NCBI GenBank assembly: GCA_001972305.1
Contig: BDDD01000178.1
Location: 1 to 64,000, forward strand
DNA length: 64,000 bases
Direction: 5' to 3'
From: Cephalotus follicularis
Taxonomy: Eukaryota; Streptophyta; Magnoliopsida; Oxalidales; Cephalotaceae
Within the stretch, counting starts at the first letter, position 1; each line of letters begins with the position of its first letter. Below, piece by piece: positions 1 to 64,000 of this stretch. The notes below the pieces were generated by a model that worked only from the letters and a program-made list of their open reading frames with translations, searched no databases and had not been told where the DNA came from. Made by a program: the position numbers and the translations under genes.

Positions 1-1912
1 CTGTGACCTGTTTGGATACTAAAAGAGGTGGACTTTCTAGTTCCTAACTTGGAACAACAAGGTAGGGGAAAGTGATAGATTTATATGTGCATTTTGAGTT
101 CTAAGTTAAGGTATAGCATGATGAATTGCATGTTGATGCTTGGATTGAGATTCTGGACTTGTTGTAGTATTACTGAGATACACTGAGTTGATTATGCATG
201 TATGATTACATGAATACGTGTATTGCAAGTGAAAAGGATTGATTTAGAAATGGCTTGGTGTGTTAAAACTGTGGAAAACACGTTCTGTGTTGTAAAAGAC
301 ATCGACGTCTTTTATAAAGACATCGACTCCTTTTCTGGGAATTGTATGAACTGTGATGTTCATTTCAGATGGCCATTTAAGCCACTCGGGATCGCCTGTT
401 TGATTTCGATTTGATGTTCTGGTTGTGCTCTTATTAACCAGTAGCATACCTTATACGCTTATAGAGTGATATTCGTTTATCCGAGGGATTAAAAGGTTAG
501 ATTTTACCCTCTAAAACCAAGACTTGCGTTCTGATACCTCTGGTATGAAAAAGACATCGATGCCTTATGGAATGACATCGATGCCTTTTCCCCTGATCAG
601 TAGGATTTCGCTTGAATGAGAACCGTTAGACCGAAACGACTCTAGAAACGAACCTAGATGCATTCTGAGCATATGGTTGCATTGTTACTGTGTTTTGCGT
701 TATGGTTGCTTTCCTAAAAGTGTTAAACCATTTTGAAAAGCTTGCATGATTATTATGATCGTTTGGGTACGAAAATGTATATTTGTCAACACTTGAATTT
801 ATATATTTTCAAAATGCTTGGGGAAGTATTTCCAATGACAGGGAACTGATTTAAGGGTTTGATTATGAAACCAAATGTAATTTGCAAAAATGTATAATTT
901 ATGAATGTATATATTTTCGAAATGATTGGGGAAGTGTTTCCAGAGACAGAGAAATGTATTGTTTTAAGTTTATGACTTATTACAACTTGTGAATGGAAAA
1001 GTATATTTTAAACAAATATATTTTGATCAAGTAATTATATGTAATTGCTTGACTGGTACTGTGAAATGCTTGTGCCTGTTGATTATTAGCCATCGTGCTA
1101 ATAACCTGTTGATTATTAGCCACCATGCTAATAACCTGTTGATTATTAACCACCGTGCTAATATCTTGTTGATTACTTAGCCACTGTGTTAGTAACCTGC
1201 GGTTGGTTTAGTCGCCGTGCTAAACAACTTACTGAGGACTTGCTCCAAAACCATTTGGGTTAAAGCAAGAGTGCGTGACGTTGGGGCCAGGAGGTGGCGA
1301 CGGTCATGACGACTGGTTTGTCTGGTTCCTTTTTGGGAACATATTTACTGCCTGTGTCGATATAACTTGTGAGTTATACTTGTACTGCGAGCATGTATAT
1401 ATTTTTATATGTACACACGGAGGTATTTTACTATAAAAATTACATGTCATGGCTCATCCTTATGCATTCATTCATGATACTCTTTATCTTATGACTCGAA
1501 TTGTGTTTTATGGGTTTGTTCACTTAGCCGAGTGAGGACAAAGGCTAACCCCTACTGTAACAGATTGATGGAGTGGTCTTGACATGGAGCATGCACGGAG
1601 ATTTAAAGAGAAGGCTTGTTATCTCTTTATTTATGTATCATGTTATTTGGGATTTGTAATAATTGATATTTTGTTACCTCGTACTGATGTATTATTTTCA
1701 CGCTCCGTTTTGGGCGATCAACAGTTATGTTGGATTATCGGGCATCACGTAGTATGGGATGCGTGATGTGTTTTTATATTCGGCTCGTTAAGTTATTGCT
1801 TCCGCTATTGAAGGTTTTCTTTTGTTGGTAATTTTGTATGAGCTGGATTACTTTACGTTGATTGCTTTACCACTTATATGTTGTCTATGTTGTGGAAAGA
1901 CGGGGTGTGACA
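1..1912 (+). repeat. LTR of gypsy family X, partial (window start cuts it)
   Basis: This stretch is the reverse complement of most of the solo LTR at 45680-48518: it shares the leader around 1-100, the CACTTAGCCGAGTGAGGAC block near 1530 and the terminal CGGGGTGTGACA at 1901-1912. Its outer end on the left is outside the window, with roughly 0.9 kb missing by comparison with the full copy. It sits directly against the RNase H region of element A1, so it is an insertion into A1. It contains TCGA-centred palindromes (about 292-330 and 546-590) and a ~29 bp minisatellite at 1077-1215. No gene is supported here; the short open frames are incidental. Confidence 0.75.
1077..1215 (+). repeat. Minisatellite in LTR X (~29 bp unit, about 5 copies)
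   Basis: Units of the form TGTTGATTATTAGCCACCG followed by TGCTAATAACC repeat head to tail, with the last units diverged. The full X copy has a shorter, more diverged version at about 46405-46500, so copy number varies between LTRs of the same family. Confidence 0.8.
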
Positions 1913-4811
1913 GGCTCTAACTTTCTCGATGCGTATGCAATCACCCTACCATGTTGCATAAGAACGCATCTCAATCCCTTCCCAGAAGCATCAGTGTAGA
2001 CAATGAAACCCTCATTGCCCTCCGGTAATGCCAATACTGGAGCCGAAATCAACCGACTCTTCAACTCTTGGAAACTTGCCTCGCAAGAATCATCCCACAC
2101 AAAACTTGACTTCTTCTGAGTCAGCTGTGTTAACGGTGTAGCAAGCTTCGAAAACCCCTTGATGAATCTTCGGTAGTAGCCAGCCAGTCCCAAGAAACTA
2201 CGAACCTCAGTAACGTTTCTCGGTTGGGGCCAATCAACAATACTCTCTATCTTCGAAGGATCCACTGACAATCCTTCACTAGACACTATGTGACCTAGGA
2301 AAGTCACATGATCCAGCCAAAATTCGCATTTGCTGAATTTGGCGTATAGCTGTTCCTTCCGTAGTGTCTGCAGTACAATCCTCAAGTGCTGCATGTGTTC
2401 CTTGATGCTCTTTGAATAAATCAGGATGTCATCCAGGAATATGATGACAAACTGGTCAAGATAAGATTGGAACACTTTGTTCATCAGACACATAAAGGCT
2501 GCAGGAGCATTGGTAAAACCAAACGGCAGTATCAAAAATTCATAATGCCCATATCTGGTTCGAAATGCGGTCTTCTCCACATCACCCTCTCTGATCCTCA
2601 ACTGATGATAACCTGTTCTTAGGTCAAGTTTGGATAAAACAGTTGAGCCTTGCAATGGGTCGAACAACTCCTCAATATGTGACAGAGGATACTTGTTCTT
2701 CACCGTTACTTGATTTAGCAGCCTATAGTGGATGCATAATCGCATTGATCCATCCTTCTTTTTCACAAACAAGACCGGCGCTCCCCAAGGTGATACACTC
2801 GGTTTTGATGAAGCCCTTATCCAGGTAATCCTGTAATTGAACCTTCAACTCCTTCAATTCGGCAGGAGCCATTCGGTACGATGCTCTGGATATAGGAGCA
2901 GTTCCAGGCAACAGCTCAATACTGAACTCTATATCCCTTTCCGGTGGTAACGAAGTGAGTTCATCTGGAAATACATCAGAAAATTCACATACAACAGGCA
3001 CTTGATCAATACTGGGCGTACCTTTCGTATGATCAATCACATACGCCAAATATCCCTCACATCCTTGCTTGAGATACTTCTGTGCTCGAGTATATGAAAT
3101 GATCGGAGCAGAAACATTCTTCTCCCCGATAAACTTGCACTCAGTCCCATCTTGAAGATAAAATGTCATCATCTTATTGTAGCAAGCGACACAAGCATGA
3201 TGAGTATACAGCCAGTCCATCCCCAAGATTACATCAAAATCCCGGATAGGTAACACTATCAAGTCAGCAGATAATTGGATTCCAGCTACCATGATCTCAC
3301 AAACTTTCATTATGGTGTCAGATAGAAGACAAGTACCCGCAGGAGTACTCACCTCCAATACATAGGGTAGCCTAGAAGTAATACCATGCAAATTGCGAGC
3401 AAATTCAGATGCAATGAATGAATGCGTTGCACCAGGGTCAATCAATACATGAGCAAGTATGCCAGATATATAAATAGTACCTCCCACAACAGTAGTAGAT
3501 TCTGGCACATCATCTTTAGATAAGGTGTAGACCCTACCTTTCACAATCCCTTTCCCAGTGTCCTTCCGCGGTTGAGCAGCCACAACACTACCACTAGCAC
3601 CCGCACTTCCCTGTTGGCCGCGTGCTTGATTCCTCATCATTGGGCAATTATTCAGCATGTGATCTTGTGAACCACACCTCAAGCACTTTCCCAGCTTCTT
3701 CCAGCATTCAGTCTCATCATGATTCTGACGACCGCAAAAAGCACATCCACCGACATTCGGTTGACTATTTCGGCTAGGTGTCCTTGATCGTGAGTTTCTT
3801 CTTCGAGATCCTCCTTGACCCTTGTTGTCAGATCTTGTTGACTTAGCAGGATTATTACTTCCCTACCCTTGTGACTGTGCGGCCCTTGGTTGATTAGTAC
3901 GAGACTGCTCTGCTCTCCTTTCATTCGCATCTACCTCCAGAATCATTTCCCTCTCAGCGACATCTACAAAAGAGGTTAGCTGTAACATCAACAGTTTAGA
4001 TCTGATATCAGGTCGAAGGCCTTTTAGAAACCTTTGGATCATCCGTGATTCACCCTCCACAAGATAAGGTGTATGTCTTGCTAGCTCCACAAATCTAGTC
4101 TGGTACTGAGCTACTGTCATGTCTCCTTGACGTAACTCCATCAGTTATGTCTCCCATCGGTCACGCTCTATCTGTGGCAAATACGCCTCAAGAAACTCAG
4201 ACTGGAATCTGTCCCAAGTCCGGTCAAGTCCACGAGATTCCCATTTTGCCTCAGTCCTTTCCCACCAGTAAGTAGCCTCGCCCCATAAGCGGTATACAGC
4301 AAAGTTGAGTTTCTGCTCATCGGTACATTCTAGGGCAGCAAATATTTTTTCCAAATCCCTAATCCACTGCTCAGCCATAGTAGCATTCAGCTCACCATTG
4401 AAAGTCGGAGGATTCTGTCTCATGAACCGCTCCAGGCCTCGGCCAAATCCACCGGTATGGCAAGCTTCAGGAGCCTGATGATAGGCCCGGTTAGCCTCGT
4501 ACATTTGCCGAATTTGTTCCATGTTTGCCGCATTAGCTTGCATCTATTGTTGAAAGAGGTCAGCCAAGCGGTCAAAGTGACTCCTCTCGTCATGCGCTGG
4601 AGGTACATTCACTCCTTCGTTCACTGCCGGGTCATTTCCAGGTACCGACGGTGCATTGACTCGTTCGTCGGCTCTACGCCTTCCTCTTCTACCTCTTCGT
4701 AGGTCCATTCAGTTTCCTATATGGAATGACATATTCATTAGGAAACAATTTCACTCAATTTCCGAGAAACTTATCCCAGCTAGCATATATGGAATATGCT
4801 CTGATACCATG
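1913..4811 (-). mobile_element. Ty3/gypsy element A1, internal region, broken fossil
   Basis: Reading on the minus strand: a primer-binding site at 4798-4809, gag from about 4707, a CCHC zinc knuckle (CGSQDHMLNNC region, about 3640-3685), an aspartic protease motif LIDPGATHSF near 3410-3455, reverse transcriptase about 2830-2100 with the FLDD catalytic motif near 2430, and the start of RNase H (about 2090-1913), where LTR X abuts. Integrase and the A LTRs are not seen in this copy. The order and motifs fit a Ty3/gypsy element, and the close gag-pol sequence suggests the chromovirus (Tekay/Del-like) branch. It is broken, with several breaks. A second copy, A2, lies at 62634-64000 in the opposite orientation. 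Family assignment is firm, lineage moderate. Confidence 0.85.
4798..4809 (-). other. Primer-binding site of A1 (tRNA-iMet type)
   Basis: On the minus strand TGGTATCAGAGC, the complement of the 3' end of plant initiator methionine tRNA, just upstream of the A1 gag start. It orients the element and marks where the 5' LTR should have ended. Confidence 0.8.
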
Positions 4812-4890
4812 CTTTCCTGTTTTGACCCCCCCAATAATTTTAAACTTTGTTTTGGCCTCCCCAAATTTTCATGGCTGGATCCGTCCCTGG
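4812..4890 (-). repeat. Unassigned fragment: hAT-like terminus or remnant of LTR A
   Basis: Read on the minus strand the stretch starts CAGGGACGGATCCAGCC, the style of end seen in plant hAT-type elements, and continues with G-rich AAATTTGGGGAGGCC until it meets the A1 primer site. I found no partner end or target duplication, so it could equally be the last part of the A LTR. Confidence 0.3.
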
Positions 4891-5133
4891 AACAAAGTAT
4901 GTACAAACACAAATATTGTAAATGTTGAGAAGATATGAAGGGAATCAAATTGGTAAGAAATTTCATAAAGAAGAATAAGGAGATATGAAAGAAACAAAAT
5001 CAAGATATCAAATAATCGAAAATTTTCAAAGAGGACCATTTTTCTTGGGTTTTTTTTCTTTTGGCTTTTCAATTTTGGGTTTTGACTAAGATGATAATTT
5101 AAAGGATATACAACCTAACATGTCCTAAGACAC
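4891..5133. other. Non-coding AT-rich spacer
   Basis: I see no gene, terminal repeat or recognised motif here. Confidence 0.5.
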
Positions 5134-5310
5134 TGTAACACCCCGTGTTCGGGTGACAAACCTGAGGTGTTACATTCAATACAATAAAAAAGTATGATAA
5201 ATTAAAACTTTATTACATACATATGTCAAGCTTATAAAAGTAACGATACATTCAATACTGAATATTACATGCTTAAATAAAAGTACAATACCTCCTCCCC
5301 CTCCCAAATT
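5134..5310 (-). repeat. Start of a D-type gypsy LTR, truncated
   Basis: TGTAACACCCCG at 5134 followed by TTCGGGTGACAAACCTGAGG matches, with many changes, the start of LTR D at 40956 (CACATCCGGGTAACAAACCCGAGG) and stays similar through the ATTACATG block near 5268. Similarity fades by about 5300. It is a fragment of the same LTR family; orientation is assigned by analogy with D. Confidence 0.5.
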
Positions 5311-5449
5311 GTCATTGATTTTGATAAAATTGTTTATTACTAGCTACATAATGAGGAAATAAATTGATGACCTAATTCTGTGGTGTGCTCATATTCTATG
5401 TTTTATTCATTATTTTAATGCTCTACTTTATCAAAATTATAAGACATGT

Positions 5450-5454
5450 ATTTC
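5450..5454. repeat. Left target-site duplication of B1 (atttc)
   Basis: ATTTC directly precedes the TG of the B1 LTR and is repeated at 24475-24479 directly after the distal CA, a perfect 5 bp duplication as Ty3/gypsy integrases make. Confidence 0.9.
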
Positions 5455-6211
5455 TGTAACACCTCGCGCCCGCAGGGTGGACACGTGGCATTACTCTCAA
5501 TCAAATACACAATACAATGGTAGAGACTAGCAATATAAAAATACGGAAAAACTTAAAACTTTGCAAAGTATCTCATTTGCGGAAGTTACAATATCAATAA
5601 TCCATCCATACTATGCAATACAATACAAATCCTTTACAGTACTAGTGTTTTACAATACCAATCTTTTACAATACACTTATGAATCCTTCACTACAGTATT
5701 ACAATACAATACATTCCAAACTTTTCACTACAATCTCATAACCAGTTCCGCGGTACCCAAGCAGTCATGCGATCAAACGAGTCTTCAGTCCTTCTGTCCG
5801 CTGCTACCTGCTGCCCTACCTATGCCGCACACAAGGTACAACACAGCCCCACCCCGAAGGATGGGGTTAGCCACACGGGCTAAGCAGAAACCTCATGCAG
5901 CATGTATGCATGTACAATGTGCAATATCGGTGACAATCTATACAATATCAATGTGCGGTGTACAATATCAATACATGACATGGCAAATGCATATGTACAA
6001 TTAACGATCAGACTACCCTGTATGACAGTGGCCCATAACAGAGCATACGGATAGGATCTATAATAATCAATCAATCAATGGCAGATACTCAATGGTGGTG
6101 TATGAAACACCCAATCAATCAATCAATATCCTATAGAGCATGCGACAGGTGTCAATACAACATCAATCAGTTAGCAATCATCAATCCCACGGAAGGTAGT
6201 CCTTCAAAAAG
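5455..6211 (-). repeat. B1 3' LTR, distal part
   Basis: This matches the first ~750 bases (plus-strand reading) of the B1 5' LTR at 21872 onward, beginning TGTAACACCTCGCGCCCGC. It stops where element C begins and resumes at 15963. It is rich in CAATACAATA and CAATCAAT repeats. The 147-residue open frame at 5561-6004 recurs in the other LTR but is low-complexity antisense reading and not a supported gene. Confidence 0.9.
6207..6211. repeat. Left target-site duplication of C (aaaag)
   Basis: AAAAG precedes the TG of element C and is repeated at 15963-15967. Deleting C and one copy restores the uninterrupted LTR B sequence seen at about 22615-22630. Confidence 0.93.
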
Positions 6212-8738
6212 TGTAACACCCCCGATGGTGGGAGCCCTTACAAGTCATAATACCAATCTGAAACATAACGGAAATCTAAACAAAAGACTGATACGAAACG
6301 GATGTGGTGGTCTAAAAACATAACTTATAATATGGATATAAAACAGAGTCTGAAAATTTTAACCAATCCTAAATAATTACGAATCATAATCCGATAACCA
6401 AATACTGAAAATCATAACTGAAACAAAACCAAAATCTGAAACTGTTTTTATCTAAAACTAATCTGATCCTACTGGAAAACACAAGAACCAACACCTAGCT
6501 GATACTCTGACGAGTGGATAACTCTCATCACACGTTTCCCCCATCCTTCTGAAAACCTGACACATGGAAACAAAAACGCGGCTGAGCAAACCTCGGTACG
6601 AATAAGGAATTAAAACAGTAAACGATAAACAAAATAATTCGAACTTTAAATTCAGTAAAGTAACATAGTAAATATTCTTGAAAAGTAAAACAGAATATTT
6701 TAAAACGAGCAGTTATAAAATCATCATAACTTTGTGAAAACGTAACATCACAAAACATTATCTGATTTCATAATTCCATAAAAGAGAATTTCTGACATAC
6801 ATACATATATAGGCGCAAGGGGTTCGCGAGGCCCACATGTTCTGACGGAAAAGTCGTGTACGGCACTACACAAACAATCCCAAATACTGAATTTCTGAAT
6901 TTGAGAAATTCTGACATAACTAGAGTATACTCATACGCCTCAAAAGGATCCATATCATACTCTCAGGATACATATTTAAAAGAGACGCCGTAGACCGATC
7001 ACACTGCCACGGTAGGTGTCATGTCCTCCGTGCCAAAGAACGCGCCTATGATACCTCATAGGTAGGGTTTTTCTCTGTATGTTATTATGCTAAAAACATT
7101 GTTTGTTCTCAAATAATTTTAACAATTTCTAAACAATTTCTGATCTTATCTAAAAACAAAATCTTAAGAGTATCTGAAGTTAACATACTCTGAAAGTGGA
7201 AGCCATGTTAATATTTTGATAGTGAAAACACGCATATCAAAACCAATATCCGATGTAACAATACTAAAATTCATTTCAATAAGATTATTATCAAAACGAG
7301 AATATCCGTATCAAAACACGAGTTTTATTGCTAATAAAACCAGGAACATAAATCCATTCGATAAAACGTACAAAATCATCAATTAATGAAAGTTTAATCG
7401 AAGGAGTACCAAAGAACGAAGAATCCGTACCTTAGCAGATCGAAAATCTAAACAAACTAGAATACCGGACAAGAGCACCCTAGAAGTGTCCTAAACTTCA
7501 CCAGGAACGATATTAAGACCTAAACATACGAGTCCAAACATCACATAACATAAAAAGTAGCAAACATCAAAACTGCCATAAAGCGTCGACAGTTTGTTCT
7601 TAGGCGTCGACGGTTTAATTGTACAAATGGACAAAGCGTCGAGCCAAGAGTCGACAGACCAAAGCATAAAACGATACAAAGCAGCGACGCTCGGAACGAA
7701 AGCGTCGACGATTTGCGTTAGAAACAGAATACCAGTTACAAAACTAGTTTCAAATCCATGAGCAACTCATATTTTTCATATATATAAGCTATAGCAGCAA
7801 TAAACAAACTTAAAAATATGTCATATGAGTCTGTATTTATCAGTATGGTGATTATAAACACGAATTATGAAAATAACAAGTTTAGCATAGTGTGTTCATG
7901 TCAAAATATGGTTTTTTAAAATAGTTTACATAATCATGAACTATAGTCCGATTTTCCTGTATATAATCCGTAAAAACAGTAATATATATACATACATACG
8001 TCAATGACATGATTTCTTTTTTTTAATCATCAATATTACAAATTATGCACAAAACCCATGAACACATATTAACAGAAATTTAGTTTCAACAGGCTTCTAA
8101 AAACATGCTCGAAATCAAATTATAGTCAGTTTTAGCACAAATTAATGGGTGGTATAGAAACTACATAATACTAGCTAAAATATTCGTTTAGAAGTTACCT
8201 CCAGAAAATGTCGAAATCAATGCAGAAAATGGCTTGCAAGGTTGCTGTTTGTTTGTAAAAATATGCAGAAAGGGTTTATGCTTTAAAAACGATTTTGTCT
8301 GGTAAAATGCGAAAATCCATGTTTTTAATTGACAAATCAGTATTTTAAAACATTACTATACTAATCAAAACGTGTCAAAAACTTAAGGAAATCGGATAGC
8401 CAAAAAAAGGAAAGAATCCAACCTTCCAAAAACACTGTCACCGTCCAAACTGATATGGAAAGCCGATCAAAGCGTCGACTGTTTACTTAAAGCGTCGACG
8501 GTTAAGAACTTAAATACAAAACACGTCGAAGTCACACATTTAGGCGTCGACGTGCCACCCAGCAGCCAAAGCGTCGGCGGTTCTAAAGAGAGCGTCAGCG
8601 CTTTGTGCCCAGAAAACAATAATAAAAGAAATTCAAGCAAAATAATCAAAAAGGTCCACAAACATAGCATAAGTCAAAAAGGATATGATCCCAAACAATA
8701 AACATACAAACATGTCAACATAGAAACGAGATATTACA
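6212..8738 (-). repeat. C 3' LTR
   Basis: It starts TGTAACACCCCCGATGG and ends GATATTACA, and pairs with 13456-15962. It contains two clusters of TCGA-centred palindromes of the GCGTCGACGGTT type (about 7583-7720 and 8466-8610). Confidence 0.95.
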
Positions 8739-8751
8739 TCCACCCCCCCTT
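8739..8751 (-). other. Polypurine tract of C
   Basis: On the minus strand AAGGGGGGGTGGA lies immediately upstream of the 3' LTR, the plus-strand priming site of LTR retrotransposons. Confidence 0.85.
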
Positions 8752-8791
8752 AAAAAGGATTTCGTCCCGAAATCACAACCTTAAACATACC

Positions 8792-11700
8792 TTAATCAAA
8801 CAAGCGAGGATATTCCTCTCGAATATGCTCTTCCAACTCCCAAGTAGCTTCACTTTCGGGATGATTCTTCCACAAGACTTTTACAAAAGGAATAGTCTTA
8901 CTACGAGTAACCCTCTCCTGTCTGTCCAAAATAGCCTCAGCCTCCTCATCGCAAGACAAGTCCTCGCGAATGCTATCAAAAGGGTAGTGAACCACGTGCA
9001 AGGGATGGTACCGGTAACCCCTCAACAAAGATACATGGAACACGTTATGAACATGAGATAACCGTGGAGGCAAAGCTAATCGGTAAGCAATCGCTCCAAC
9101 CTTTTCCAGAATTTCAAACGGTCCAATAAACCGTGGACTCAACTTTCCCTTCAGCCCAAACCTTCGAACCCCTTTCCATGGTGAAACTTTTAGAAACACG
9201 TGTTCACCAACTCTAAATTCCAATTCTCTCCGATGTTTGTCTGCATAACTCTTCTGTCGGGATTGAGCTGCTTTCAGTCTTTCTCTAGCTACAGTCACTT
9301 TTTCTGTAGTGATCTGAACTAGCTCAGGCCCTTCGATAGCTCTCTCGCCAACCTCATCCCAACATGTCAGAGATCGACATTTTCTCCCATACAGTGCCTC
9401 GAACGGAGCCATCCGAATGCTAGCATGCCAACTATTATTATATGCGAACTCCACCAAGCTCAAATACTCATCCCAGTTTCCTGCCCACTCTAATGCACAA
9501 GACCTCAGCATGTCCTCTAAAGTCTGGATGGTCCTCTCCGACTGTCCATCTGTCTGTGGGTGAAAAGTTGTACTGTAATTGAGCCGTGTTCCCCAAGCCT
9601 TCTGGAATCCCTTTCAAAATCTAGACGTGAAACGAGGATCCCTATCCGAAACAATGGATACAGGCGTCCCATGTAGTCTCATAATCTCTTGCTGAAAAAC
9701 TTTCGCCAACCGGTCTACAGAAAAGTTCTCCCGGATAGCCAAGAAATGTGCTGATTTAGTCAAACGATCCACCACTACCCAGATGGTATCATTTCTTTTG
9801 AATGTCCTTGGCAATCCTGTAACAAAGTCCATTGCTATGCTCTCCCATTTCCAAACTGGAACTTCCAAGGGCTGTAATAAACCATTGGCTCGTTGGTGCT
9901 AAATCTTAACCTACTGACAGCATAAACACCTCCCAACATACTCTACTACATCCCTTTTCATCCCATTCCACCAGAAATTCTGCTTCAAATCCCTATACAT
10001 TTTTGTAGAACCTGGATGTATAGAGAACGGAGAACTGTGCGCCTCAGACAAAACAGCATCTCTGATAGTAGTATCTGCTGATACACACAACCGACTGCCC
10101 AACCAGATCACTCCATGCTCATCCACACGGAACTCTGTCTGCTTACCCTCATCAACATTCTGGATTAACGCCCATAGTTCACCATCATCACTCTGAGCCG
10201 CCTTAATCCGAGATATAAGGGTAGGCTCTATACTCATGTTAGCCATATAACCTCCAGAACCCCGAACAAACAAATTCAAATCCAAACGCTCCATATCTGC
10301 TATCAACTGCGGCTGAGTAAGCAAAGCCGCCATACTTCCAGAGCTCTTCCTGCTCAAGACATCAGCTACCACATTTGCTTTATCGGGGTGGTACTGAATA
10401 TTCAGGTCATAGTCCTTCAAAAGCTCCAACCATCTCCTCTGTCGCATGTTCAACTCCTTTTGCGTGAAGATGTACTTGAGACTCTTGTGATCAGTGAAAA
10501 CATCACAAGTTTCTCCATACAAATAGTGCCTCCAGATTTTCAACGCAAAAACCACAGCTGCTAATTCCAGATCATGTGTAGGGTAATTCACTTCATAAGG
10601 CTTCTATCTTGAAGCATAGGCTATCACATGACCGTGCTGCATAAGAACACATCCCAAACCCTTCTTGGAAGCATCACTGTAAATCTGGTATCCCCCTGAC
10701 CCAGACGGTAATCGAAGAATTGGTGCAGACACCAAACCGTTCTTCAATTTCTCAAAACTTGCTTCCCTTTCTTCGTTCCACACAAACTTGGCTCCTTTTC
10801 TTAAAAGTTGTGTCAGTGGCAAGGCTATAGAGGAAAAGCCTTCCACAAACCGTCTATAGTAGCCAGCCAGGCCCAAAAAGCTTCTAACTTTCGTTACCGT
10901 AGTAGGCCTCGGCCATTTGGTAATAGCCTCAACCTTAGCAGGATCCACACTAATACCATCTACTGTAACCACATGGCCTAAAAATATTACCTGCTCCAAC
11001 CAGAATTCACATTTCGAAAACTTCGCATAAAGCTGATTCTTCCTCAAAATACCCAGCACTATACAGAGTTGAGCTTCATGTTCTTCTCTCGACTTGGAAT
11101 ACACAGGAATGTCATCAATGAACCCGATCACAAACTTGTCCAAGTATTCATGAAACACCCGATTCATCAAATCCATAAAGACTGTCGGTGCATTTGTAAG
11201 TCCAAATGGCATTACCAGAAATTCATAATGCCCGTACCGTGTACGAAAAGTAGTCTTAGCTACGTCTTCATCTTTCACCCGTAGCTGATGATAACCCGAT
11301 CTCAAATAGATCTTAGAAAAATACCGTGCACTTTGGAGTTGATCAAAAAGGTCATCAATCCTAGGTAAAGGGTATTTATTTCTGATGGTAATCCTGTTCA
11401 GTTCTCTGTAGTCTATGCATAACCTCATAGACCCATCCTTCTTCCTGACAAAAAGAACCAGAGCTCCCCATGGTGAAACACTTGGCCGAATAAAACCCCG
11501 ATCCAACAATTCTTGCAATTGCTCCTTCAGTTCTTGCAATTCTAACGGTGCCATTCTGTAAGGTGTTTTAGATATCGGTGCCGCTCTGGGAATGAGCTCA
11601 ATGGTAAACTCTACTTCCCGTTGCGGTGGCAAACCTGGTAACTCGTCCGAAAACACATCTGAGAACTCTCTAACAACCGGATAGTCCTCAAGGCGAGGTT

Positions 11701-13201
11701 CATCCTTAGAGACGTCTTTTACAACCGCTAGGTAGCCCTCAGCACCCTTAGCTACCATCTTTCTAGCCTTCATAGCAGAAATAATCTTAACTTCTTTTAT
11801 CGGCTGTGAATCCTGATAAACAAAATCAGGCCTATCCACATCCCCAAACAAAACCCTCCGAGTGTGACAGTCAATCGTGGCAAGATGGCGATCTAACCAA
11901 TCCATGCCAAGAATCATGTCGAAGTCATACATATCTATTGGGAAAAGATCCGCATCTCGAACGCGATCATCAAAAGCGATAGGACAAGCACGAAAACATT
12001 CAGATATCATAACAGATGTCCCCATAGAGGTCGAAAGAACCAGAGCTGGATCCAGAGATAGAGATGGCATCCCAAGATGCCGAACAAAAGATCTCGAGAC
12101 TACAGAGTGAGTCGATCCAGTATCATACAAAACATAAGTCATACGACCACAAACAGACACATAACCCGAAATACTACCTGGAGCACCTGCTGCCTGATGA
12201 GTAGTCAAAGCAAAGACTCGACCACCTACATTGCGCTGTCCCGCATTTTCGTCATTACCCTTCCTCTCCTTTGCTCGAGGGTCTGTGCAATCCATGAAAC
12301 GATGGCCCTGCTGTCCGCACACAAAGCATGCCCCCGTAGCTTTGTAACAAGTCCCAACCGGATGCCTCTTCCCACAAGTCTCACACTGTGCAATCTGAAC
12401 ATTGGGGTTACCCCCACCAGTATTCTTCTTTTGCTGCTTACCATTTCGGCCCTTATTATGCTTCCCCGAATTTTGGCCCTGAGAGTCTCCCCTATTTCTC
12501 TTCTTTTCACCTTCTAAGCGAGCAGCCTGAAAATCCAATCTTTCCATCTCTATGTTCTTTGCGGAGTTTGCAACCTCTGACAGATCCGCAAGCCTCGAGT
12601 TAATCAGCTTGCCCCTAAGCTGATAGTGCAACTTCCATTTAAATTTCACTGCCTGCTCCGCTGCTGACCCCGCTACAGGTCCCGCAAAGCCTGCCAATCT
12701 GGTAAATCGGGCTAAAAACTCCGTAACAGACTCACCTTCCTTCTGTCTAGTCATCAGAAACTCCCTTGCATATGCCTCCTTATCAGCAGTGGGGAAATAC
12801 TGCTGATAAAAGATCTCACAAAAATTGTACCAAGACAAAGCCTCAACAAAACCTCCACCCTTAGCTGTTTTCGAGGTCTTCCACCATGTCTGGGCATCGC
12901 CCTCCAGCTTATACGCAGCCAACTTAACCTTCTGATTGTCACTGCATTCCAGCACATCGAAAATCTTCTCCAAATGAGCAATCCAATGCTCAGCCTCCAC
13001 TGGTGTTGGCGCCGAAGTAAAGGATCGTGGTCTCTGTTTTTGGAACCTTTCCAGCCATACATGAACTGGAGTATCAGGATGGTCCCCAGCTCCCCTAGCT
13101 GCATGAGCATCAACTGGTGCATTCTCCTCAGCTACTTGATCACGACGACCCTGTTCATGGTTTTGTTGTTGTTGCATCACTCGGTTCACTTCCTGAGCCA
13201 C
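8792..13201 (-). pseudogene. gag-pol of element C (fossil)
   Basis: The minus-strand order is gag from about 13201 (retrotransposon gag domain, W.RFQKQRP...WWKTS region), knuckles [13 protein letters not shown] and [14 protein letters not shown] at about 12290-12400, protease [10 protein letters not shown] near 12110-12140, RT about 11560-10870 with FIDD near 11110, RNase H about 10720-10400 with the DASKKGLG motif, integrase about 10100-9300 with the zinc-binding region, VVDRLTKSAHF and SIVSDRDPRFTS blocks, and a C-terminal chromo-like segment about 8950-8792 ending WELEEHIREEYPRLF. These are the standard Ty3/gypsy activities: capsid, polyprotein cleavage, cDNA synthesis and insertion. The chromo-like tail is known in chromoviruses to steer insertion to heterochromatin. 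The coding region is broken, with a few breaks. Confidence 0.93.
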
Positions 13202-13439
13202 AACCTATCGAACCATATCATCAATTGCAGGCTCATTTCTTACTCCATCCTGAGCCACAACTGTTTGTTCCTTGTTCATGCCATCTAAGCAACAAAATTC
13301 AAGGCAAGATAAGGACAAAAGAGTCAAAAGGTCAAAACGAAACACATATCAAAAGATCGTAATAAAGATATCCTAACCCAGTCTACCCAATCTCACAGGT
13401 CAAACCTAATCAGGTCTTCTAAGGAAACAAAACCTATGT

Positions 13440-13450
13440 CTCTGATACCA
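13440..13450 (-). other. Primer-binding site of C (tRNA-iMet type)
   Basis: On the minus strand TGGTATCAGAG lies a few bases inside the 5' LTR, complementary to the initiator methionine tRNA 3' end. Confidence 0.88.
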
Positions 13451-13455
13451 CAATC

Positions 13456-15962
13456 TGTAACACCCCCGATGGTGGGAACCCTTACAGATCATAATACTAA
13501 ACCGAAACAAAACGAAAATCTAAACAAAAGACTGATACGAAACGGATGTGGTGGTCTGAAAACATAACTTATAATATGGATATAAAACAGAGTCTGAAAA
13601 TTTTAACCAATCCTAAATAATTACGAATCATAATCCGATATCCAAATACTGAAAATCATAACTGAAACAAAACCAAAATCAGAAACTGTTTTTATCTAAA
13701 ACTAATCTGATCCTACTGGAAAACACAAGAACCAACACCTAGCTGATACTCTGACGAGTGGATAACTCTCATCACACGTTTCCCCCATCCTTCTGAAAAC
13801 CTGCCGCATGGAAACAAAAACGCGGCTGAGCAAACCTCAGTACGGATAAGGAATTAAAACAGTAAACGATAAACAAAATAATTCAAACTTTAAATTTAGT
13901 AAAGTAACATAGTAAATATTCTTGAAAAGTAAAACAGAATATTTAAAAATGAGCAGTTATAAAATCATCATAACCTTGCGAAAACGTAACATCACAAAAC
14001 ATTATCTGATTTCATAATTCCATAACAGAGAATTTCTTACATACATACATATATAGGTGTAAGGGGTTCGCGAGGCCCACATGCTCTGACGAAAAAGTCG
14101 TTTACAACACTACACAAACAATCCCAAATACTGAATTTCTGAATTTCTGAATTCTGACATAACTAGAGTATACTCATACGCCTAAAAAGGATCCATATCC
14201 TACTCCCAGGATACATATTTAAAAGAGACGTCATAGACCTATCACACCGCCACGGTAGGTGTCATGTCCTCCGTGCCAAAGAACACGCCTATGATACCTC
14301 ATAGGTAGGGTTTGTCTCTGTATGTTATTATGCTAAAAACATTGTTTGTTCTAAAATAATTTTAACAATTTCTAAACAATTTTTGATCTTATCTGAAAAC
14401 AAAATCTTAACTGTATCTGAAGTTAACATACTCCGAAAGTGGAAGCCATGTTAATATTTTGATAGTGAAAACACGCATATCAAAACCAATATCCGATGTA
14501 ACAATACTAAAATTCATTTCAATAAGATTATTATCAAAACGACAATATCCGTATCAAAACACGAGTTTTATTGCTAATAAAACCAGGAACATAAATCCAT
14601 TCGATAAAACGTACAAAATCATCAATTAATGAAAGTTTAATCGAAGGAGTACCAAAGAACGAAGAATCCATACCTTAGCAGATCAAAAATCTAAACAAAC
14701 TAGAATACCGGACAAGAGCAGCCTAGAAGTGTCCTAAACTTCACCAGGAACGATATTAAGACCTAAACATACGAGTCCAAACATCACATAACATAAAAAG
14801 TAGCAAACATCAAAACTGCCATAAAGCGTCGACAGTTTGTTCTTAGGCGTCGACGGTTTAATTGTACAAATGGACAAAGCGTCGAGCCAAGAGTCGACAG
14901 ACCAAAGCATAAAACGATACAAAGCGGCGACGCTCGGAACGAAAGCGTCGACTGTTTGCGTCAGAAACAGAATACCAGTTGCAAAACTAGTTTCAAATCC
15001 ATGAACAACTCATATTTTTCATATATAGAAGCTATAGCAGCAATAAAAAAACTTAAAAATATGTCATATGAGTCTGTATTTATCAGTATGGTGATTATAA
15101 ACACGAAATCATGAAAATAACAAGTTTAGCATAGTGTGTTCATGTCAAAATATGGTTTTTTAAAATAGTTTACATAAACATCAACTATAGTCCGATTTTC
15201 CTGTATATAATCCGTAAAAACAGTAATATATATATACATACATACGTCAATGACATGATTTCTTGTTTTTAATCATCAATATTACAAATTCTGCACAAAA
15301 CCCATGAACACATTAACAGAAATTTAGTTTCAACAGGCTTCTAAAAACATGCTCGAAATCAAATTATAGTCAGTTTTAGCACAAATTAATTGGTGGTATA
15401 GAAACTACATAATACTAGCTAAAATTTTCGTTTAGAAGTTACCTCCAGAAAACGTCGAAATCAATGCAGAAAATGGCTTGCAAGGTTGCTGTTTGTTTGT
15501 AGAAATATGCAGAAAGGGTTTATGCTTTAAAAACGATTTTGTCTGGTTAAATGCGAAAATCCATGTTTTTAATTGACAAATCAGTATTTTAAAACATTAC
15601 TATACTAATCAAAACGCATCAAAAACTTAAGGAAATCGGATAGCCAAAAAAAGGAAAGAATACAACCTTCCAAAAACACTGTCACCGTCCAAACTGATAT
15701 GGAAAGCCGATCAAAGCGTCGACGGTTAAGCACTTAAATACAAAACGCGTCGAAGTCACACGTTTAGGCGTCGATGTGCCACCCAGCAGCCAAAGCGTCG
15801 GCGGTTCTAAAGAGAGCGTCGGCGCTTTGTGCCCAGAAAACAACAATAAAAGAAATTCAGGCAAAAAAATCAAAAAGGTCCACAAACATAGCATAAGTCA
15901 AAAAGGATATGATCCCAAACAATAAACATACGAACTTGTCAACATAGAAACGGGATATTACA
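13456..15962 (-). repeat. C 5' LTR
   Basis: The 2507 bp partner of 6212-8738, with the same ends. TCGA palindrome clusters recur at about 14823-14960 and 15714-15830. Confidence 0.95.
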
Positions 15963-17798
15963 AAAAGGGTGGGAGATCTATCTACGGTTCTCAGACTGAT
16001 CAGGTCTGGAATGCATAGATCTTCCAGCCTATGGCTGGGTCAATACAATCTCGATGAGCTACAGCTGAGGGAGCTACGGATCCCGTTAGGGAGCTACGGC
16101 CCTCATCGAGCGTCAATCATCAATAAATCATGCTCGTCAGCAAGACAATACAATAAAAGAAACGATCGACGGAATAGGTGGACCAAGTCAACCTAACATG
16201 CCAATGTAAACCACAAGGTCACTCTATAAGATCCATACAATACAATCAATCAATCAATCGAGTCAATACAATGTTAAGTAAAGTCAATAGGTGGTGTTTT
16301 CTAATGGAGAAATGGGAACGTACGTCGACTTAGACTGACAACAACACTCATGAATCAAGCAATCGATCAATGTATCAACACCACGTCGAAGCAAAGTCAA
16401 TAAATGGTGGTGCCTAATGGAGGGATGGGAACGTGCGTCCATTTTACCGACTTAGACTCACAACGACACTTATGACTAAAACAATCAATCAATCAATCAA
16501 TCAATAGCCACTAGGCGGTGACAATCGAATCGACAGAATAGGAATCAACATCTATTTGGTCAATGAAAGTTACTGGGTCGTCACCTACGGCTCAAGCGGT
16601 CACTCTATCACTCTATCAATTCGATCTTTAAAAACCATTAAAAAATGTGTTTTAAACGCTTGAATACCTCAAGTGGGGCTCCGGTCAAGCGGCAATGTGA
16701 AAAGGGTTGAAAAACCAGCTTTAACAGTTAAAAACTCCACTCAGCCTGAAAGGCATCGATGGCCTTGGCCAAAGACATCGATGCGTATCAGGGCATCCCT
16801 TTAAAAATGGTAGAAAGACGTCGATGTCTTTCAAAGGCATCGATGACTTTCTCAATTTGGCCGAAGACGTCGATATCCTTGGACAAAGACATCGACGCGT
16901 TTCAATGAAAATGGCCTGGGAATGCGCATCGATGTCTCGCGTCGACACCTTCTATGGGGAAAGGCATCTCAAGCAAAAGATGTCGACGCCTTTCAAAGAC
17001 GTCGATGTCTTTGCTGCGAAATCAAGGAGGCTGCATCCCAAAGCGAAAGACATCGATGTCCATGGGCAAGGGGATCAATGTCTTTGCTAGGAATGGCCGA
17101 TTTTTCTGCAGAAAACCAGCAAATTTCAAGCCAAAATCCAATCAAATCCATTCTTTAAGAAACCAAAGGTTAAAAATCAGTCTTTAAGGTTAGTAACACT
17201 AGTTATAACCTTCAATTTAACATTTCAAACTTTCTACTAACAATTAGGTCAAGGGTTTGCTATAAACCCTAAAAACCCCAATTCACTCAATTCAATCATT
17301 CAACCAGTCATTCAATCAATACAATCAATCATTCAATCAATACAAGAGGCAGGCAATTCAAGTAAGAAGTCCTATCTTTAATGAAGCTTCAAAAGTTGAG
17401 CTATCGATCGGTCAATCGGCTGAAATCGCCCAAAAATCAGCTGCTTTCTTGTTCAATCGGCAACCCATAACTTGCAATCGGTATCCTTGTTGAAGGAGAT
17501 GCAATCCGGCTGCTAGGGAGATGGAGGGAGGCTACCAGCAAGAGAGAGAGAGGGAAAAAGATAAAGAGAAGGAGAAGAGTGAAGAATGAGAAGATAAGAG
17601 TGAGAAATTGACTTACATAGTCAATTCGACCAACTCTCCGAAACTCAGCCCAGAATCCCGACTATACATGCATATAACCAATACAATCACAATAGGTATA
17701 GGAATACCTCAATTCAATACAGTTCAATATGATTCAGTACAATACAATACGGTACAATGTATGCATGAATAGTACAAAAGGAAATTCGAGTCGTCACA
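15963..17798 (-). repeat. B1 3' LTR, proximal part
   Basis: This is the continuation of the interrupted B1 3' LTR, beginning with the second AAAAG copy and matching 22619-24474 of the 5' LTR. It carries a ~115 bp tandem duplication (about 16285-16490), the palindrome cluster at 16750-17085, a GA-rich tract near 17540-17600, the TATA region at 17608-17624 and the terminal GTCGTCACA. Confidence 0.92.
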
Positions 17799-17812
17799 TT
17801 CTCCCCTCCTTA
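17799..17812 (-). other. Polypurine tract of B1
   Basis: On the minus strand TAAGGAGGGGAGAA lies directly before the 3' LTR. Confidence 0.85.
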
Positions 17813-17855
17813 AAAGAATCTGGTCCCCAGATTTATCGGTCAATCGATCAATCAA

Positions 17856-20800
17856 TCAAATAGGAAAGGATATGTCTCTCTCATATCGTCCTCGCGCTCC
17901 CATGTGCGCTCCACTGATCCATGATACTGCCGTAGAACACTGACCAAAGGAAACGGTCTTGTTCTTCAAAACTTTGATCTGTCGGTCAATAATCTGTATA
18001 GGAGTCTCGATAAATGATAAGTCAGGTTCCAGCTGAATCTGACCATACTCAATGATGTGTGAAGGATCTCGAACATATCTCCTCAACTAAGAAACATGGA
18101 ACACATCATGCACTTCAGAAAATGCTGGAGGCAAGGCAAGCCTGTAAGCAAGTTGGCCAATCCGATCCAATACCTCGAAAGGTCCAATAAAACGAGGAGA
18201 AAGCTTCCCTTTCTTCCTGAATCTCATGACTCCTTTAGTGGGCGACACTTTGAGGAAAACATGGTCACCAATACTAAACTCCAAGCCTCTACAATGAACA
18301 TCAGCATAGCTTTTCTATCTACTCTGTGCAACAATCAATTGATCTCTAATCAATTTCACTTTCTCTGCGGTAATCTGTACAATCTCTGGCTCCAAAATAT
18401 TCTTTTCACCGATCTGATCCCAACAACTGGTGATCGGCACTTCCCACCATATAGGGCTTCAAAGGGAGCAATCTGTATGCTTTCGTTATAACTATTGATA
18501 TGCAAAAACTCAATCAAATGTGAGTAGTCATCCCAACTACCTCCAAAGTCGAGAACACATGCTCAAAGCATGTTCTCCAATGTCTGAATGGTCCTTTCGG
18601 ACAAACCATTTGTTTAGGGATGAAAAACAATGCTGAAACTCAATTCTGTACCCATAGCTACCTGTATCCAAAACCCGGAAGTGAAGCGAGAGTCTCGATC
18701 CGAAACAATACTGACAGGAGCTCCATGTGCTTTAACAATCTCTTTCATGAACAAACTGGACAACTTTTCTCTTGAATAAGTCATCCGAATCGGTAGAAAG
18801 CGGGCCGACTTCATGAGTCGATCGACCACAACCCATATACCATCATGTCTGTCACGATTCAAAGGCAACCCAGACACGAAATTCATGGTAATGTTCTCCC
18901 ATTTCCACTCAGGAAAGAGCAAAGGCTGAAACAAGCCTGTCGGACTCTGGTGTTCTGCCTTTACTTGCTGACAAGTGAGGCATCTCGATAGAAACTCCGC
19001 GATTTCTCTCTTCATGCCAATCCACCAATAGCTAAGTTTCAGGTCCCTTTTACATCTTCATACTCCCTGGATGGATAGAGAGACGAGATTTATGAGCTTG
19101 AGAAAGAAGCTCTTCCTTCAACTCGCTATCGGCTGGAATGCAAATTCTATCCCTGTATCTCAATAACCCGTCTATGGACAGGGAGAAATCGGGTTTCAAT
19201 CCATCATCAAAAGTAGTAGCCACTCTCTGCAATCACTACCACACAAGGGCAGCGTTCTTCTGTGTCAAACTGGTCAATGCTGTAGCAATACGGGAAAATC
19301 CCTCAACAAACCAACGATAATACCCTGCTAAACCCAAGAAGCTGCGAACTTCAGAAGCATTCGTCAGTCGTTTCCAATCTTTCACTGCCTCTACTTTCGA
19401 TGGATCCACTGATAAACTGTCACCAGAAACAATATGCCCAAGAAAAGCAACCTCCAATAACCAAAACTCGCACTTGTCAAATTTGGCATACAATCGATGA
19501 TCCCTCAATGTTTGCAATACAATATAGAGGTGCTGGGCATGCTCCTCATCAGTCCTGGAATAGACCAAGAGGTCGTCAATAAACACTACAATGAACTGAT
19601 CCAAATACTGTCTAAACACTCGGTTCATCAGGTCCATGAAAGTCGCGGGAGCATTAGTCACACCAAAAGGCATAACTAAGAACTCATAATGGCCATATCT
19701 CGATATGAAAGCCGTCTTCAGAATATCCTCCGGTCTGACTTTCAACTGGTGGTAGCAGTCGAGCTTAGAAAACACTGTCGCTCCTCTAAGCTGATCAAAC
19801 AGCTCATCAATGTGCGGTAAAGGGTACTTATTCTTCACTGTAACTTTGTTGAGCTGTCGGTAGTCAATGAACATTTGGAGCGATCCATCTTTCTTCTTGA
19901 CCAAAAGAACAGGTGTTCCCCAGGGTGAAGCACTAGGTCTTATGAAACCTTTATCCATAAGGTTCTGTAACTGTATCTTTAACTCTTCGATTCTATCAGT
20001 TCCATTCGGCACGGTGCTCGAGAAATTAGTACAGTTCCTGGTATCAAATCAATCACAAATTCTATCTCTCTGTCTGGCGGCAACGAAGACAAATCCCGAG
20101 GAAAAACATCTCTGAACTCGTAAACCACTGGAATATCTTCCAGTTCAGGCCGCCATCTGTCTATATCGAGCACATGTGCCAGAAACACCTGGCATCCCCG
20201 TCGTAACAATCTGTCCGCATGCAAAGCCAAAATCCTCGGAACAAACAATGGCTCTAAGGTGCCAAGAAACCGAAAAGGTGGTCGTCCCGGAGGACTAAAA
20301 ACCACTACTTTTAGATGACAATCCACCTGAGCAAAGCTAGCAGACAACCAATCCATGCCAAGAATCACATCTAGGCCATCCATCGGTAAAACAATAAGAT
20401 CGGCTAACAAGCAACGATCATCGATCTCTACAATACAATCTCTACACACTCGATCAGTGGTCGCTGACTCACCGAGAGGTGTGGATACCTCCATCAAGAA
20501 AGGAAGGTACTCAAGCCTCAAACCAACATAGGAGACAAAATGCAATGCAATGAATGAATAGGATGAACCCGGATCAATAAGAACCCGTGCTGGAAGCTGA
20601 AAGAGTCGGATGGTACCTCTAATCACTACATCGAACCCTGCTGAAGCACTCGGTTCCATAGCAAACACTCTAGCCTGAACTGTCGAAGCAGAACTCATAG
20701 GCAGCTTCCCCCTGGACCTCGAAGTCCCACGGGAAGAACACGGTACACTGGCTGTCGGCCCCTGTGGAGGCGGTGCCCGCTGTGTCTGATCAAATCCTTT

Positions 20801-21724
20801 AGGACGAGAACTCCGAGGACAATCTCTAGCAATGTGGTCGAGACCACCACAAACCAAGCAATGGCCCAAGAACCATCTACGATTCTCATAAGTATGGTTG
20901 GTCTTCTGACAATGCACACAAGGAACCGTAGCACTCTGATTACCGCTCTCAGAGAGTCTGGAGGGTGTACCCTGACTAGGTGCTGAAGATCGGTCCCATC
21001 GACGTGCGTTCCTCGATCTGCCTCTCCTCTGAGAATGAGACGGATTCCCGCTATCCTGATTACTACCATGAGAACTAGGTGAGGGGCTACTATCAGTCTT
21101 CTACGATTTAGCACTACCACTTTCACTACCATTCTGCCAAGAAGAAGGAGTAGGCCTGGTGCTGGCTATATTTCTCATAAGTTTAGCCTCAGCTGCAATA
21201 TCCTCAAGCTGCATATCTCGGGAAGAAATATCCGATATGGAGGTCAACCCGAAGGGAGTCAGTTGCCTCCTCAAATCCAATCTTAGTCCCCGAAGGAACT
21301 TCTTTGCTCTACGCTCCTGGCCTTCCACCAAGTATGGGGCAGATCGGGCTAATTGCGCGAATCTCGCCTCATACTCAGCAACTGTCATGCTTCCTTGTAC
21401 CAAGTTAGCAAATTCAATCTCTCTTCTGTCTATCTCTACCTGAGGGTAGTACCTTGCATAGAATTCTCTTTTGAAGGCATCCCAAGAGCGGACTGTACCA
21501 CTCCTTGTCCAATCTGTGTTATCCATAGCCCACCAGTGCTCAGCTTCTCCTTGGAGCATATACACTGTCAATACCAATCTCTGTCCATCATCACATCCCA
21601 TAACCTTAAAGGTCTTCTCTAAATGGGTTAGCCAAGACTCAGCAAGGGTAGGATCAGGGAGTCCTACAAATGCAGGAGGCTGCAACTTTAAGAAGCGGCT
21701 CAACAACGGGATGATCAGATTCAA
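17856..21724 (-). pseudogene. gag-pol of element B1 (fossil)
   Basis: On the minus strand: gag domain about 21724-21150 (EHWWAMDNTDW, then REIEFANLVQGSMTV), CCHC knuckle CLVCGGLDHIARDC about 20815-20870, protease LIDPGSSYSFI about 20560-20595, RT about 20010-19300 with FIDD near 19580, integrase about 19240-18500 including the VVVDRLMKSARF and SIVSDRDSRFTS blocks, and the C-terminal DHVFLKVSP region with a chromo-like tail ending near 17856. It is the same family as B2 (30862-34537). It is broken, with several breaks. Confidence 0.9.
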
Positions 21725-21857
21725 TAACTTTCAATTACAATATCAATATCTTTTCCAATAACAATAGCATGAATAAGCAAGAACATATATCATGCAAATC
21801 CATTCATCCACTCTCAATCAACGCATTAATATACTTAGCTAACAGGCCGACCAATGC

Positions 21858-21868
21858 CTCTGATACCA
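21858..21868 (-). other. Primer-binding site of B1 (tRNA-iMet type)
   Basis: TGGTATCAGAG on the minus strand, three bases inside the 5' LTR boundary at 21872. Confidence 0.88.
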
Positions 21869-21871
21869 TTC

Positions 21872-24474
21872 TGTAACACCCCGCGCCTGCAAGGCGGACA
21901 CGTGGCATTACTCTCAATCCAATACACAATACAATGGTCGGGACTAGCAATATAAAAATGTGGAAAAACTAAAAACTTTACAAAGTATCTCATTTGCGGA
22001 AGTTACAATATCAATAATCCATCCATACGATGCAATACAATACAAATCCTTTACAGTACTAGTCTTTTACAATACCAATCTTTTACAATACACTTATCAA
22101 TCCTTCACTACAGTATTACAATACAATACATTCCAAACTTTTCACTACAATCTCATAACCAGTTCCGCGGTGCCCAAGCAGTCATGTGATCAAACGAGTC
22201 TTCAGTCCTTCAGTCCGCTGCTACCTGCTGCCCTATCTATGCCACACACAAGGTACAACACAGCCCCACCCCGAATGATGGGGTTAGCCACACTGGCTAA
22301 GCAGAAACCTCATGCAGCATGTATGCATGTACAATATGCAATATCGGTGACAATCTATACAATATCAATGTGCGGTGTACAATATCAATGCATGACATGG
22401 CAAATGCATATGTACAATTGACGATCAGACTACCCGTATGACAGTGGCCCATAACAGCATACGGATAGGATCTATAACAATCAATCAATCAATGGCAGAC
22501 ACTCACTGGTGGTGTATGAAACACCCAATCAATCAATCAATATCCAATAGAGCATGCGACAGGTGTCAATACAACATCAATCAGTTAGCAATGATCAATC
22601 CCACGGAAGGTAGTCCTTTAAAAAGGGTGGGAGATCTATCTACGGTTCTCAGACTGATCAGGTCTTGAACGCATAGATCTTTCAGCCTATGTCTGGGTCA
22701 ATACAATCTCGATGAGCTACAGCTGAGGGAGCTACTGATGCCGTTAAGAAGCTACGGCCCTCAGCGAGCGTCAATCGTCAATCAATCATGCTCGTCAGCA
22801 CATGCTCGTCAGCAAGACAATACAATAAAAGAAACGATCGACAGAATAGGTGGACAAAGTCAACCTAACATGCTGACGTAAACCACAAGGTCTCTCTATA
22901 GGATCCATACAATACAATCAATCAATCAATCAATTCAATACAATGTTAAGTAAAGTCAATAAGTGGTGGTGTCTAATGGAGAAATGGGAACGTGCATCCA
23001 TCATACTGACTTAGACTCACAACAACACTCATGACTCAAGCAATCGATCAATGTATCAATACAACGTCGAAGCGAAGTCAACAAATGGTGGTGCCTAATG
23101 GAGGGATGGGAACGTGCATCCATTTTACCAACTTAGACTCACAACGACACTTACGACTCAAACAATCACTCAATCAATCAATAGCCGCTAGGCGGTGACA
23201 ATCGAATCGACGAAATAGGAATGTACATCTATTTGGTCAATGAAAGTCACTGGGTCGTCACCTACGGCTCAAGCTGTCACTCTATCAATCTATCAATTCG
23301 ATCTTTAAAAACCATTGAAAACTGTGTTTTAAACGCTTGAATACCTCAAGTGGGGCTCCGGTCAAGCGACAATGTGAAAAGGGTTTAAAACCAGCTTTAA
23401 CAGTTAAAAACTCCACTCAGCCTGAAAGGCATCGATGGCCTTGGCCAAAGATATCGATGCGTATCAGGGCATCCCTTTAAAAACGGTAGAAAGACGTCGA
23501 TGTCTTTCAAAGACATCGATATCTTTCTCAATTTGGCCGAAGACGTCGATGTCCTTGGACAAAGACGTCGACGCGTTTCAATGAAAATGGCCTGGGAATA
23601 CGTATCGATGTCTCGCGTCGACGCCTTCTCTGGGGAAAGGCATCTTAAGCAAAAGACGTCGACGCCTTTCAAAGACGTTGATGTCTTTGCTGCGAAATCA
23701 AGGAGGTTGCATCCCAAAGCGAAAGACATCGATGTCCATGGGCAAGGGGATCGATGTCTTTGCTGGGAATGGCCGATTTGTCTGCAGAAAACCAACAATT
23801 TTCAAGCCAAAATCCAATCAAATCCATTCTTTAAGAAACCAAGGGTTAAAAATCAGTCTTTAAGGGTAGTAAAACTAGTTATAACATTCAATTTAACATT
23901 TCAATCTTTCTATTAACAATTAGGTCAAGGGTTTGCTATAAACCCTAAAAACCCCAATTCACTCAATTCAATCATTCAATCAGTCATTCAGTCAATACAA
24001 TCAATCATTCAATCAATACAAGAGGCATGCAATTCAAGTAAGAAGTCCTACCTTTAACGAAGCTTCAAAAGTTGAGCTATCGATCGGTCAATCGGCTAAA
24101 ATCGCCCAAAAATCAGCTGCTTTCTTGTTCAATCGGCAACCCACAACTTGTAATCGGTATCCTTGTTGAAGGAGATGCAATCCGGCTGCTAGGGAGATGG
24201 AGGGAGGCTGCCAGCAAGAGAGAGAGAGGGAGAAAGATAGAGAGAATGAGAAGAGTGAAGAATGAGAAGATGAGAGTGAGAAATTGACTTATATAGTCAA
24301 TTCGACCAATTCTCCGAAACTCAGCCCAGAATCCCGACTATACATGCATATAACCAATACAATCACAATAGGTATAGGAATACCTCAATTCAATACAGTT
24401 CAATACGATTCAATATAATACAATACGGTACAATGTATGTATGAACAGTACAAAAGGGAATTCGGGTCATCGCA
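21872..24474 (-). repeat. B1 5' LTR
   Basis: A complete 2603 bp LTR: TGTAACACCCCGCGCC at the primer-site end and GGGTCATCGCA at the outer end, followed by the duplication ATTTC. On the minus strand the promoter region lies only about 180 bp from the LTR start, so nearly all of the LTR would be transcribed (R-U5). It has tetranucleotide CAAT repeats, a ~115 bp tandem duplication (22965-23165) and a palindrome cluster (23425-23765). Confidence 0.93.
24284..24300 (-). promoter_or_regulatory. Predicted TATA box of LTR B within inverted W-box-like arms
   Basis: TTGACTTATATAGTCAA has perfect 6-base arms TTGACT/AGTCAA around the TATA core; on the minus strand the core reads TATATAAG. TTGAC is the core recognised by plant WRKY factors. 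It is followed on the minus strand by a CT-rich tract, as at many plant transcription starts. Equivalent sites are at 17608-17624, 29037-29052 and 34751-34766. Confidence 0.6.
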
Positions 24475-24479
24475 ATTTC

Positions 24480-25231
24480 AATTTGTATAATATATTTGTT
24501 TCAAAAATCTATGTGCTACTCTTTAAGTTTATCATGACCAACTGGAAATTTCTATGTTTTACTTTTGACCAGTTTATTTAAAAAAATGTAAACATTTTCT
24601 TCATTTTCTTATAGCATGAACCTATCATGTTTAAGCTTTACATTTTACATTTGTCATTAGGTTTAAACTACGTTTTTTCAATGGTTAGGAATTATGTGGA
24701 TGTGTATTTTTTAGAGGGTATAACCCTAATTTTATTGTATTCTCTAATTATGTTGATTTTATTGTGGTTTCAATAGTCTTGTTAATATCATTACACTAAT
24801 TTGTATGCAAAAATGTCAAAAATTTCTTTGTAATTCAGTTCAATTTATGGGTACTCCACTATTGTCTTATTTTTCAGAGAAAAAAAGTACAAGACTACAA
24901 ATTAAATTAAATTAAATTAAATTGTTGTCATTGAAAGCTTTACATGTTATTGTATTAGTTATAAGGCATAATCTAATTTTATCAAATTATTTTTAACGGT
25001 GAAATAACAATTGGATGATTTTTTTTTCAAAAGTTTGCCCACATTAACAAAATTCCTGTATTCGTGCTTTTAGCACAGTGAAAATCATGTGTACAACCCG
25101 TGTTTGAAGATAGGAAGAGAGCACACTATATCTATCATTGAGTTCCTTATCCCATGCCCTAAAAGAAATTCTAGGTGTTTGACATGTCACCTCTTCTTTT
25201 GAGCAAGACTTTACATTATATATATATATGG
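24480..25231. other. AT-rich non-coding spacer
   Basis: No gene is supported. A short (AATTA)n run lies at about 24897-24922 and a TA-dinucleotide tract at 25217-25229. Confidence 0.6.
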
Positions 25232-25509
25232 TAAAATACAAAAATCTCCATAATATTTGAACTCATTAACACTTTACCCTCTATTTTTTCAAATATTACA
25301 AAAACCCCTTCATATTTGAGTCCGTTTAACGATTAACCCCCTCAGGTTTTAGTCCGTTAACGATTAACCCCCTCATGTTTGAGTTCATTTAACCATTAAC
25401 CACCTGTGTTATAAGCATAAATTATAAGTCAATGAGATATATGTAATATTTGAAAACAGAGGGGACAAAGTGTTAACGAGTTCAAAATTCAGGAGTTTTT
25501 TGTATTTTA
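25232..25509. mobile_element. MITE with ~68 bp terminal inverted repeats
   Basis: The left end TAAAATACAAAAATCTCC...CAAATATTAC is mirrored by the right end GTAATATTTG...TTTTTTGTATTTTA with only scattered mismatches over about 68 bases. The middle holds about three ~25 bp tandem units with the core TTTAACSATTAACCMCCT. It lies inside a TA-rich tract, which hides the target duplication, so the superfamily is not assigned. It has no coding capacity. Confidence 0.75.
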
Positions 25510-26680
25510 TAATATATATATATATATAAATACTCGTTCAAATTAATTTTGATGTTTATTAAATCGGTACTTGTCGATGGATACTGGACCTAGTTTGGTC
25601 CAACAAGTTTTAATTGAACTTTACCAAGCAATTGTGTAGTAAAAGAAGGGGATAATAATTATAAAAATAAGTAAAAATATTAAATTTGACCTTCACCTTA
25701 TAACTCAAGGGCCATGATCAACTGGGTTAGGTTAGCTTTGAGATCTCAGTATACAGATCAGTAGTATAGAATTCGAAAGTCGTATCCAAATGATTTTATT
25801 TTCCCTTTTACGGATTCCATGAAGTCGTTGATTCATAACATTCATGCTATGCCTAAATGATGTCAATTTAGGCAATAAGTCATACCAAACAAAGCAATTT
25901 TGAGTTATGGTTTGTATGTAAATCAAAATGGAATCAACCCATTTAATTCAATCTCAGACAAAGGGGCAAAAAAGTTGTTAGAGATACAAGAATTGGTATT
26001 GATTCTTTTATCAATGCCGCATCCAAATTTTGGCAGGCTAATTAGTCGATAGATAATGTTTACATATCATATTAAAAACTAAATAAATATTGTCAAATAG
26101 CACCATTTTTGTTCCTTAAAAAACGAAGGAAATATCTCAAGCATAACATATTAGGATTTGAGAATTTATCACATTTACAGAGTATCTGATAGTGGCTAAC
26201 AATGAATTTCATTGTTCTTTTTTTTTTTCACAAAAGATATGCCCAATATAATTTCCTTTAATTGGTTGATAATTAAATTTCAAGCATTGATAACTCAAGC
26301 ACTTAAAGAAAATGAAAACAACGTTTGACCAAGTGCTCATTTGTTATTTGTTATGTATAACCCAGATTTAGATAATAAATCTAGCAAGTTTTCTCAAAAA
26401 TTTAAGTTATCTTATATCTTTATACCTTAATACTTACTATTAATGGGATTTTGGCAAGTAATACCAGTACTTAATAGAAGTTATAATAGAATTTTTTAAT
26501 AGAAGTTTTCTCATCCCTATGGGCACTCCTCACTATAAACACTCACGGACGATGAGAGTTGTGCCATATCAATAATTTATTTGTTTTCAAACTCCACTAC
26601 ATATAGTAATATTTTTTTAAAAAAAATTGTGACAAAAATGAGGTGCAAAGTAAACATCGCCCGAGAGTGTTGTATATGGC
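25510..26680. other. AT-rich non-coding spacer
   Basis: I see no gene or repeat with recognisable ends; the short open frames look incidental. Confidence 0.55.
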
Positions 26681-26688
26681 TTAGAGGT
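26681..26688. repeat. Left 8 bp target duplication of the hAT-like element (ttagaggt)
   Basis: TTAGAGGT here is repeated exactly at 27803-27810. Eight-base duplications are typical of the hAT superfamily. Confidence 0.8.
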
Positions 26689-27802
26689 AACTGGCGGAGT
26701 CAGGATTTCACTCTAGTGGGTACAAAAAATAATAAATTTTTAAAATTAATGCAAACAAAATCACACGCACTACCCCACAAACTTGGAACAATCAATGCGA
26801 AGAAACACAAATACCAAATCAAAAAATTGGTAAATATATGTATCAAATTCAGAGCAAAGAGAGACTCAGTAAGAGGACCAAAATTCTAGTTTACACGTTG
26901 ATGAAAGAGACTTAGAGAGAAGAAGAGACGTTTGCCACTTATATTTTCGCCCTGTGTTACGTTGCTAGAGAAATAGGCAACAGTTGTTGCCGGTAACATA
27001 CGTCACTGTCGAATTGTTGGGCATTAATAGTTGACGATTTCAAACAATGAGAGAGAGAGGGAAGACTCGACTCGAAATAGAGGGTTTTTTCTTTTTTTAA
27101 AAAATAGTTTCTTTTCTTTGTAAATCTCTAATTAATTGACATAAAACTAATTATTACCTAATTTTTATTTAAGGGGACCGATTTCAATGTCCTATAACTA
27201 TAAGATTAAAATGATGAGAATAAAAAATTTAATGTCCTATAATTAGTATTATAGAAAAATTATGTTTGAGATACAAATTAATGAACCTCACTGTATCATT
27301 AGGAACTAAAAAGATTTTTTTTTATATTTAATATGTGTTCTATTTTTTAGTTTCTAAGCTAAAGAACTACAGTGAGTTTTACAAGTTAATAAATACTTTT
27401 TACTAACATTTGTATCGTGAGTTGCTTTTATGTTATTCTTTTAACCATTCTGAAATTTTAAATATGTTAGTATAACAATTAAGTTAATCTGAAATTCAAA
27501 ACTATAAAATTTTGAGTTTTTCTATGTTTTAATAATACTATCATTTTTCTTTTCTGCGAGCAAAATTTTTTAGTAAATTAGTAACTAATACAACTGAGAT
27601 TATAATACTTACAATTGGATTGAGAGGTTCTAATTCCTATATTTCATACAAAAGCATAAATTTATAATTATTAACATCATAAATATTTAATAATAACATG
27701 CTAAACGCTTAAATAATTTATAGTATATAGTATCTTTTTTTTTTCTTTAAAACTTCAGTGGGGGCATGAGCCCCCAATGGGTACTATGTGGCTTCGCCAC
27801 TG
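26689..27802. mobile_element. Non-autonomous hAT-like DNA transposon (1114 bp)
   Basis: The ends AACTGGCGGAGTCA and (reverse complement of the right end) CAGTGGCGAAGCCA agree at 10 of 14 positions and resemble the CAGTGGCGGAGCC style of plant hAT ends. Perfect 8 bp duplications TTAGAGGT flank it. The interior is AT-rich with no transposase-like frame, so it would have depended on an enzyme from elsewhere. A second short inverted pair, AGTGGGGGCATGAGCCCCC, lies near the right end at 27759-27777. Confidence 0.8.
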
Positions 27803-27810
27803 TTAGAGGT

Positions 27811-28755
27811 GAAGGTTTATAGGAGAGAACATTTTTGAAGTTCTGGTTTGACACTCATGGTGTTAGTACCGCTTTATTATATAATTTAAAACGTTTCTCA
27901 CGAGAATTTTTGACTTACTAAATTCTCATCGGTGGTAGATGTTGATCTATATATATTAGTGGTTTAATCATAATATCGGAAAGTAACATTATCATATTCA
28001 TTAATTATCCATTATGATCAATTTACGACGGAGGTCGAACTTACTAGATTCTCAACGGATAACATAATACGCAATAAAATAAAAAAGTTACTCCAATGTT
28101 TTATCGGCATGCGGTCAAAACATAGAAGACGAGCCAATAAACAGTGAAGATGTAGTCAAGTCAGACTCAAGTCAATTGTAAGACTTTTTATCACCGATTC
28201 TTCCCACATATTTTTTTTTTCGAAATACTAATAACAAAAATTAAACAATATTAAGCAGATTACAGTAAACCAAGGTTTACCTAATCATATTTAGTTTCAT
28301 GTCATTGTATACCAATCTACAAAAGGCCAAAAATCTCACTTGATTCTTATCTCAAATTACTTCTATTCAACTAAGTAACGGACTTTGTTTTCCTCTTGAC
28401 CGAATACTTATAGGTATACCATTTGCATGTGCATTCATTTATTTGCTTTGGTTTTTTTGCTGCCTGTGCATTGCTACTGATATTTCAATTTATCCATTTA
28501 TTTATTTTTCCCTGCAAAATAAAAAAGTATTGCTTATTAAATGTTTTCTTCTTTGTGGTAATAATGAGGCTAATCTTTTTCTTTTGATGTTTAGTCTTAT
28601 ACATATGATGCAGTTGCATTTAGATTTTCTCCTTAGTGAATTAATTAAAGCTATACATGCATCTGCAAATTCTGTAGTTTACAGGTCTTTATACACGTTT
28701 AAGAGAATAAGCAATAAGAATAATACCCAACGCCGAGCTGAAAACATAGTACCTT
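27811..28755. other. AT-rich spacer upstream of the decayed host exon
   Basis: No supported gene. The 104-residue frame at 28443-28757 is AT-driven and shows no domain I recognise; it may be intron or promoter sequence of the gene remnant at 28756. Confidence 0.45.
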
Positions 28756-28871
28756 GATAATGGTCAAGTTAGTGGTTCTGCTTCATTACCAAAGGGAACC
28801 TGAGGCTGTGGAAACAGTTAGCGAGCCATCTATGATATTTTTCCCTTTTAGCTCCCCACAACAAGAGTGAG
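28756..28871 (+). pseudogene. Host gene remnant, left part (possible HSP20-like-domain protein)
   Basis: Short coding-like stretches read EPEAVETVSEPSMIFFPF then SSPQQE up to the B2 insertion, and continue at 38664 as WETLSATTQFGISLSGS, indicating that B2 landed inside an exon. Farther on, ESDDSYYFRVN and PGVSSNEG resemble the start of the alpha-crystallin/HSP20-like domain of plant IDM2/IDM3-type proteins. That identity is inference from a short match. The frame is shifted at least twice (before EPEAVET and again after SAATRSIG), so the gene is dead apart from the insertion. Confidence 0.4.
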
Positions 28872-30860
28872 TGTGACGACCCGAATTCCCTTTTGTACTG
28901 TTCATGCATACATTGTACCATATTGGACCGTACTGAACTGTATTGAATTGAGGTATTCTTATGCCTATTGAGATCGTATTGGTTTTATGCATGTATAGTC
29001 GAGATTTTGAGCTGAGTTTCGGAGAGTTGACTGAATCGACTATATAAGTCAATTCTCACTCTCTCATTTCACACATTCTTCTCCCTCTCTCTATCCTTCT
29101 CCCCCTCTCTCTCTAGCTGGAGCCTCCATCTTCCTCTCTTGCAGCCGGATTTAAAGCTCCTTCAACAAGGACACCGATTACAAGTGGCGGCTTACTGATT
29201 GAACAAGAAAGTAGTGGATTATTGGGTGATTTCTACCGATCGATTGATTGTGAGCTCAACTTTTGAAGCTTCGGTGATAGGTAGGACTTCTTTACTGAAT
29301 TGCCTACTGCTTTATTGATTGATTGATTGAATTGCATGATTGAATGACTGATTGAATGATTGAATTGAATGTAGCGAGTGAAATTGGGGTTTTTAGGGTT
29401 TTTAAGTAAATCCTTGACCTAATTGTTAATAGAAAAATTGAAATGTTAAATTGAAGGTTGTAACTAGTTTTACTAACCTTAAAGAATGATTTTTAACCCT
29501 TGGTTTCTTAAAGAATGGATTTGATTGGATTTTGGCTTGAAAATTGCTGGTTTTCTGCAGAAAAATCGGCCATTCCCAGCAAAGACATCGATCAATTTGC
29601 CCATGGACATCGATGCCTTTCGCTTTGGGATGCAGCCTCCTTGATTTCGTAGCAAAGACATCGAAGTCTTTGAAAGGCGTCAACGTCTTTTGCTTGAGAT
29701 GCCTTTCCTCTGAGAAGGCGTCGACGCGAGACATCGATGCGCATTCCCAGGCCATTTTCATTGAAACGCGTCGACGTCTTTGTCCAAGGACATCGACGTC
29801 TTCGGCCCAATTGAGAAAGACATCGATGTCTTTGAAGGACATCGACGTCTTTCTACCATTTTTAAAGACATGCCCTGATACGCATCGACGTCTTTTGCCA
29901 AGGACATCGACGCCTTTCGGGCTGAGTGGAGTTTTTAACTGTTAAAGCTGATTTTTTAACCCTTTTCACATTGCCGCTTGACCGGAACCTCACTTGAGGT
30001 ATTCAAGCGTTTTAAAACACAGTTTTCAATGGTTTTCAAAGATCGAAATGATAGATTGATAGAATGACAGCTTGAGCCATAGGTGACGACACAGTGACTT
30101 TTATTGACCAAATAGATGTTCATTCCTATTCCGTCGATTCGATTGTCACCGCCTAGCGGCTACTGATTGTACTGATTGATTGTTTGCTTGGGTCATAGGT
30201 GTTGCTGTGAGTCTAAGTCGGTAAAATGGATGCAAGTTCCCATCCCTCCATTAGGCACCACCACTTATCGGTTTTGCTTCGACGTTGTATTGATACAATG
30301 ATCGATTGCTTGAGTCGTGAGTGTTGTTGCGAGCCTAAGTCGGTACGATGGACGCACGTTCCCATTTCTCCATTAGACACCACCACTTATTGACTTTACC
30401 CAATACTGTATTGACTCGATTGATTGATTGATTGTATTGTATGGATCCTATAGAGCGACCTTATGATTCGTGTCGGCATGTTAGGTCTTTGACTCTGTCC
30501 ACCTCTTCCACCGATCGTTTCATTTATTGTATTGTACTGACCTGCTGACGAGTGGTACCGATTGATTGTCGATTGATGCTCCCTTGAGACCATAGCTCCC
30601 TAATGGTATTAGTAGCTCCCTCAGTTCATCGAGACTGTATTGACCCAACCATAGGCTGGAAGATCTATGAGTCCCAGACCTGATCAATCTGAGAACCGTA
30701 GATAGATCTCCCACCCTTTTTGAAGGACTGCCTTCCGTGGGATTGATCACCGCTAACCGATTGACATTGTATTGACCCGGTCGCATGCTCTATAGGATAT
30801 TGATTGATTGATTGGGTGTTTCATACACCACCATTGAGTGTCTGCCATTGATTGATTGTT
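28872..30860 (+). repeat. B2 5' LTR
   Basis: It begins TGTGACGACCCGAATTCCC and follows LTR B through the CT-rich tract (29068-29115), palindrome cluster (29583-29920), ~115 bp tandem duplication (about 30200-30410) and ATTG repeats. Gag sequence starts immediately after. Confidence 0.88.
29037..29052 (+). promoter_or_regulatory. Predicted TATA box of the B2 5' LTR
   Basis: CGACTATATAAGTCAA: TATATAAG at 29041-29048 lies about 170 bp into the LTR, followed by a CT-rich stretch. U3 is thus short and R-U5 very long. Confidence 0.6.
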
Positions 30861-30861
30861 A

Positions 30862-33800
30862 ACCCATTTAGAGAATACCTTTGAGGTCATGGGATGTGAT
30901 GATGAACAGAGATTGGTATTGGCAGTGTATTTGCTCCAAGGAGAAGTTAAGCACTGGTGGGCTATGGTCAACACAGATTGGACAAGGAATGGTACAGTCC
31001 GCTCTTGGGATGCCTTCAAAAGAGAATGCTATGCAAGGTACTACCCTCAGGTAGAGATAGACAGAAGAGAGATTGAATTTGATAACTTGGTACAAGGGAG
31101 CATGACAGTTGCTGAGTATGAGGCAAGCTTCACGCAGCTAGCCCGATCCGCCCCGTACTTAGTAGAAATCCAAGAGCGTAGAGCAAAGAAGTTCCTTCGG
31201 GGACTGAGATTGGGTTTGAGGAGGCAACTGACCCACCCTTTGGGTTGACCTCCATATCAGATATTTTCTTGCCGAGCTATGTAGGTTGAGGATATTGCAG
31301 CTGAGGCTAAATAGATGAGAAATATAGCCCGTACCAGGCCTACTCCTTCTTGGCAGAGTGGTAGTGACAGTGGCAGTGCTAAATCACAGAAGACTGATAG
31401 TAGCCCCTCACCTGGTTCTCAGGGTAGCAATCAAGATAGCGGGAATCCGTCCCGTTCTCGAAGGAGAGGTAGATCAAGGAATGCACGCCGAGGAGACCGA
31501 TCTTCAGCACCTAGTCAGGGTACACCCTCCAGGCTTTCTGGGAGTGGTAATCAGAGTGCTACGGTTCCTTGTGTGCATTATCAAAAGACCAACCATACTT
31601 CTGGGAATTATAGATGGTTCCTAGGCCATTGCTTGGTTTGTGGTGGTTCCGACAACATTGCTAGAGATTGTCCTCGGAGTTCTCGTCCTAGAGGATTTGA
31701 TCAAACACAGCGGGCGCCGCCCCCACAGGGACCGACAGCTAGTGTACCGTCTTCTTCCCGTTGGACTTCGCAGTCCAGGGGGAAACAGCCTATGAGTTCT
31801 GCTCCGACAGTTCAGGCTAGAGTGTTTGCTATGGAACCGAGTGCTGCAGTAGGGTCCGATGTTGTGATGGAGGTATCCACACCTCTAGTTGAGTCAGTGA
31901 CCACCGATCGAGTGTGTAGAGATTGTATTGTTGAGATTGATGATCGTTGCTTATTAGCCGATCTTATTGTTTTACCGATGGATTGCCTAGATGTGATTCT
32001 TGGCATGGATTAGTTGTCTTTTAGCTTTTCTCAGGTGGATTGTCATCGGAAAGTAGTGGTTTTCAGTCCTCCGGGACGACCACCTTTTCGGTTTCTTGGC
32101 ACATTAGAGCCATTGTTTGTTCCAATGATTTCGGCTTTGCATGCGGACAGATTGTTAAGACAAGGATGCTAGGGGTTTCTGGCACATGTGCTCGACACTG
32201 ACAGATGGCGGCCGGAACTGGAGGATATTCCAGTGGTTTGCGAGTTCGGAGATGTTTTTCCTCGGGATTTGATGTTGTTGCCGCCAAACAGAGAGATTGA
32301 GTTTGTAATTGATTGATACCAGGAACTGCACCGATTTCTCGAGCACCGTACCGTATGGCTCCGATAGAATTGAAAGACTTAAAGATACAGTTACAGAACC
32401 TTCTCGACAAAGGTTTTATAAGACCTAGTGCTTCACCCTGGGGAGCACCTGTTCTTTTTGTCAAGAAGAAAGATGGATCGTTCCGTATGTGTATTGACCA
32501 CCGACAGATCAATAAAGTTACAGTGAAGAATAAGTACCCTCTACCGCACATTCATGAGCTGTTTGATCAGCTTAGAGGAGCAACAACGTTTTCTAAGCTC
32601 GACTTGAGATCGGGCTACCACCAGTTGAAAGTCAGACCGGAGGATATTCCGAAGATGGCTTTCAGATCGAGATATGGCCATTATGAGTTCTTAGTTATGC
32701 CTTTTGGTGTGACTAATGCTCCTGCGGCTTTCATGGACCTGATGAACCGAGTGTTCAGACAGTATTTGGATCAGTTCATTGTAGTGTTCATTGACGACCT
32801 CTTGGTCTATTCCAAGACCGATGAGGAGCATGCCCAGCACTTCTACATTGTTTTGCAAACCTTGAGGGATCATCGACTGTATGCCAAATTCGACAAGTGC
32901 GAGTTTTTGTTATCGGAGGTTGGTTTTCTAGGGCATATTGTTTCTGGTGACGGTTTATCAGTGGATCCATCGAAAGTAGAGGCAGTGAAAGATTGGAAAC
33001 GACCGACAAATGCTTCTGAAGTTCGCAGCTTCTTGGGTTTAGCAGGGTATTATCGTCGGTTTGTTGAGAGTTCTTTCTGTATTGCTACAGCATTGACCAA
33101 TTTGACACAGAAGAACTCTATCCTTGGGTAGGATAGTGGATATTGGATTACATAAAGTGGCTACTGCTATTGATGAAAGATTGAAACCCGATTTCTCTTT
33201 ATCTACAGATGGGTTATTGAGATACAGGAACAGAATTTGCATTCCAGCCGATAGCGAGTTGAAGGAAGAGCTTCTTTTTCAAGCTCATAAATCTCGTCTC
33301 TCTGTTCATCCAGGGAGTACGAAGATGTATCGTGACCAAAAACTTAGCTATTGGTGGATTGGCATGAAGAGAGAAATTGCCTAATTTGTATCGAGATGCC
33401 TCACTTGTCAGCAAGTTAAGGCAGAGCACCAGAGACTGGCGGGCTTGCTTCAGCCTTTGCTCATTCCTAAGTGGAAATGGGAGAAAATTACCATGGATTT
33501 CATGTCTGGGTTGCCTCTGACTCATGACGGACATGTTGGTATATGGGTTGTGGTCGATCGACTCACGAAGTCGGCCCACTTTCTATCGATTCGGATGTCT
33601 TATTCTAGAGAAAAGTTGTCCAGATTTTTCATGAAAGAGATTGTTAAAGCACATGGAGCTCCTGTCAGCATTGTTTCAGATCGAGACTCTCGCTTCACTT
33701 CCGGGTTTTGGAGGAAGTTACAGGTAGCTATGGGTATAGAATTGAGTTTCAGCACTGCTTTTCATCCCCCAACAGATGGTTTGTCCAGAAGGACCATTCA

Positions 33801-34537
33801 GACTTTGGAGGACATGCTTCGTGCAGGCGTTCTCGACTTTGGAGGTAGTTGGGATGACTACTTGCATTTGATTGAGTTCTCATATAACAATAGTTATCAC
33901 GAGAGCATACAGATGGCTCCCTATGAAGCCCTATATGGTAGGAAGTGCCGATCGTCTGTTTGTTGGGATCAGGTCGGTGAAAAGAGTATTTTGGGGCCAG
34001 AGATTGTACAGATTACCGCAGAGAAAGTGAAACTGATTAGAGACCGATTGATTGTTGCACAGAGTAGACAGAAAAGCTATACTGATGTTCATCGTAAAGG
34101 CTTGGAGTTTAGTGTTGGTGACCATGTTTTCCTCAGAGTGTCGCCCTCTAAAGGAGTCATGAGATTCGGGAAGAAAGAAAAGCTTTCTCCTCGTTTTATT
34201 GGACCTTTCGAGGTATTGGATCGGATTGGCCGACTTGCTTACAGGCTTGCCTTGCCTCCAGCATTGTCGGGAATGCATGATGTGTTCCATGCTTCTCAGA
34301 TGAGGAGATATGTTCGAGATCCTTCACACATCATTGAGTATGGTTAGATTCAGATGGAACCTGACTTATCGTTTACAGAAGACTCCTATACAGATTGTTG
34401 ACCGACAGATCAGAGTATTGAGGAACAAGACCATCCCTTTGGTCAGTGTTCTATGGCAGTGTCATGGTTCTATGGAGTGCACTTGGGAGTGCGAGGACGA
34501 TATAAGAGAGACATATCCTTTTCTTTTGACTGATTGA
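30862..34537 (+). pseudogene. gag-pol of element B2 (fossil)
   Basis: Plus-strand order: gag domain about 30862-31310 (EHWWA-like KHWWAMVNTDW, REIEFDNLVQGSMTV), CCHC knuckle CLVCGGSDNIARDC about 31633-31675, protease tail DVILGMD near 31990, RT about 32330-33100 with FIDD near 32790, integrase about 33230-34000 with VVVDRLTKSAHF and SIVSDRDSRFTS, then DHVFLRVSPSKGVMRF and a chromo-like end near 34537. In other family members these parts give capsid, protease, reverse transcriptase and integrase. It is broken, with several breaks. Confidence 0.9.
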
Positions 34538-34572
34538 TTGTTTGACCGATGAATCTGGGGACCGGATTCTTT

Positions 34573-34586
34573 TAAGGAGGGAAGAA
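34573..34586 (+). other. Polypurine tract of B2
   Basis: TAAGGAGGGAAGAA lies immediately before the TG of the 3' LTR at 34587. Confidence 0.85.
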
Positions 34587-37500
34587 TGTGACGACCCGAA
34601 TTCCCTTTTGTATTGTTCATGCATACATTGTACCGTATTAGACCGTCTGAACTGTATTGAATTGAGGTATTCTTATGCCTATTGAGATCGTATTGGTTTT
34701 ATGCATGTATAGTCGGGATTTTGAGCTGAGTTTCGGAGAGTTGACCGAATCGACTATATAAGTCAATTCTCACTCTCACTCTCTCAATTGACACATTCTT
34801 CTCCCTCTCTCTATCCTTCTCCCCCCCGCCCTCTCTAGCTGGAGCCTCCATCTTCCTCTCTTGCAGCCGGATTTGCAGCTCCTTCAACAAGGACACCGAG
34901 TACAAGTGGTGACTTACCGATTGAACAAGAAAGTAGCGGATTATTGGGTGATTTCTACCGATCGATTGATTGAGAGGTCAACTTTTGAAGCTTCAGTGAT
35001 AGGTAGGACTTCTTTACTGAATTGCCTACTGCTTTATTGATTGATTGATTGAATTGCATGATTGAATGACTGATTGAATGATTGAATTGAATGTAGTGAG
35101 TGAAATTGGGGTTTTTAGGGTTTTTAAGTAAATCATTGACCTAATTGTTAATAGAAAGATTGAAATGTTAAATTGAAGGTTGTAACTAGTTTTACTAACC
35201 TTAAAGAATGATTTTTAACCCTTGGTTTCTTAAAGAATGGATTTGATTGGATTTTGGCTTGAAAATTGCTGGTTTTCTGCAGAAAAATCGGCCATTCCCA
35301 GCAAAGACATCGATCCCTTTGCCCATGGACATCGATGTCTTTCACTTTGGGATGCAGCCTCCTTGATTTCGCAGCAAAGACATCGAAGTCTTTGAAAGGC
35401 GTCGACGTCTTTTTCTTGAGATGCCTTTCCTCTGAGAAGGCGTCGACGCGAGACATCGATGCGCATTCCCAGGCCATTTTCATTGAAACGCATCGACGTC
35501 TTTGTCCAAGGACATCGACGTCTTCAACCCAATTGAGAAAGACATCGATGTCTTTGAAGGACATCGACGTCTTTCTACCATTTTTAAAGACATGCCCTGA
35601 TACGCATCGACGTCTTTTGCCAAGGACATCGACGCCTTTCAGACTGAGTGGAGTTTTTAACTGTTAAAGCTGGTTTTTCAACCCTTTTCACATTACCGCT
35701 TGACCGGAACCTCACTTGAGGTATTCAAGCGTTTTAAAACATAGTTTTCATTGGTTTTCAAAATTCGAAATGATAGATTGATAGAGTGACAGCTTGAGCC
35801 ATAGGTGACGACTCAATGACTTTCATTGACCAAATAGATGTTCATTCCTATTTTGTCGATTCGATTGTCACCGCCTAGCGGCTACTGATTGTACTGATTG
35901 ATTGTTTGCTTGGGTCATAGGTGTTGCCGTGAGTCTAAGTCGGTAAAACGGATGCACGTTCCCATCCCTCGATTAGGCACCACCACTTATCGGTTTTGCT
36001 TCGACGTTGTATTGATACAATGATCGATTGCTTAAGTCGTGAGTGTTGTTGCGAGCCTAAGTCGGTACGATGGACGCACGTTCCCATTTCTCCATTAGAC
36101 ACCGCCACTTATTGACTTTACCCAATACTGTATTGACTCGATTGATTGATTGATTGTATTGTATGGATCCTATAGAGTGACCTTATGATTCGTGTCGACA
36201 TGTTAGGTCTTTGACTCTGTCCATCTATTCCGCCGATCGTTTCATTTATTGTATTGTATTGACCCGCTGGCGAGCGGTACCGATTGATTGTCGTTTGATG
36301 CTCCCTTGAGGCCGTAGCTCCCTTGGTTGTAGCTCATCGAGACTGTATTGACCCAGCCATAGGCTAGAAGATCTATGAGTCCTAGACCTGATCAATCTGA
36401 GAACCGTACATAGATCTCCCACCCTTTTTGAAGGACTACCTTCCGTGGGATTGATCACCGCTAACCGATTGACATTGTATTGACCCGGTNGTGATAGGTA
36501 GGACTTCTTTACTGAATTGCCTACTGCTTTATTGATTGATTGATTGAATTGCATGATTGAATGACTGATTGAATGATTGAATTGAATGTAGCGAGTGAAA
36601 TTGGGGTTTTTAGGGTTTTTAAGTAAATCCTTGACCTAATTGTTAATAGAAAAATTGAAATGTTAAATTGAAGGTTGTAACTAGTTTTACTAACCTTAAA
36701 GAATGATTTTTAACCCTTGGTTTCTTAAAGAATGGATTTGATTGGATTTTGGCTTGAAAATTGCTGGTTTTCTGCAGAAAAATCGGCCATTCCCAGCAAA
36801 GACATCGATCAATTTGCCCATGGACATCGATGACTTTCACTTTGGGATGCAGCCTCCTTGATTTCGAAGCAAAGACATCGAAGTCTTTGAAAGGCGTCAA
36901 CGTCTTTTACTTGAGATGCCTTTCCTCTGAGAAGGCGTCGACGCGAGACATCGATGCGCATTCCCAGGCCATTTTCATTGAAACGCATCGACGTCTTTGT
37001 CCAAGGACATCGACGTCTTCAACCCAATTGAGAAAGACATCGATGTCTTTGAAGGACATCGACGTCTTTCTACCATTTTTAAAGACATGCCCTGATACGC
37101 ATCGACGTCTTTTGCCAAGGACATCGACGCCTTTCGGGCTGAGTGGAGTTTTTAACTGTTAAAGCTGATTTTTTAACCCTTTTCACATTGCCGCTTGACC
37201 GGAACCTCACTTGAGGTATTCAAGCGTTTTAAAACACAGTTTTCAATGGTTTTCAAAGATCGAAATGATAGATTGATAGAATGACAGCTTGAGCCATAGG
37301 TGACGACACAGTGACTTTTATTGACCAAATAGATGTTCATTCCTATTCCGTCGATTCGATTGTCACCGCCTAGCGGCTACTGATTGTACTGATTGATTGT
37401 TTGCTTGGGTCATAGGTGTTGCTGTGAGTCTAAGTCGGTAAAATGGATGCAAGTTCCCATCCCTCCATTAGGCACCACCACTTATCGGTTTTGCTTCGAC

Positions 37501-38663
37501 GTTGTATTGATACAATGATCGATTGCTTGAGTCGTGAGTGTTGTTGCGAGCCTAAGTCGGTACGATGGACGCACGTTCCCATTTCTCCATTAGACACCAC
37601 CACTTATTGACTTTACCCAATACTGTATTGACTCGATTGATTGATTGATTGTATTGTATGGATCCTATAGAGCGACCTTATGATTCGTGTCGGCATGTTA
37701 GGTCTTTGACTCTGTCCACCTCTTCCACCGATCGTTTCATTTATTGTATTGTACTGACCTGCTGACGAGTGGTACCGATTGATTGTCGATTGATGCTCCC
37801 TTGAGACCATAGCTCCCTAATGGTATTAGTAGCTCCCTCAGTTCATCGAGACTGTATTGACCCAACCATAGGCTGGAAGATCTATGAGTCCCAGACCTGA
37901 TCAATCTGAGAACCGTAGATAGATCTCCCACCCTTTTTGAAGGACTACCTTCCGTGGGATTGATCACCGCTAACCGATTGACATTGTATTGACCCGGTAG
38001 CATGCTCTATAGGATATTGATTGATTGATTGGGTGTTTCATACACCACCATTGAGTGTCTGTCATTGATTGATTGTTATAGATCCTATCCGTATGCTCTG
38101 TTATGGTTCACTGTCATACGGGTAGTCTGATCGCCAATTGTACATGTACATTTGTCATGTCATGCATTGATATTGTACACCGCACATTGATATTGTATAG
38201 ATCGTCACCGATATTGCACATTGTACATGCATACATGCTGCATGGGGTTTCTGCTTAGCCAGTGTGGCTAACCCCTTCCTTTGGGGTGAGGTTGTGTTGT
38301 ACCTTTGTGTGCGGCATAGGTAGGGCAGCAGGTAGCAGTGGACAGAAGGACTGAAGACCCGTTGACCGCACGACTTCTTGGGTATCTCGATGCTGATAAA
38401 GATATTGTAGTGAAGGATGGAAATGTATTGCATTGTAATACTGTATTGAAAGATTGATAATGTATTGTAAAAGACTTGTATTGTAAAGGATTTGTATTGT
38501 ATTGCATCGTATGTATGGATCAGTGTATTGTATCTTCCGCAGATGTATGTCTTGGAAAGTTTTAAAGTTTTCCGTATTTTTATATTGCTAGTCCCGACCA
38601 TTGTATTGTATATTGGATTGAGAGTAATGCCACGTGTCCGCCCTGCGGACGCGGGGTGTTACA
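34587..38663 (+). repeat. B2 3' LTR region, mosaic with a gap base
   Basis: A normal LTR B runs 34587-36489. After the n at 36490 the sequence jumps back to an earlier LTR position (GTGATAGGTAGGACTTC, also at about 29273 and 34997) and then continues to the true LTR end GCGGGGTGTTACA. From about 37060 the second segment matches the 5' LTR almost base for base, better than it matches the segment just before the n. Confidence 0.85.
36490..36490. other. Ambiguous base (n): assembly join
   Basis: This is the only non-ACGT base in the window. It sits exactly where the LTR sequence jumps backwards by about 1.5 kb, so it most likely stands for an unresolved gap rather than one unknown nucleotide. 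Confidence 0.85.
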
Positions 38664-38819
38664 GTGGGAAACGCTTAGTGCTACAACCCAATTTGGCATT
38701 TCGCTCAGTGGTAGTGCAGCTACGAGGTCCATTGGATAGTTTTACGACTATGGCTCTTGGGGAAAGTGATGACTCTTATTATTTTCGTGTCAATTAACCC
38801 GGGGTTTCATCCAACGAAG
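38664..38819 (+). pseudogene. Host gene remnant, right part (possible HSP20-like-domain protein)
   Basis: This continues the exon interrupted by B2. One frame gives WETLSATTQFGISLSGSAA; after a shift, another gives GESDDSYYFRVN, a stop in place of the expected leucine, then PGVSSNEG up to a GG|TAAATT junction at about 38820 that could be a decayed splice donor. The YFRV.LPGV-type motif is what suggests an alpha-crystallin-like domain; a protein search would decide it. Confidence 0.4.
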
Positions 38820-39514
38820 GTAAATTTTTCGAAAAACATAAATTGAAATATGTTGCGGAATCAAATGTTTTACAATATCAGGTGTTGCCGCTTAGATTAA
38901 ATGGCACTTACGACACGAGTTACTGATAAATTTGTTTTGAGGATCACATTTAATGTGTGAATAAATTAGTTAGTTTCTTTCTCTTTTTATTTTTAATTTG
39001 TTGGTAATATAATTATTATTGACATTTCTCTTTTTTTTTTGTTCTAAATGATTTTAGTTGTGAAATCCTATCAAATGGAAAGATAATTTTAAGCGGATCG
39101 ACAACGACAAGGGAGAAAACGCTTTACAGACATGGCCAAGTGTTTACGATGATAACGTAAAATCTTCCTCCTCTGCGTCGCTTTTCCATGTCATTTCAAT
39201 TACCCTGTCCTCTTGATTCACCCTAGTTTCGAGACTAGTTTCTTCATGGAGTGCTTGAAGAAGTAGTCAAGAAGAGAGTCACAGATTATTCAACCCATTG
39301 AGCCTATAGCCTCCTTGGTTTTGTTTTGTTTATTTTTTTATTTTTAACTAAGCAAATGTCTAACCATTTATGGTTATCAAGTTATATATTACACATACAA
39401 GATCGCGTACTTTCTTTAACTGTATTTTGTGAATACTTGAGCAATCATTCAGCAAATATTGAACTAAACAGTAAATTATCCATAATCATTGATGAGAACA
39501 GAAATCGTCAACGT
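38820..39514. other. AT-rich spacer, nothing recognised
   Basis: No supported gene. It may include intron sequence of the decayed host gene and the unresolved left end of the H LTR. Confidence 0.4.
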
Positions 39515-39986
39515 TGAAGATCGTGACAAGTGGCTTCTACCCATGAAAGTCAGCCCAAGTTCAACAAGGATTAAACCTCCGATCAGGAAGACACTAGAAT
39601 TTTTATTGGATGTCACGTCATTGAAGTTCAAGGTTATCTAAACCTCTAGTCAAGATAACAAAATAATCTTGATCGAAGGCAACCACACCGGAACAACTAT
39701 CCTAGAACAGAGTTACAAATTCGATTATGGCTCTACCTACAAGTTCAACTAGGACTCTACAAGTCAAAGCGTACTAAAATATGACTTCAAACCAGTATAA
39801 ATAAAAGGAGGACCTCAAGTACCAAAATTATATGATACTCATGCTCTCTTTGACTTAATTTGCTCTCTTACTGACTTGAGCGTCGGAGTGTCCCACCGGA
39901 GCCAACTCCGGTTACTCTCCTTCTTTTCCTTTCTTCTTCGCAGGTTTCCTAAATCAACGATTGCTAGGGGTCTCCTGATTTTTACA
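39515..39986 (+). repeat. LTR of a Tat-like gypsy element H (left edge uncertain)
   Basis: It contains a TATA-like AGTATAAATAAAAGG near 39795, the GACTTGAGCGTCGGAGTG block at about 39875, typical of Tat/Retand-type LTRs, and an ACA end at 39986 followed by a primer-site-like ATTCGCACTATCTATGGGAA (39993-40012; family usual form GGCGCCGTCTGTGGGAA). The left boundary was not found and is a guess. Confidence 0.55.
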
Positions 39987-40054
39987 GCAATAGATTCGCA
40001 CTATCTATGGGAAATGATATCAATTGTTGTATTCTCATTTACCTAAAATGAAGC

Positions 40055-40955
40055 CATGGTGAGGAAGGTACTTACGGATAAGATGATGGACTAGAACCCT
40101 CATAACAATGAGCCCGAATATCCCCCTTCTCCTTCAAATGATGCCGAACATTATGATGTCGAATCTCAAAATAGACTAGACCTCCAGGACCTCGTAAACA
40201 CTGCTGAATTCAATGAGATGAATACATAGATGGTGGCTCTTACGGCTCAAGTAGCCCAACTAGTGGAAAATGCTAGAGGAAACCAAGAAAATGTCCTCAA
40301 AGTGTGATATCTCCTCGATAACGAAAAGATGACGACCTCTCCAATGCGGACTCCAGCCCTCATGAATCAAGTCATGATCGCCATTTGAATAGGTCAAGGC
40401 CTCGAGCATCTAGGGGCATTGGCGTTGACCACCAGATAGACGAGATGGCAAAGAAGCTATACATCTTAACAAAGGACAAGAGAGATGACAATCAGCCAAA
40501 TGGTGGACCACCTTTCACCAAGGCAATCATCGATGCGTTGCTCGTAAAGTGTTTCAAGATGCCAAACATTGAACAATATGATAGAACATGAGACACCGTT
40601 GATCACTTCGAGACCTTTAAATCGATATTACAGTTACATATGGCCACAGACGCAATCATGTGCAAAGCCTTTCCACCAACCCTCAAGAAGGCTACACGGG
40701 TTTGGTATTCGAAACTTCCCAATGGATCAATTGAGACCTTTAGTCAACTAAAAAACAATTCGTCAACCATTTCATCAGTATGCGTTGCCACCAAAAAACG
40801 TCACCCTCTCATATGGCTATTCGTCAAAGGATGGGGGAATCCCTCCACGACTACATCAAAAGTTTTATTGGTGAGGCCCTCGATGTGCAACACTTGGATC
40901 CATCAGTGGCTCTTGCCACAATGATTAATGAATTCAAGTCATATAGCTTCAGTTG
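40055..40955 (+). pseudogene. gag of Tat-like gypsy element H (fossil fragment)
   Basis: Fragments such as FKMPNIEQYD, HFETFKSILQLH, MCKAFPPTLKKATRVWYSKLPNGSI and DYIKSF match the layout of Tat-lineage gag (in the family PYDG..DP..H, then AFP..LKG.A..WF..LP..SI). Pol is not in the window because LTR D interrupts the gag at 40956. It is broken, with several breaks, and seems old. Confidence 0.7.
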
Positions 40956-42231
40956 TGTAACACCCCACATCCGGGTAACAAACCCGAGGCATTACTTACA
41001 GTACATTACAAACAATAGTCGGGCTTAGGTAGTATCAATAAGCAGGATAAACAAAAACTTTCATACATAACATGCATCAATGTATTTAATTGTAATAATA
41101 GCCATCCTTACTAAATATTACATGTCCAAATAATACAATTCTTAGTCCAAGGCAATACATTAAAACAATACATGTGAGAAAGAAAAGCATAACATCACTC
41201 AGTCTTTAGCGCACATAGCTCCCGCTAACAACCTCCGTGATCGTTGGTTCCCACTGTATTACCTAAATCAAAGTAAATGCCCCATCCCAAAGGATGGGTT
41301 AGCCATAGGGCCAAGCAAATATATCCCCATGCACGCATATTATGCTATGTACGGGTATGCACTATCAGTGTTAACATGTGCAATAACAATGTGTACATGT
41401 ACAGTATCATGTCAATATATAAAATAACAGTGAATAGTATATGGATGCATGAATGCCAAATGCAATCTACCAATCGTCTACAACCATCCCATAATGGTGT
41501 ACAAGAATGAGATCTAATCAATCACCTCTATCATCCATCTATAAAACAATCGACAATGGTGTAAAGATACACCCAATAAATCCTATAGAGCATATGACCT
41601 TCATTCAATGGTTCAATACAAAATATCAATGTCAATATCGATAGCGTAACTCACGGAAGGTAATCCTTCAAAAAAGGTGGGTAGACGGGTTTTGTTGTCT
41701 TAGGTTGATCATACATGATCAATTAGACCTACTTAGTAGTGGATACCATCTACGTAACAATAATGGCTGATGCCATAGCAACCCAGCGGCAGAGCCACCC
41801 AAGTGCGTATGCTCGGTAGCTATCCAAGCAGATGCTCAGTGGCTGTGCCACTCGAACACCATGGCTCTACAGGGTAATGGACTAGAGCCTACAATGCAAC
41901 CCGTCAGCGTGTTAATGCAATCAATAGTCACCTTGAGGTGATTGTGATGTAATTAGAGGGAGACTGGTGGGCGTACACAACATCATTTGGTTCTCTACTA
42001 GAATCACGAGGTCGCTCTAATAGGAACAATGCAATGCAATCAATCAATGTCAATAACGATAGGCGGTGAACATCTAACCAAAGGGAACAAATGGTTGTAC
42101 AACCATCGCCTAGCTTCCTGACTAGATAGCGCTAAACACCCACGGTGTCGATAAATCCATCAATAAATTTATAGGCGGCGAAAGTCTAATCATATGGAAC
42201 CGATGGCTGTACAACCATCACCTAGCTTCCT
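40956..42231 (-). repeat. LTR of gypsy family D, partial, interrupted by element E
   Basis: It starts TGTAACACCCCACATCCGGG, has the CCAAAGGATGGGTTAGCC block shared with LTR B in the same relative place, and ends here in a ~115 bp tandem repeat (units near 42052-42125 and 42165-42231, each ending CACCTAGCTTCCTG or close). At 42232 the Athila-like LTR E begins. The rest of D would lie to the right of E, outside what I can identify. Confidence 0.65.
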
Positions 42232-43757
42232 GTTCACGAATTTTGAATGTTTTAAATTTATACTCAAGTGCACGGTTGTGCAGTAATGGGACAAACGTTA
42301 GGAAACAAGCTAAATCAATTTTAATTTATCCAACCTAAGCGAAGTATGCAAAATTGAGGGTTATTTATCAAAAACTACTCCTAAACATGCAAAAATAAAC
42401 TAATTTACTAACACGGGGAAGAAAGGCGTCGACGCTTTGTCTAGGCGTCGACGTGTATAATCGAAAGCAGTAAAGCGTCGAAAAAAAATAGAAGGAAACA
42501 CTTAAAGCGTCGACGCTTACAGGGTAGGCGTCGACGGTTATGCGCACTGAACTGGATTATGCAGAAACTTAAATAGACAAACTATAAACTAATTAAGACA
42601 AGAAATAAACTGAATAAAAGATGCAAATTAAAGTTGATTTTAGGGTATAGAAACTCACCATAAATTATATTGAATAACTCACTTACTTGATTGCTCAAAC
42701 TTGGTAACCAACGACAGCTAGGTCGATACAGAGTGCGACTGTGATGACAAATCGTATGAGTAGTCATTCTAGGTTTATACGGAGTGTGGCAGTGGCGATG
42801 AATCGTATGAGTAGACATGCTAGGTCTATACGCAGTGTGTTCGGCATGACAAACCGTATGAGTAGACTCCATTGATTGTGTTGAAAGCCATTCATTTAGA
42901 AATATTCTTATTCACCGACAAAGTGTTTGTGGATTTTAATAAGACAGGCAAAGTGTTTGTGAAGGCAGAAAATTGAAGAACAAATCAAAGGTTCAAGGAT
43001 TTTATTAATAGAGTTGAATCAATACAATATAATGGCTTGTTCTAATCCTAAAAACCTTGAAAAGTTAGCTAGAAAATATTGTAATAAAATTGAAAACTAA
43101 AGAAGAAGAAGAAGAAGAAGAAGAAGAAGAAGGCGGCTACAAAGCTTGTTACTAGCTTGTACTCTATTTTGTGACCTAGCCCCATCTATTTATACAAGCA
43201 ATCACTTGTAAAAAGTAAAGGAAATAACATTTAACCTAATTAATCCACTTAAGGAAAGTATTACAATGCTAAAAACTCTAAAAACTGCTGTTTTTGTTGC
43301 CTGACGTCGTAAGTGTCGACGCTTATCTTCTGCGCATCGACGGTTTGTCGCTTGGGCGTTGACGCTTTGATGTTATGACGTGAACTCTTTCCACACTTTA
43401 GTTATTAAGCGTTGATGGTAATGAGCAAGGCATCGACGTTTAAAGTGTGTAATTCGATTGATAAACTTCTGTACCAAAGCGTTGACGCTTTTATATTAAC
43501 TGATGGCGCTTTGCGTCTAGGCGTCGACGCTTACAAGCAAGGAGTCGACGCTTTGCTCTGTTTTCTGCAGAAATTTGTCAATTCTTCAAGTTTTGATCTT
43601 CTTGTCTTCAATTCGTGCCAATTTGACTAGTATTTATGCATTTTGATCTTTTTGGCCTTGTACCTGCAAATCAAATAAAGACAACCAAAGTAATATGTTT
43701 CAAGCATAAAAACATCATAAATAGATCAATAAAAATAACACATTTTTATACTAAACA
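42232..43757 (-). repeat. 3' LTR of Athila-like element E
   Basis: On the minus strand it runs from TGTTTAGTATAAAAATG at 43757 to CGTGAACA at 42232, next to a polypurine tract. It contains two palindrome clusters of the GCGTCGACGCTT type (42424-42545 and 43300-43560), three ~53 bp tandem units (about 42715-42868) with the core AATCGTATGAGTAG, and a GAA microsatellite. Confidence 0.7.
43100..43132. repeat. (GAA)n microsatellite
   Basis: About eleven AGA triplets lie in LTR E. Confidence 0.95.
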
Positions 43758-43759
43758 AA

Positions 43760-43772
43760 TACCCCCATACTT
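43760..43772 (-). other. Polypurine tract of E
   Basis: On the minus strand AAGTATGGGGGTA preceded by TTGAGGACAAACAAAGTT, the classic Athila-type tract. A second similar tract occurs at about 44034-44050. Confidence 0.65.
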
Positions 43773-44610
43773 AAACTTTGTTTGTCCTCAAGCAAACAAA
43801 ATGGAAAACTAAAACTAAAACAACACAAAAACAGGAAAACATAAACAAAAACCATAACTCACTTTCGTAGGAATCACGATTGCATTTAGCATATGCAGCA
43901 AGCCTTTAAACCCCTAGGTGTCCCCAGTGGACGAATTTTGTCTCGTGAGTGTTTTCAGTGAATAAACACACAAAATTCAGTTCATTTTAACTCTGCTAGT
44001 AGTTTAAATGTTTCTCCACTTTAAAATTAGTAGACAACCCCCATACTTGAATTTTATTATCTCGTTCTAAGTTCTAGAATCAAAACATATATCAATTAAG
44101 GAGTCTTTACCAATTTTTTTGTTATTCCTCATTATTTACCAATCAAGATATGCATTCTTAGTAACATAAAATCCTACTTCAGAGTCAGACAAAGAACTTT
44201 AGCACTTACACATTTTTTTCTTTTCTCTTTTATTGAACTCATTCCTCCACTATTGTTGGTTTGAATGACATGGATGGAGCAAACATCATACATCCAAATT
44301 ACTAAGTAGCTTCAGATTTTACCAACTTAAATTCGTGCAATATCTTAGTATCTTAAGCTTTCTATAAGGACCATGTAGCGAGCTTTGGACCAGTCACTGT
44401 CAAACCAGTTGGCTTTAACGAACTAGGTGTATAACACCCCTAAGGCTTACTTACTCGAATCAAATAGGCTACAGATTCAGACTGAATTCAAAGAGGTAAA
44501 AAATTTTTGCAATGTCCTCAATGCAATAAAAATCAACTATAGAAATAACAATGAATGATCAAGAAGTATATGTGAGACAATGCAACAAATAAAAACAATA
44601 GGGGTAGGGT

Positions 44611-44889
44611 TTACCGAATATGATCATGGAGGCTCGTAATAAGAGGCTTATGAAGGTCCATGGCCTCTTCCATCAATGCAGCTTGAAGCTTGAAAAACTC
44701 TTTTGCTCGCTGCCCATTCACCTTAAACACGTCTCCAATACCGGTCTTAGCAATCTCAAACATACAAGGTGAAAGCACAGTTTTAACAATATAAGCATCG
44801 TCCCAACATGATCTCCACCAATAAAAACCATCAAGAGAACCGTAACACTTTAATGTATCTCTAATACCTATCTTATCAAGCTTAAACAC
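44611..44889 (-). pseudogene. Polyprotein tail of element E (fossil)
   Basis: The frame includes MFEIAKTGIGDVFKVNGQRAKEFF, the conserved end of Athila-type polyproteins downstream of integrase (family form: VE......FKVNGQRLK.F). It is followed on the minus strand by the long untranslated region before the tract at 43760. Confidence 0.6.
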
Positions 44890-44937
44890 ACAGAAAACAA
44901 TTTAAACAATATTAGAACCGTCTCAACGGGATTTCCA

Positions 44938-45679
44938 CTAGTAAAAACCATTAAGAGAACCACAATAATCGTGGCCACCCAACCAGTCAAACATTTGGTC
45001 ATTGATAATGCACACCCTCCATCCTATTTGGTATTTAGTAGGGAAAACGTTATTTTTGAGGGTGGTGTGAGGGTGCGATGGCGTGTTAAGCATGTCAGTG
45101 AAATGGGACAGATCGTACAATTGACTATCCGAAATGGAATCAATGATCCCATCGTCCAACCAACTCAGAATTTCCTTTGGTGTGACCGTCAATACCTCGA
45201 ATTCTCTCAAACATTCCATGAACTTGCTATCAAAATCTATGTCGAAGTGCATTTGGTCAGACGTGGCAAGTTGGTGAGTGTAATGGGAGAGATTATCCCA
45301 TTCACTATCAAATATTTGGCTCAATGATCTCATTTTCCAGCCACGTTAACATTTCCTTTCGGGTAGCTTCCGTTTCCTCGAATTCTCTCATACACTCAAT
45401 GAAGTCTCTATCAAAATCAATGTCAACATATGTGTCAATCCTATCAGGAATCGAGTGTATCACGTAGACTTCATCAAAGTCAGCTTGATGCTTTACCAAA
45501 AGGAAAATGTTAAAGTCCATTGACGATTTTCCAAAACTCAACTTCATGAGACCATTTCGGTAATTTATCAAAGCATTACTCGTTGCCAAGAATGGTCTAC
45601 CAAGGATAACCGAGATTTGATCTTTCATATTCACTACAGGTTGGGTATCAAAAATGACAAAGTCGACAGGAAAGAAAAT
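44938..45679 (-). pseudogene. E protease end and acidic linker with a duplicated module (fossil)
   Basis: SVILGRPFLATSNALINYRNG is the C-terminal part of the retroviral-type aspartic protease in Athila-like elements. Downstream, two related ~40-residue modules share the pattern (D)IDFD..F.EC.REFE...T.KE.L.WL...II, which looks like a tandem duplication in the linker between protease and RT. Confidence 0.6.
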
Positions 45680-48518
45680 GTCACACCCCGTTTTCCAATA
45701 TAAGACAACATATAAAGTGGCAAGGCAATCAACACAAGTTAATCCAGCTCATGCAAATTTACCAATAAATAAGTTTCTTGATAGCGGAAGCAATAACATA
45801 AATGAGCCGAATTTAAACATACATCACGCATCCCATACTACGTGATGCTCAACAAGTTTATAAATAAACCCAACCTCATTGTCGATCGCCCAAAAACGGA
45901 GCGTGAAAATACAGTACGAGATAACAAAATAACCTTTGTTACAATAATCCAATAACACGATCAAAGTTCATTAACCCAATACAAGAAATAAGAGAAACTA
46001 CACAGTCTTCTCTTTAAGTCTCCACGCATGCTCCATCTCATATCCACTCCGTCACTCTGTTACAGTAGGGGTTAGCCTTTGTCCTCACTCGGCTAAGTGA
46101 ACAAGCTTATAAATACAGTTCGAGTCATATGATAATGAGTATCATGAATGAATGCATTATGATGAAATATGACATGTAATTTTCACGATAATTATATCTC
46201 CGTATATACATATATAAAAATATATGCATGTTCACAATACAAGTATAACCTCATGAGTTATATCAACACAAGCAGCAAGTATGTCCCAAAAGGAACCAGA
46301 CAAACAAGTCGTCATAACCGTCGCTACCTCCTGGCCCCAACGGCATGCACTCTTACCCCATCCCCGTTTGCGAACGGTTTTGGAGCAAGTCCTCTGTATG
46401 TCGCTTAGCACGGCGGCTAAACCAACAGCAAGTTACTAGCACATCGGCTGAGTAATCAACAAGTTATTAGCCCAGCGGCTAATAATCAACAAGCACAAGC
46501 ATGGCACCGTACAAGTCAAGCAATAAAATATAATTACTTGATCAAATATATTTGTTTAAAATATATTACTCCATTCACAAGTTGTGATAAGTTATAAAAC
46601 TTAAAACAATACATTTGATTGTATAATCAATCCTTTAAAACGTTTCTCCGTCTTTGAAAATACTTCCCCAATCATTTCGAAAATATATAAATTCATATGT
46701 TGACAAATATACATTTTCGCACAATACATTTGATTTCATAATCAATCCTTTAAAACATCTCTCCGTCATTGGAAAATACTTTCCTGATCATTTCGAAAAT
46801 ATATAAGATCATATGTTGACAAATATACATTTTCGTACAAATGATTATAATAATCATACAAGCTTTTCAAAATGATTAACACTTTTTTTTTGAAATCAAC
46901 CATAATGCAATTCATAGTAATAATGCAAACATATGCTCAGAATGCATTTAGGATCGTTCCTAGAGTCGTTTCGGGTCTAACGGGTCCCATTCGAGTGAAA
47001 TTCCATTAAACAGGGAGATAGGTGTCGATGTCTATCCCTAAGGCGTCGACGTCTTTACCCTAAGGCGTCGATCCTATGTATTCCCAGACATTTTTGGATC
47101 AAAGACGTCGATGTCTTTCTAAAGACATCGATGTCTTTATGATACCAGGAGGTATCAGTTCGCGAGTCTGGATTATGGAGGGAAGAATCCAGCCCCTAAA
47201 TCCTCATATAATCGAAGCTTAACCTCTCAAGGCGTAAGAAAAGCTACTGGTTATCATAGTATGTAACCAGAACGTCAATTCGTAAACAAACGTGTAATCC
47301 CAAGTGGCTACTTTGCCATCTGCAATAAACATCGCAGTTCTATGATTACCCAGAAAAGGCGTCGATGCTTTTACTCAAACAACGATGTCTTTTTCATACG
47401 AACGCGAAGACATCAACATCTTCAGGTAGACGTCGACGTTTATCCAACCCAAAACATTTTCTCCATAGTTTTTAACACAACAGCCATTATCAAAATCATC
47501 CATACATAACCCAGTTAAATATCCATGTAATTTACACATGCATGCTAACTCCGTATATCACAGTAAACACCACAACAAGTCCAAAATCACAATTCAACCA
47601 TTAACATGCAATTCATCATGTTATTCACTAACTTAAAACCCAAAATGCATGTATAAGATTATCACTTTCCCCTACCTTGTTGTTCCACGTTAGGAACTGG
47701 AAACTCCACCCCTTTAAGTTCCCAGGTTCTGGCCACAGTAGCTCCAAGATCCTCTCAGCAACTGCTACCCACGAGCTCCAAGTTCTAGCTCCAATCAAGC
47801 TCAACAATGGTGGCTCTCACACTCACTGGTTTTCTTTTCTTTCTTTCCCTTAGTGTTTTAAAATGAGAGAGAGAGATGAAGGAGGAGGTGTTTTATTAGG
47901 GTAGGAACCCTCCCCTTTTCTCTTTGCTTCATAGATAAACACACCCTCACGTGCTCACCCTCTTCACTCTCTGGTTTTGGCTCATTTCCCTTCTCCTTTC
48001 TGCAGGTTACAGGTGAAGATGGTATATTCTCTTGCATGCACCAGGTGAGAGGCACATTTTGAGCATGCCTGGTAACACACCAGCATGATCAACACGTCGC
48101 ATTGTGCATGTTAAGGCGTCTGGATAATGCCTCAAAGATCCCCCATTGCATGTTACTCTGTCAGTGTATAACGTAACAGATGTTCTTTACAAAGGCGTTG
48201 ACGCCTTTCCTTAGACGTCGATGTATTTTCCTTTTTCACCAGAAGGTGTCGATTCCTTCTCTCTATATCGACGTGCATGCCCATGCATTCACGTGTACCT
48301 CGGTTCCCATAGGCATCGACGTCTTTTGGAAAAGACATCGACGCGTTTCTTCCAAAACTGCGCCATTTTCAAGTTCAACTCACACATTTCTTTCCGTAAT
48401 CAATATTTAGGGTTTGGAGACATCTTTTGAGTTTGAAATTTCAACATTCTCATTAATTCAAGTTTAAGATTACATCTTAAAACGAAATATTACAATTAGG
48501 AAAATACCGGGTGTTACA
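45680..48518 (-). repeat. Solo LTR, gypsy family X (2839 bp)
   Basis: TGTCACACCCCG at 45680 and CGGGTGTTACA ending at 48518 are flanked by GAAAA and AAAAA (4 of 5 identical). It interrupts the protease region of E, whose sequence resumes on the other side. No internal retroelement region is present, so this is a solo LTR left by LTR-LTR recombination. It matches 1-1912 in reverse orientation. It has palindrome clusters near 47018-47140, 47355-47450 and 48190-48350. Orientation is assigned by analogy with LTR B. Confidence 0.85.
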
Positions 48519-50460
48519 AAAAAACTCACCAACCTTGATAAAAACATTCTCAATTTTCCCTCTTGGTACTTTCACCGACCTATCAGCTAATTGCAAAGTC
48601 ATCGTGGTTGGGCGCAACTCTTTTAAACCAAGTTGCTCAAAAACTGAAGAAGGTAACAAATTCATACTTGCTCGTAAATCGAGCAAAGCATGTTTTATTT
48701 TGGTGTTGCCAATGACACAAGAGATTGTCGGCTTGGGTTGCGAAATAATCGCATTGATATTTGCTGTCAAGAAAGCCTTTTTCGGAGTCTGAGGGATCTT
48801 CTTTTTAGTGCATAAGTCTTTTAGGACTTTTGCATAAGAGGGCACCTGAGCGATAACATCAAGCAATGGAAGGTTGATTTGGACTTGTTTAAAAAATTCT
48901 ACTATCTTTTCCATTGCTGGGGCTTTCGTATTTTTCTATCATGAACGCTCGGGTACTTCCGCTAGTTGTTCCTTATTTTTCTCCTCTTCTTCTTTCTTCT
49001 TTTAGTCTTATGCGCTTAAATTCGTTGGTTACGCGGAGGAGTCAACCAACTGTTCATTTAAATTTTCTTGCGCTGAGGACTCATCTAACCGCTCGCTTAC
49101 ATTTTCTGTTTGATCCGCTTGTTGGTACTCATTTCCACTCCTTAGGACAAAAACTTGTTTTGATGGGCCCGAGGAGGAAGAGGAGACTTGCAGATTAGAT
49201 ATTGGTTGGGTACGTATGAGCGGAATGGTTCATGGCAGTCCTCGGATTCGGGTCAGGCTGTGAAGGCATCTTTCTTTTCTCTCTTTCATGTAGAGCTGAA
49301 GCAAGTTGTGAGATATGCTTCTCCATGTTATGCTGACTAGTCATCACACTGCTCATGAGAAGCTCCATGCTCTTTTCTAGCGAGGAAATCCTAGACGTGT
49401 CCTCCCTTTGGTTCAATAATCTAGGTGATTGTTGATTTTGAAACTGGTTTTATGGTGGGAAGGGTGGTCAGAAATTATTTGAATTCGGGGGAAACCTTTT
49501 AAAGGTTTGCTAAGGAGCAGACTGACCACTGAAACTAGAAGGTTACCCCGAAAAATTCGCAGGTCCTCTTTGATTTTGCCCTTAACTCCATGAGAAATTT
49601 GGATGGTTTTGCCACCCTGGATTGTACGTGTTACTATATGGGTTGTATTGATTCATTGCGGACACATTCTCAGGAGAATATTGATTGTCGTAATAATTCG
49701 GGCATTCTTAAAAAACATGACTTGGTGATTGGCACCAAGAACACATAGGGGGGTTATGATCGATGTGATTTACTTGCGCAAAACCCCTAACTATTGACTC
49801 CAATCTAGTGAGAGGCTGTCTAACTGTGCCTCCTTAGCCACTGATCCTTCTATGATGTACCCCTTACTCGTCAAAGCTCTCTCTGAAACTTGAGTGGACT
49901 CCCACTCCCTAGTTCGCTCCCCCAAATCTAAAATGAAATTCCAAGCTTCATTTTCATCAATGTATGAGGTGAACCCATCAGGACACATCAACTTAACCAA
50001 TTGCTTGGTCTGGTAGTCGATGCCTTCATAGATGATTTGGCATAAATGCTAAGTGTTCAGGCCATGATGAGGACACTCTAAGAGGAGGTCTTTAAAACGT
50101 TCCATACATCGAGAGAATGATTCGTTGGGTCTTTGGCAAAACTGGAGAATGTCATTCCTAATATTATTTGTTTTATGAAGTGAAAAGAATTTCTTTAGGA
50201 ACAAAACAGTGAAATGATCCCATGTAGAAATGGAACCATTGGGCAAAGTGTAGAGCCATTTCTTAGCTCCATCTTTGAGAGAAAAATTTATGAAGCACAA
50301 TTTGATCGCATCATCCGAAAGTTGCTGAAGTTTTATGAGGGCACACACCTCCTCGAACTCGCGAAGGAAGAGGTATGCATCATCATTGGGTAATCCATGA
50401 ATGTGTGGGACCATGCTAATAAATTGGGATTTCAACTTGAAATTGTTCCCTTGAGGTGCA
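48519..50460 (-). pseudogene. gag and protease start of element E (fossil)
   Basis: On the minus strand the gag domain runs from 50460 (FKLKSQFISMVPHIHGLP) through about 49790, followed by a low-complexity linker and the protease motif region about 48790-48620, in which the usual catalytic stretch reads ALLDLRASMNLLP. The gag fold would have formed the particle. It is broken, with several breaks; the family resembles Athila by gag signature rather than by any pol evidence here. Confidence 0.7.
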
Positions 50461-50734
50461 TGTCACACCCGAGCCAACCGAGACGGATATGACCATCACG
50501 TGGCAAGTCTCCTTTCGGAAACCTCCACGTGATAACTTAAAAAAAACCTGTTTTGAAACTTCTTAAAAACCATGAGAGAGTTGAACTTTTTGCAAAAACT
50601 TAAAAAAAAATTCTACTCTTAAATTTTTACGAAAATCGGACATGTAGTATCCATTTATCGGACTATGTCCCCTATAAAGAAAAACACATTTTATAAACGG
50701 GCTCAGCCCTCAGCAAAACACACTCTCGAAGGAG

Positions 50735-50739
50735 GAATC
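50735..50739. repeat. Left target duplication of F (gaatc)
   Basis: GAATC is repeated exactly at 53319-53323. Confidence 0.8.
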
Positions 50740-53318
50740 TGTAGGAACCCGGGAGGGGTCCCGGTCGATTTTGGGTCTAGGATGCAAGTGTGTATACTTT
50801 TAATTTTTCTAAAACACCAAGACTCGCAAGTCTAGGTTCACAATTACATCTTACTACCAAAATCTATTAGCCTAGGATCTCCGTTTAATATTCAATCGAA
50901 CAAATATCACAGTCAAGCATACATCCACTTTAAACAACATAAACACAGCGGAAACATATAAAATGAAATCATACCAACGTTGGCGGCTCCATCACTTTGC
51001 CGCTACGTGCTTGCAGAAGCAACTGCCTATTACCGGCTCCATTGCCGATTTCCGGACAGTCCACGAAAACTTCAACCAAGACACCAACGGACTCCTGGAG
51101 CTCCGATCTACTCGTTGCTGGAGGAGGCAGGGCGAGAAGCACCCCAGAACGGCGGCGTCGCGCTTGGCAGTGGCAGCGAGTCACTGAGTTAAGACTCAGT
51201 GACTCTCGGCCTGGACCGACCGAGCCACCACAGGACGCCAAGTACGCGATAAAGCCACTGGTGGCCAAGACTCTCCGTGAATTGCCATGGAAACGGCGAT
51301 GGCGAACAGCTGCTGTGGGTCGACCCGACCCAGCGAAAACGGGGTCGCCGTGATATCGGACCGCCACCACCAGCCATGAAATCTTGCGATCTACATAGCT
51401 GGACCGAAGACCCGCCGTGAATCGGCGTGGAACGCCGACCCACGATGAACAGTGCTCCAAGTCGACAAGGTCGACCCGAAGCTCAAAGACCGGCCAAACA
51501 ACGGCCGGTCACACCTAGTCTAGGGCCAAACTAGGTAGAGCCGAGGCGGCTCCACCTACCGTGACCACCGGCGGCGGAAGAGAAAGCCGGCAGCAGTGGG
51601 TGACGCGAAAAATGCATCGGCTAAAACAAAGAGAAACAGGGGAGAAAAGAGAAGGAGAAAGAGAGGAGGACTCACCATGGACGAGCAGGTCCTCTTCCAC
51701 GATCACCGATGCCACTCGCGCCGTCAACAGCGGCTGGCAAGCGCGCCTGGCGCACTGAGCACGCGTAGCGTTCTCAGTCTCTCTTTCTCTCGGCTGGTAG
51801 CGCGCCCGTGCGCCAAAACCCAAACCAAAATATGAAAAATTCCACTTTTGACTTAGTCAAAATTAGACTTCATGAAATTTTGGCCATTTTCTCTTTTATA
51901 ATAAAAGTTTCTCTATGTTTAAATTATGTGCACCCTACACAACGTATGTTAGACATACTCCCACTGTGGTATCTCTTGATATATCAATTTGATAATACGG
52001 TAATAAATAAATAAATAAAAATCACTAATATCAAATTAATATATACTAGCTTAAAAACTAGATTTCCCGCCAAGCTAGCATGTGTGCAGCACGAATCGCT
52101 TTTCCAATAATCAGGTGGGACCCAAAAGCCCGGTTTGAATCCGGTACGACTATAAATTTCTCAGAACATCCCAAGAGTTCTGGTACGACTTTCTCAATAG
52201 TCCTCGACTATTAAACGGCCCCGGTGTGAATCCTATCAGCCCCCGGATTCGTAGAATAAACTACGTCTATAAGTCGACATCCAGTAAAACCAGTACTTTA
52301 TCCAGTCAACGGCATATGTGTCATGTATCCTACGTCATACTTGGCTCCGACCGCGACCTAAGGTTCGGAATAATGTCACCCCTAGGTAATGTCGCGATAA
52401 CTATAAATTCACGTACGCATTGAGACTTTCGGCAAACATCTCCGGAAACCCCGTTTCCAGTCTGCCTATACCTGATCAAGGTTTTATGAGTCTCAACGAA
52501 CATAAATAATATAGAGCCGATCACCCTTCATACGGGTGTGACGATCCCTTATTGCGAACTCGCCCATACATCTCAATGAAGCTCCCACAAGGCCCAAAGA
52601 TAACCCTTTTGCCAGCACGTGGCTAGTGCTGGGGAAGGCGAAAATGAAAGCCAAGCAGTTACAACACAATGCATGCCAGCCGCTCAGGTTTAACGATACA
52701 ACGTAGCTCCACGAATGGTCTACTAGTCACCATAGACTATACACTACCGAGACTATAGGAATCCTATTGACATAGGTATGACTTTCCAAATAGGTATCCT
52801 ATGGTGGGTCTGTTCAGTCTCATGCTCCTTAGCATGAACCCCACATTATGCTTTAGGATAAATCCAAATGGTAATGAGATAGTCCATCCTCCACATAACC
52901 CAAGAGTAGGCATAATACGGTAAGTCTTTGCGGTTCATCTATTGACCTAAGAAAGTGAACCTATGACTTGGAACGTTCTGTCAGAAGGGAGTAAGGATCT
53001 CATTCTCATAACCTCTCAGGCATGAGATCCAACCCCTCGAACGACAGGGAACTATATGTGTACTCGGATGATATGGTGATCACCCGATCTATTTAAGATG
53101 GTTTGGGATATACATATAGTGGGTTGCCATTATTGATTGAATATGCACTATAAAACACAAAAAGGAATTCAGATTGTATGAATAGAGAGTGTAATATACA
53201 CACATGCAGCCGTCCCACGGCTTAAAGAGATATGTCCAGTTAAGGAGTGCATCTCATACATACATATATATTTATGCAGAGCCACCTCGTGGCATGCAGG
53301 GACACCCCAACTCTAACA
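50740..53318. repeat. Solo LTR F (2579 bp) inside LTR G
   Basis: It begins TGTAGGAACCCGGGAGGGG and ends CCCCAACTCTAACA, with a perfect 5 bp duplication GAATC on both sides. It has no primer site, coding or polypurine tract, so it is a solo LTR. It is GC-richer than its surroundings at 50980-51800, where overlapping frames on both strands are open but resemble no protein I know; the GA-rich stretch at 51620-51680 is promoter-leader-like. Confidence 0.75.
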
Positions 53319-56170
53319 GAATCAACAGTTTAAACTAATAAACATGCATGGGTTGGGCTCTGCCTCAACCATATCAGCAAGCATGAATCATAATTATATT
53401 GGGCTCTGCCCTTTTAAAACAAAATCATAAGGAAAAACATATATTTAAAAACATATATAATGCATAATTAAAGTGTTGATGTAGTGAAGTTATGCATGTG
53501 TTGACATTTTGGTAGCATGCCTTGCCTTTGTGGTCCATCCACATTTGAGTCTAACCTAACAACTGCTCACCAACATCTGAAATAGAAAACTGGAAGGGGG
53601 TTAGTCCAAATGACTAAGTGAGTTGGGACAAGTCATTCCCTGTTACATCCATGAATAATTGGATGTGCTGAAAGAAATATAAACCACAATATAGAAGAAT
53701 GAAACCCCGAAAAGAACATAGTCATGAACAAGATTTTAATGATGAAAGCTAACAACGCAATACTGAAACTGAAAATATAATAATTGAAACTGGACTATAA
53801 ACTCAACATAACATCTGATCATCCACTGAATGAAATAGAATAACTTGGGACAATACCATCCGAATATAACAAGATCACAATAAACATGAAAAACATATCA
53901 AAACGAATCCAAATAAGAAACTCGTAACACAACAATAAAACTCCATTAAACAAATCTTCAAAACTCAAGTTGTACTCCATAAGTACGAAAAAATCACAAT
54001 ATGCATCAGAGAGCATAAAAATATCAAAGAAATTACCGATATGATCAACAATCATAAATCAAGAAATGTGCATCAATCAATGTGCCCATATACAATAAAA
54101 CTAAGGGATACTGGTACCTCTGTCATCATCAGCTCAGTTCGGCCCATTACAGGCCTACAACGTAGCACCCTACCCCCGACAAGGGGCCTACGTGACTCCG
54201 CACGCACCCCACCCTTGCCGAGGGGCCTACTACGCTGCACGCAATACATCCTGTCCGAGGGCCGTACGTGTCACCACACGCACCCCACCCTCGTCCTAGG
54301 GGAATACGTGCCTAAACATCTCATCTTGTATCACAGTTCAGCCCATTGCAGGCCTACAACGTAGCACTCCCTGCTACAGTGCACGCAACACACCCAAGTC
54401 CGAGCCACACTCGTCCAAGGGGAATACGTGCATAACATCTCCATATCATCTCATCATATCATCATAGCCACACAGGTTGCCACATAGCCACATAGGCAAA
54501 ATATCATCCCATCAGCCACACAGGCTGTAGCCACATAGGCATGACATCATCAGACTAGCAATATGGTCTATCAAGTGATTGATGGAGCAACTCTGCTGCA
54601 CTCACATTCAACATACCATCATAGACAATAGTATGCCATAGATCCAGGTATGGAACCCGGGGGAAGTTCCCACATAACACCCCATCATAGACAATTGGGC
54701 ATGCTAAGGAGAGTTGAGCGTCAAACATACACCTCACCCTAGACCATTATTGCATGTCACATATGACATAGTTCCCAGCATCAGAATACAAAGCATGAAA
54801 TCACATATCGCGATGACATACAAAAAGAAACACAAAAAGGAAGGTGACACTATCACCCAGAATCAAAAAAATACATACAAATCAAACAATGAACATGTTC
54901 AACATAAGACATGCAGGATTCAATATCCCGATCAATGAATTAATACAAAAGGGCACATATATCAAACAAGAGTTTCAAATATAAAGGAAGGGAATGTCCC
55001 ACTCACAGTATCAATGTCGTAACCCTCGCGAACTAGCCCATCGATCCTCTGAATCAGCTAAAGGATCCGCGTCTCACCGGATACTGAAATCTACTTCGAC
55101 TATCGTATTCCATGTCGTGGACTAGAAACTCCACTATCATCAATCAAGTCCTTAACTCTACATAAACAATACATATCAATTACTTCCTACACGTACAAAG
55201 GTGACACTGTGAGTCACCGGATCGAAGCTCCGGCCATAACGTCAATAGCCTTTAAAACAACTAATGTACACATTACTGGTCGAAACTCTCTTCGACTCGC
55301 CCGAAAATGGGCAGCCACCGCCTGCGGTGAGTTTGACACACTAAGTCAACTCACCGGTCATCCAACAATTCCGGCCGCTTCACAAAAAGATATCCACATG
55401 GTCCTTTCTATGCATCTCCGCCCATGACTTGATCAGATTCGGCACTTGTCGCCTCGCCGAACCTCCAGCCGAGGCGCCTTTACTCCGGTCTCACCACCAT
55501 TGGCCTCCACAACCTTCGGTCTACGCGTTGCTGACCGAAACTCGCCGTGACTCTGCGCCAAACGTGGCGTCCCAGGCGGCAGTGCGTCAACTCGTTCAGT
55601 TGACTCAACCGCTAATTTCTGACCGATTTCGGCCAAATCACGCCTCAGCCACTATCAAAATGGGAGGAGGTGGTCTTCTAGACCATGACCGGCCCAACCC
55701 GCAATGAAAACGACAGCGGAGGAGAACCGGCAGTAATGGTAAGTGAATAAGAACGGAAGAGAAAGAAGGAAAAATAGGAGGAAGTAGGGCTTACCGGTGA
55801 TGGAGAAACTGCAGGGATGCTCGCCGCCTCTTCCCGGTCCCCTGTCCGGTGTTTCTCCCGCTCTCTGTATCTCTCTCTCTCTGTCTCTCCCGCCCACTCT
55901 CTGTTCTCTCTCGCCTCTTCACTGGTGCGGGCGCTTAACACGCCCATGCCTTATTATTTATTTTTATTTTTTTTAACGATGAAGCGCCTGGTGCTTTCTA
56001 GAAAGTGCGGGGCGCTTCTCTCCCATTTTTTTAATTTATTATTATTATATATTTGTATATGTATTTATTTATTTAATATCACACATAATCTACTAAAATG
56101 ACACACACGAATATTACACGTCACATGTTTTGCATGCATTCACTTCTAAAATGTGACACGGGGTGTCACA

Positions 56171-57086
56171 ATCTCCCCCCTTTAAAAATTTTGTCCTCAA
56201 AATTTACTCACATCACAGGGGAAGAAATCTAGGTATTTTTTGTGCATCTTGCTCTTTATACTTCCCGATAGTATTCTACCACCTGATTCTTCTGACAGGC
56301 CTGATCTCGTCGAACATGCATCTGCACTGATAGTTCCTCACATTTCAGTTTTGACCAGTCCAAAACTAATAAATCTACTTAATGTTCAAAGTACTTCCTC
56401 AATACTGATACATGGAAGCTGTCACAGATACATGTTGTTGGAATTGAGCCTTTCACGGCTCCCAACTTAAACACTCTTGTACAGAAATGTCCATAAGAAC
56501 ACTTTTTCATCCAGCTGAAACTTCAAATCTACGTGACATCTACCTGTGAACTCTTCGCCCTACTTGGAGCTATCAGTAGGCCCTCACGTATTGCACTCAT
56601 CAATAATATCCTGGCTTGAGCGTATCTAGCATTACCAACCATTCAGCGTTGTGGGAGCGTCATGTCACTAGCCTGATAGCTTTATCTTGGATACATACCA
56701 AAAATTTACTCTCAGAACTGGAATATGCAAAACTATTATACATCGTCCAAGCATGCTTAACTTCGGAGTTCCAATCGAATCCATTGCATTAGTGCTGGTA
56801 TGATCACACACAAGCGGTCTAGATCATAGATGAACCGGATTGACATAATGTGTGGTTTGAGTAGGTCGTTTCAATATGACTTATATCGTATGATACCTTA
56901 GCTATGTCCGCGTCGATCGTCTAATGAAGTTCGTCGCGACCTGCTCCATGCATAAAGCTGACAGGTTCACGTGCAATATTCTGACCCCTCTAGCACAATG
57001 GATAATTCATCCGAAGATGAGTAACAGACGTAGAATCTCTTTACTCAAAGCATCTGTAACCGTGTTTGCATTGCACTGGGATATTC
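56171..57086 (-). mobile_element. Degraded internal end of element G
   Basis: A polypurine tract (minus AAAGGGGGGAGAT) lies at 56171-56183. Beyond it, weak minus-strand traces such as FHVSVLRKY at about 56395-56425 match the integrase C-terminal region of gypsy elements. Everything else is heavily decayed, and the CACTA element begins at 57087. It is broken, with many breaks. Confidence 0.5.
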
Positions 57087-57104
57087 CACTACTAGAAAAA
57101 GCAG

Positions 57105-57310
57105 ATTTCCCGACCGCCTTTTGCACCGACCGCTTTAGCGGTCGGCAATTGTCCTCAGTAAAATCTTGTTGTTTCCCCATCGGCAACCGCATCATTTATG
57201 AATTGCCGACCGCTAAAGCGGTCGGCAATTCTAAAATAAACAATATTATTATGTATTTCATTTTAGCAACCGCATTTAAGGTTTACCGACCGCTAGGGCG
57301 GTCGATATTT
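57105..57310. repeat. CACTA subterminal palindromic repeats
   Basis: Four GACCGC or CCGACCGCT-type units occur, including near-perfect palindromes CCGACCGCTTTAGCGGTCGG (57127-57146) and a matching one at about 57207-57226. Such repeats are the transposase (TNPA-type) binding sites in En/Spm elements. Confidence 0.8.
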
Positions 57311-57461
57311 TTCTTATTTCGAATTTATGCAGATATCTTCCTTTAACACGGTTTCGGTCCTTTTTTTTATAATAAAACTGCAATCTCTCTTGTCTCTCTC
57401 TTTCACCTGACCTAGCCCCCAATCTCTTTCTCTCACACCTCGATCCATAGCTCTCTTCATC

Positions 57462-57540
57462 ACCGGCGACATCGGAGGTAGAAAAAAACTTTACTGTACT
57501 CTTCATCTACAGCGACATCGGAGGCAGAAAAAAACTTTAC
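57462..57540. repeat. 31 bp tandem-like duplication in the CACTA leader
   Basis: GCGACATCGGAGG followed by TAGAAAAAAACTTTAC (then CAGAAAAAAACTTTAC) occurs twice with a short spacer, just before the putative first exon region. Confidence 0.7.
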
Positions 57541-57910
57541 ACGGCTTGGTTGATTTGTTGGGCACTAATTGGTGGTTCGATGACAGCAAGTGGCATAACC
57601 CGAAATCTGGTATGTTAGGATTTCTCTTACTTATGCTCTGAGTCGTTGTCACTAGTCATTATCTGCTTCGTTTAATTTTTACGCATTATTTAGAATTTTA
57701 TTCCACCTAAGTGCTTTTTTTTAAGTAATAAAATCGGTGAAATTGCGCAAGATGTTTAGGAAGTTCAAAAATTCAACACCAACTAGATTCAGGAAACTTC
57801 TGTTTCTCAGCAACTTGCTCGTCATACAATATGTATGCAGAACGCTAAATAAAACTCAAGAAACCAGGTTGTCGGTACTTCAATATGTATGCTGCTAGCA
57901 TAAATAAAAC

Positions 57911-58414
57911 TCAAGAAACCAGGTTGTCGGTTAGCGACAACGTGGCCATCCTGTCCATTGGGTTGTTCCCCTGCTGCTGCTGAGCAACATTCCTTAAAAC
58001 TTCCATAGCTTCTGCCACCTTTGCTTTCAAGGCTTCCGGAGACTCTACCAAGTGCAAAACCTCAGTCTGGTCCATCTCTGTTGATCAGGAGTTGAATTCT
58101 CAAGCGCAATAGCCAAAGCCACAACTTGCATAGGCTTTGAAAATGTGGCATCTCTGAATGGAATTCCACCCATGTCGTAAGGAACAGGAAGCATGCCTCC
58201 AGGAACACCAACGATGGGACCATCAGGCATACTGCGACCAGGAGGGTAACGATAGACACGCCCCCTGGGAAGCATCTGCGACTGCATTAGTTGAAGTGGT
58301 TGCTGCGTTTGTTGCACAGGTCCAGCTCCAGATCATCTGCCTCCTGGACGCTAGTTCTGCTGTCCTGGTTGGACCATTGGCACAAAAAAGTTTGGCCTCA
58401 TTCCAGGAACAAGT
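57911..58414 (-). pseudogene. Captured poly(A)-binding protein 3' fragment
   Basis: Read on the minus strand it gives QLVPGMRPNFF, then QQTQQPLQLMQSQMLPRGRV, YRYPPGRSMPDGP, GGMLPVPYDMGGIPFRDA, and after a junction EMDQTEVLHLVESPEALKAK, VAEAMEVLRNVAQQQQ and a stop at 57911-57913. This is the end of the P-rich linker plus the last part of the MLLE (PABC) domain of cytoplasmic PABP, which in the intact protein binds PAM2 peptides. The first ~27 residues of MLLE (TMLGENLYPLV region) are missing between STPDQQR and EMDQTEV, so the fragment cannot fold as MLLE. A ~30 bp stretch at the gene end (TAAATAAAACTCAAGAAACC) is duplicated at about 57847. It lies in the first large intron or leader of the CACTA gene, antisense to it. 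Confidence 0.88.
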
Positions 58415-59310
58415 TGCTACTGATGGTATAGTTTTTGCTAGTACATCTACGAATGCCTTAGGTGATGATGTTGTGGCGGTCAGTACACCTTATAGTAGAG
58501 GGAATGGATTAGTCATTTTATTAGGGTTTAGAAATTGGGCATTTTTTTATTATGGTTTAGAAATTGGGAATTTTTTAATTCTTGTTTGACAGTTATGAAT
58601 TTTGGTGCTTTCTTGATTGACCATATATAGTAACCATATTTCTTTTGCATCCCACCATACATTATTGCAATCGATAAGCTTAAAAGAACCGCCTGCTCTT
58701 CTGCAAAATGACCAAGTAAACAAATAATTTGTGTCTGCTATATATGTCATGAAATAAGTGACCACTTTTTTTCTTCCCATGCATTGAGATTTTAGTTTAG
58801 CTTCATATATGACAAGTAAGAACTTTTGTAAGCGAGCACTTTTTTTCTTCCCATGCGTTGAATCAAAGTATTAGAACGTACGTAACTGGAGGTTTTGTTT
58901 TGTAATCATTTAGAACTTTTGTACATACAAGGACATATAATCTTTTGTTTCACATCATAACTTTAAAAGAAAAAAACATAGCTGAGGCTCTTCATATGAT
59001 GTAATGATGGTAAAAGAATTCTAACCTAGCTCGGAGCATGGTGCATATAATGAAAGACTGCAGGCTAGCTCTTCTTGTATGTGAGTGAAGAATGCAATAG
59101 AAATTCCCATATATATAATTAAGGATCTAGTTATTATGAATATTAGACCTTAGATAACAAACTCATATCAGTCTTTAATTATAAGGTGACCATAGAAGTT
59201 CTCCAACTCAACTAGTACTATATATGGATAAGGAAAACTTATTAAACTTATGAATGTAATGGATATATAAATCTTTTCAATCACTTCACATGGTTCGCAA
59301 TATCTTGTAG

Positions 59311-60956
59311 GTTCTCAATCCCGTACTAGAGGACCCACTGTCGGTATTGATCTTCCGGCACAGCCGGAGGATCGGGTGTATGTGTCGATCGTTGGAGAGA
59401 GGTAGCTACACATATGGATTTAAAATTATTCTAACGACGATGAATCTTATGTGTATATGTTCACCATAATTTTTTGATTTGGTTTTGCAGTGACTTTCCG
59501 GTCCCTGAAGTTAAATCGAAGATCGGCGCGTTGTTTAGAAGTAGGTTGCTACAACCCTGGCACAAACACAGTTCGTGGCCTCAGGAAGAGCGTGATCAGC
59601 TGTGGGAGAAGTTATGTGTAAGTCAATTGTTTAGCATTTCAGTTTGTCACGCTGTATACATTTATTATTCAATTGTTTGTCCCGTATTCATAGTTTACTA
59701 ACAACTTTAAATGATTTTGTATTTGTAGGAGTTTTTTTATTTTGATTCCCCAGGAAAAGCTCGAGCAATGTTTGACGAGTACTGCAAAATTAATTACAAA
59801 AAGTGGATGTGCGATTTGAGAAATGAGTCGAAGATGCTTGCGAAAGTAAATGACCTCACAGAGGCCTGCAGGCAGTTCCCCCCAAGAGTCGTTCCCACAC
59901 CAGTTTGGGAGCAACTAATGGATATATGGTTGGATCCTGGTTGGCAGGTCACCTCTTCAAGGCATAAAAACAATAGGTCTAGTGCAAGTCATCTTCCCTA
60001 CACCGGAGGAAATCACAGTATGAGCCAGCGGCTTAAGGAGGCGGTACATAACCGAGAACTTAATCTTTATTAACCATTTATTTCTTACTTGTTATCCATT
60101 AACTTGTATTGTTTTTTTTATTTCTTGTATTTAGGAGAAAAAAAATGAAGACTTGGCAGATATTTTTAGGGTTTATCACACTCCCAAAAACGCAACTCAG
60201 CCTCGTGAAGAAGTTGCTGCTTGCTTTGTAAGTTATACTGACAGTGAATTTAGTACCAAGTGAATATGATTCAATCTGTGATTAAAATCTTAAGGAATAA
60301 CATACATAATTTTTTTAATTGTTTATATGCAGAATACATACAAAAAGCTGAAGGCGGATGCTGCAATTAGAGGAGGTGGAGAAGGGGAGGCGGGGGCATC
60401 ATCACAACCACCTGGGCAGGTGGTTGACTTGGACATGTGGTTGGAGACAGTGGGAAAGCCGAAGAAGGGGTTAATTCGTGGCTTTGGAAATTTTATCAAT
60501 GCTAAAAAGGCAAAGAAGAAGTATCAATCGAGCTCATCATCATGCCATGTAGACAGCGGAGCTTCAGTTCATGGTGGTCCTGATCTTACTTCTAGTGTGC
60601 CTGATGCGTGCATGGAGGAGATGGTTCAACGACATATTGGAGGACTGCGTGAGGAACTTATGGCAGCCATGAGTGTGCAACTTGCAAATATTCAGGACAT
60701 GCTTGGAACGCATATGAGAAGGTCATATCCTTCAGCGTCGCACAATACCCCAAATGCGACTACACACTTTGATCCTGGTGATGGTCCTCCACATCAGGTT
60801 ACTCACCCAGCAGCTCCTCCAGCGCAATTTGGTCAGCCTACCCCTTCTCGGCAACGTGCTTTTCATGACCCGCCTTCTCCGTACCCAGATGTTCATATGC
60901 ATCGGTCACAGCATGATGATGAGGATGATGATGATGATGAGGAGGATGATGATTAG
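59311..60956 (+). CDS. CACTA ORF1-type protein (Transposase_24-like), five exons
   Basis: Exons at 59311-59401, 59491-59617, 59729-60043, 60135-60227 and 60333-60956 have GT-AG borders and keep frame. The encoded sequence runs GPTVGIDLPAQPEDRVYVSI, DFPVPEVKSKIGALFRS, then the Ptta/En/Spm-type core (WPQEERDQLWEKLCEFFYF, ARAMFDEYCKINYKKWM, PPRVVPTPVWEQLMDIWLD, NHSMSQRLKEA), ATQPREEVAACFNTYKKL, a QPPGQVVDLDMWLETVGKPK block, and an acidic D/E-rich tail. In En/Spm relatives this class of protein binds the subterminal repeats. The start codon exon is not identified; a candidate lies near 57579-57608 but its phase does not fit simply. No stop or shift is seen in the listed exons. It may be a complete or nearly complete ORF1. 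Confidence 0.7.
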
Positions 60957-61372
60957 ATGTGATTGGCATCAAAGTTTCTTTAGGTAATAAGTTGTTTCTA
61001 TTTGCATATGTATTCTTAACTATATATTTATGTACACATTGCTCTTAGAAGGAGTAATCTTGAATTGATAGGTTATTATGTGTTTTATAGGTCTTCTATT
61101 TCACGATTGGCATTTAGGTTGGGTTATGTGATTAGTATCAAACTTGGATATATAGTTCCGGCTGATGCTCGTCTTGTGACTCTTGTCTTGTGTAACTTTA
61201 GAATAGCAAAGAGTTATTGACTCACCACCAGTTTGTATTTACTACACTGTTACTGTTATAGAGCCAGATAACTTTAGATTCTAATTGCAGGTTGTTGATC
61301 AGTTTTGTGCTTTAAACATTAGGGCTTTTGTTTTAAATCTTTAATAATTCTTATGTGTACTATGTGGAGCCA
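60957..61372. other. CACTA 3' flank of ORF1, non-coding
   Basis: A T-rich stretch following the ORF1 stop, likely its 3' untranslated region and intron-like sequence leading to the captured LOG piece. No motif is recognised. Confidence 0.5.
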
Positions 61373-61475
61373 AAGATAACTGGTGAAACTGTTGGAGAGG
61401 TAAGGCCACTACCAGACATGCATCAAAGAAAGGCAGAAATGGCCCGCCACTCTGATTGTTTTATTGCTTTGCCAG
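61373..61475 (+). pseudogene. LOG-like: Captured LONELY GUY (cytokinin-activating) exon fragment 1
   Basis: [20 protein letters not shown] followed by [14 protein letters not shown] is the conserved core of plant LOG, the cytokinin riboside 5'-monophosphate phosphoribohydrolase, which releases active cytokinin bases. In LOG this is the stretch leading into the PGGxGTxxE nucleotide-binding motif. The exon ends CCAG|GTCTCATC, and the rest of the motif is on the next exon. Only about a quarter of the enzyme is present, so this is a captured fragment, not a functional gene. Confidence 0.9.
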
Positions 61476-61589
61476 GTCTCATCTCACTCTACATGAATCA
61501 ATATTGTAAACAGAATCAACACTTTTACCCCTTTTGTCCCAAAAAATATAAATGGGTTTGGATCTCTATCTAATGTTTTATGGTTTTAG

Positions 61590-61621
61590 GTGGGTATGGT
61601 ACTTTGGAGGAGCTATTGGAA
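61590..61621 (+). pseudogene. LOG-like: Captured LONELY GUY exon fragment 2
   Basis: After TTTTAG, the exon gives GYGTLEELLE, completing the PGGYGTLEE motif of LOG across the preserved intron 61476-61589. The sequence then changes abruptly to an unrelated stretch (AAHLDDSTNQVIDG frame) that I do not recognise and which may come from another captured gene. Confidence 0.88.
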
Positions 61622-61875
61622 GGCTGCTCACCTAGATGATTCCACTAACCAAGTTATTGATGGTGTGTTCGTTGTTCTCTTACCTGAAACACCTGCTCTT
61701 GTATTGTGTGTGGCTGTTTTAATAATTAAGCTATATGTATTCACTTATATATGGTATCATGCCTTTGCAGATTATGGAGCTGGTGCTGATGATCATGGAT
61801 CTACCATCGTCACCAAAGGTGCGGGCTCCATCCTTCGCAAAGGCACCGACAGTCGATCTTCTGTTTGGTGATGGT
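61622..61875 (+). other. Unidentified captured-looking sequence
   Basis: Two open stretches (about 61622-61665 and 61771-61875, the second preceded by a good CCTTTGCAG acceptor) read AAHLDDSTNQVIDG and IMELVLMIMDLPSSPKVRAP. I do not recognise either. Their position between the LOG and ERGIC-3 pieces suggests a further captured gene, or intron plus exon of one. Confidence 0.35.
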
Positions 61876-61878
61876 CCT

Positions 61879-61900
61879 ACACACACACACACATACACAA
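61879..61900. repeat. (AC)n microsatellite
   Basis: About nine CA units, one of them interrupted. Confidence 0.85.
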
Positions 61901-62008
61901 TATGCGTGTTGTAGCGGAATATAAAAGGATTTTAAACTCCTTCCATATAAACTCCCTGTAATGCTTTCTCATATAATCACCTACTTATTTGTGTAATATA
62001 TGTCACAG

Positions 62009-62532
62009 ATAGGTCACAAGATCAATAGGTTAGCTTTTGGAGATTATTTTCCTGGTGTAGTGAATCCTCTTGACGGGTAATCTTTCTTCTTTTCCCAATA
62101 GTCCCTCTTTAATTGACATGCAATGTGTGCTTGAGCTTGAATTCTCATACCGTCGCTATTAATGACATTGTAAATATTGATCCGAATTAATTTTTAATTT
62201 CCCCGCCTTAAAATCAGCGTGCAATGGATACAGGAAACACCCAGTGGGATGTATCAATATTTTATTAAGGTGAGTGGTCTGGAAGTCAAATGTTGTGTCC
62301 TGAACTATCTTCATTTAACAACTAATACATTTTCATTTTCCTACTGATTGTGGCCTCTGAAGTGTGAGACTAAAGTATAAAACAAGTAGTATCATTTCCT
62401 TTGTGAACACATGAGTTTACTGAGTAATGCAGTCACTTGATATTTGCAACAATTACCGAGTGATTCCTTAATTTGCAGGTTGTACATACTGTCTATACTG
62501 ATGTTAGTGGGCATACTATCCAGTCAAATCAG
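62009..62532 (+). pseudogene. ERGIC3-like: Captured ERGIC-3/Erv46-like gene fragment, three exons
   Basis: Exons 62009-62076 (HKINRLAFGDYFPGVVNPLDG), 62218-62269 (VQWIQETPSGMYQYFIK) and 62479-62532 (VVHTVYTDVSGHTIQSNQ) match consecutive parts of plant ERGIC-3/Erv46-type proteins, the lumenal domain of an ER-Golgi cargo receptor. Introns of 141 and 209 bp with GT-AG ends remain, so the fragment came from genomic DNA, not from an mRNA copy. The frame is open in all three exons. The rest of the gene is absent. Confidence 0.9.
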
Positions 62533-62633
62533 GTGTGTTTAGACTCACTGAATTCATCTCTTTTTCTTCTTTTAGCTTCGATTTCATTTTAACCATCAAT
62601 TTATTTATTTATTTAGCTAAAATGGGAACTCAA

Positions 62634-64000
62634 GTATGCTACTGCTGCTGAACGATGGATTAGAGATCTGGAGAAGATATTTACTGCTCTGGACTGTACA
62701 GATGAGCAGAAGCTCAGTTTTGCTGTATACCGCCTGTGGGGTGAAGCTACTTATTGGTGGGAGAGAACTGAAGCGAAATGGGAGGCCCGTGGACTCAATA
62801 GAACTTGGGACAGATTTCAGTCCGAGTTCCTGGATGCTTATGTACCGCAGATAGACCGTGACAGATGGGAGACAGACCTGATGGAGTTGCGTCAAGGAGA
62901 CATGACGGTAGCTCAATACCAGACCAGATTTGTAGAGCTGGCCAGACACACACCATATCTTGTGGAGGGCGAGTCACGGATGATCCGGAGGTTCCTAAAA
63001 GTCCTTCGACCAGATATCAGATCCAAGTTATTGATGTTGCAGCTAACTTCTTTTGTTGAAGTTGCTGAGAGGGCGATGATTCTTGAGGAAGATGCTAATG
63101 AGAGGAGGACAGAACGGTCTTGAGCTACTCAGTTGAGGGCCGTACAGTCGCATGGGCAGGGAAGCAATAATCCTGCTAGGTCAAACAAGTTTGAAAACAG
63201 AGGGCAAAGTGGTTCTCGACGTAACCGATCAAGGACACCTGGCCGGAACAGTCAGCAGAATGCAAGTGGATGTACTTTTTGCGGCCGTCAGAATCATGAT
63301 GAGGCCGAATGCTGGAAGAGGATGGGGAAGTGTTTGAGATGTGGCTCACAAAATCACATGCTGAGTAAATGCCCGATGATGAGGGATCAGGCATGCAGCC
63401 AACAGGGGAGTGCTGGTGCTAGTGGTGGTATTGCAGCAGCTCAACCGCGAAGAGACACCGGAAAGGGGATCATGAAAGGTAGAGTCTATACCTTATCTAA
63501 AGATGATATGCCAGAATCTTTTACTGTTGTGGGAGGTACTATTTACATATCTGACATATTAGCTCATGTATTGATTGATCCTGGTGTGACGCATTCATTT
63601 ATTGCATCTGAATTTGCTTGCAATCTGCATGGTGTTACTACTAGACTATCATATGTTTTGGAAGTGAGTACTCCTGCGGGTACTTGTCTTTTATCTGATA
63701 CAGTTATGAAAGATTGTGAAATCGTGATAGCTGGGATTGAACTATCTGCTGACTTGATAGTATTACCTATCCGAGATTTTGATGTAATCTTGGGGATGGA
63801 TTGGCTGTATGCTCATCATGCTTGTGTTGATTGCTACAACAAGATGATGACATTTTTCCTGCAAGATGGGACGGAGTGCAAGTTTATCGGAGAGAAGAAT
63901 GTTACTGCTCCGATTATTTCACACACGCGAGCACAAAAATATCTCAAGCAAGGATGCGAAGGTTACTTGGCGTACGTGATTGACCATACGAAAGGTACGC
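62634..64000 (+). mobile_element. Ty3/gypsy element A2, gag to protease, runs off the window
   Basis: This is the same family as A1 (minus, 1913-4811). On the plus strand: gag from 62634 (AAERWIRDLEKIF, EATYWWERTEAKWE, LRQGDMTVAQYQTRF), CCHC knuckle LRCGSQNHMLSKCP at about 63335-63375, protease LIDPGVTHSFI near 63572-63605 and DVILGMDWL near 63780-63805, continuing to the window end. It has no 5' LTR or primer site and starts abruptly in gag. It is broken, with a small number of breaks. Confidence 0.85.

What the first reader, a model, noticed from the sequence alone, without database searches (positions are those of the whole stretch)
294..48350. TCGA-centred palindrome clusters shared by LTRs of four different gypsy families
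LTRs X (294-330, 546-590, 47018-47140, 47355-47450, 48190-48350), B (16750-17085, 23425-23765, 29583-29920, 35300-35645, 36797-37135), C (7583-7720, 8466-8610, 14823-14960, 15714-15830) and E (42424-42545, 43300-43560) each carry many copies of a 14-18 base palindrome with A-rich outer arms and a central TCGA: AAAGACATCGATGTCTTT in B and X, AAAGCGTCGACGCTTT in C and E. X, B and C appear to be related chromoviruses, but E looks Athila-like, so simple shared descent is not enough. Each unit can form a hairpin in the RNA and carries one or more CpG sites in a symmetric context. Possible roles: binding sites for a host protein that several families exploit, RNA structure in a long leader, or a satellite-like sequence that spread among LTRs. 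None of these is shown by the sequence.
Basis: partly seen in the sequence, partly recalled or inferred. Interest (0 to 1): 0.8.

Follow-up and report, generated by a model that had tools for sequence, protein, structure and literature searches.

The report
Shared palindrome arrays in plant retrotransposons
Unrelated families of jumping genes in one large plant-like genome carry arrays of the same short mirror-symmetric DNA word, often set about two DNA turns apart, which looks like a docking platform for a shared DNA-binding protein that has not been identified here.

Summary
The window holds 40 sites within one mismatch of AAAGRCRTCGAYGYCTTT, against 0 in 50 dinucleotide shuffles. The 1.58 Gb genome holds 9,899 exact AAAGACATCGATGTCTTT, against 8 for the reversed control. 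E is not a mis-assigned X/B/C member: its gag and protease do not match theirs (best E 0.004). Palindromes also occur beside Copia gag genes.

Partners lie 19-22 bp centre to centre: 63 partner distances at 19-22, 0 at 8-18, 0 at 23-29, for 124 non-redundant sites. Genome-wide, 301,089 pairs lie within 12-42 bp, against 8,157 control. One asymmetric variant faces inward 950 times, outward 21.

Pairings that break a sense-RNA stem are not depleted. Central CpGs are retained better than others. In three LTRs of two unrelated families the array precedes a TATA-like box.

Best reading: cis-regulatory arrays for a dimeric DNA-binding protein. Closest known: Sirevirus repeated motifs, described as Sirevirus-specific (PMC2829016). 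This is a variant shared across superfamilies. Protein and species are unknown.

The parts
295..588 (+). X-family LTR (window start to about 1912): two pairs of palindromes at 295/316 and 550/571
   Evidence: sites; match to the X LTR at 45679-47719
6212..8738 (-). C LTR (one of two), intact cores near 7608, 7706, 8496 and 8548; 16-bp-type sites, sparse
13456..15962 (-). C LTR (second copy), 3 intact cores
8795..13204 (-). C internal region: gag, protease (RVP_2), RT, RNase H, integrase zinc finger, SH3, chromodomain (chromovirus)
16749..17085 (-). B LTR palindrome cluster (LTR cut at 15961 by the C element)
23425..23761 (-). B LTR palindrome cluster, LTR 21872-24476
29581..29917 (+). B LTR palindrome cluster, LTR from 28869; perfect 18-mer at 29816
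35303..35639 (+). B LTR palindrome cluster, LTR from 34584; first site is the asymmetric variant AAAGACATCGATCCCTTT with its partner 22 bp away on the CCC side
36798..37134 (+). B LTR palindrome cluster in the part after the single N at 36490
42231..43759 (-). E LTR; sites at 43300-43560 lie upstream of TATAAATA (LTR position 566; three other TATA-like words in this LTR), second cluster at 42424-42545
45311..50462 (-). E internal region: gag (50052-50462) and protease (48519-48935 and 45311-45679) interrupted by the X solo LTR; no RT or integrase match in the E pieces scanned
45679..48519 (-). X LTR (apparently solo), clusters at 47018-47140, 47355-47450 and 48190-48350

Best explanation
The clusters are cis-regulatory arrays of dyad-symmetric binding sites. 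Each 16-18 bp palindrome (consensus AAA(G)RCR-TCGA-YGY(C)TTT) binds one dimer of a sequence-specific DNA-binding protein. Neighbouring dimers sit on the same face of the helix two turns (20-22 bp) apart and bind cooperatively. The arrays lie mostly in the LTR, in the clear cases upstream of a TATA-like box, where they would raise element transcription or keep the promoter open. Several unrelated lineages (the related gypsy families X/B/C, the distinct gypsy-type element E, and at least one Copia lineage) exploit the same protein, probably a host transcription factor. New sites arise partly by tandem duplication of 50-85 bp units and are then kept by selection while the spacers drift. Shown: abundance, spacing, directionality, better retention of the central CpG, sharing across families. 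Inferred: protein binding, dimerisation, selection, activation, host origin of the protein.
For: Spacing: for 124 non-redundant cores, intact partners at 8-18 bp 0, at 19-22 bp 63, at 23-29 bp 0, and a lower rate per bp in every later bin to 130; with one mismatch allowed 5, 107 and 4 (a pair counts twice when both members are in the set). Genome-wide 301,089 pairs at 12-42 bp vs 8,157 control; of the first 100 listed places, all on contig C1 and partly related copies, 66 are at 19-22 bp, 3 at 12-18, 4 at 23-29, 27 at 30-42. Direction: variant half-site TCGATCCCTTT faces its partner 950 times (493+457) against 21 outward (9+12; that pattern is two bases more specific, and copies of one family count apart); all 100 listed inward pairs are at 20-22 bp although 15-23 was allowed, with about 20 different spacers. 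Centre: AAAGACANNNNTGTCTTT occurs 11,845 times, 9,899 of them with TCGA, control 115. Between diverged copies the central CpG of an intact core is kept in 142 of 167 comparisons, CpGs outside sites in 590 of 1,012. Within clusters 18-mers are 0.63-0.79 identical (8 of the 18 positions are selected by the search) while flanks are 0.27-0.38 against 0.25-0.27 background. Position: sites 234-421 before the TATA-like box at 566 (E), 264-500 before 595 (L027), 124-724 before 829 (L014). RNA pairing not favoured. Sharing.
Against: No binding protein is identified and no expression, footprint or methylation data were available. Over all 18 bp, sites are not reliably more conserved than their surroundings between copies: higher in 9, equal in 3, lower in 3 of the 15 pairs with sites (rounded values). 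For the central CpG the rule fails in E vs L006 (3 of 5 vs 44 of 55) and shows no difference in L011/L031 (4 of 7 vs 20 of 36). In B, C and X the promoter position is unclear: the only TATA-like box in B lies about 570 bp before the cluster; E has three and L027 two further TATA-like words; in L026 one cluster is in the leader. Halves of one site are slightly more alike than halves re-paired at random (6.30 vs 5.90 of 9, 0 of 1,000 shuffles), which an RNA stem would also give. Helical phasing beyond the first neighbour is weak: nearest gaps of 26 bp or more give Rayleigh p about 0.11; all distances 26-130 give a best period of 10.3 bp with R 0.21, but are not independent. Three Copia elements with top gag matches have no core in the 2.5 kb upstream (3 of 3), so the array is not general. 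The CRTCGACTCC variant, mostly of X, has its partner on the unaltered side in 4 of 5 cases.
Confidence: 0.58

Rival explanations
1. The sites are targets of an anti-silencing protein encoded by one of the elements, as VANC proteins of Arabidopsis VANDAL transposons bind short motifs that multiply in their non-coding DNA; unrelated elements free-ride by acquiring the motif.
For: Motif arrays in non-coding DNA, and members of one LTR family with different site types: E has 16-bp-type sites, L027 18-bp-type sites, while the LTR parts on both sides align at 77-79% and the cluster section does not. VANC targets form tandem repeats that evolve together, and VANC6 also affects AT9TSD1, which is not related to VANDAL (PMC5735166, passages). 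A bZIP_2 match at its cut-off (22.3 bits) in a Copia gag ORF of L007 and a bZIP_1 match below cut-off (24.0 of 27.6) in L023 are unfollowed leads; I take them as coiled coils.
Against: No VANC-like domain turned up in the 59 ORFs scanned, but most copies are incomplete and not all ORFs were scanned. The motif is spread over several lineages, which favours a common host factor.
Confidence: 0.2
2. The palindromes act as RNA: hairpins in the transcript or leader that serve packaging, or that the host cuts into small RNAs.
For: Two clusters fold much better than shuffles: z -6.9 (B, 100 shuffles) and -7.7 (L014, 20 shuffles). Halves of one site are slightly more symmetric than chance re-pairing, and the pairing test leans weakly the same way in some sets (p 0.02-0.08). 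In maize an excess of small RNAs maps to palindrome-rich Sirevirus LTR regions (PMC10760457, passages, reporting Bousios et al. 2016, which is not held).
Against: In coding orientation the combination that breaks a sense-RNA stem (A-C) is not rarer than the one that keeps it (G-T): 19 vs 8 at the CpG position and 13 vs 11 at the outer position, for the 73 orientable of 124 non-redundant sites. A 20-22 bp spacing and an inward-facing variant are not needed for hairpins. Folding strength follows from palindromes by construction.
Confidence: 0.1
3. No function: a satellite-like unit multiplied by slippage and was copied between LTRs by template switching.
For: Tandem units of 85 bp (L018, 3 copies) and about 70 bp (L014) exist; a short spacer word AAAGTTACAGG is shared by clusters in L002/L003, L014 and L027; 18-bp identity between copies is not consistently above the surroundings.
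Against: Flank identity within clusters is close to background; spacing and direction rules hold across about 20 different spacers; central CpGs are kept better than others.
Confidence: 0.1
4. The host uses the motif against the elements, as a docking site for a silencing or boundary protein.
For: CpG-bearing symmetric sites would suit maintenance methylation (inference).
Against: Elements would be expected to lose such sites; instead several lineages carry many.
Confidence: 0.05

Closest known systems
Sirevirus repeated motifs (RMs), Bousios et al. 2010, PMC2829016 (passages; sections 6, 9, 12 and 17)
   Same: Short palindromes, 8 or more copies per element, clustered in the LTR shortly before a TATA box, rich in CpG; extra copies outside the LTR. 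One RM (Tnd-1, ACAATCGATTGT) is also TCGA-centred, and so is the Vitis RM CGGTCGACCG.
   Different: Reported as Sirevirus (Copia) specific and with a CGG-CCG core except Tnd-1. Here one palindrome is shared by related gypsy families, a distinct gypsy-type element and Copia elements of one genome, with a 20-22 bp pair register and a directional variant. Spacing between units is not discussed in the parts I read.
Maize Copia palindrome CACCGGACNNNGTCCGGTG, also the commonest structured motif in Helitrons (PMC10760457, passages)
   Same: A palindrome shared across transposon superfamilies in one genome; thought cis-regulatory.
   Different: Other sequence; shared with Helitrons, not with gypsy, in the passages read.
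VANC/VANDAL anti-silencing system, Arabidopsis (PMC5735166 passages; PMC10398659 passages)
   Same: Short target motif multiplied in non-coding transposon DNA, members differing in motif type, effect on an unrelated element (AT9TSD1).
   Different: DNA transposons; target motif YAGTATTAY of VANC21 is not a perfect palindrome; no VANC-like gene found in the pieces scanned here.

Membership tests
Sirevirus repeated motif | Carrier is a Ty1/copia element of the Sirevirus genus | tested here: not met
   B and C have RT before integrase, RVP_2 and SH3_Tf2-1, with a chromodomain in C; X has RVP_2; RTs of X, B and C are 64-66% identical. Copia carriers also exist.
Sirevirus repeated motif | 5' LTR/PBS junction CA-A(T/G)TGG-TATCAGAGC | tested here: not met
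   X-type L018: ACATGGTATCAGAGC; Copia L026 and L031: ATCAGTGGTATCAGAGC. No TATCAGAGC found in L014, so that Copia carrier could not be tested.
Sirevirus repeated motif | Palindrome with CGG-CCG core (12 of 13 published RMs) | tested here: not met
   Core is RCRTCGAYGY; Tnd-1 is the published exception.
Sirevirus repeated motif | Many copies clustered upstream of a TATA box in the LTR | tested here: inconclusive
   Met by sequence in E, L027 and L014; unclear in X, B, C. No start site is known.
VANC-type anti-silencing target | Element encodes the cognate DNA-binding protein | tested here: inconclusive
   No VANC-like domain among 59 ORFs scanned (re-scanned 4). Two bZIP-like matches (L007 at cut-off, L023 below) and Transposase_32 in L011 (over cut-off) were not followed; copies incomplete.
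VANC-type anti-silencing target | Short motif repeated in non-coding DNA, units changing together between relatives | tested here: inconclusive
   Clusters lie in LTRs. E and L027 differ in site type within one LTR family, a single comparison.
Chromovirus (X, B, C) | Chromodomain at the integrase C-terminus | tested here: inconclusive
   Found in C; not found in the X and B ORFs scanned, which are broken; assignment of X and B rests on RT similarity to C.
Athila/Tat branch (E) | RT of the non-chromovirus plant gypsy branch | tested here: inconclusive
   No RT found for E in the pieces scanned. gag and protease show no significant match to X/B/C (best E 0.004). The G-run before the LTR and the protease wording look Athila/Tat-like from recall only.

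The most novel reading that the evidence does not exclude
One multimeric DNA-binding protein of this host reads a common regulatory grammar (an 18-bp dyad, a 20-22 bp register, and an asymmetric lead site facing inward), and Gypsy and Copia lineages have independently acquired or exchanged it, so that a large part of the genome's retrotransposons is controlled by a single trans-acting factor.
Probability: 0.35. Interest if true: 0.82.

Novelty: new variant of a known kind. Interest (0 to 1): 0.64.

Why it matters
If one protein reads these arrays, it would be a single handle on the activity of many retrotransposon families at once, and could explain how unrelated families expand together in one genome. 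The array makes a direct test possible: one EMSA or DAP-seq experiment with a 40-bp paired probe could name the protein. It also shows that palindromic repeated motifs, described as a Sirevirus trait, are not confined to Sireviruses.

Tried and rejected
Chance: rejected. E as a mis-assigned X/B/C member: rejected on gag and protease, with linkage of the E LTR to E's leader in L006. RNA hairpins as the main reason: disfavoured, not excluded. Within-pair complementarity as a longer RNA stem: reverse-complement identity within 58 pairs 13.4 of 18 vs 13.1 for other sites, p 0.09; direct identity 14.3 vs 13.9, p 0.04, no clear signal. Pure tandem-repeat drift: disfavoured. Helical phasing beyond the first neighbour: weak. 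Comparison with LTRs of other plants: no plant collection was on hand. Known plant transcription factor sites were thought over only from recall and none is claimed. A review of host factors (PMC12786077, two passages) held nothing on palindromes. Literature: no paper with this palindrome in LTRs was recognised in the listings shown (846 hits, 15 listed); that is not proof of absence. The sample is 20 stretches of 10 kb at fixed steps on contigs C5-C955, not a true random draw. The site sets also include eight loci fetched because they hold the motif, and copies of one family are not independent.
Full report
OBSERVATION. A mismatch scan of the window with AAAGRCRTCGAYGYCTTT finds 11 exact sites, 40 at <=1, 56 at <=2 and 64 at <=3 mismatches; 50 dinucleotide shuffles give means of 0, 0, 0 and 0.3. 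The core CRTCGAYG occurs 70 times in the window, its control GYAGCTRC twice. The genome in which the window lies (1.577 Gb, 9,746 contigs, no name given; plant-like by its elements) has 9,899 exact AAAGACATCGATGTCTTT against 8 for the pattern read backwards, 3,552 AAAGCGTCGACGCTTT against 5 and 30,741 ACATCGATGT against 652. In 20 sampled 10-kb stretches (fixed steps on contigs C5-C955) there are 89 cores in 13 of 20 stretches, 9 of which have five or more, against 2 control words.

CARRIERS. X, B and C are related gypsy elements: their RTs are 64-66% identical in protein, all have RVP_2 proteases, and C has a chromodomain. E is different. Its gag and protease give no significant match to the others (best E 0.004, gag against gag). 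Its gag matches Retrotrans_gag, and its protease matches Asp_protease_2 weakly, below the curated cut-off, and not RVP_2. The E LTR is linked to E's leader in a second copy, L006. No RT was found for E in the pieces scanned, so 'Athila/Tat-like' rests on recall of its polypurine tract and protease wording. The X LTR at 45679-48519 appears to be a solo LTR inside E's protease frame. Palindromes also occur beside Copia gag genes. In L014 a cluster at 5806-6406 lies about 0.4 kb upstream of a gag region that matches, at 70% DNA identity, the Copia-type gag of L023. In L026 they lie on both sides of a tRNA-Met primer site next to a Copia-type gag, and L031 is a relative of L026 with the same primer site. 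Three other Copia elements, ranks 1, 3 and 6 of the gag search and picked for long open frames, have no core in the 2.5 kb upstream of the gag match (3 of 3), so the array is not universal.

ARCHITECTURE. Deduplicating by context leaves 124 of 222 intact cores. Their intact partners lie at 8-18 bp 0 times, 19-22 bp 63 times, 23-29 bp 0 times, 30-34 bp 11 times; per bp the 19-22 bin has 15.75 and no later bin exceeds 4.0. A genome-wide pattern for two half-cores 12-42 bp apart gives 301,089 places per strand, against 8,157 for the control. Of the first 100 listed, all on C1, 66 are at 19-22, 3 at 12-18, 4 at 23-29 and 27 at 30-42 bp. An asymmetric variant, AAAGACATCGATCCCTTT or close to it, recurs in B, in the Copia cluster of L014, in the E-type LTR of L027 and in L001/L002. 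Of 33 hits of the variant word CRTCGATC, 14 have a neighbouring core at 15-26 bp: 9 only on the altered side, 3 on both, 2 only on the other; 19 have none. Genome-wide the inward arrangement occurs 950 times and the outward one 21 times, the latter pattern being two bases more specific. All 100 listed inward pairs are at 20, 21 or 22 bp (71, 4, 25) with about 20 different spacers. A second variant, CRTCGACTCC, mostly in X, has its partner on the unaltered side in 4 of 5 cases. Beyond the first neighbour, all distances of 26-130 bp give a best period of 10.3 bp, but nearest-neighbour gaps alone give p 0.11, so phasing there is only a hint.

CONSTRAINT. AAAGACANNNNTGTCTTT occurs 11,845 times and 84% of these have TCGA in the middle. 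Across 16 pairs of diverged copies, which share sequences and are read in both directions, the central CpG of an intact core is kept in 142 of 167 cases and CpGs outside sites in 590 of 1,012. One pair goes the other way (E/L006 3 of 5 vs 44 of 55), one shows no difference (L011/L031 4 of 7 vs 20 of 36) and one (L014/L026) has no site to compare. Over the whole 18 bp the sites are not reliably better conserved than their surroundings: higher in 9, equal in 3 and lower in 3 of the 15 pairs with sites, by rounded values. Constraint is therefore seen at the centre, not over the full word. Within nine clusters the 18-mers are 0.63-0.79 identical, partly because 8 of 18 positions were selected, while their flanks are 0.27-0.38, background 0.25-0.27. 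Tandem units of 85 bp (L018) and about 70 bp (L014) show how sites are added. A spacer word AAAGTTACAGG is shared by clusters in L002/L003, L014 and L027, so some exchange or common origin of modules is possible.

DNA OR RNA. RNA folding of two clusters is far better than shuffles (z -6.9 and -7.7), as any palindrome array must be. At the CpG position the two half-sites vary nearly independently in the non-redundant set (G..C 51, A..T 21, G..T 23, A..C 29; p 0.25); at the outer position p is 0.06, and in the oriented sets p runs from 0.02 to 0.08. Halves of one site are slightly more symmetric than halves re-paired at random (6.30 vs 5.90 of 9; 0 of 1,000 shuffles reach it), which may reflect family differences, DNA-level symmetry or pairing. 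The more telling test is directional: in coding orientation, A..C, which breaks a sense-strand stem, is not rarer than G..T, which keeps it by wobble (19 vs 8 at the CpG position, 13 vs 11 at the outer one, 73 sites; all 147 orientable copies 45 vs 17 and 29 vs 23). Selection for a sense-RNA stem predicts the reverse. Recognition of double-stranded DNA by a dimer fits.

POSITION. In E the upstream cluster (LTR positions 234-421) precedes TATAAATA at 566; in the E-type LTR of L027, 264-500 precedes TATAAAAA at 595; in the L014 Copia LTR, 124-724 precedes CTATATAAAG at 829. The scan also lists other TATA-like words in E (10, 265, 1498) and L027 (1139, 1280); I chose those with a plausible place, so this is a judgement. 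In B the only TATA-like box is before the cluster, in X and C none is clear, and one L026 cluster is in the leader. No transcription start is known, so this is suggestive only.

MECHANISM AND RIVALS. I take the arrays as cooperative binding platforms for a dimeric protein, most likely a host transcription factor exploited by several lineages. An element-encoded anti-silencing protein of the VANC kind is the main rival. It is favoured by E and L027, whose LTRs align on both sides of the cluster but carry different site types. No VANC-like domain turned up in the 59 ORFs scanned; two bZIP-like matches (L007 at its cut-off; L023 below it) were not followed. RNA structure, neutral repeat spread and host silencing are less likely.

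KNOWN. The nearest precedent is the palindromic repeated motif of Sireviruses, which lies upstream of a TATA box in the LTR and is said to be Sirevirus-specific with a CGG-CCG core except Tnd-1 ACAATCGATTGT (PMC2829016, passages and sections 6, 9, 12, 17). X, B and C fail the Sirevirus test of superfamily; L018, L026 and L031 fail the junction test; the core differs from 12 of 13 published motifs. A maize palindrome shared by Copia and Helitrons is reported in PMC10760457 (passages). I recognised no report of this palindrome or of its spacing rule in the listings, which cover open-licence papers only and show part of the hits.

CHECK.

Noticed in passing
L024:1-10000 (G000:C805:50001-60000): A 163-bp satellite fills the whole 10 kb (61.5 copies, 84% matches) with CpG observed/expected 2.12, more than twice that of any of the other 19 sampled stretches.
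   Followed up: partly
window 34996-37998, N at 36490: A single N separates two B LTR stretches that are 96% identical (34996-36489 and 36491-37998); possibly an assembly join rather than a true tandem LTR.
   Followed up: no
oriented sites: In coding orientation the left CpG is changed to CA more often than the right one to TG (A..C 45 vs G..T 17, all 147 copies; 19 vs 8 non-redundant, p 0.05), a strand asymmetry of G-to-A over C-to-T that I cannot explain.
   Followed up: no
window 29426-29945, 35148-35667, 36758-37162, 23397-23916: Open frames of 134-171 aa run across the B palindrome clusters, on both strands in three of these four copies; probably a by-product of the palindrome words lacking stops.
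   Followed up: no
window 1912/1913: An X-type LTR end abuts a pol region read in the opposite direction, with its primer site at 4806 (-), so one element appears nested in another.
   Followed up: partly
L034:1240-2160 (upstream of a Copia gag on C298): A Copia element without the palindrome carries a different recurring word around GAGGACGCA/ATGCGTCC in its upstream region (seen by eye).
   Followed up: no
window 50738-53318: About 2.6 kb absent from the E-type copy in L006 interrupts the E leader, apparently a later insertion; parts recur in L011, L012, L017 and L021.
   Followed up: no
L011:9325-9999 (+): ORF matching Pfam Transposase_32, 'putative plant transposon protein', over its cut-off.
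   Followed up: no
L007:2232-3500 (+) and L023:8659-9501 (+): bZIP-like matches in ORFs of loci that carry palindromes (22.3 bits at cut-off; 24.0 of 27.6 bits); probably coiled coils, but a possible lead for an element-encoded DNA-binding protein.
   Followed up: no
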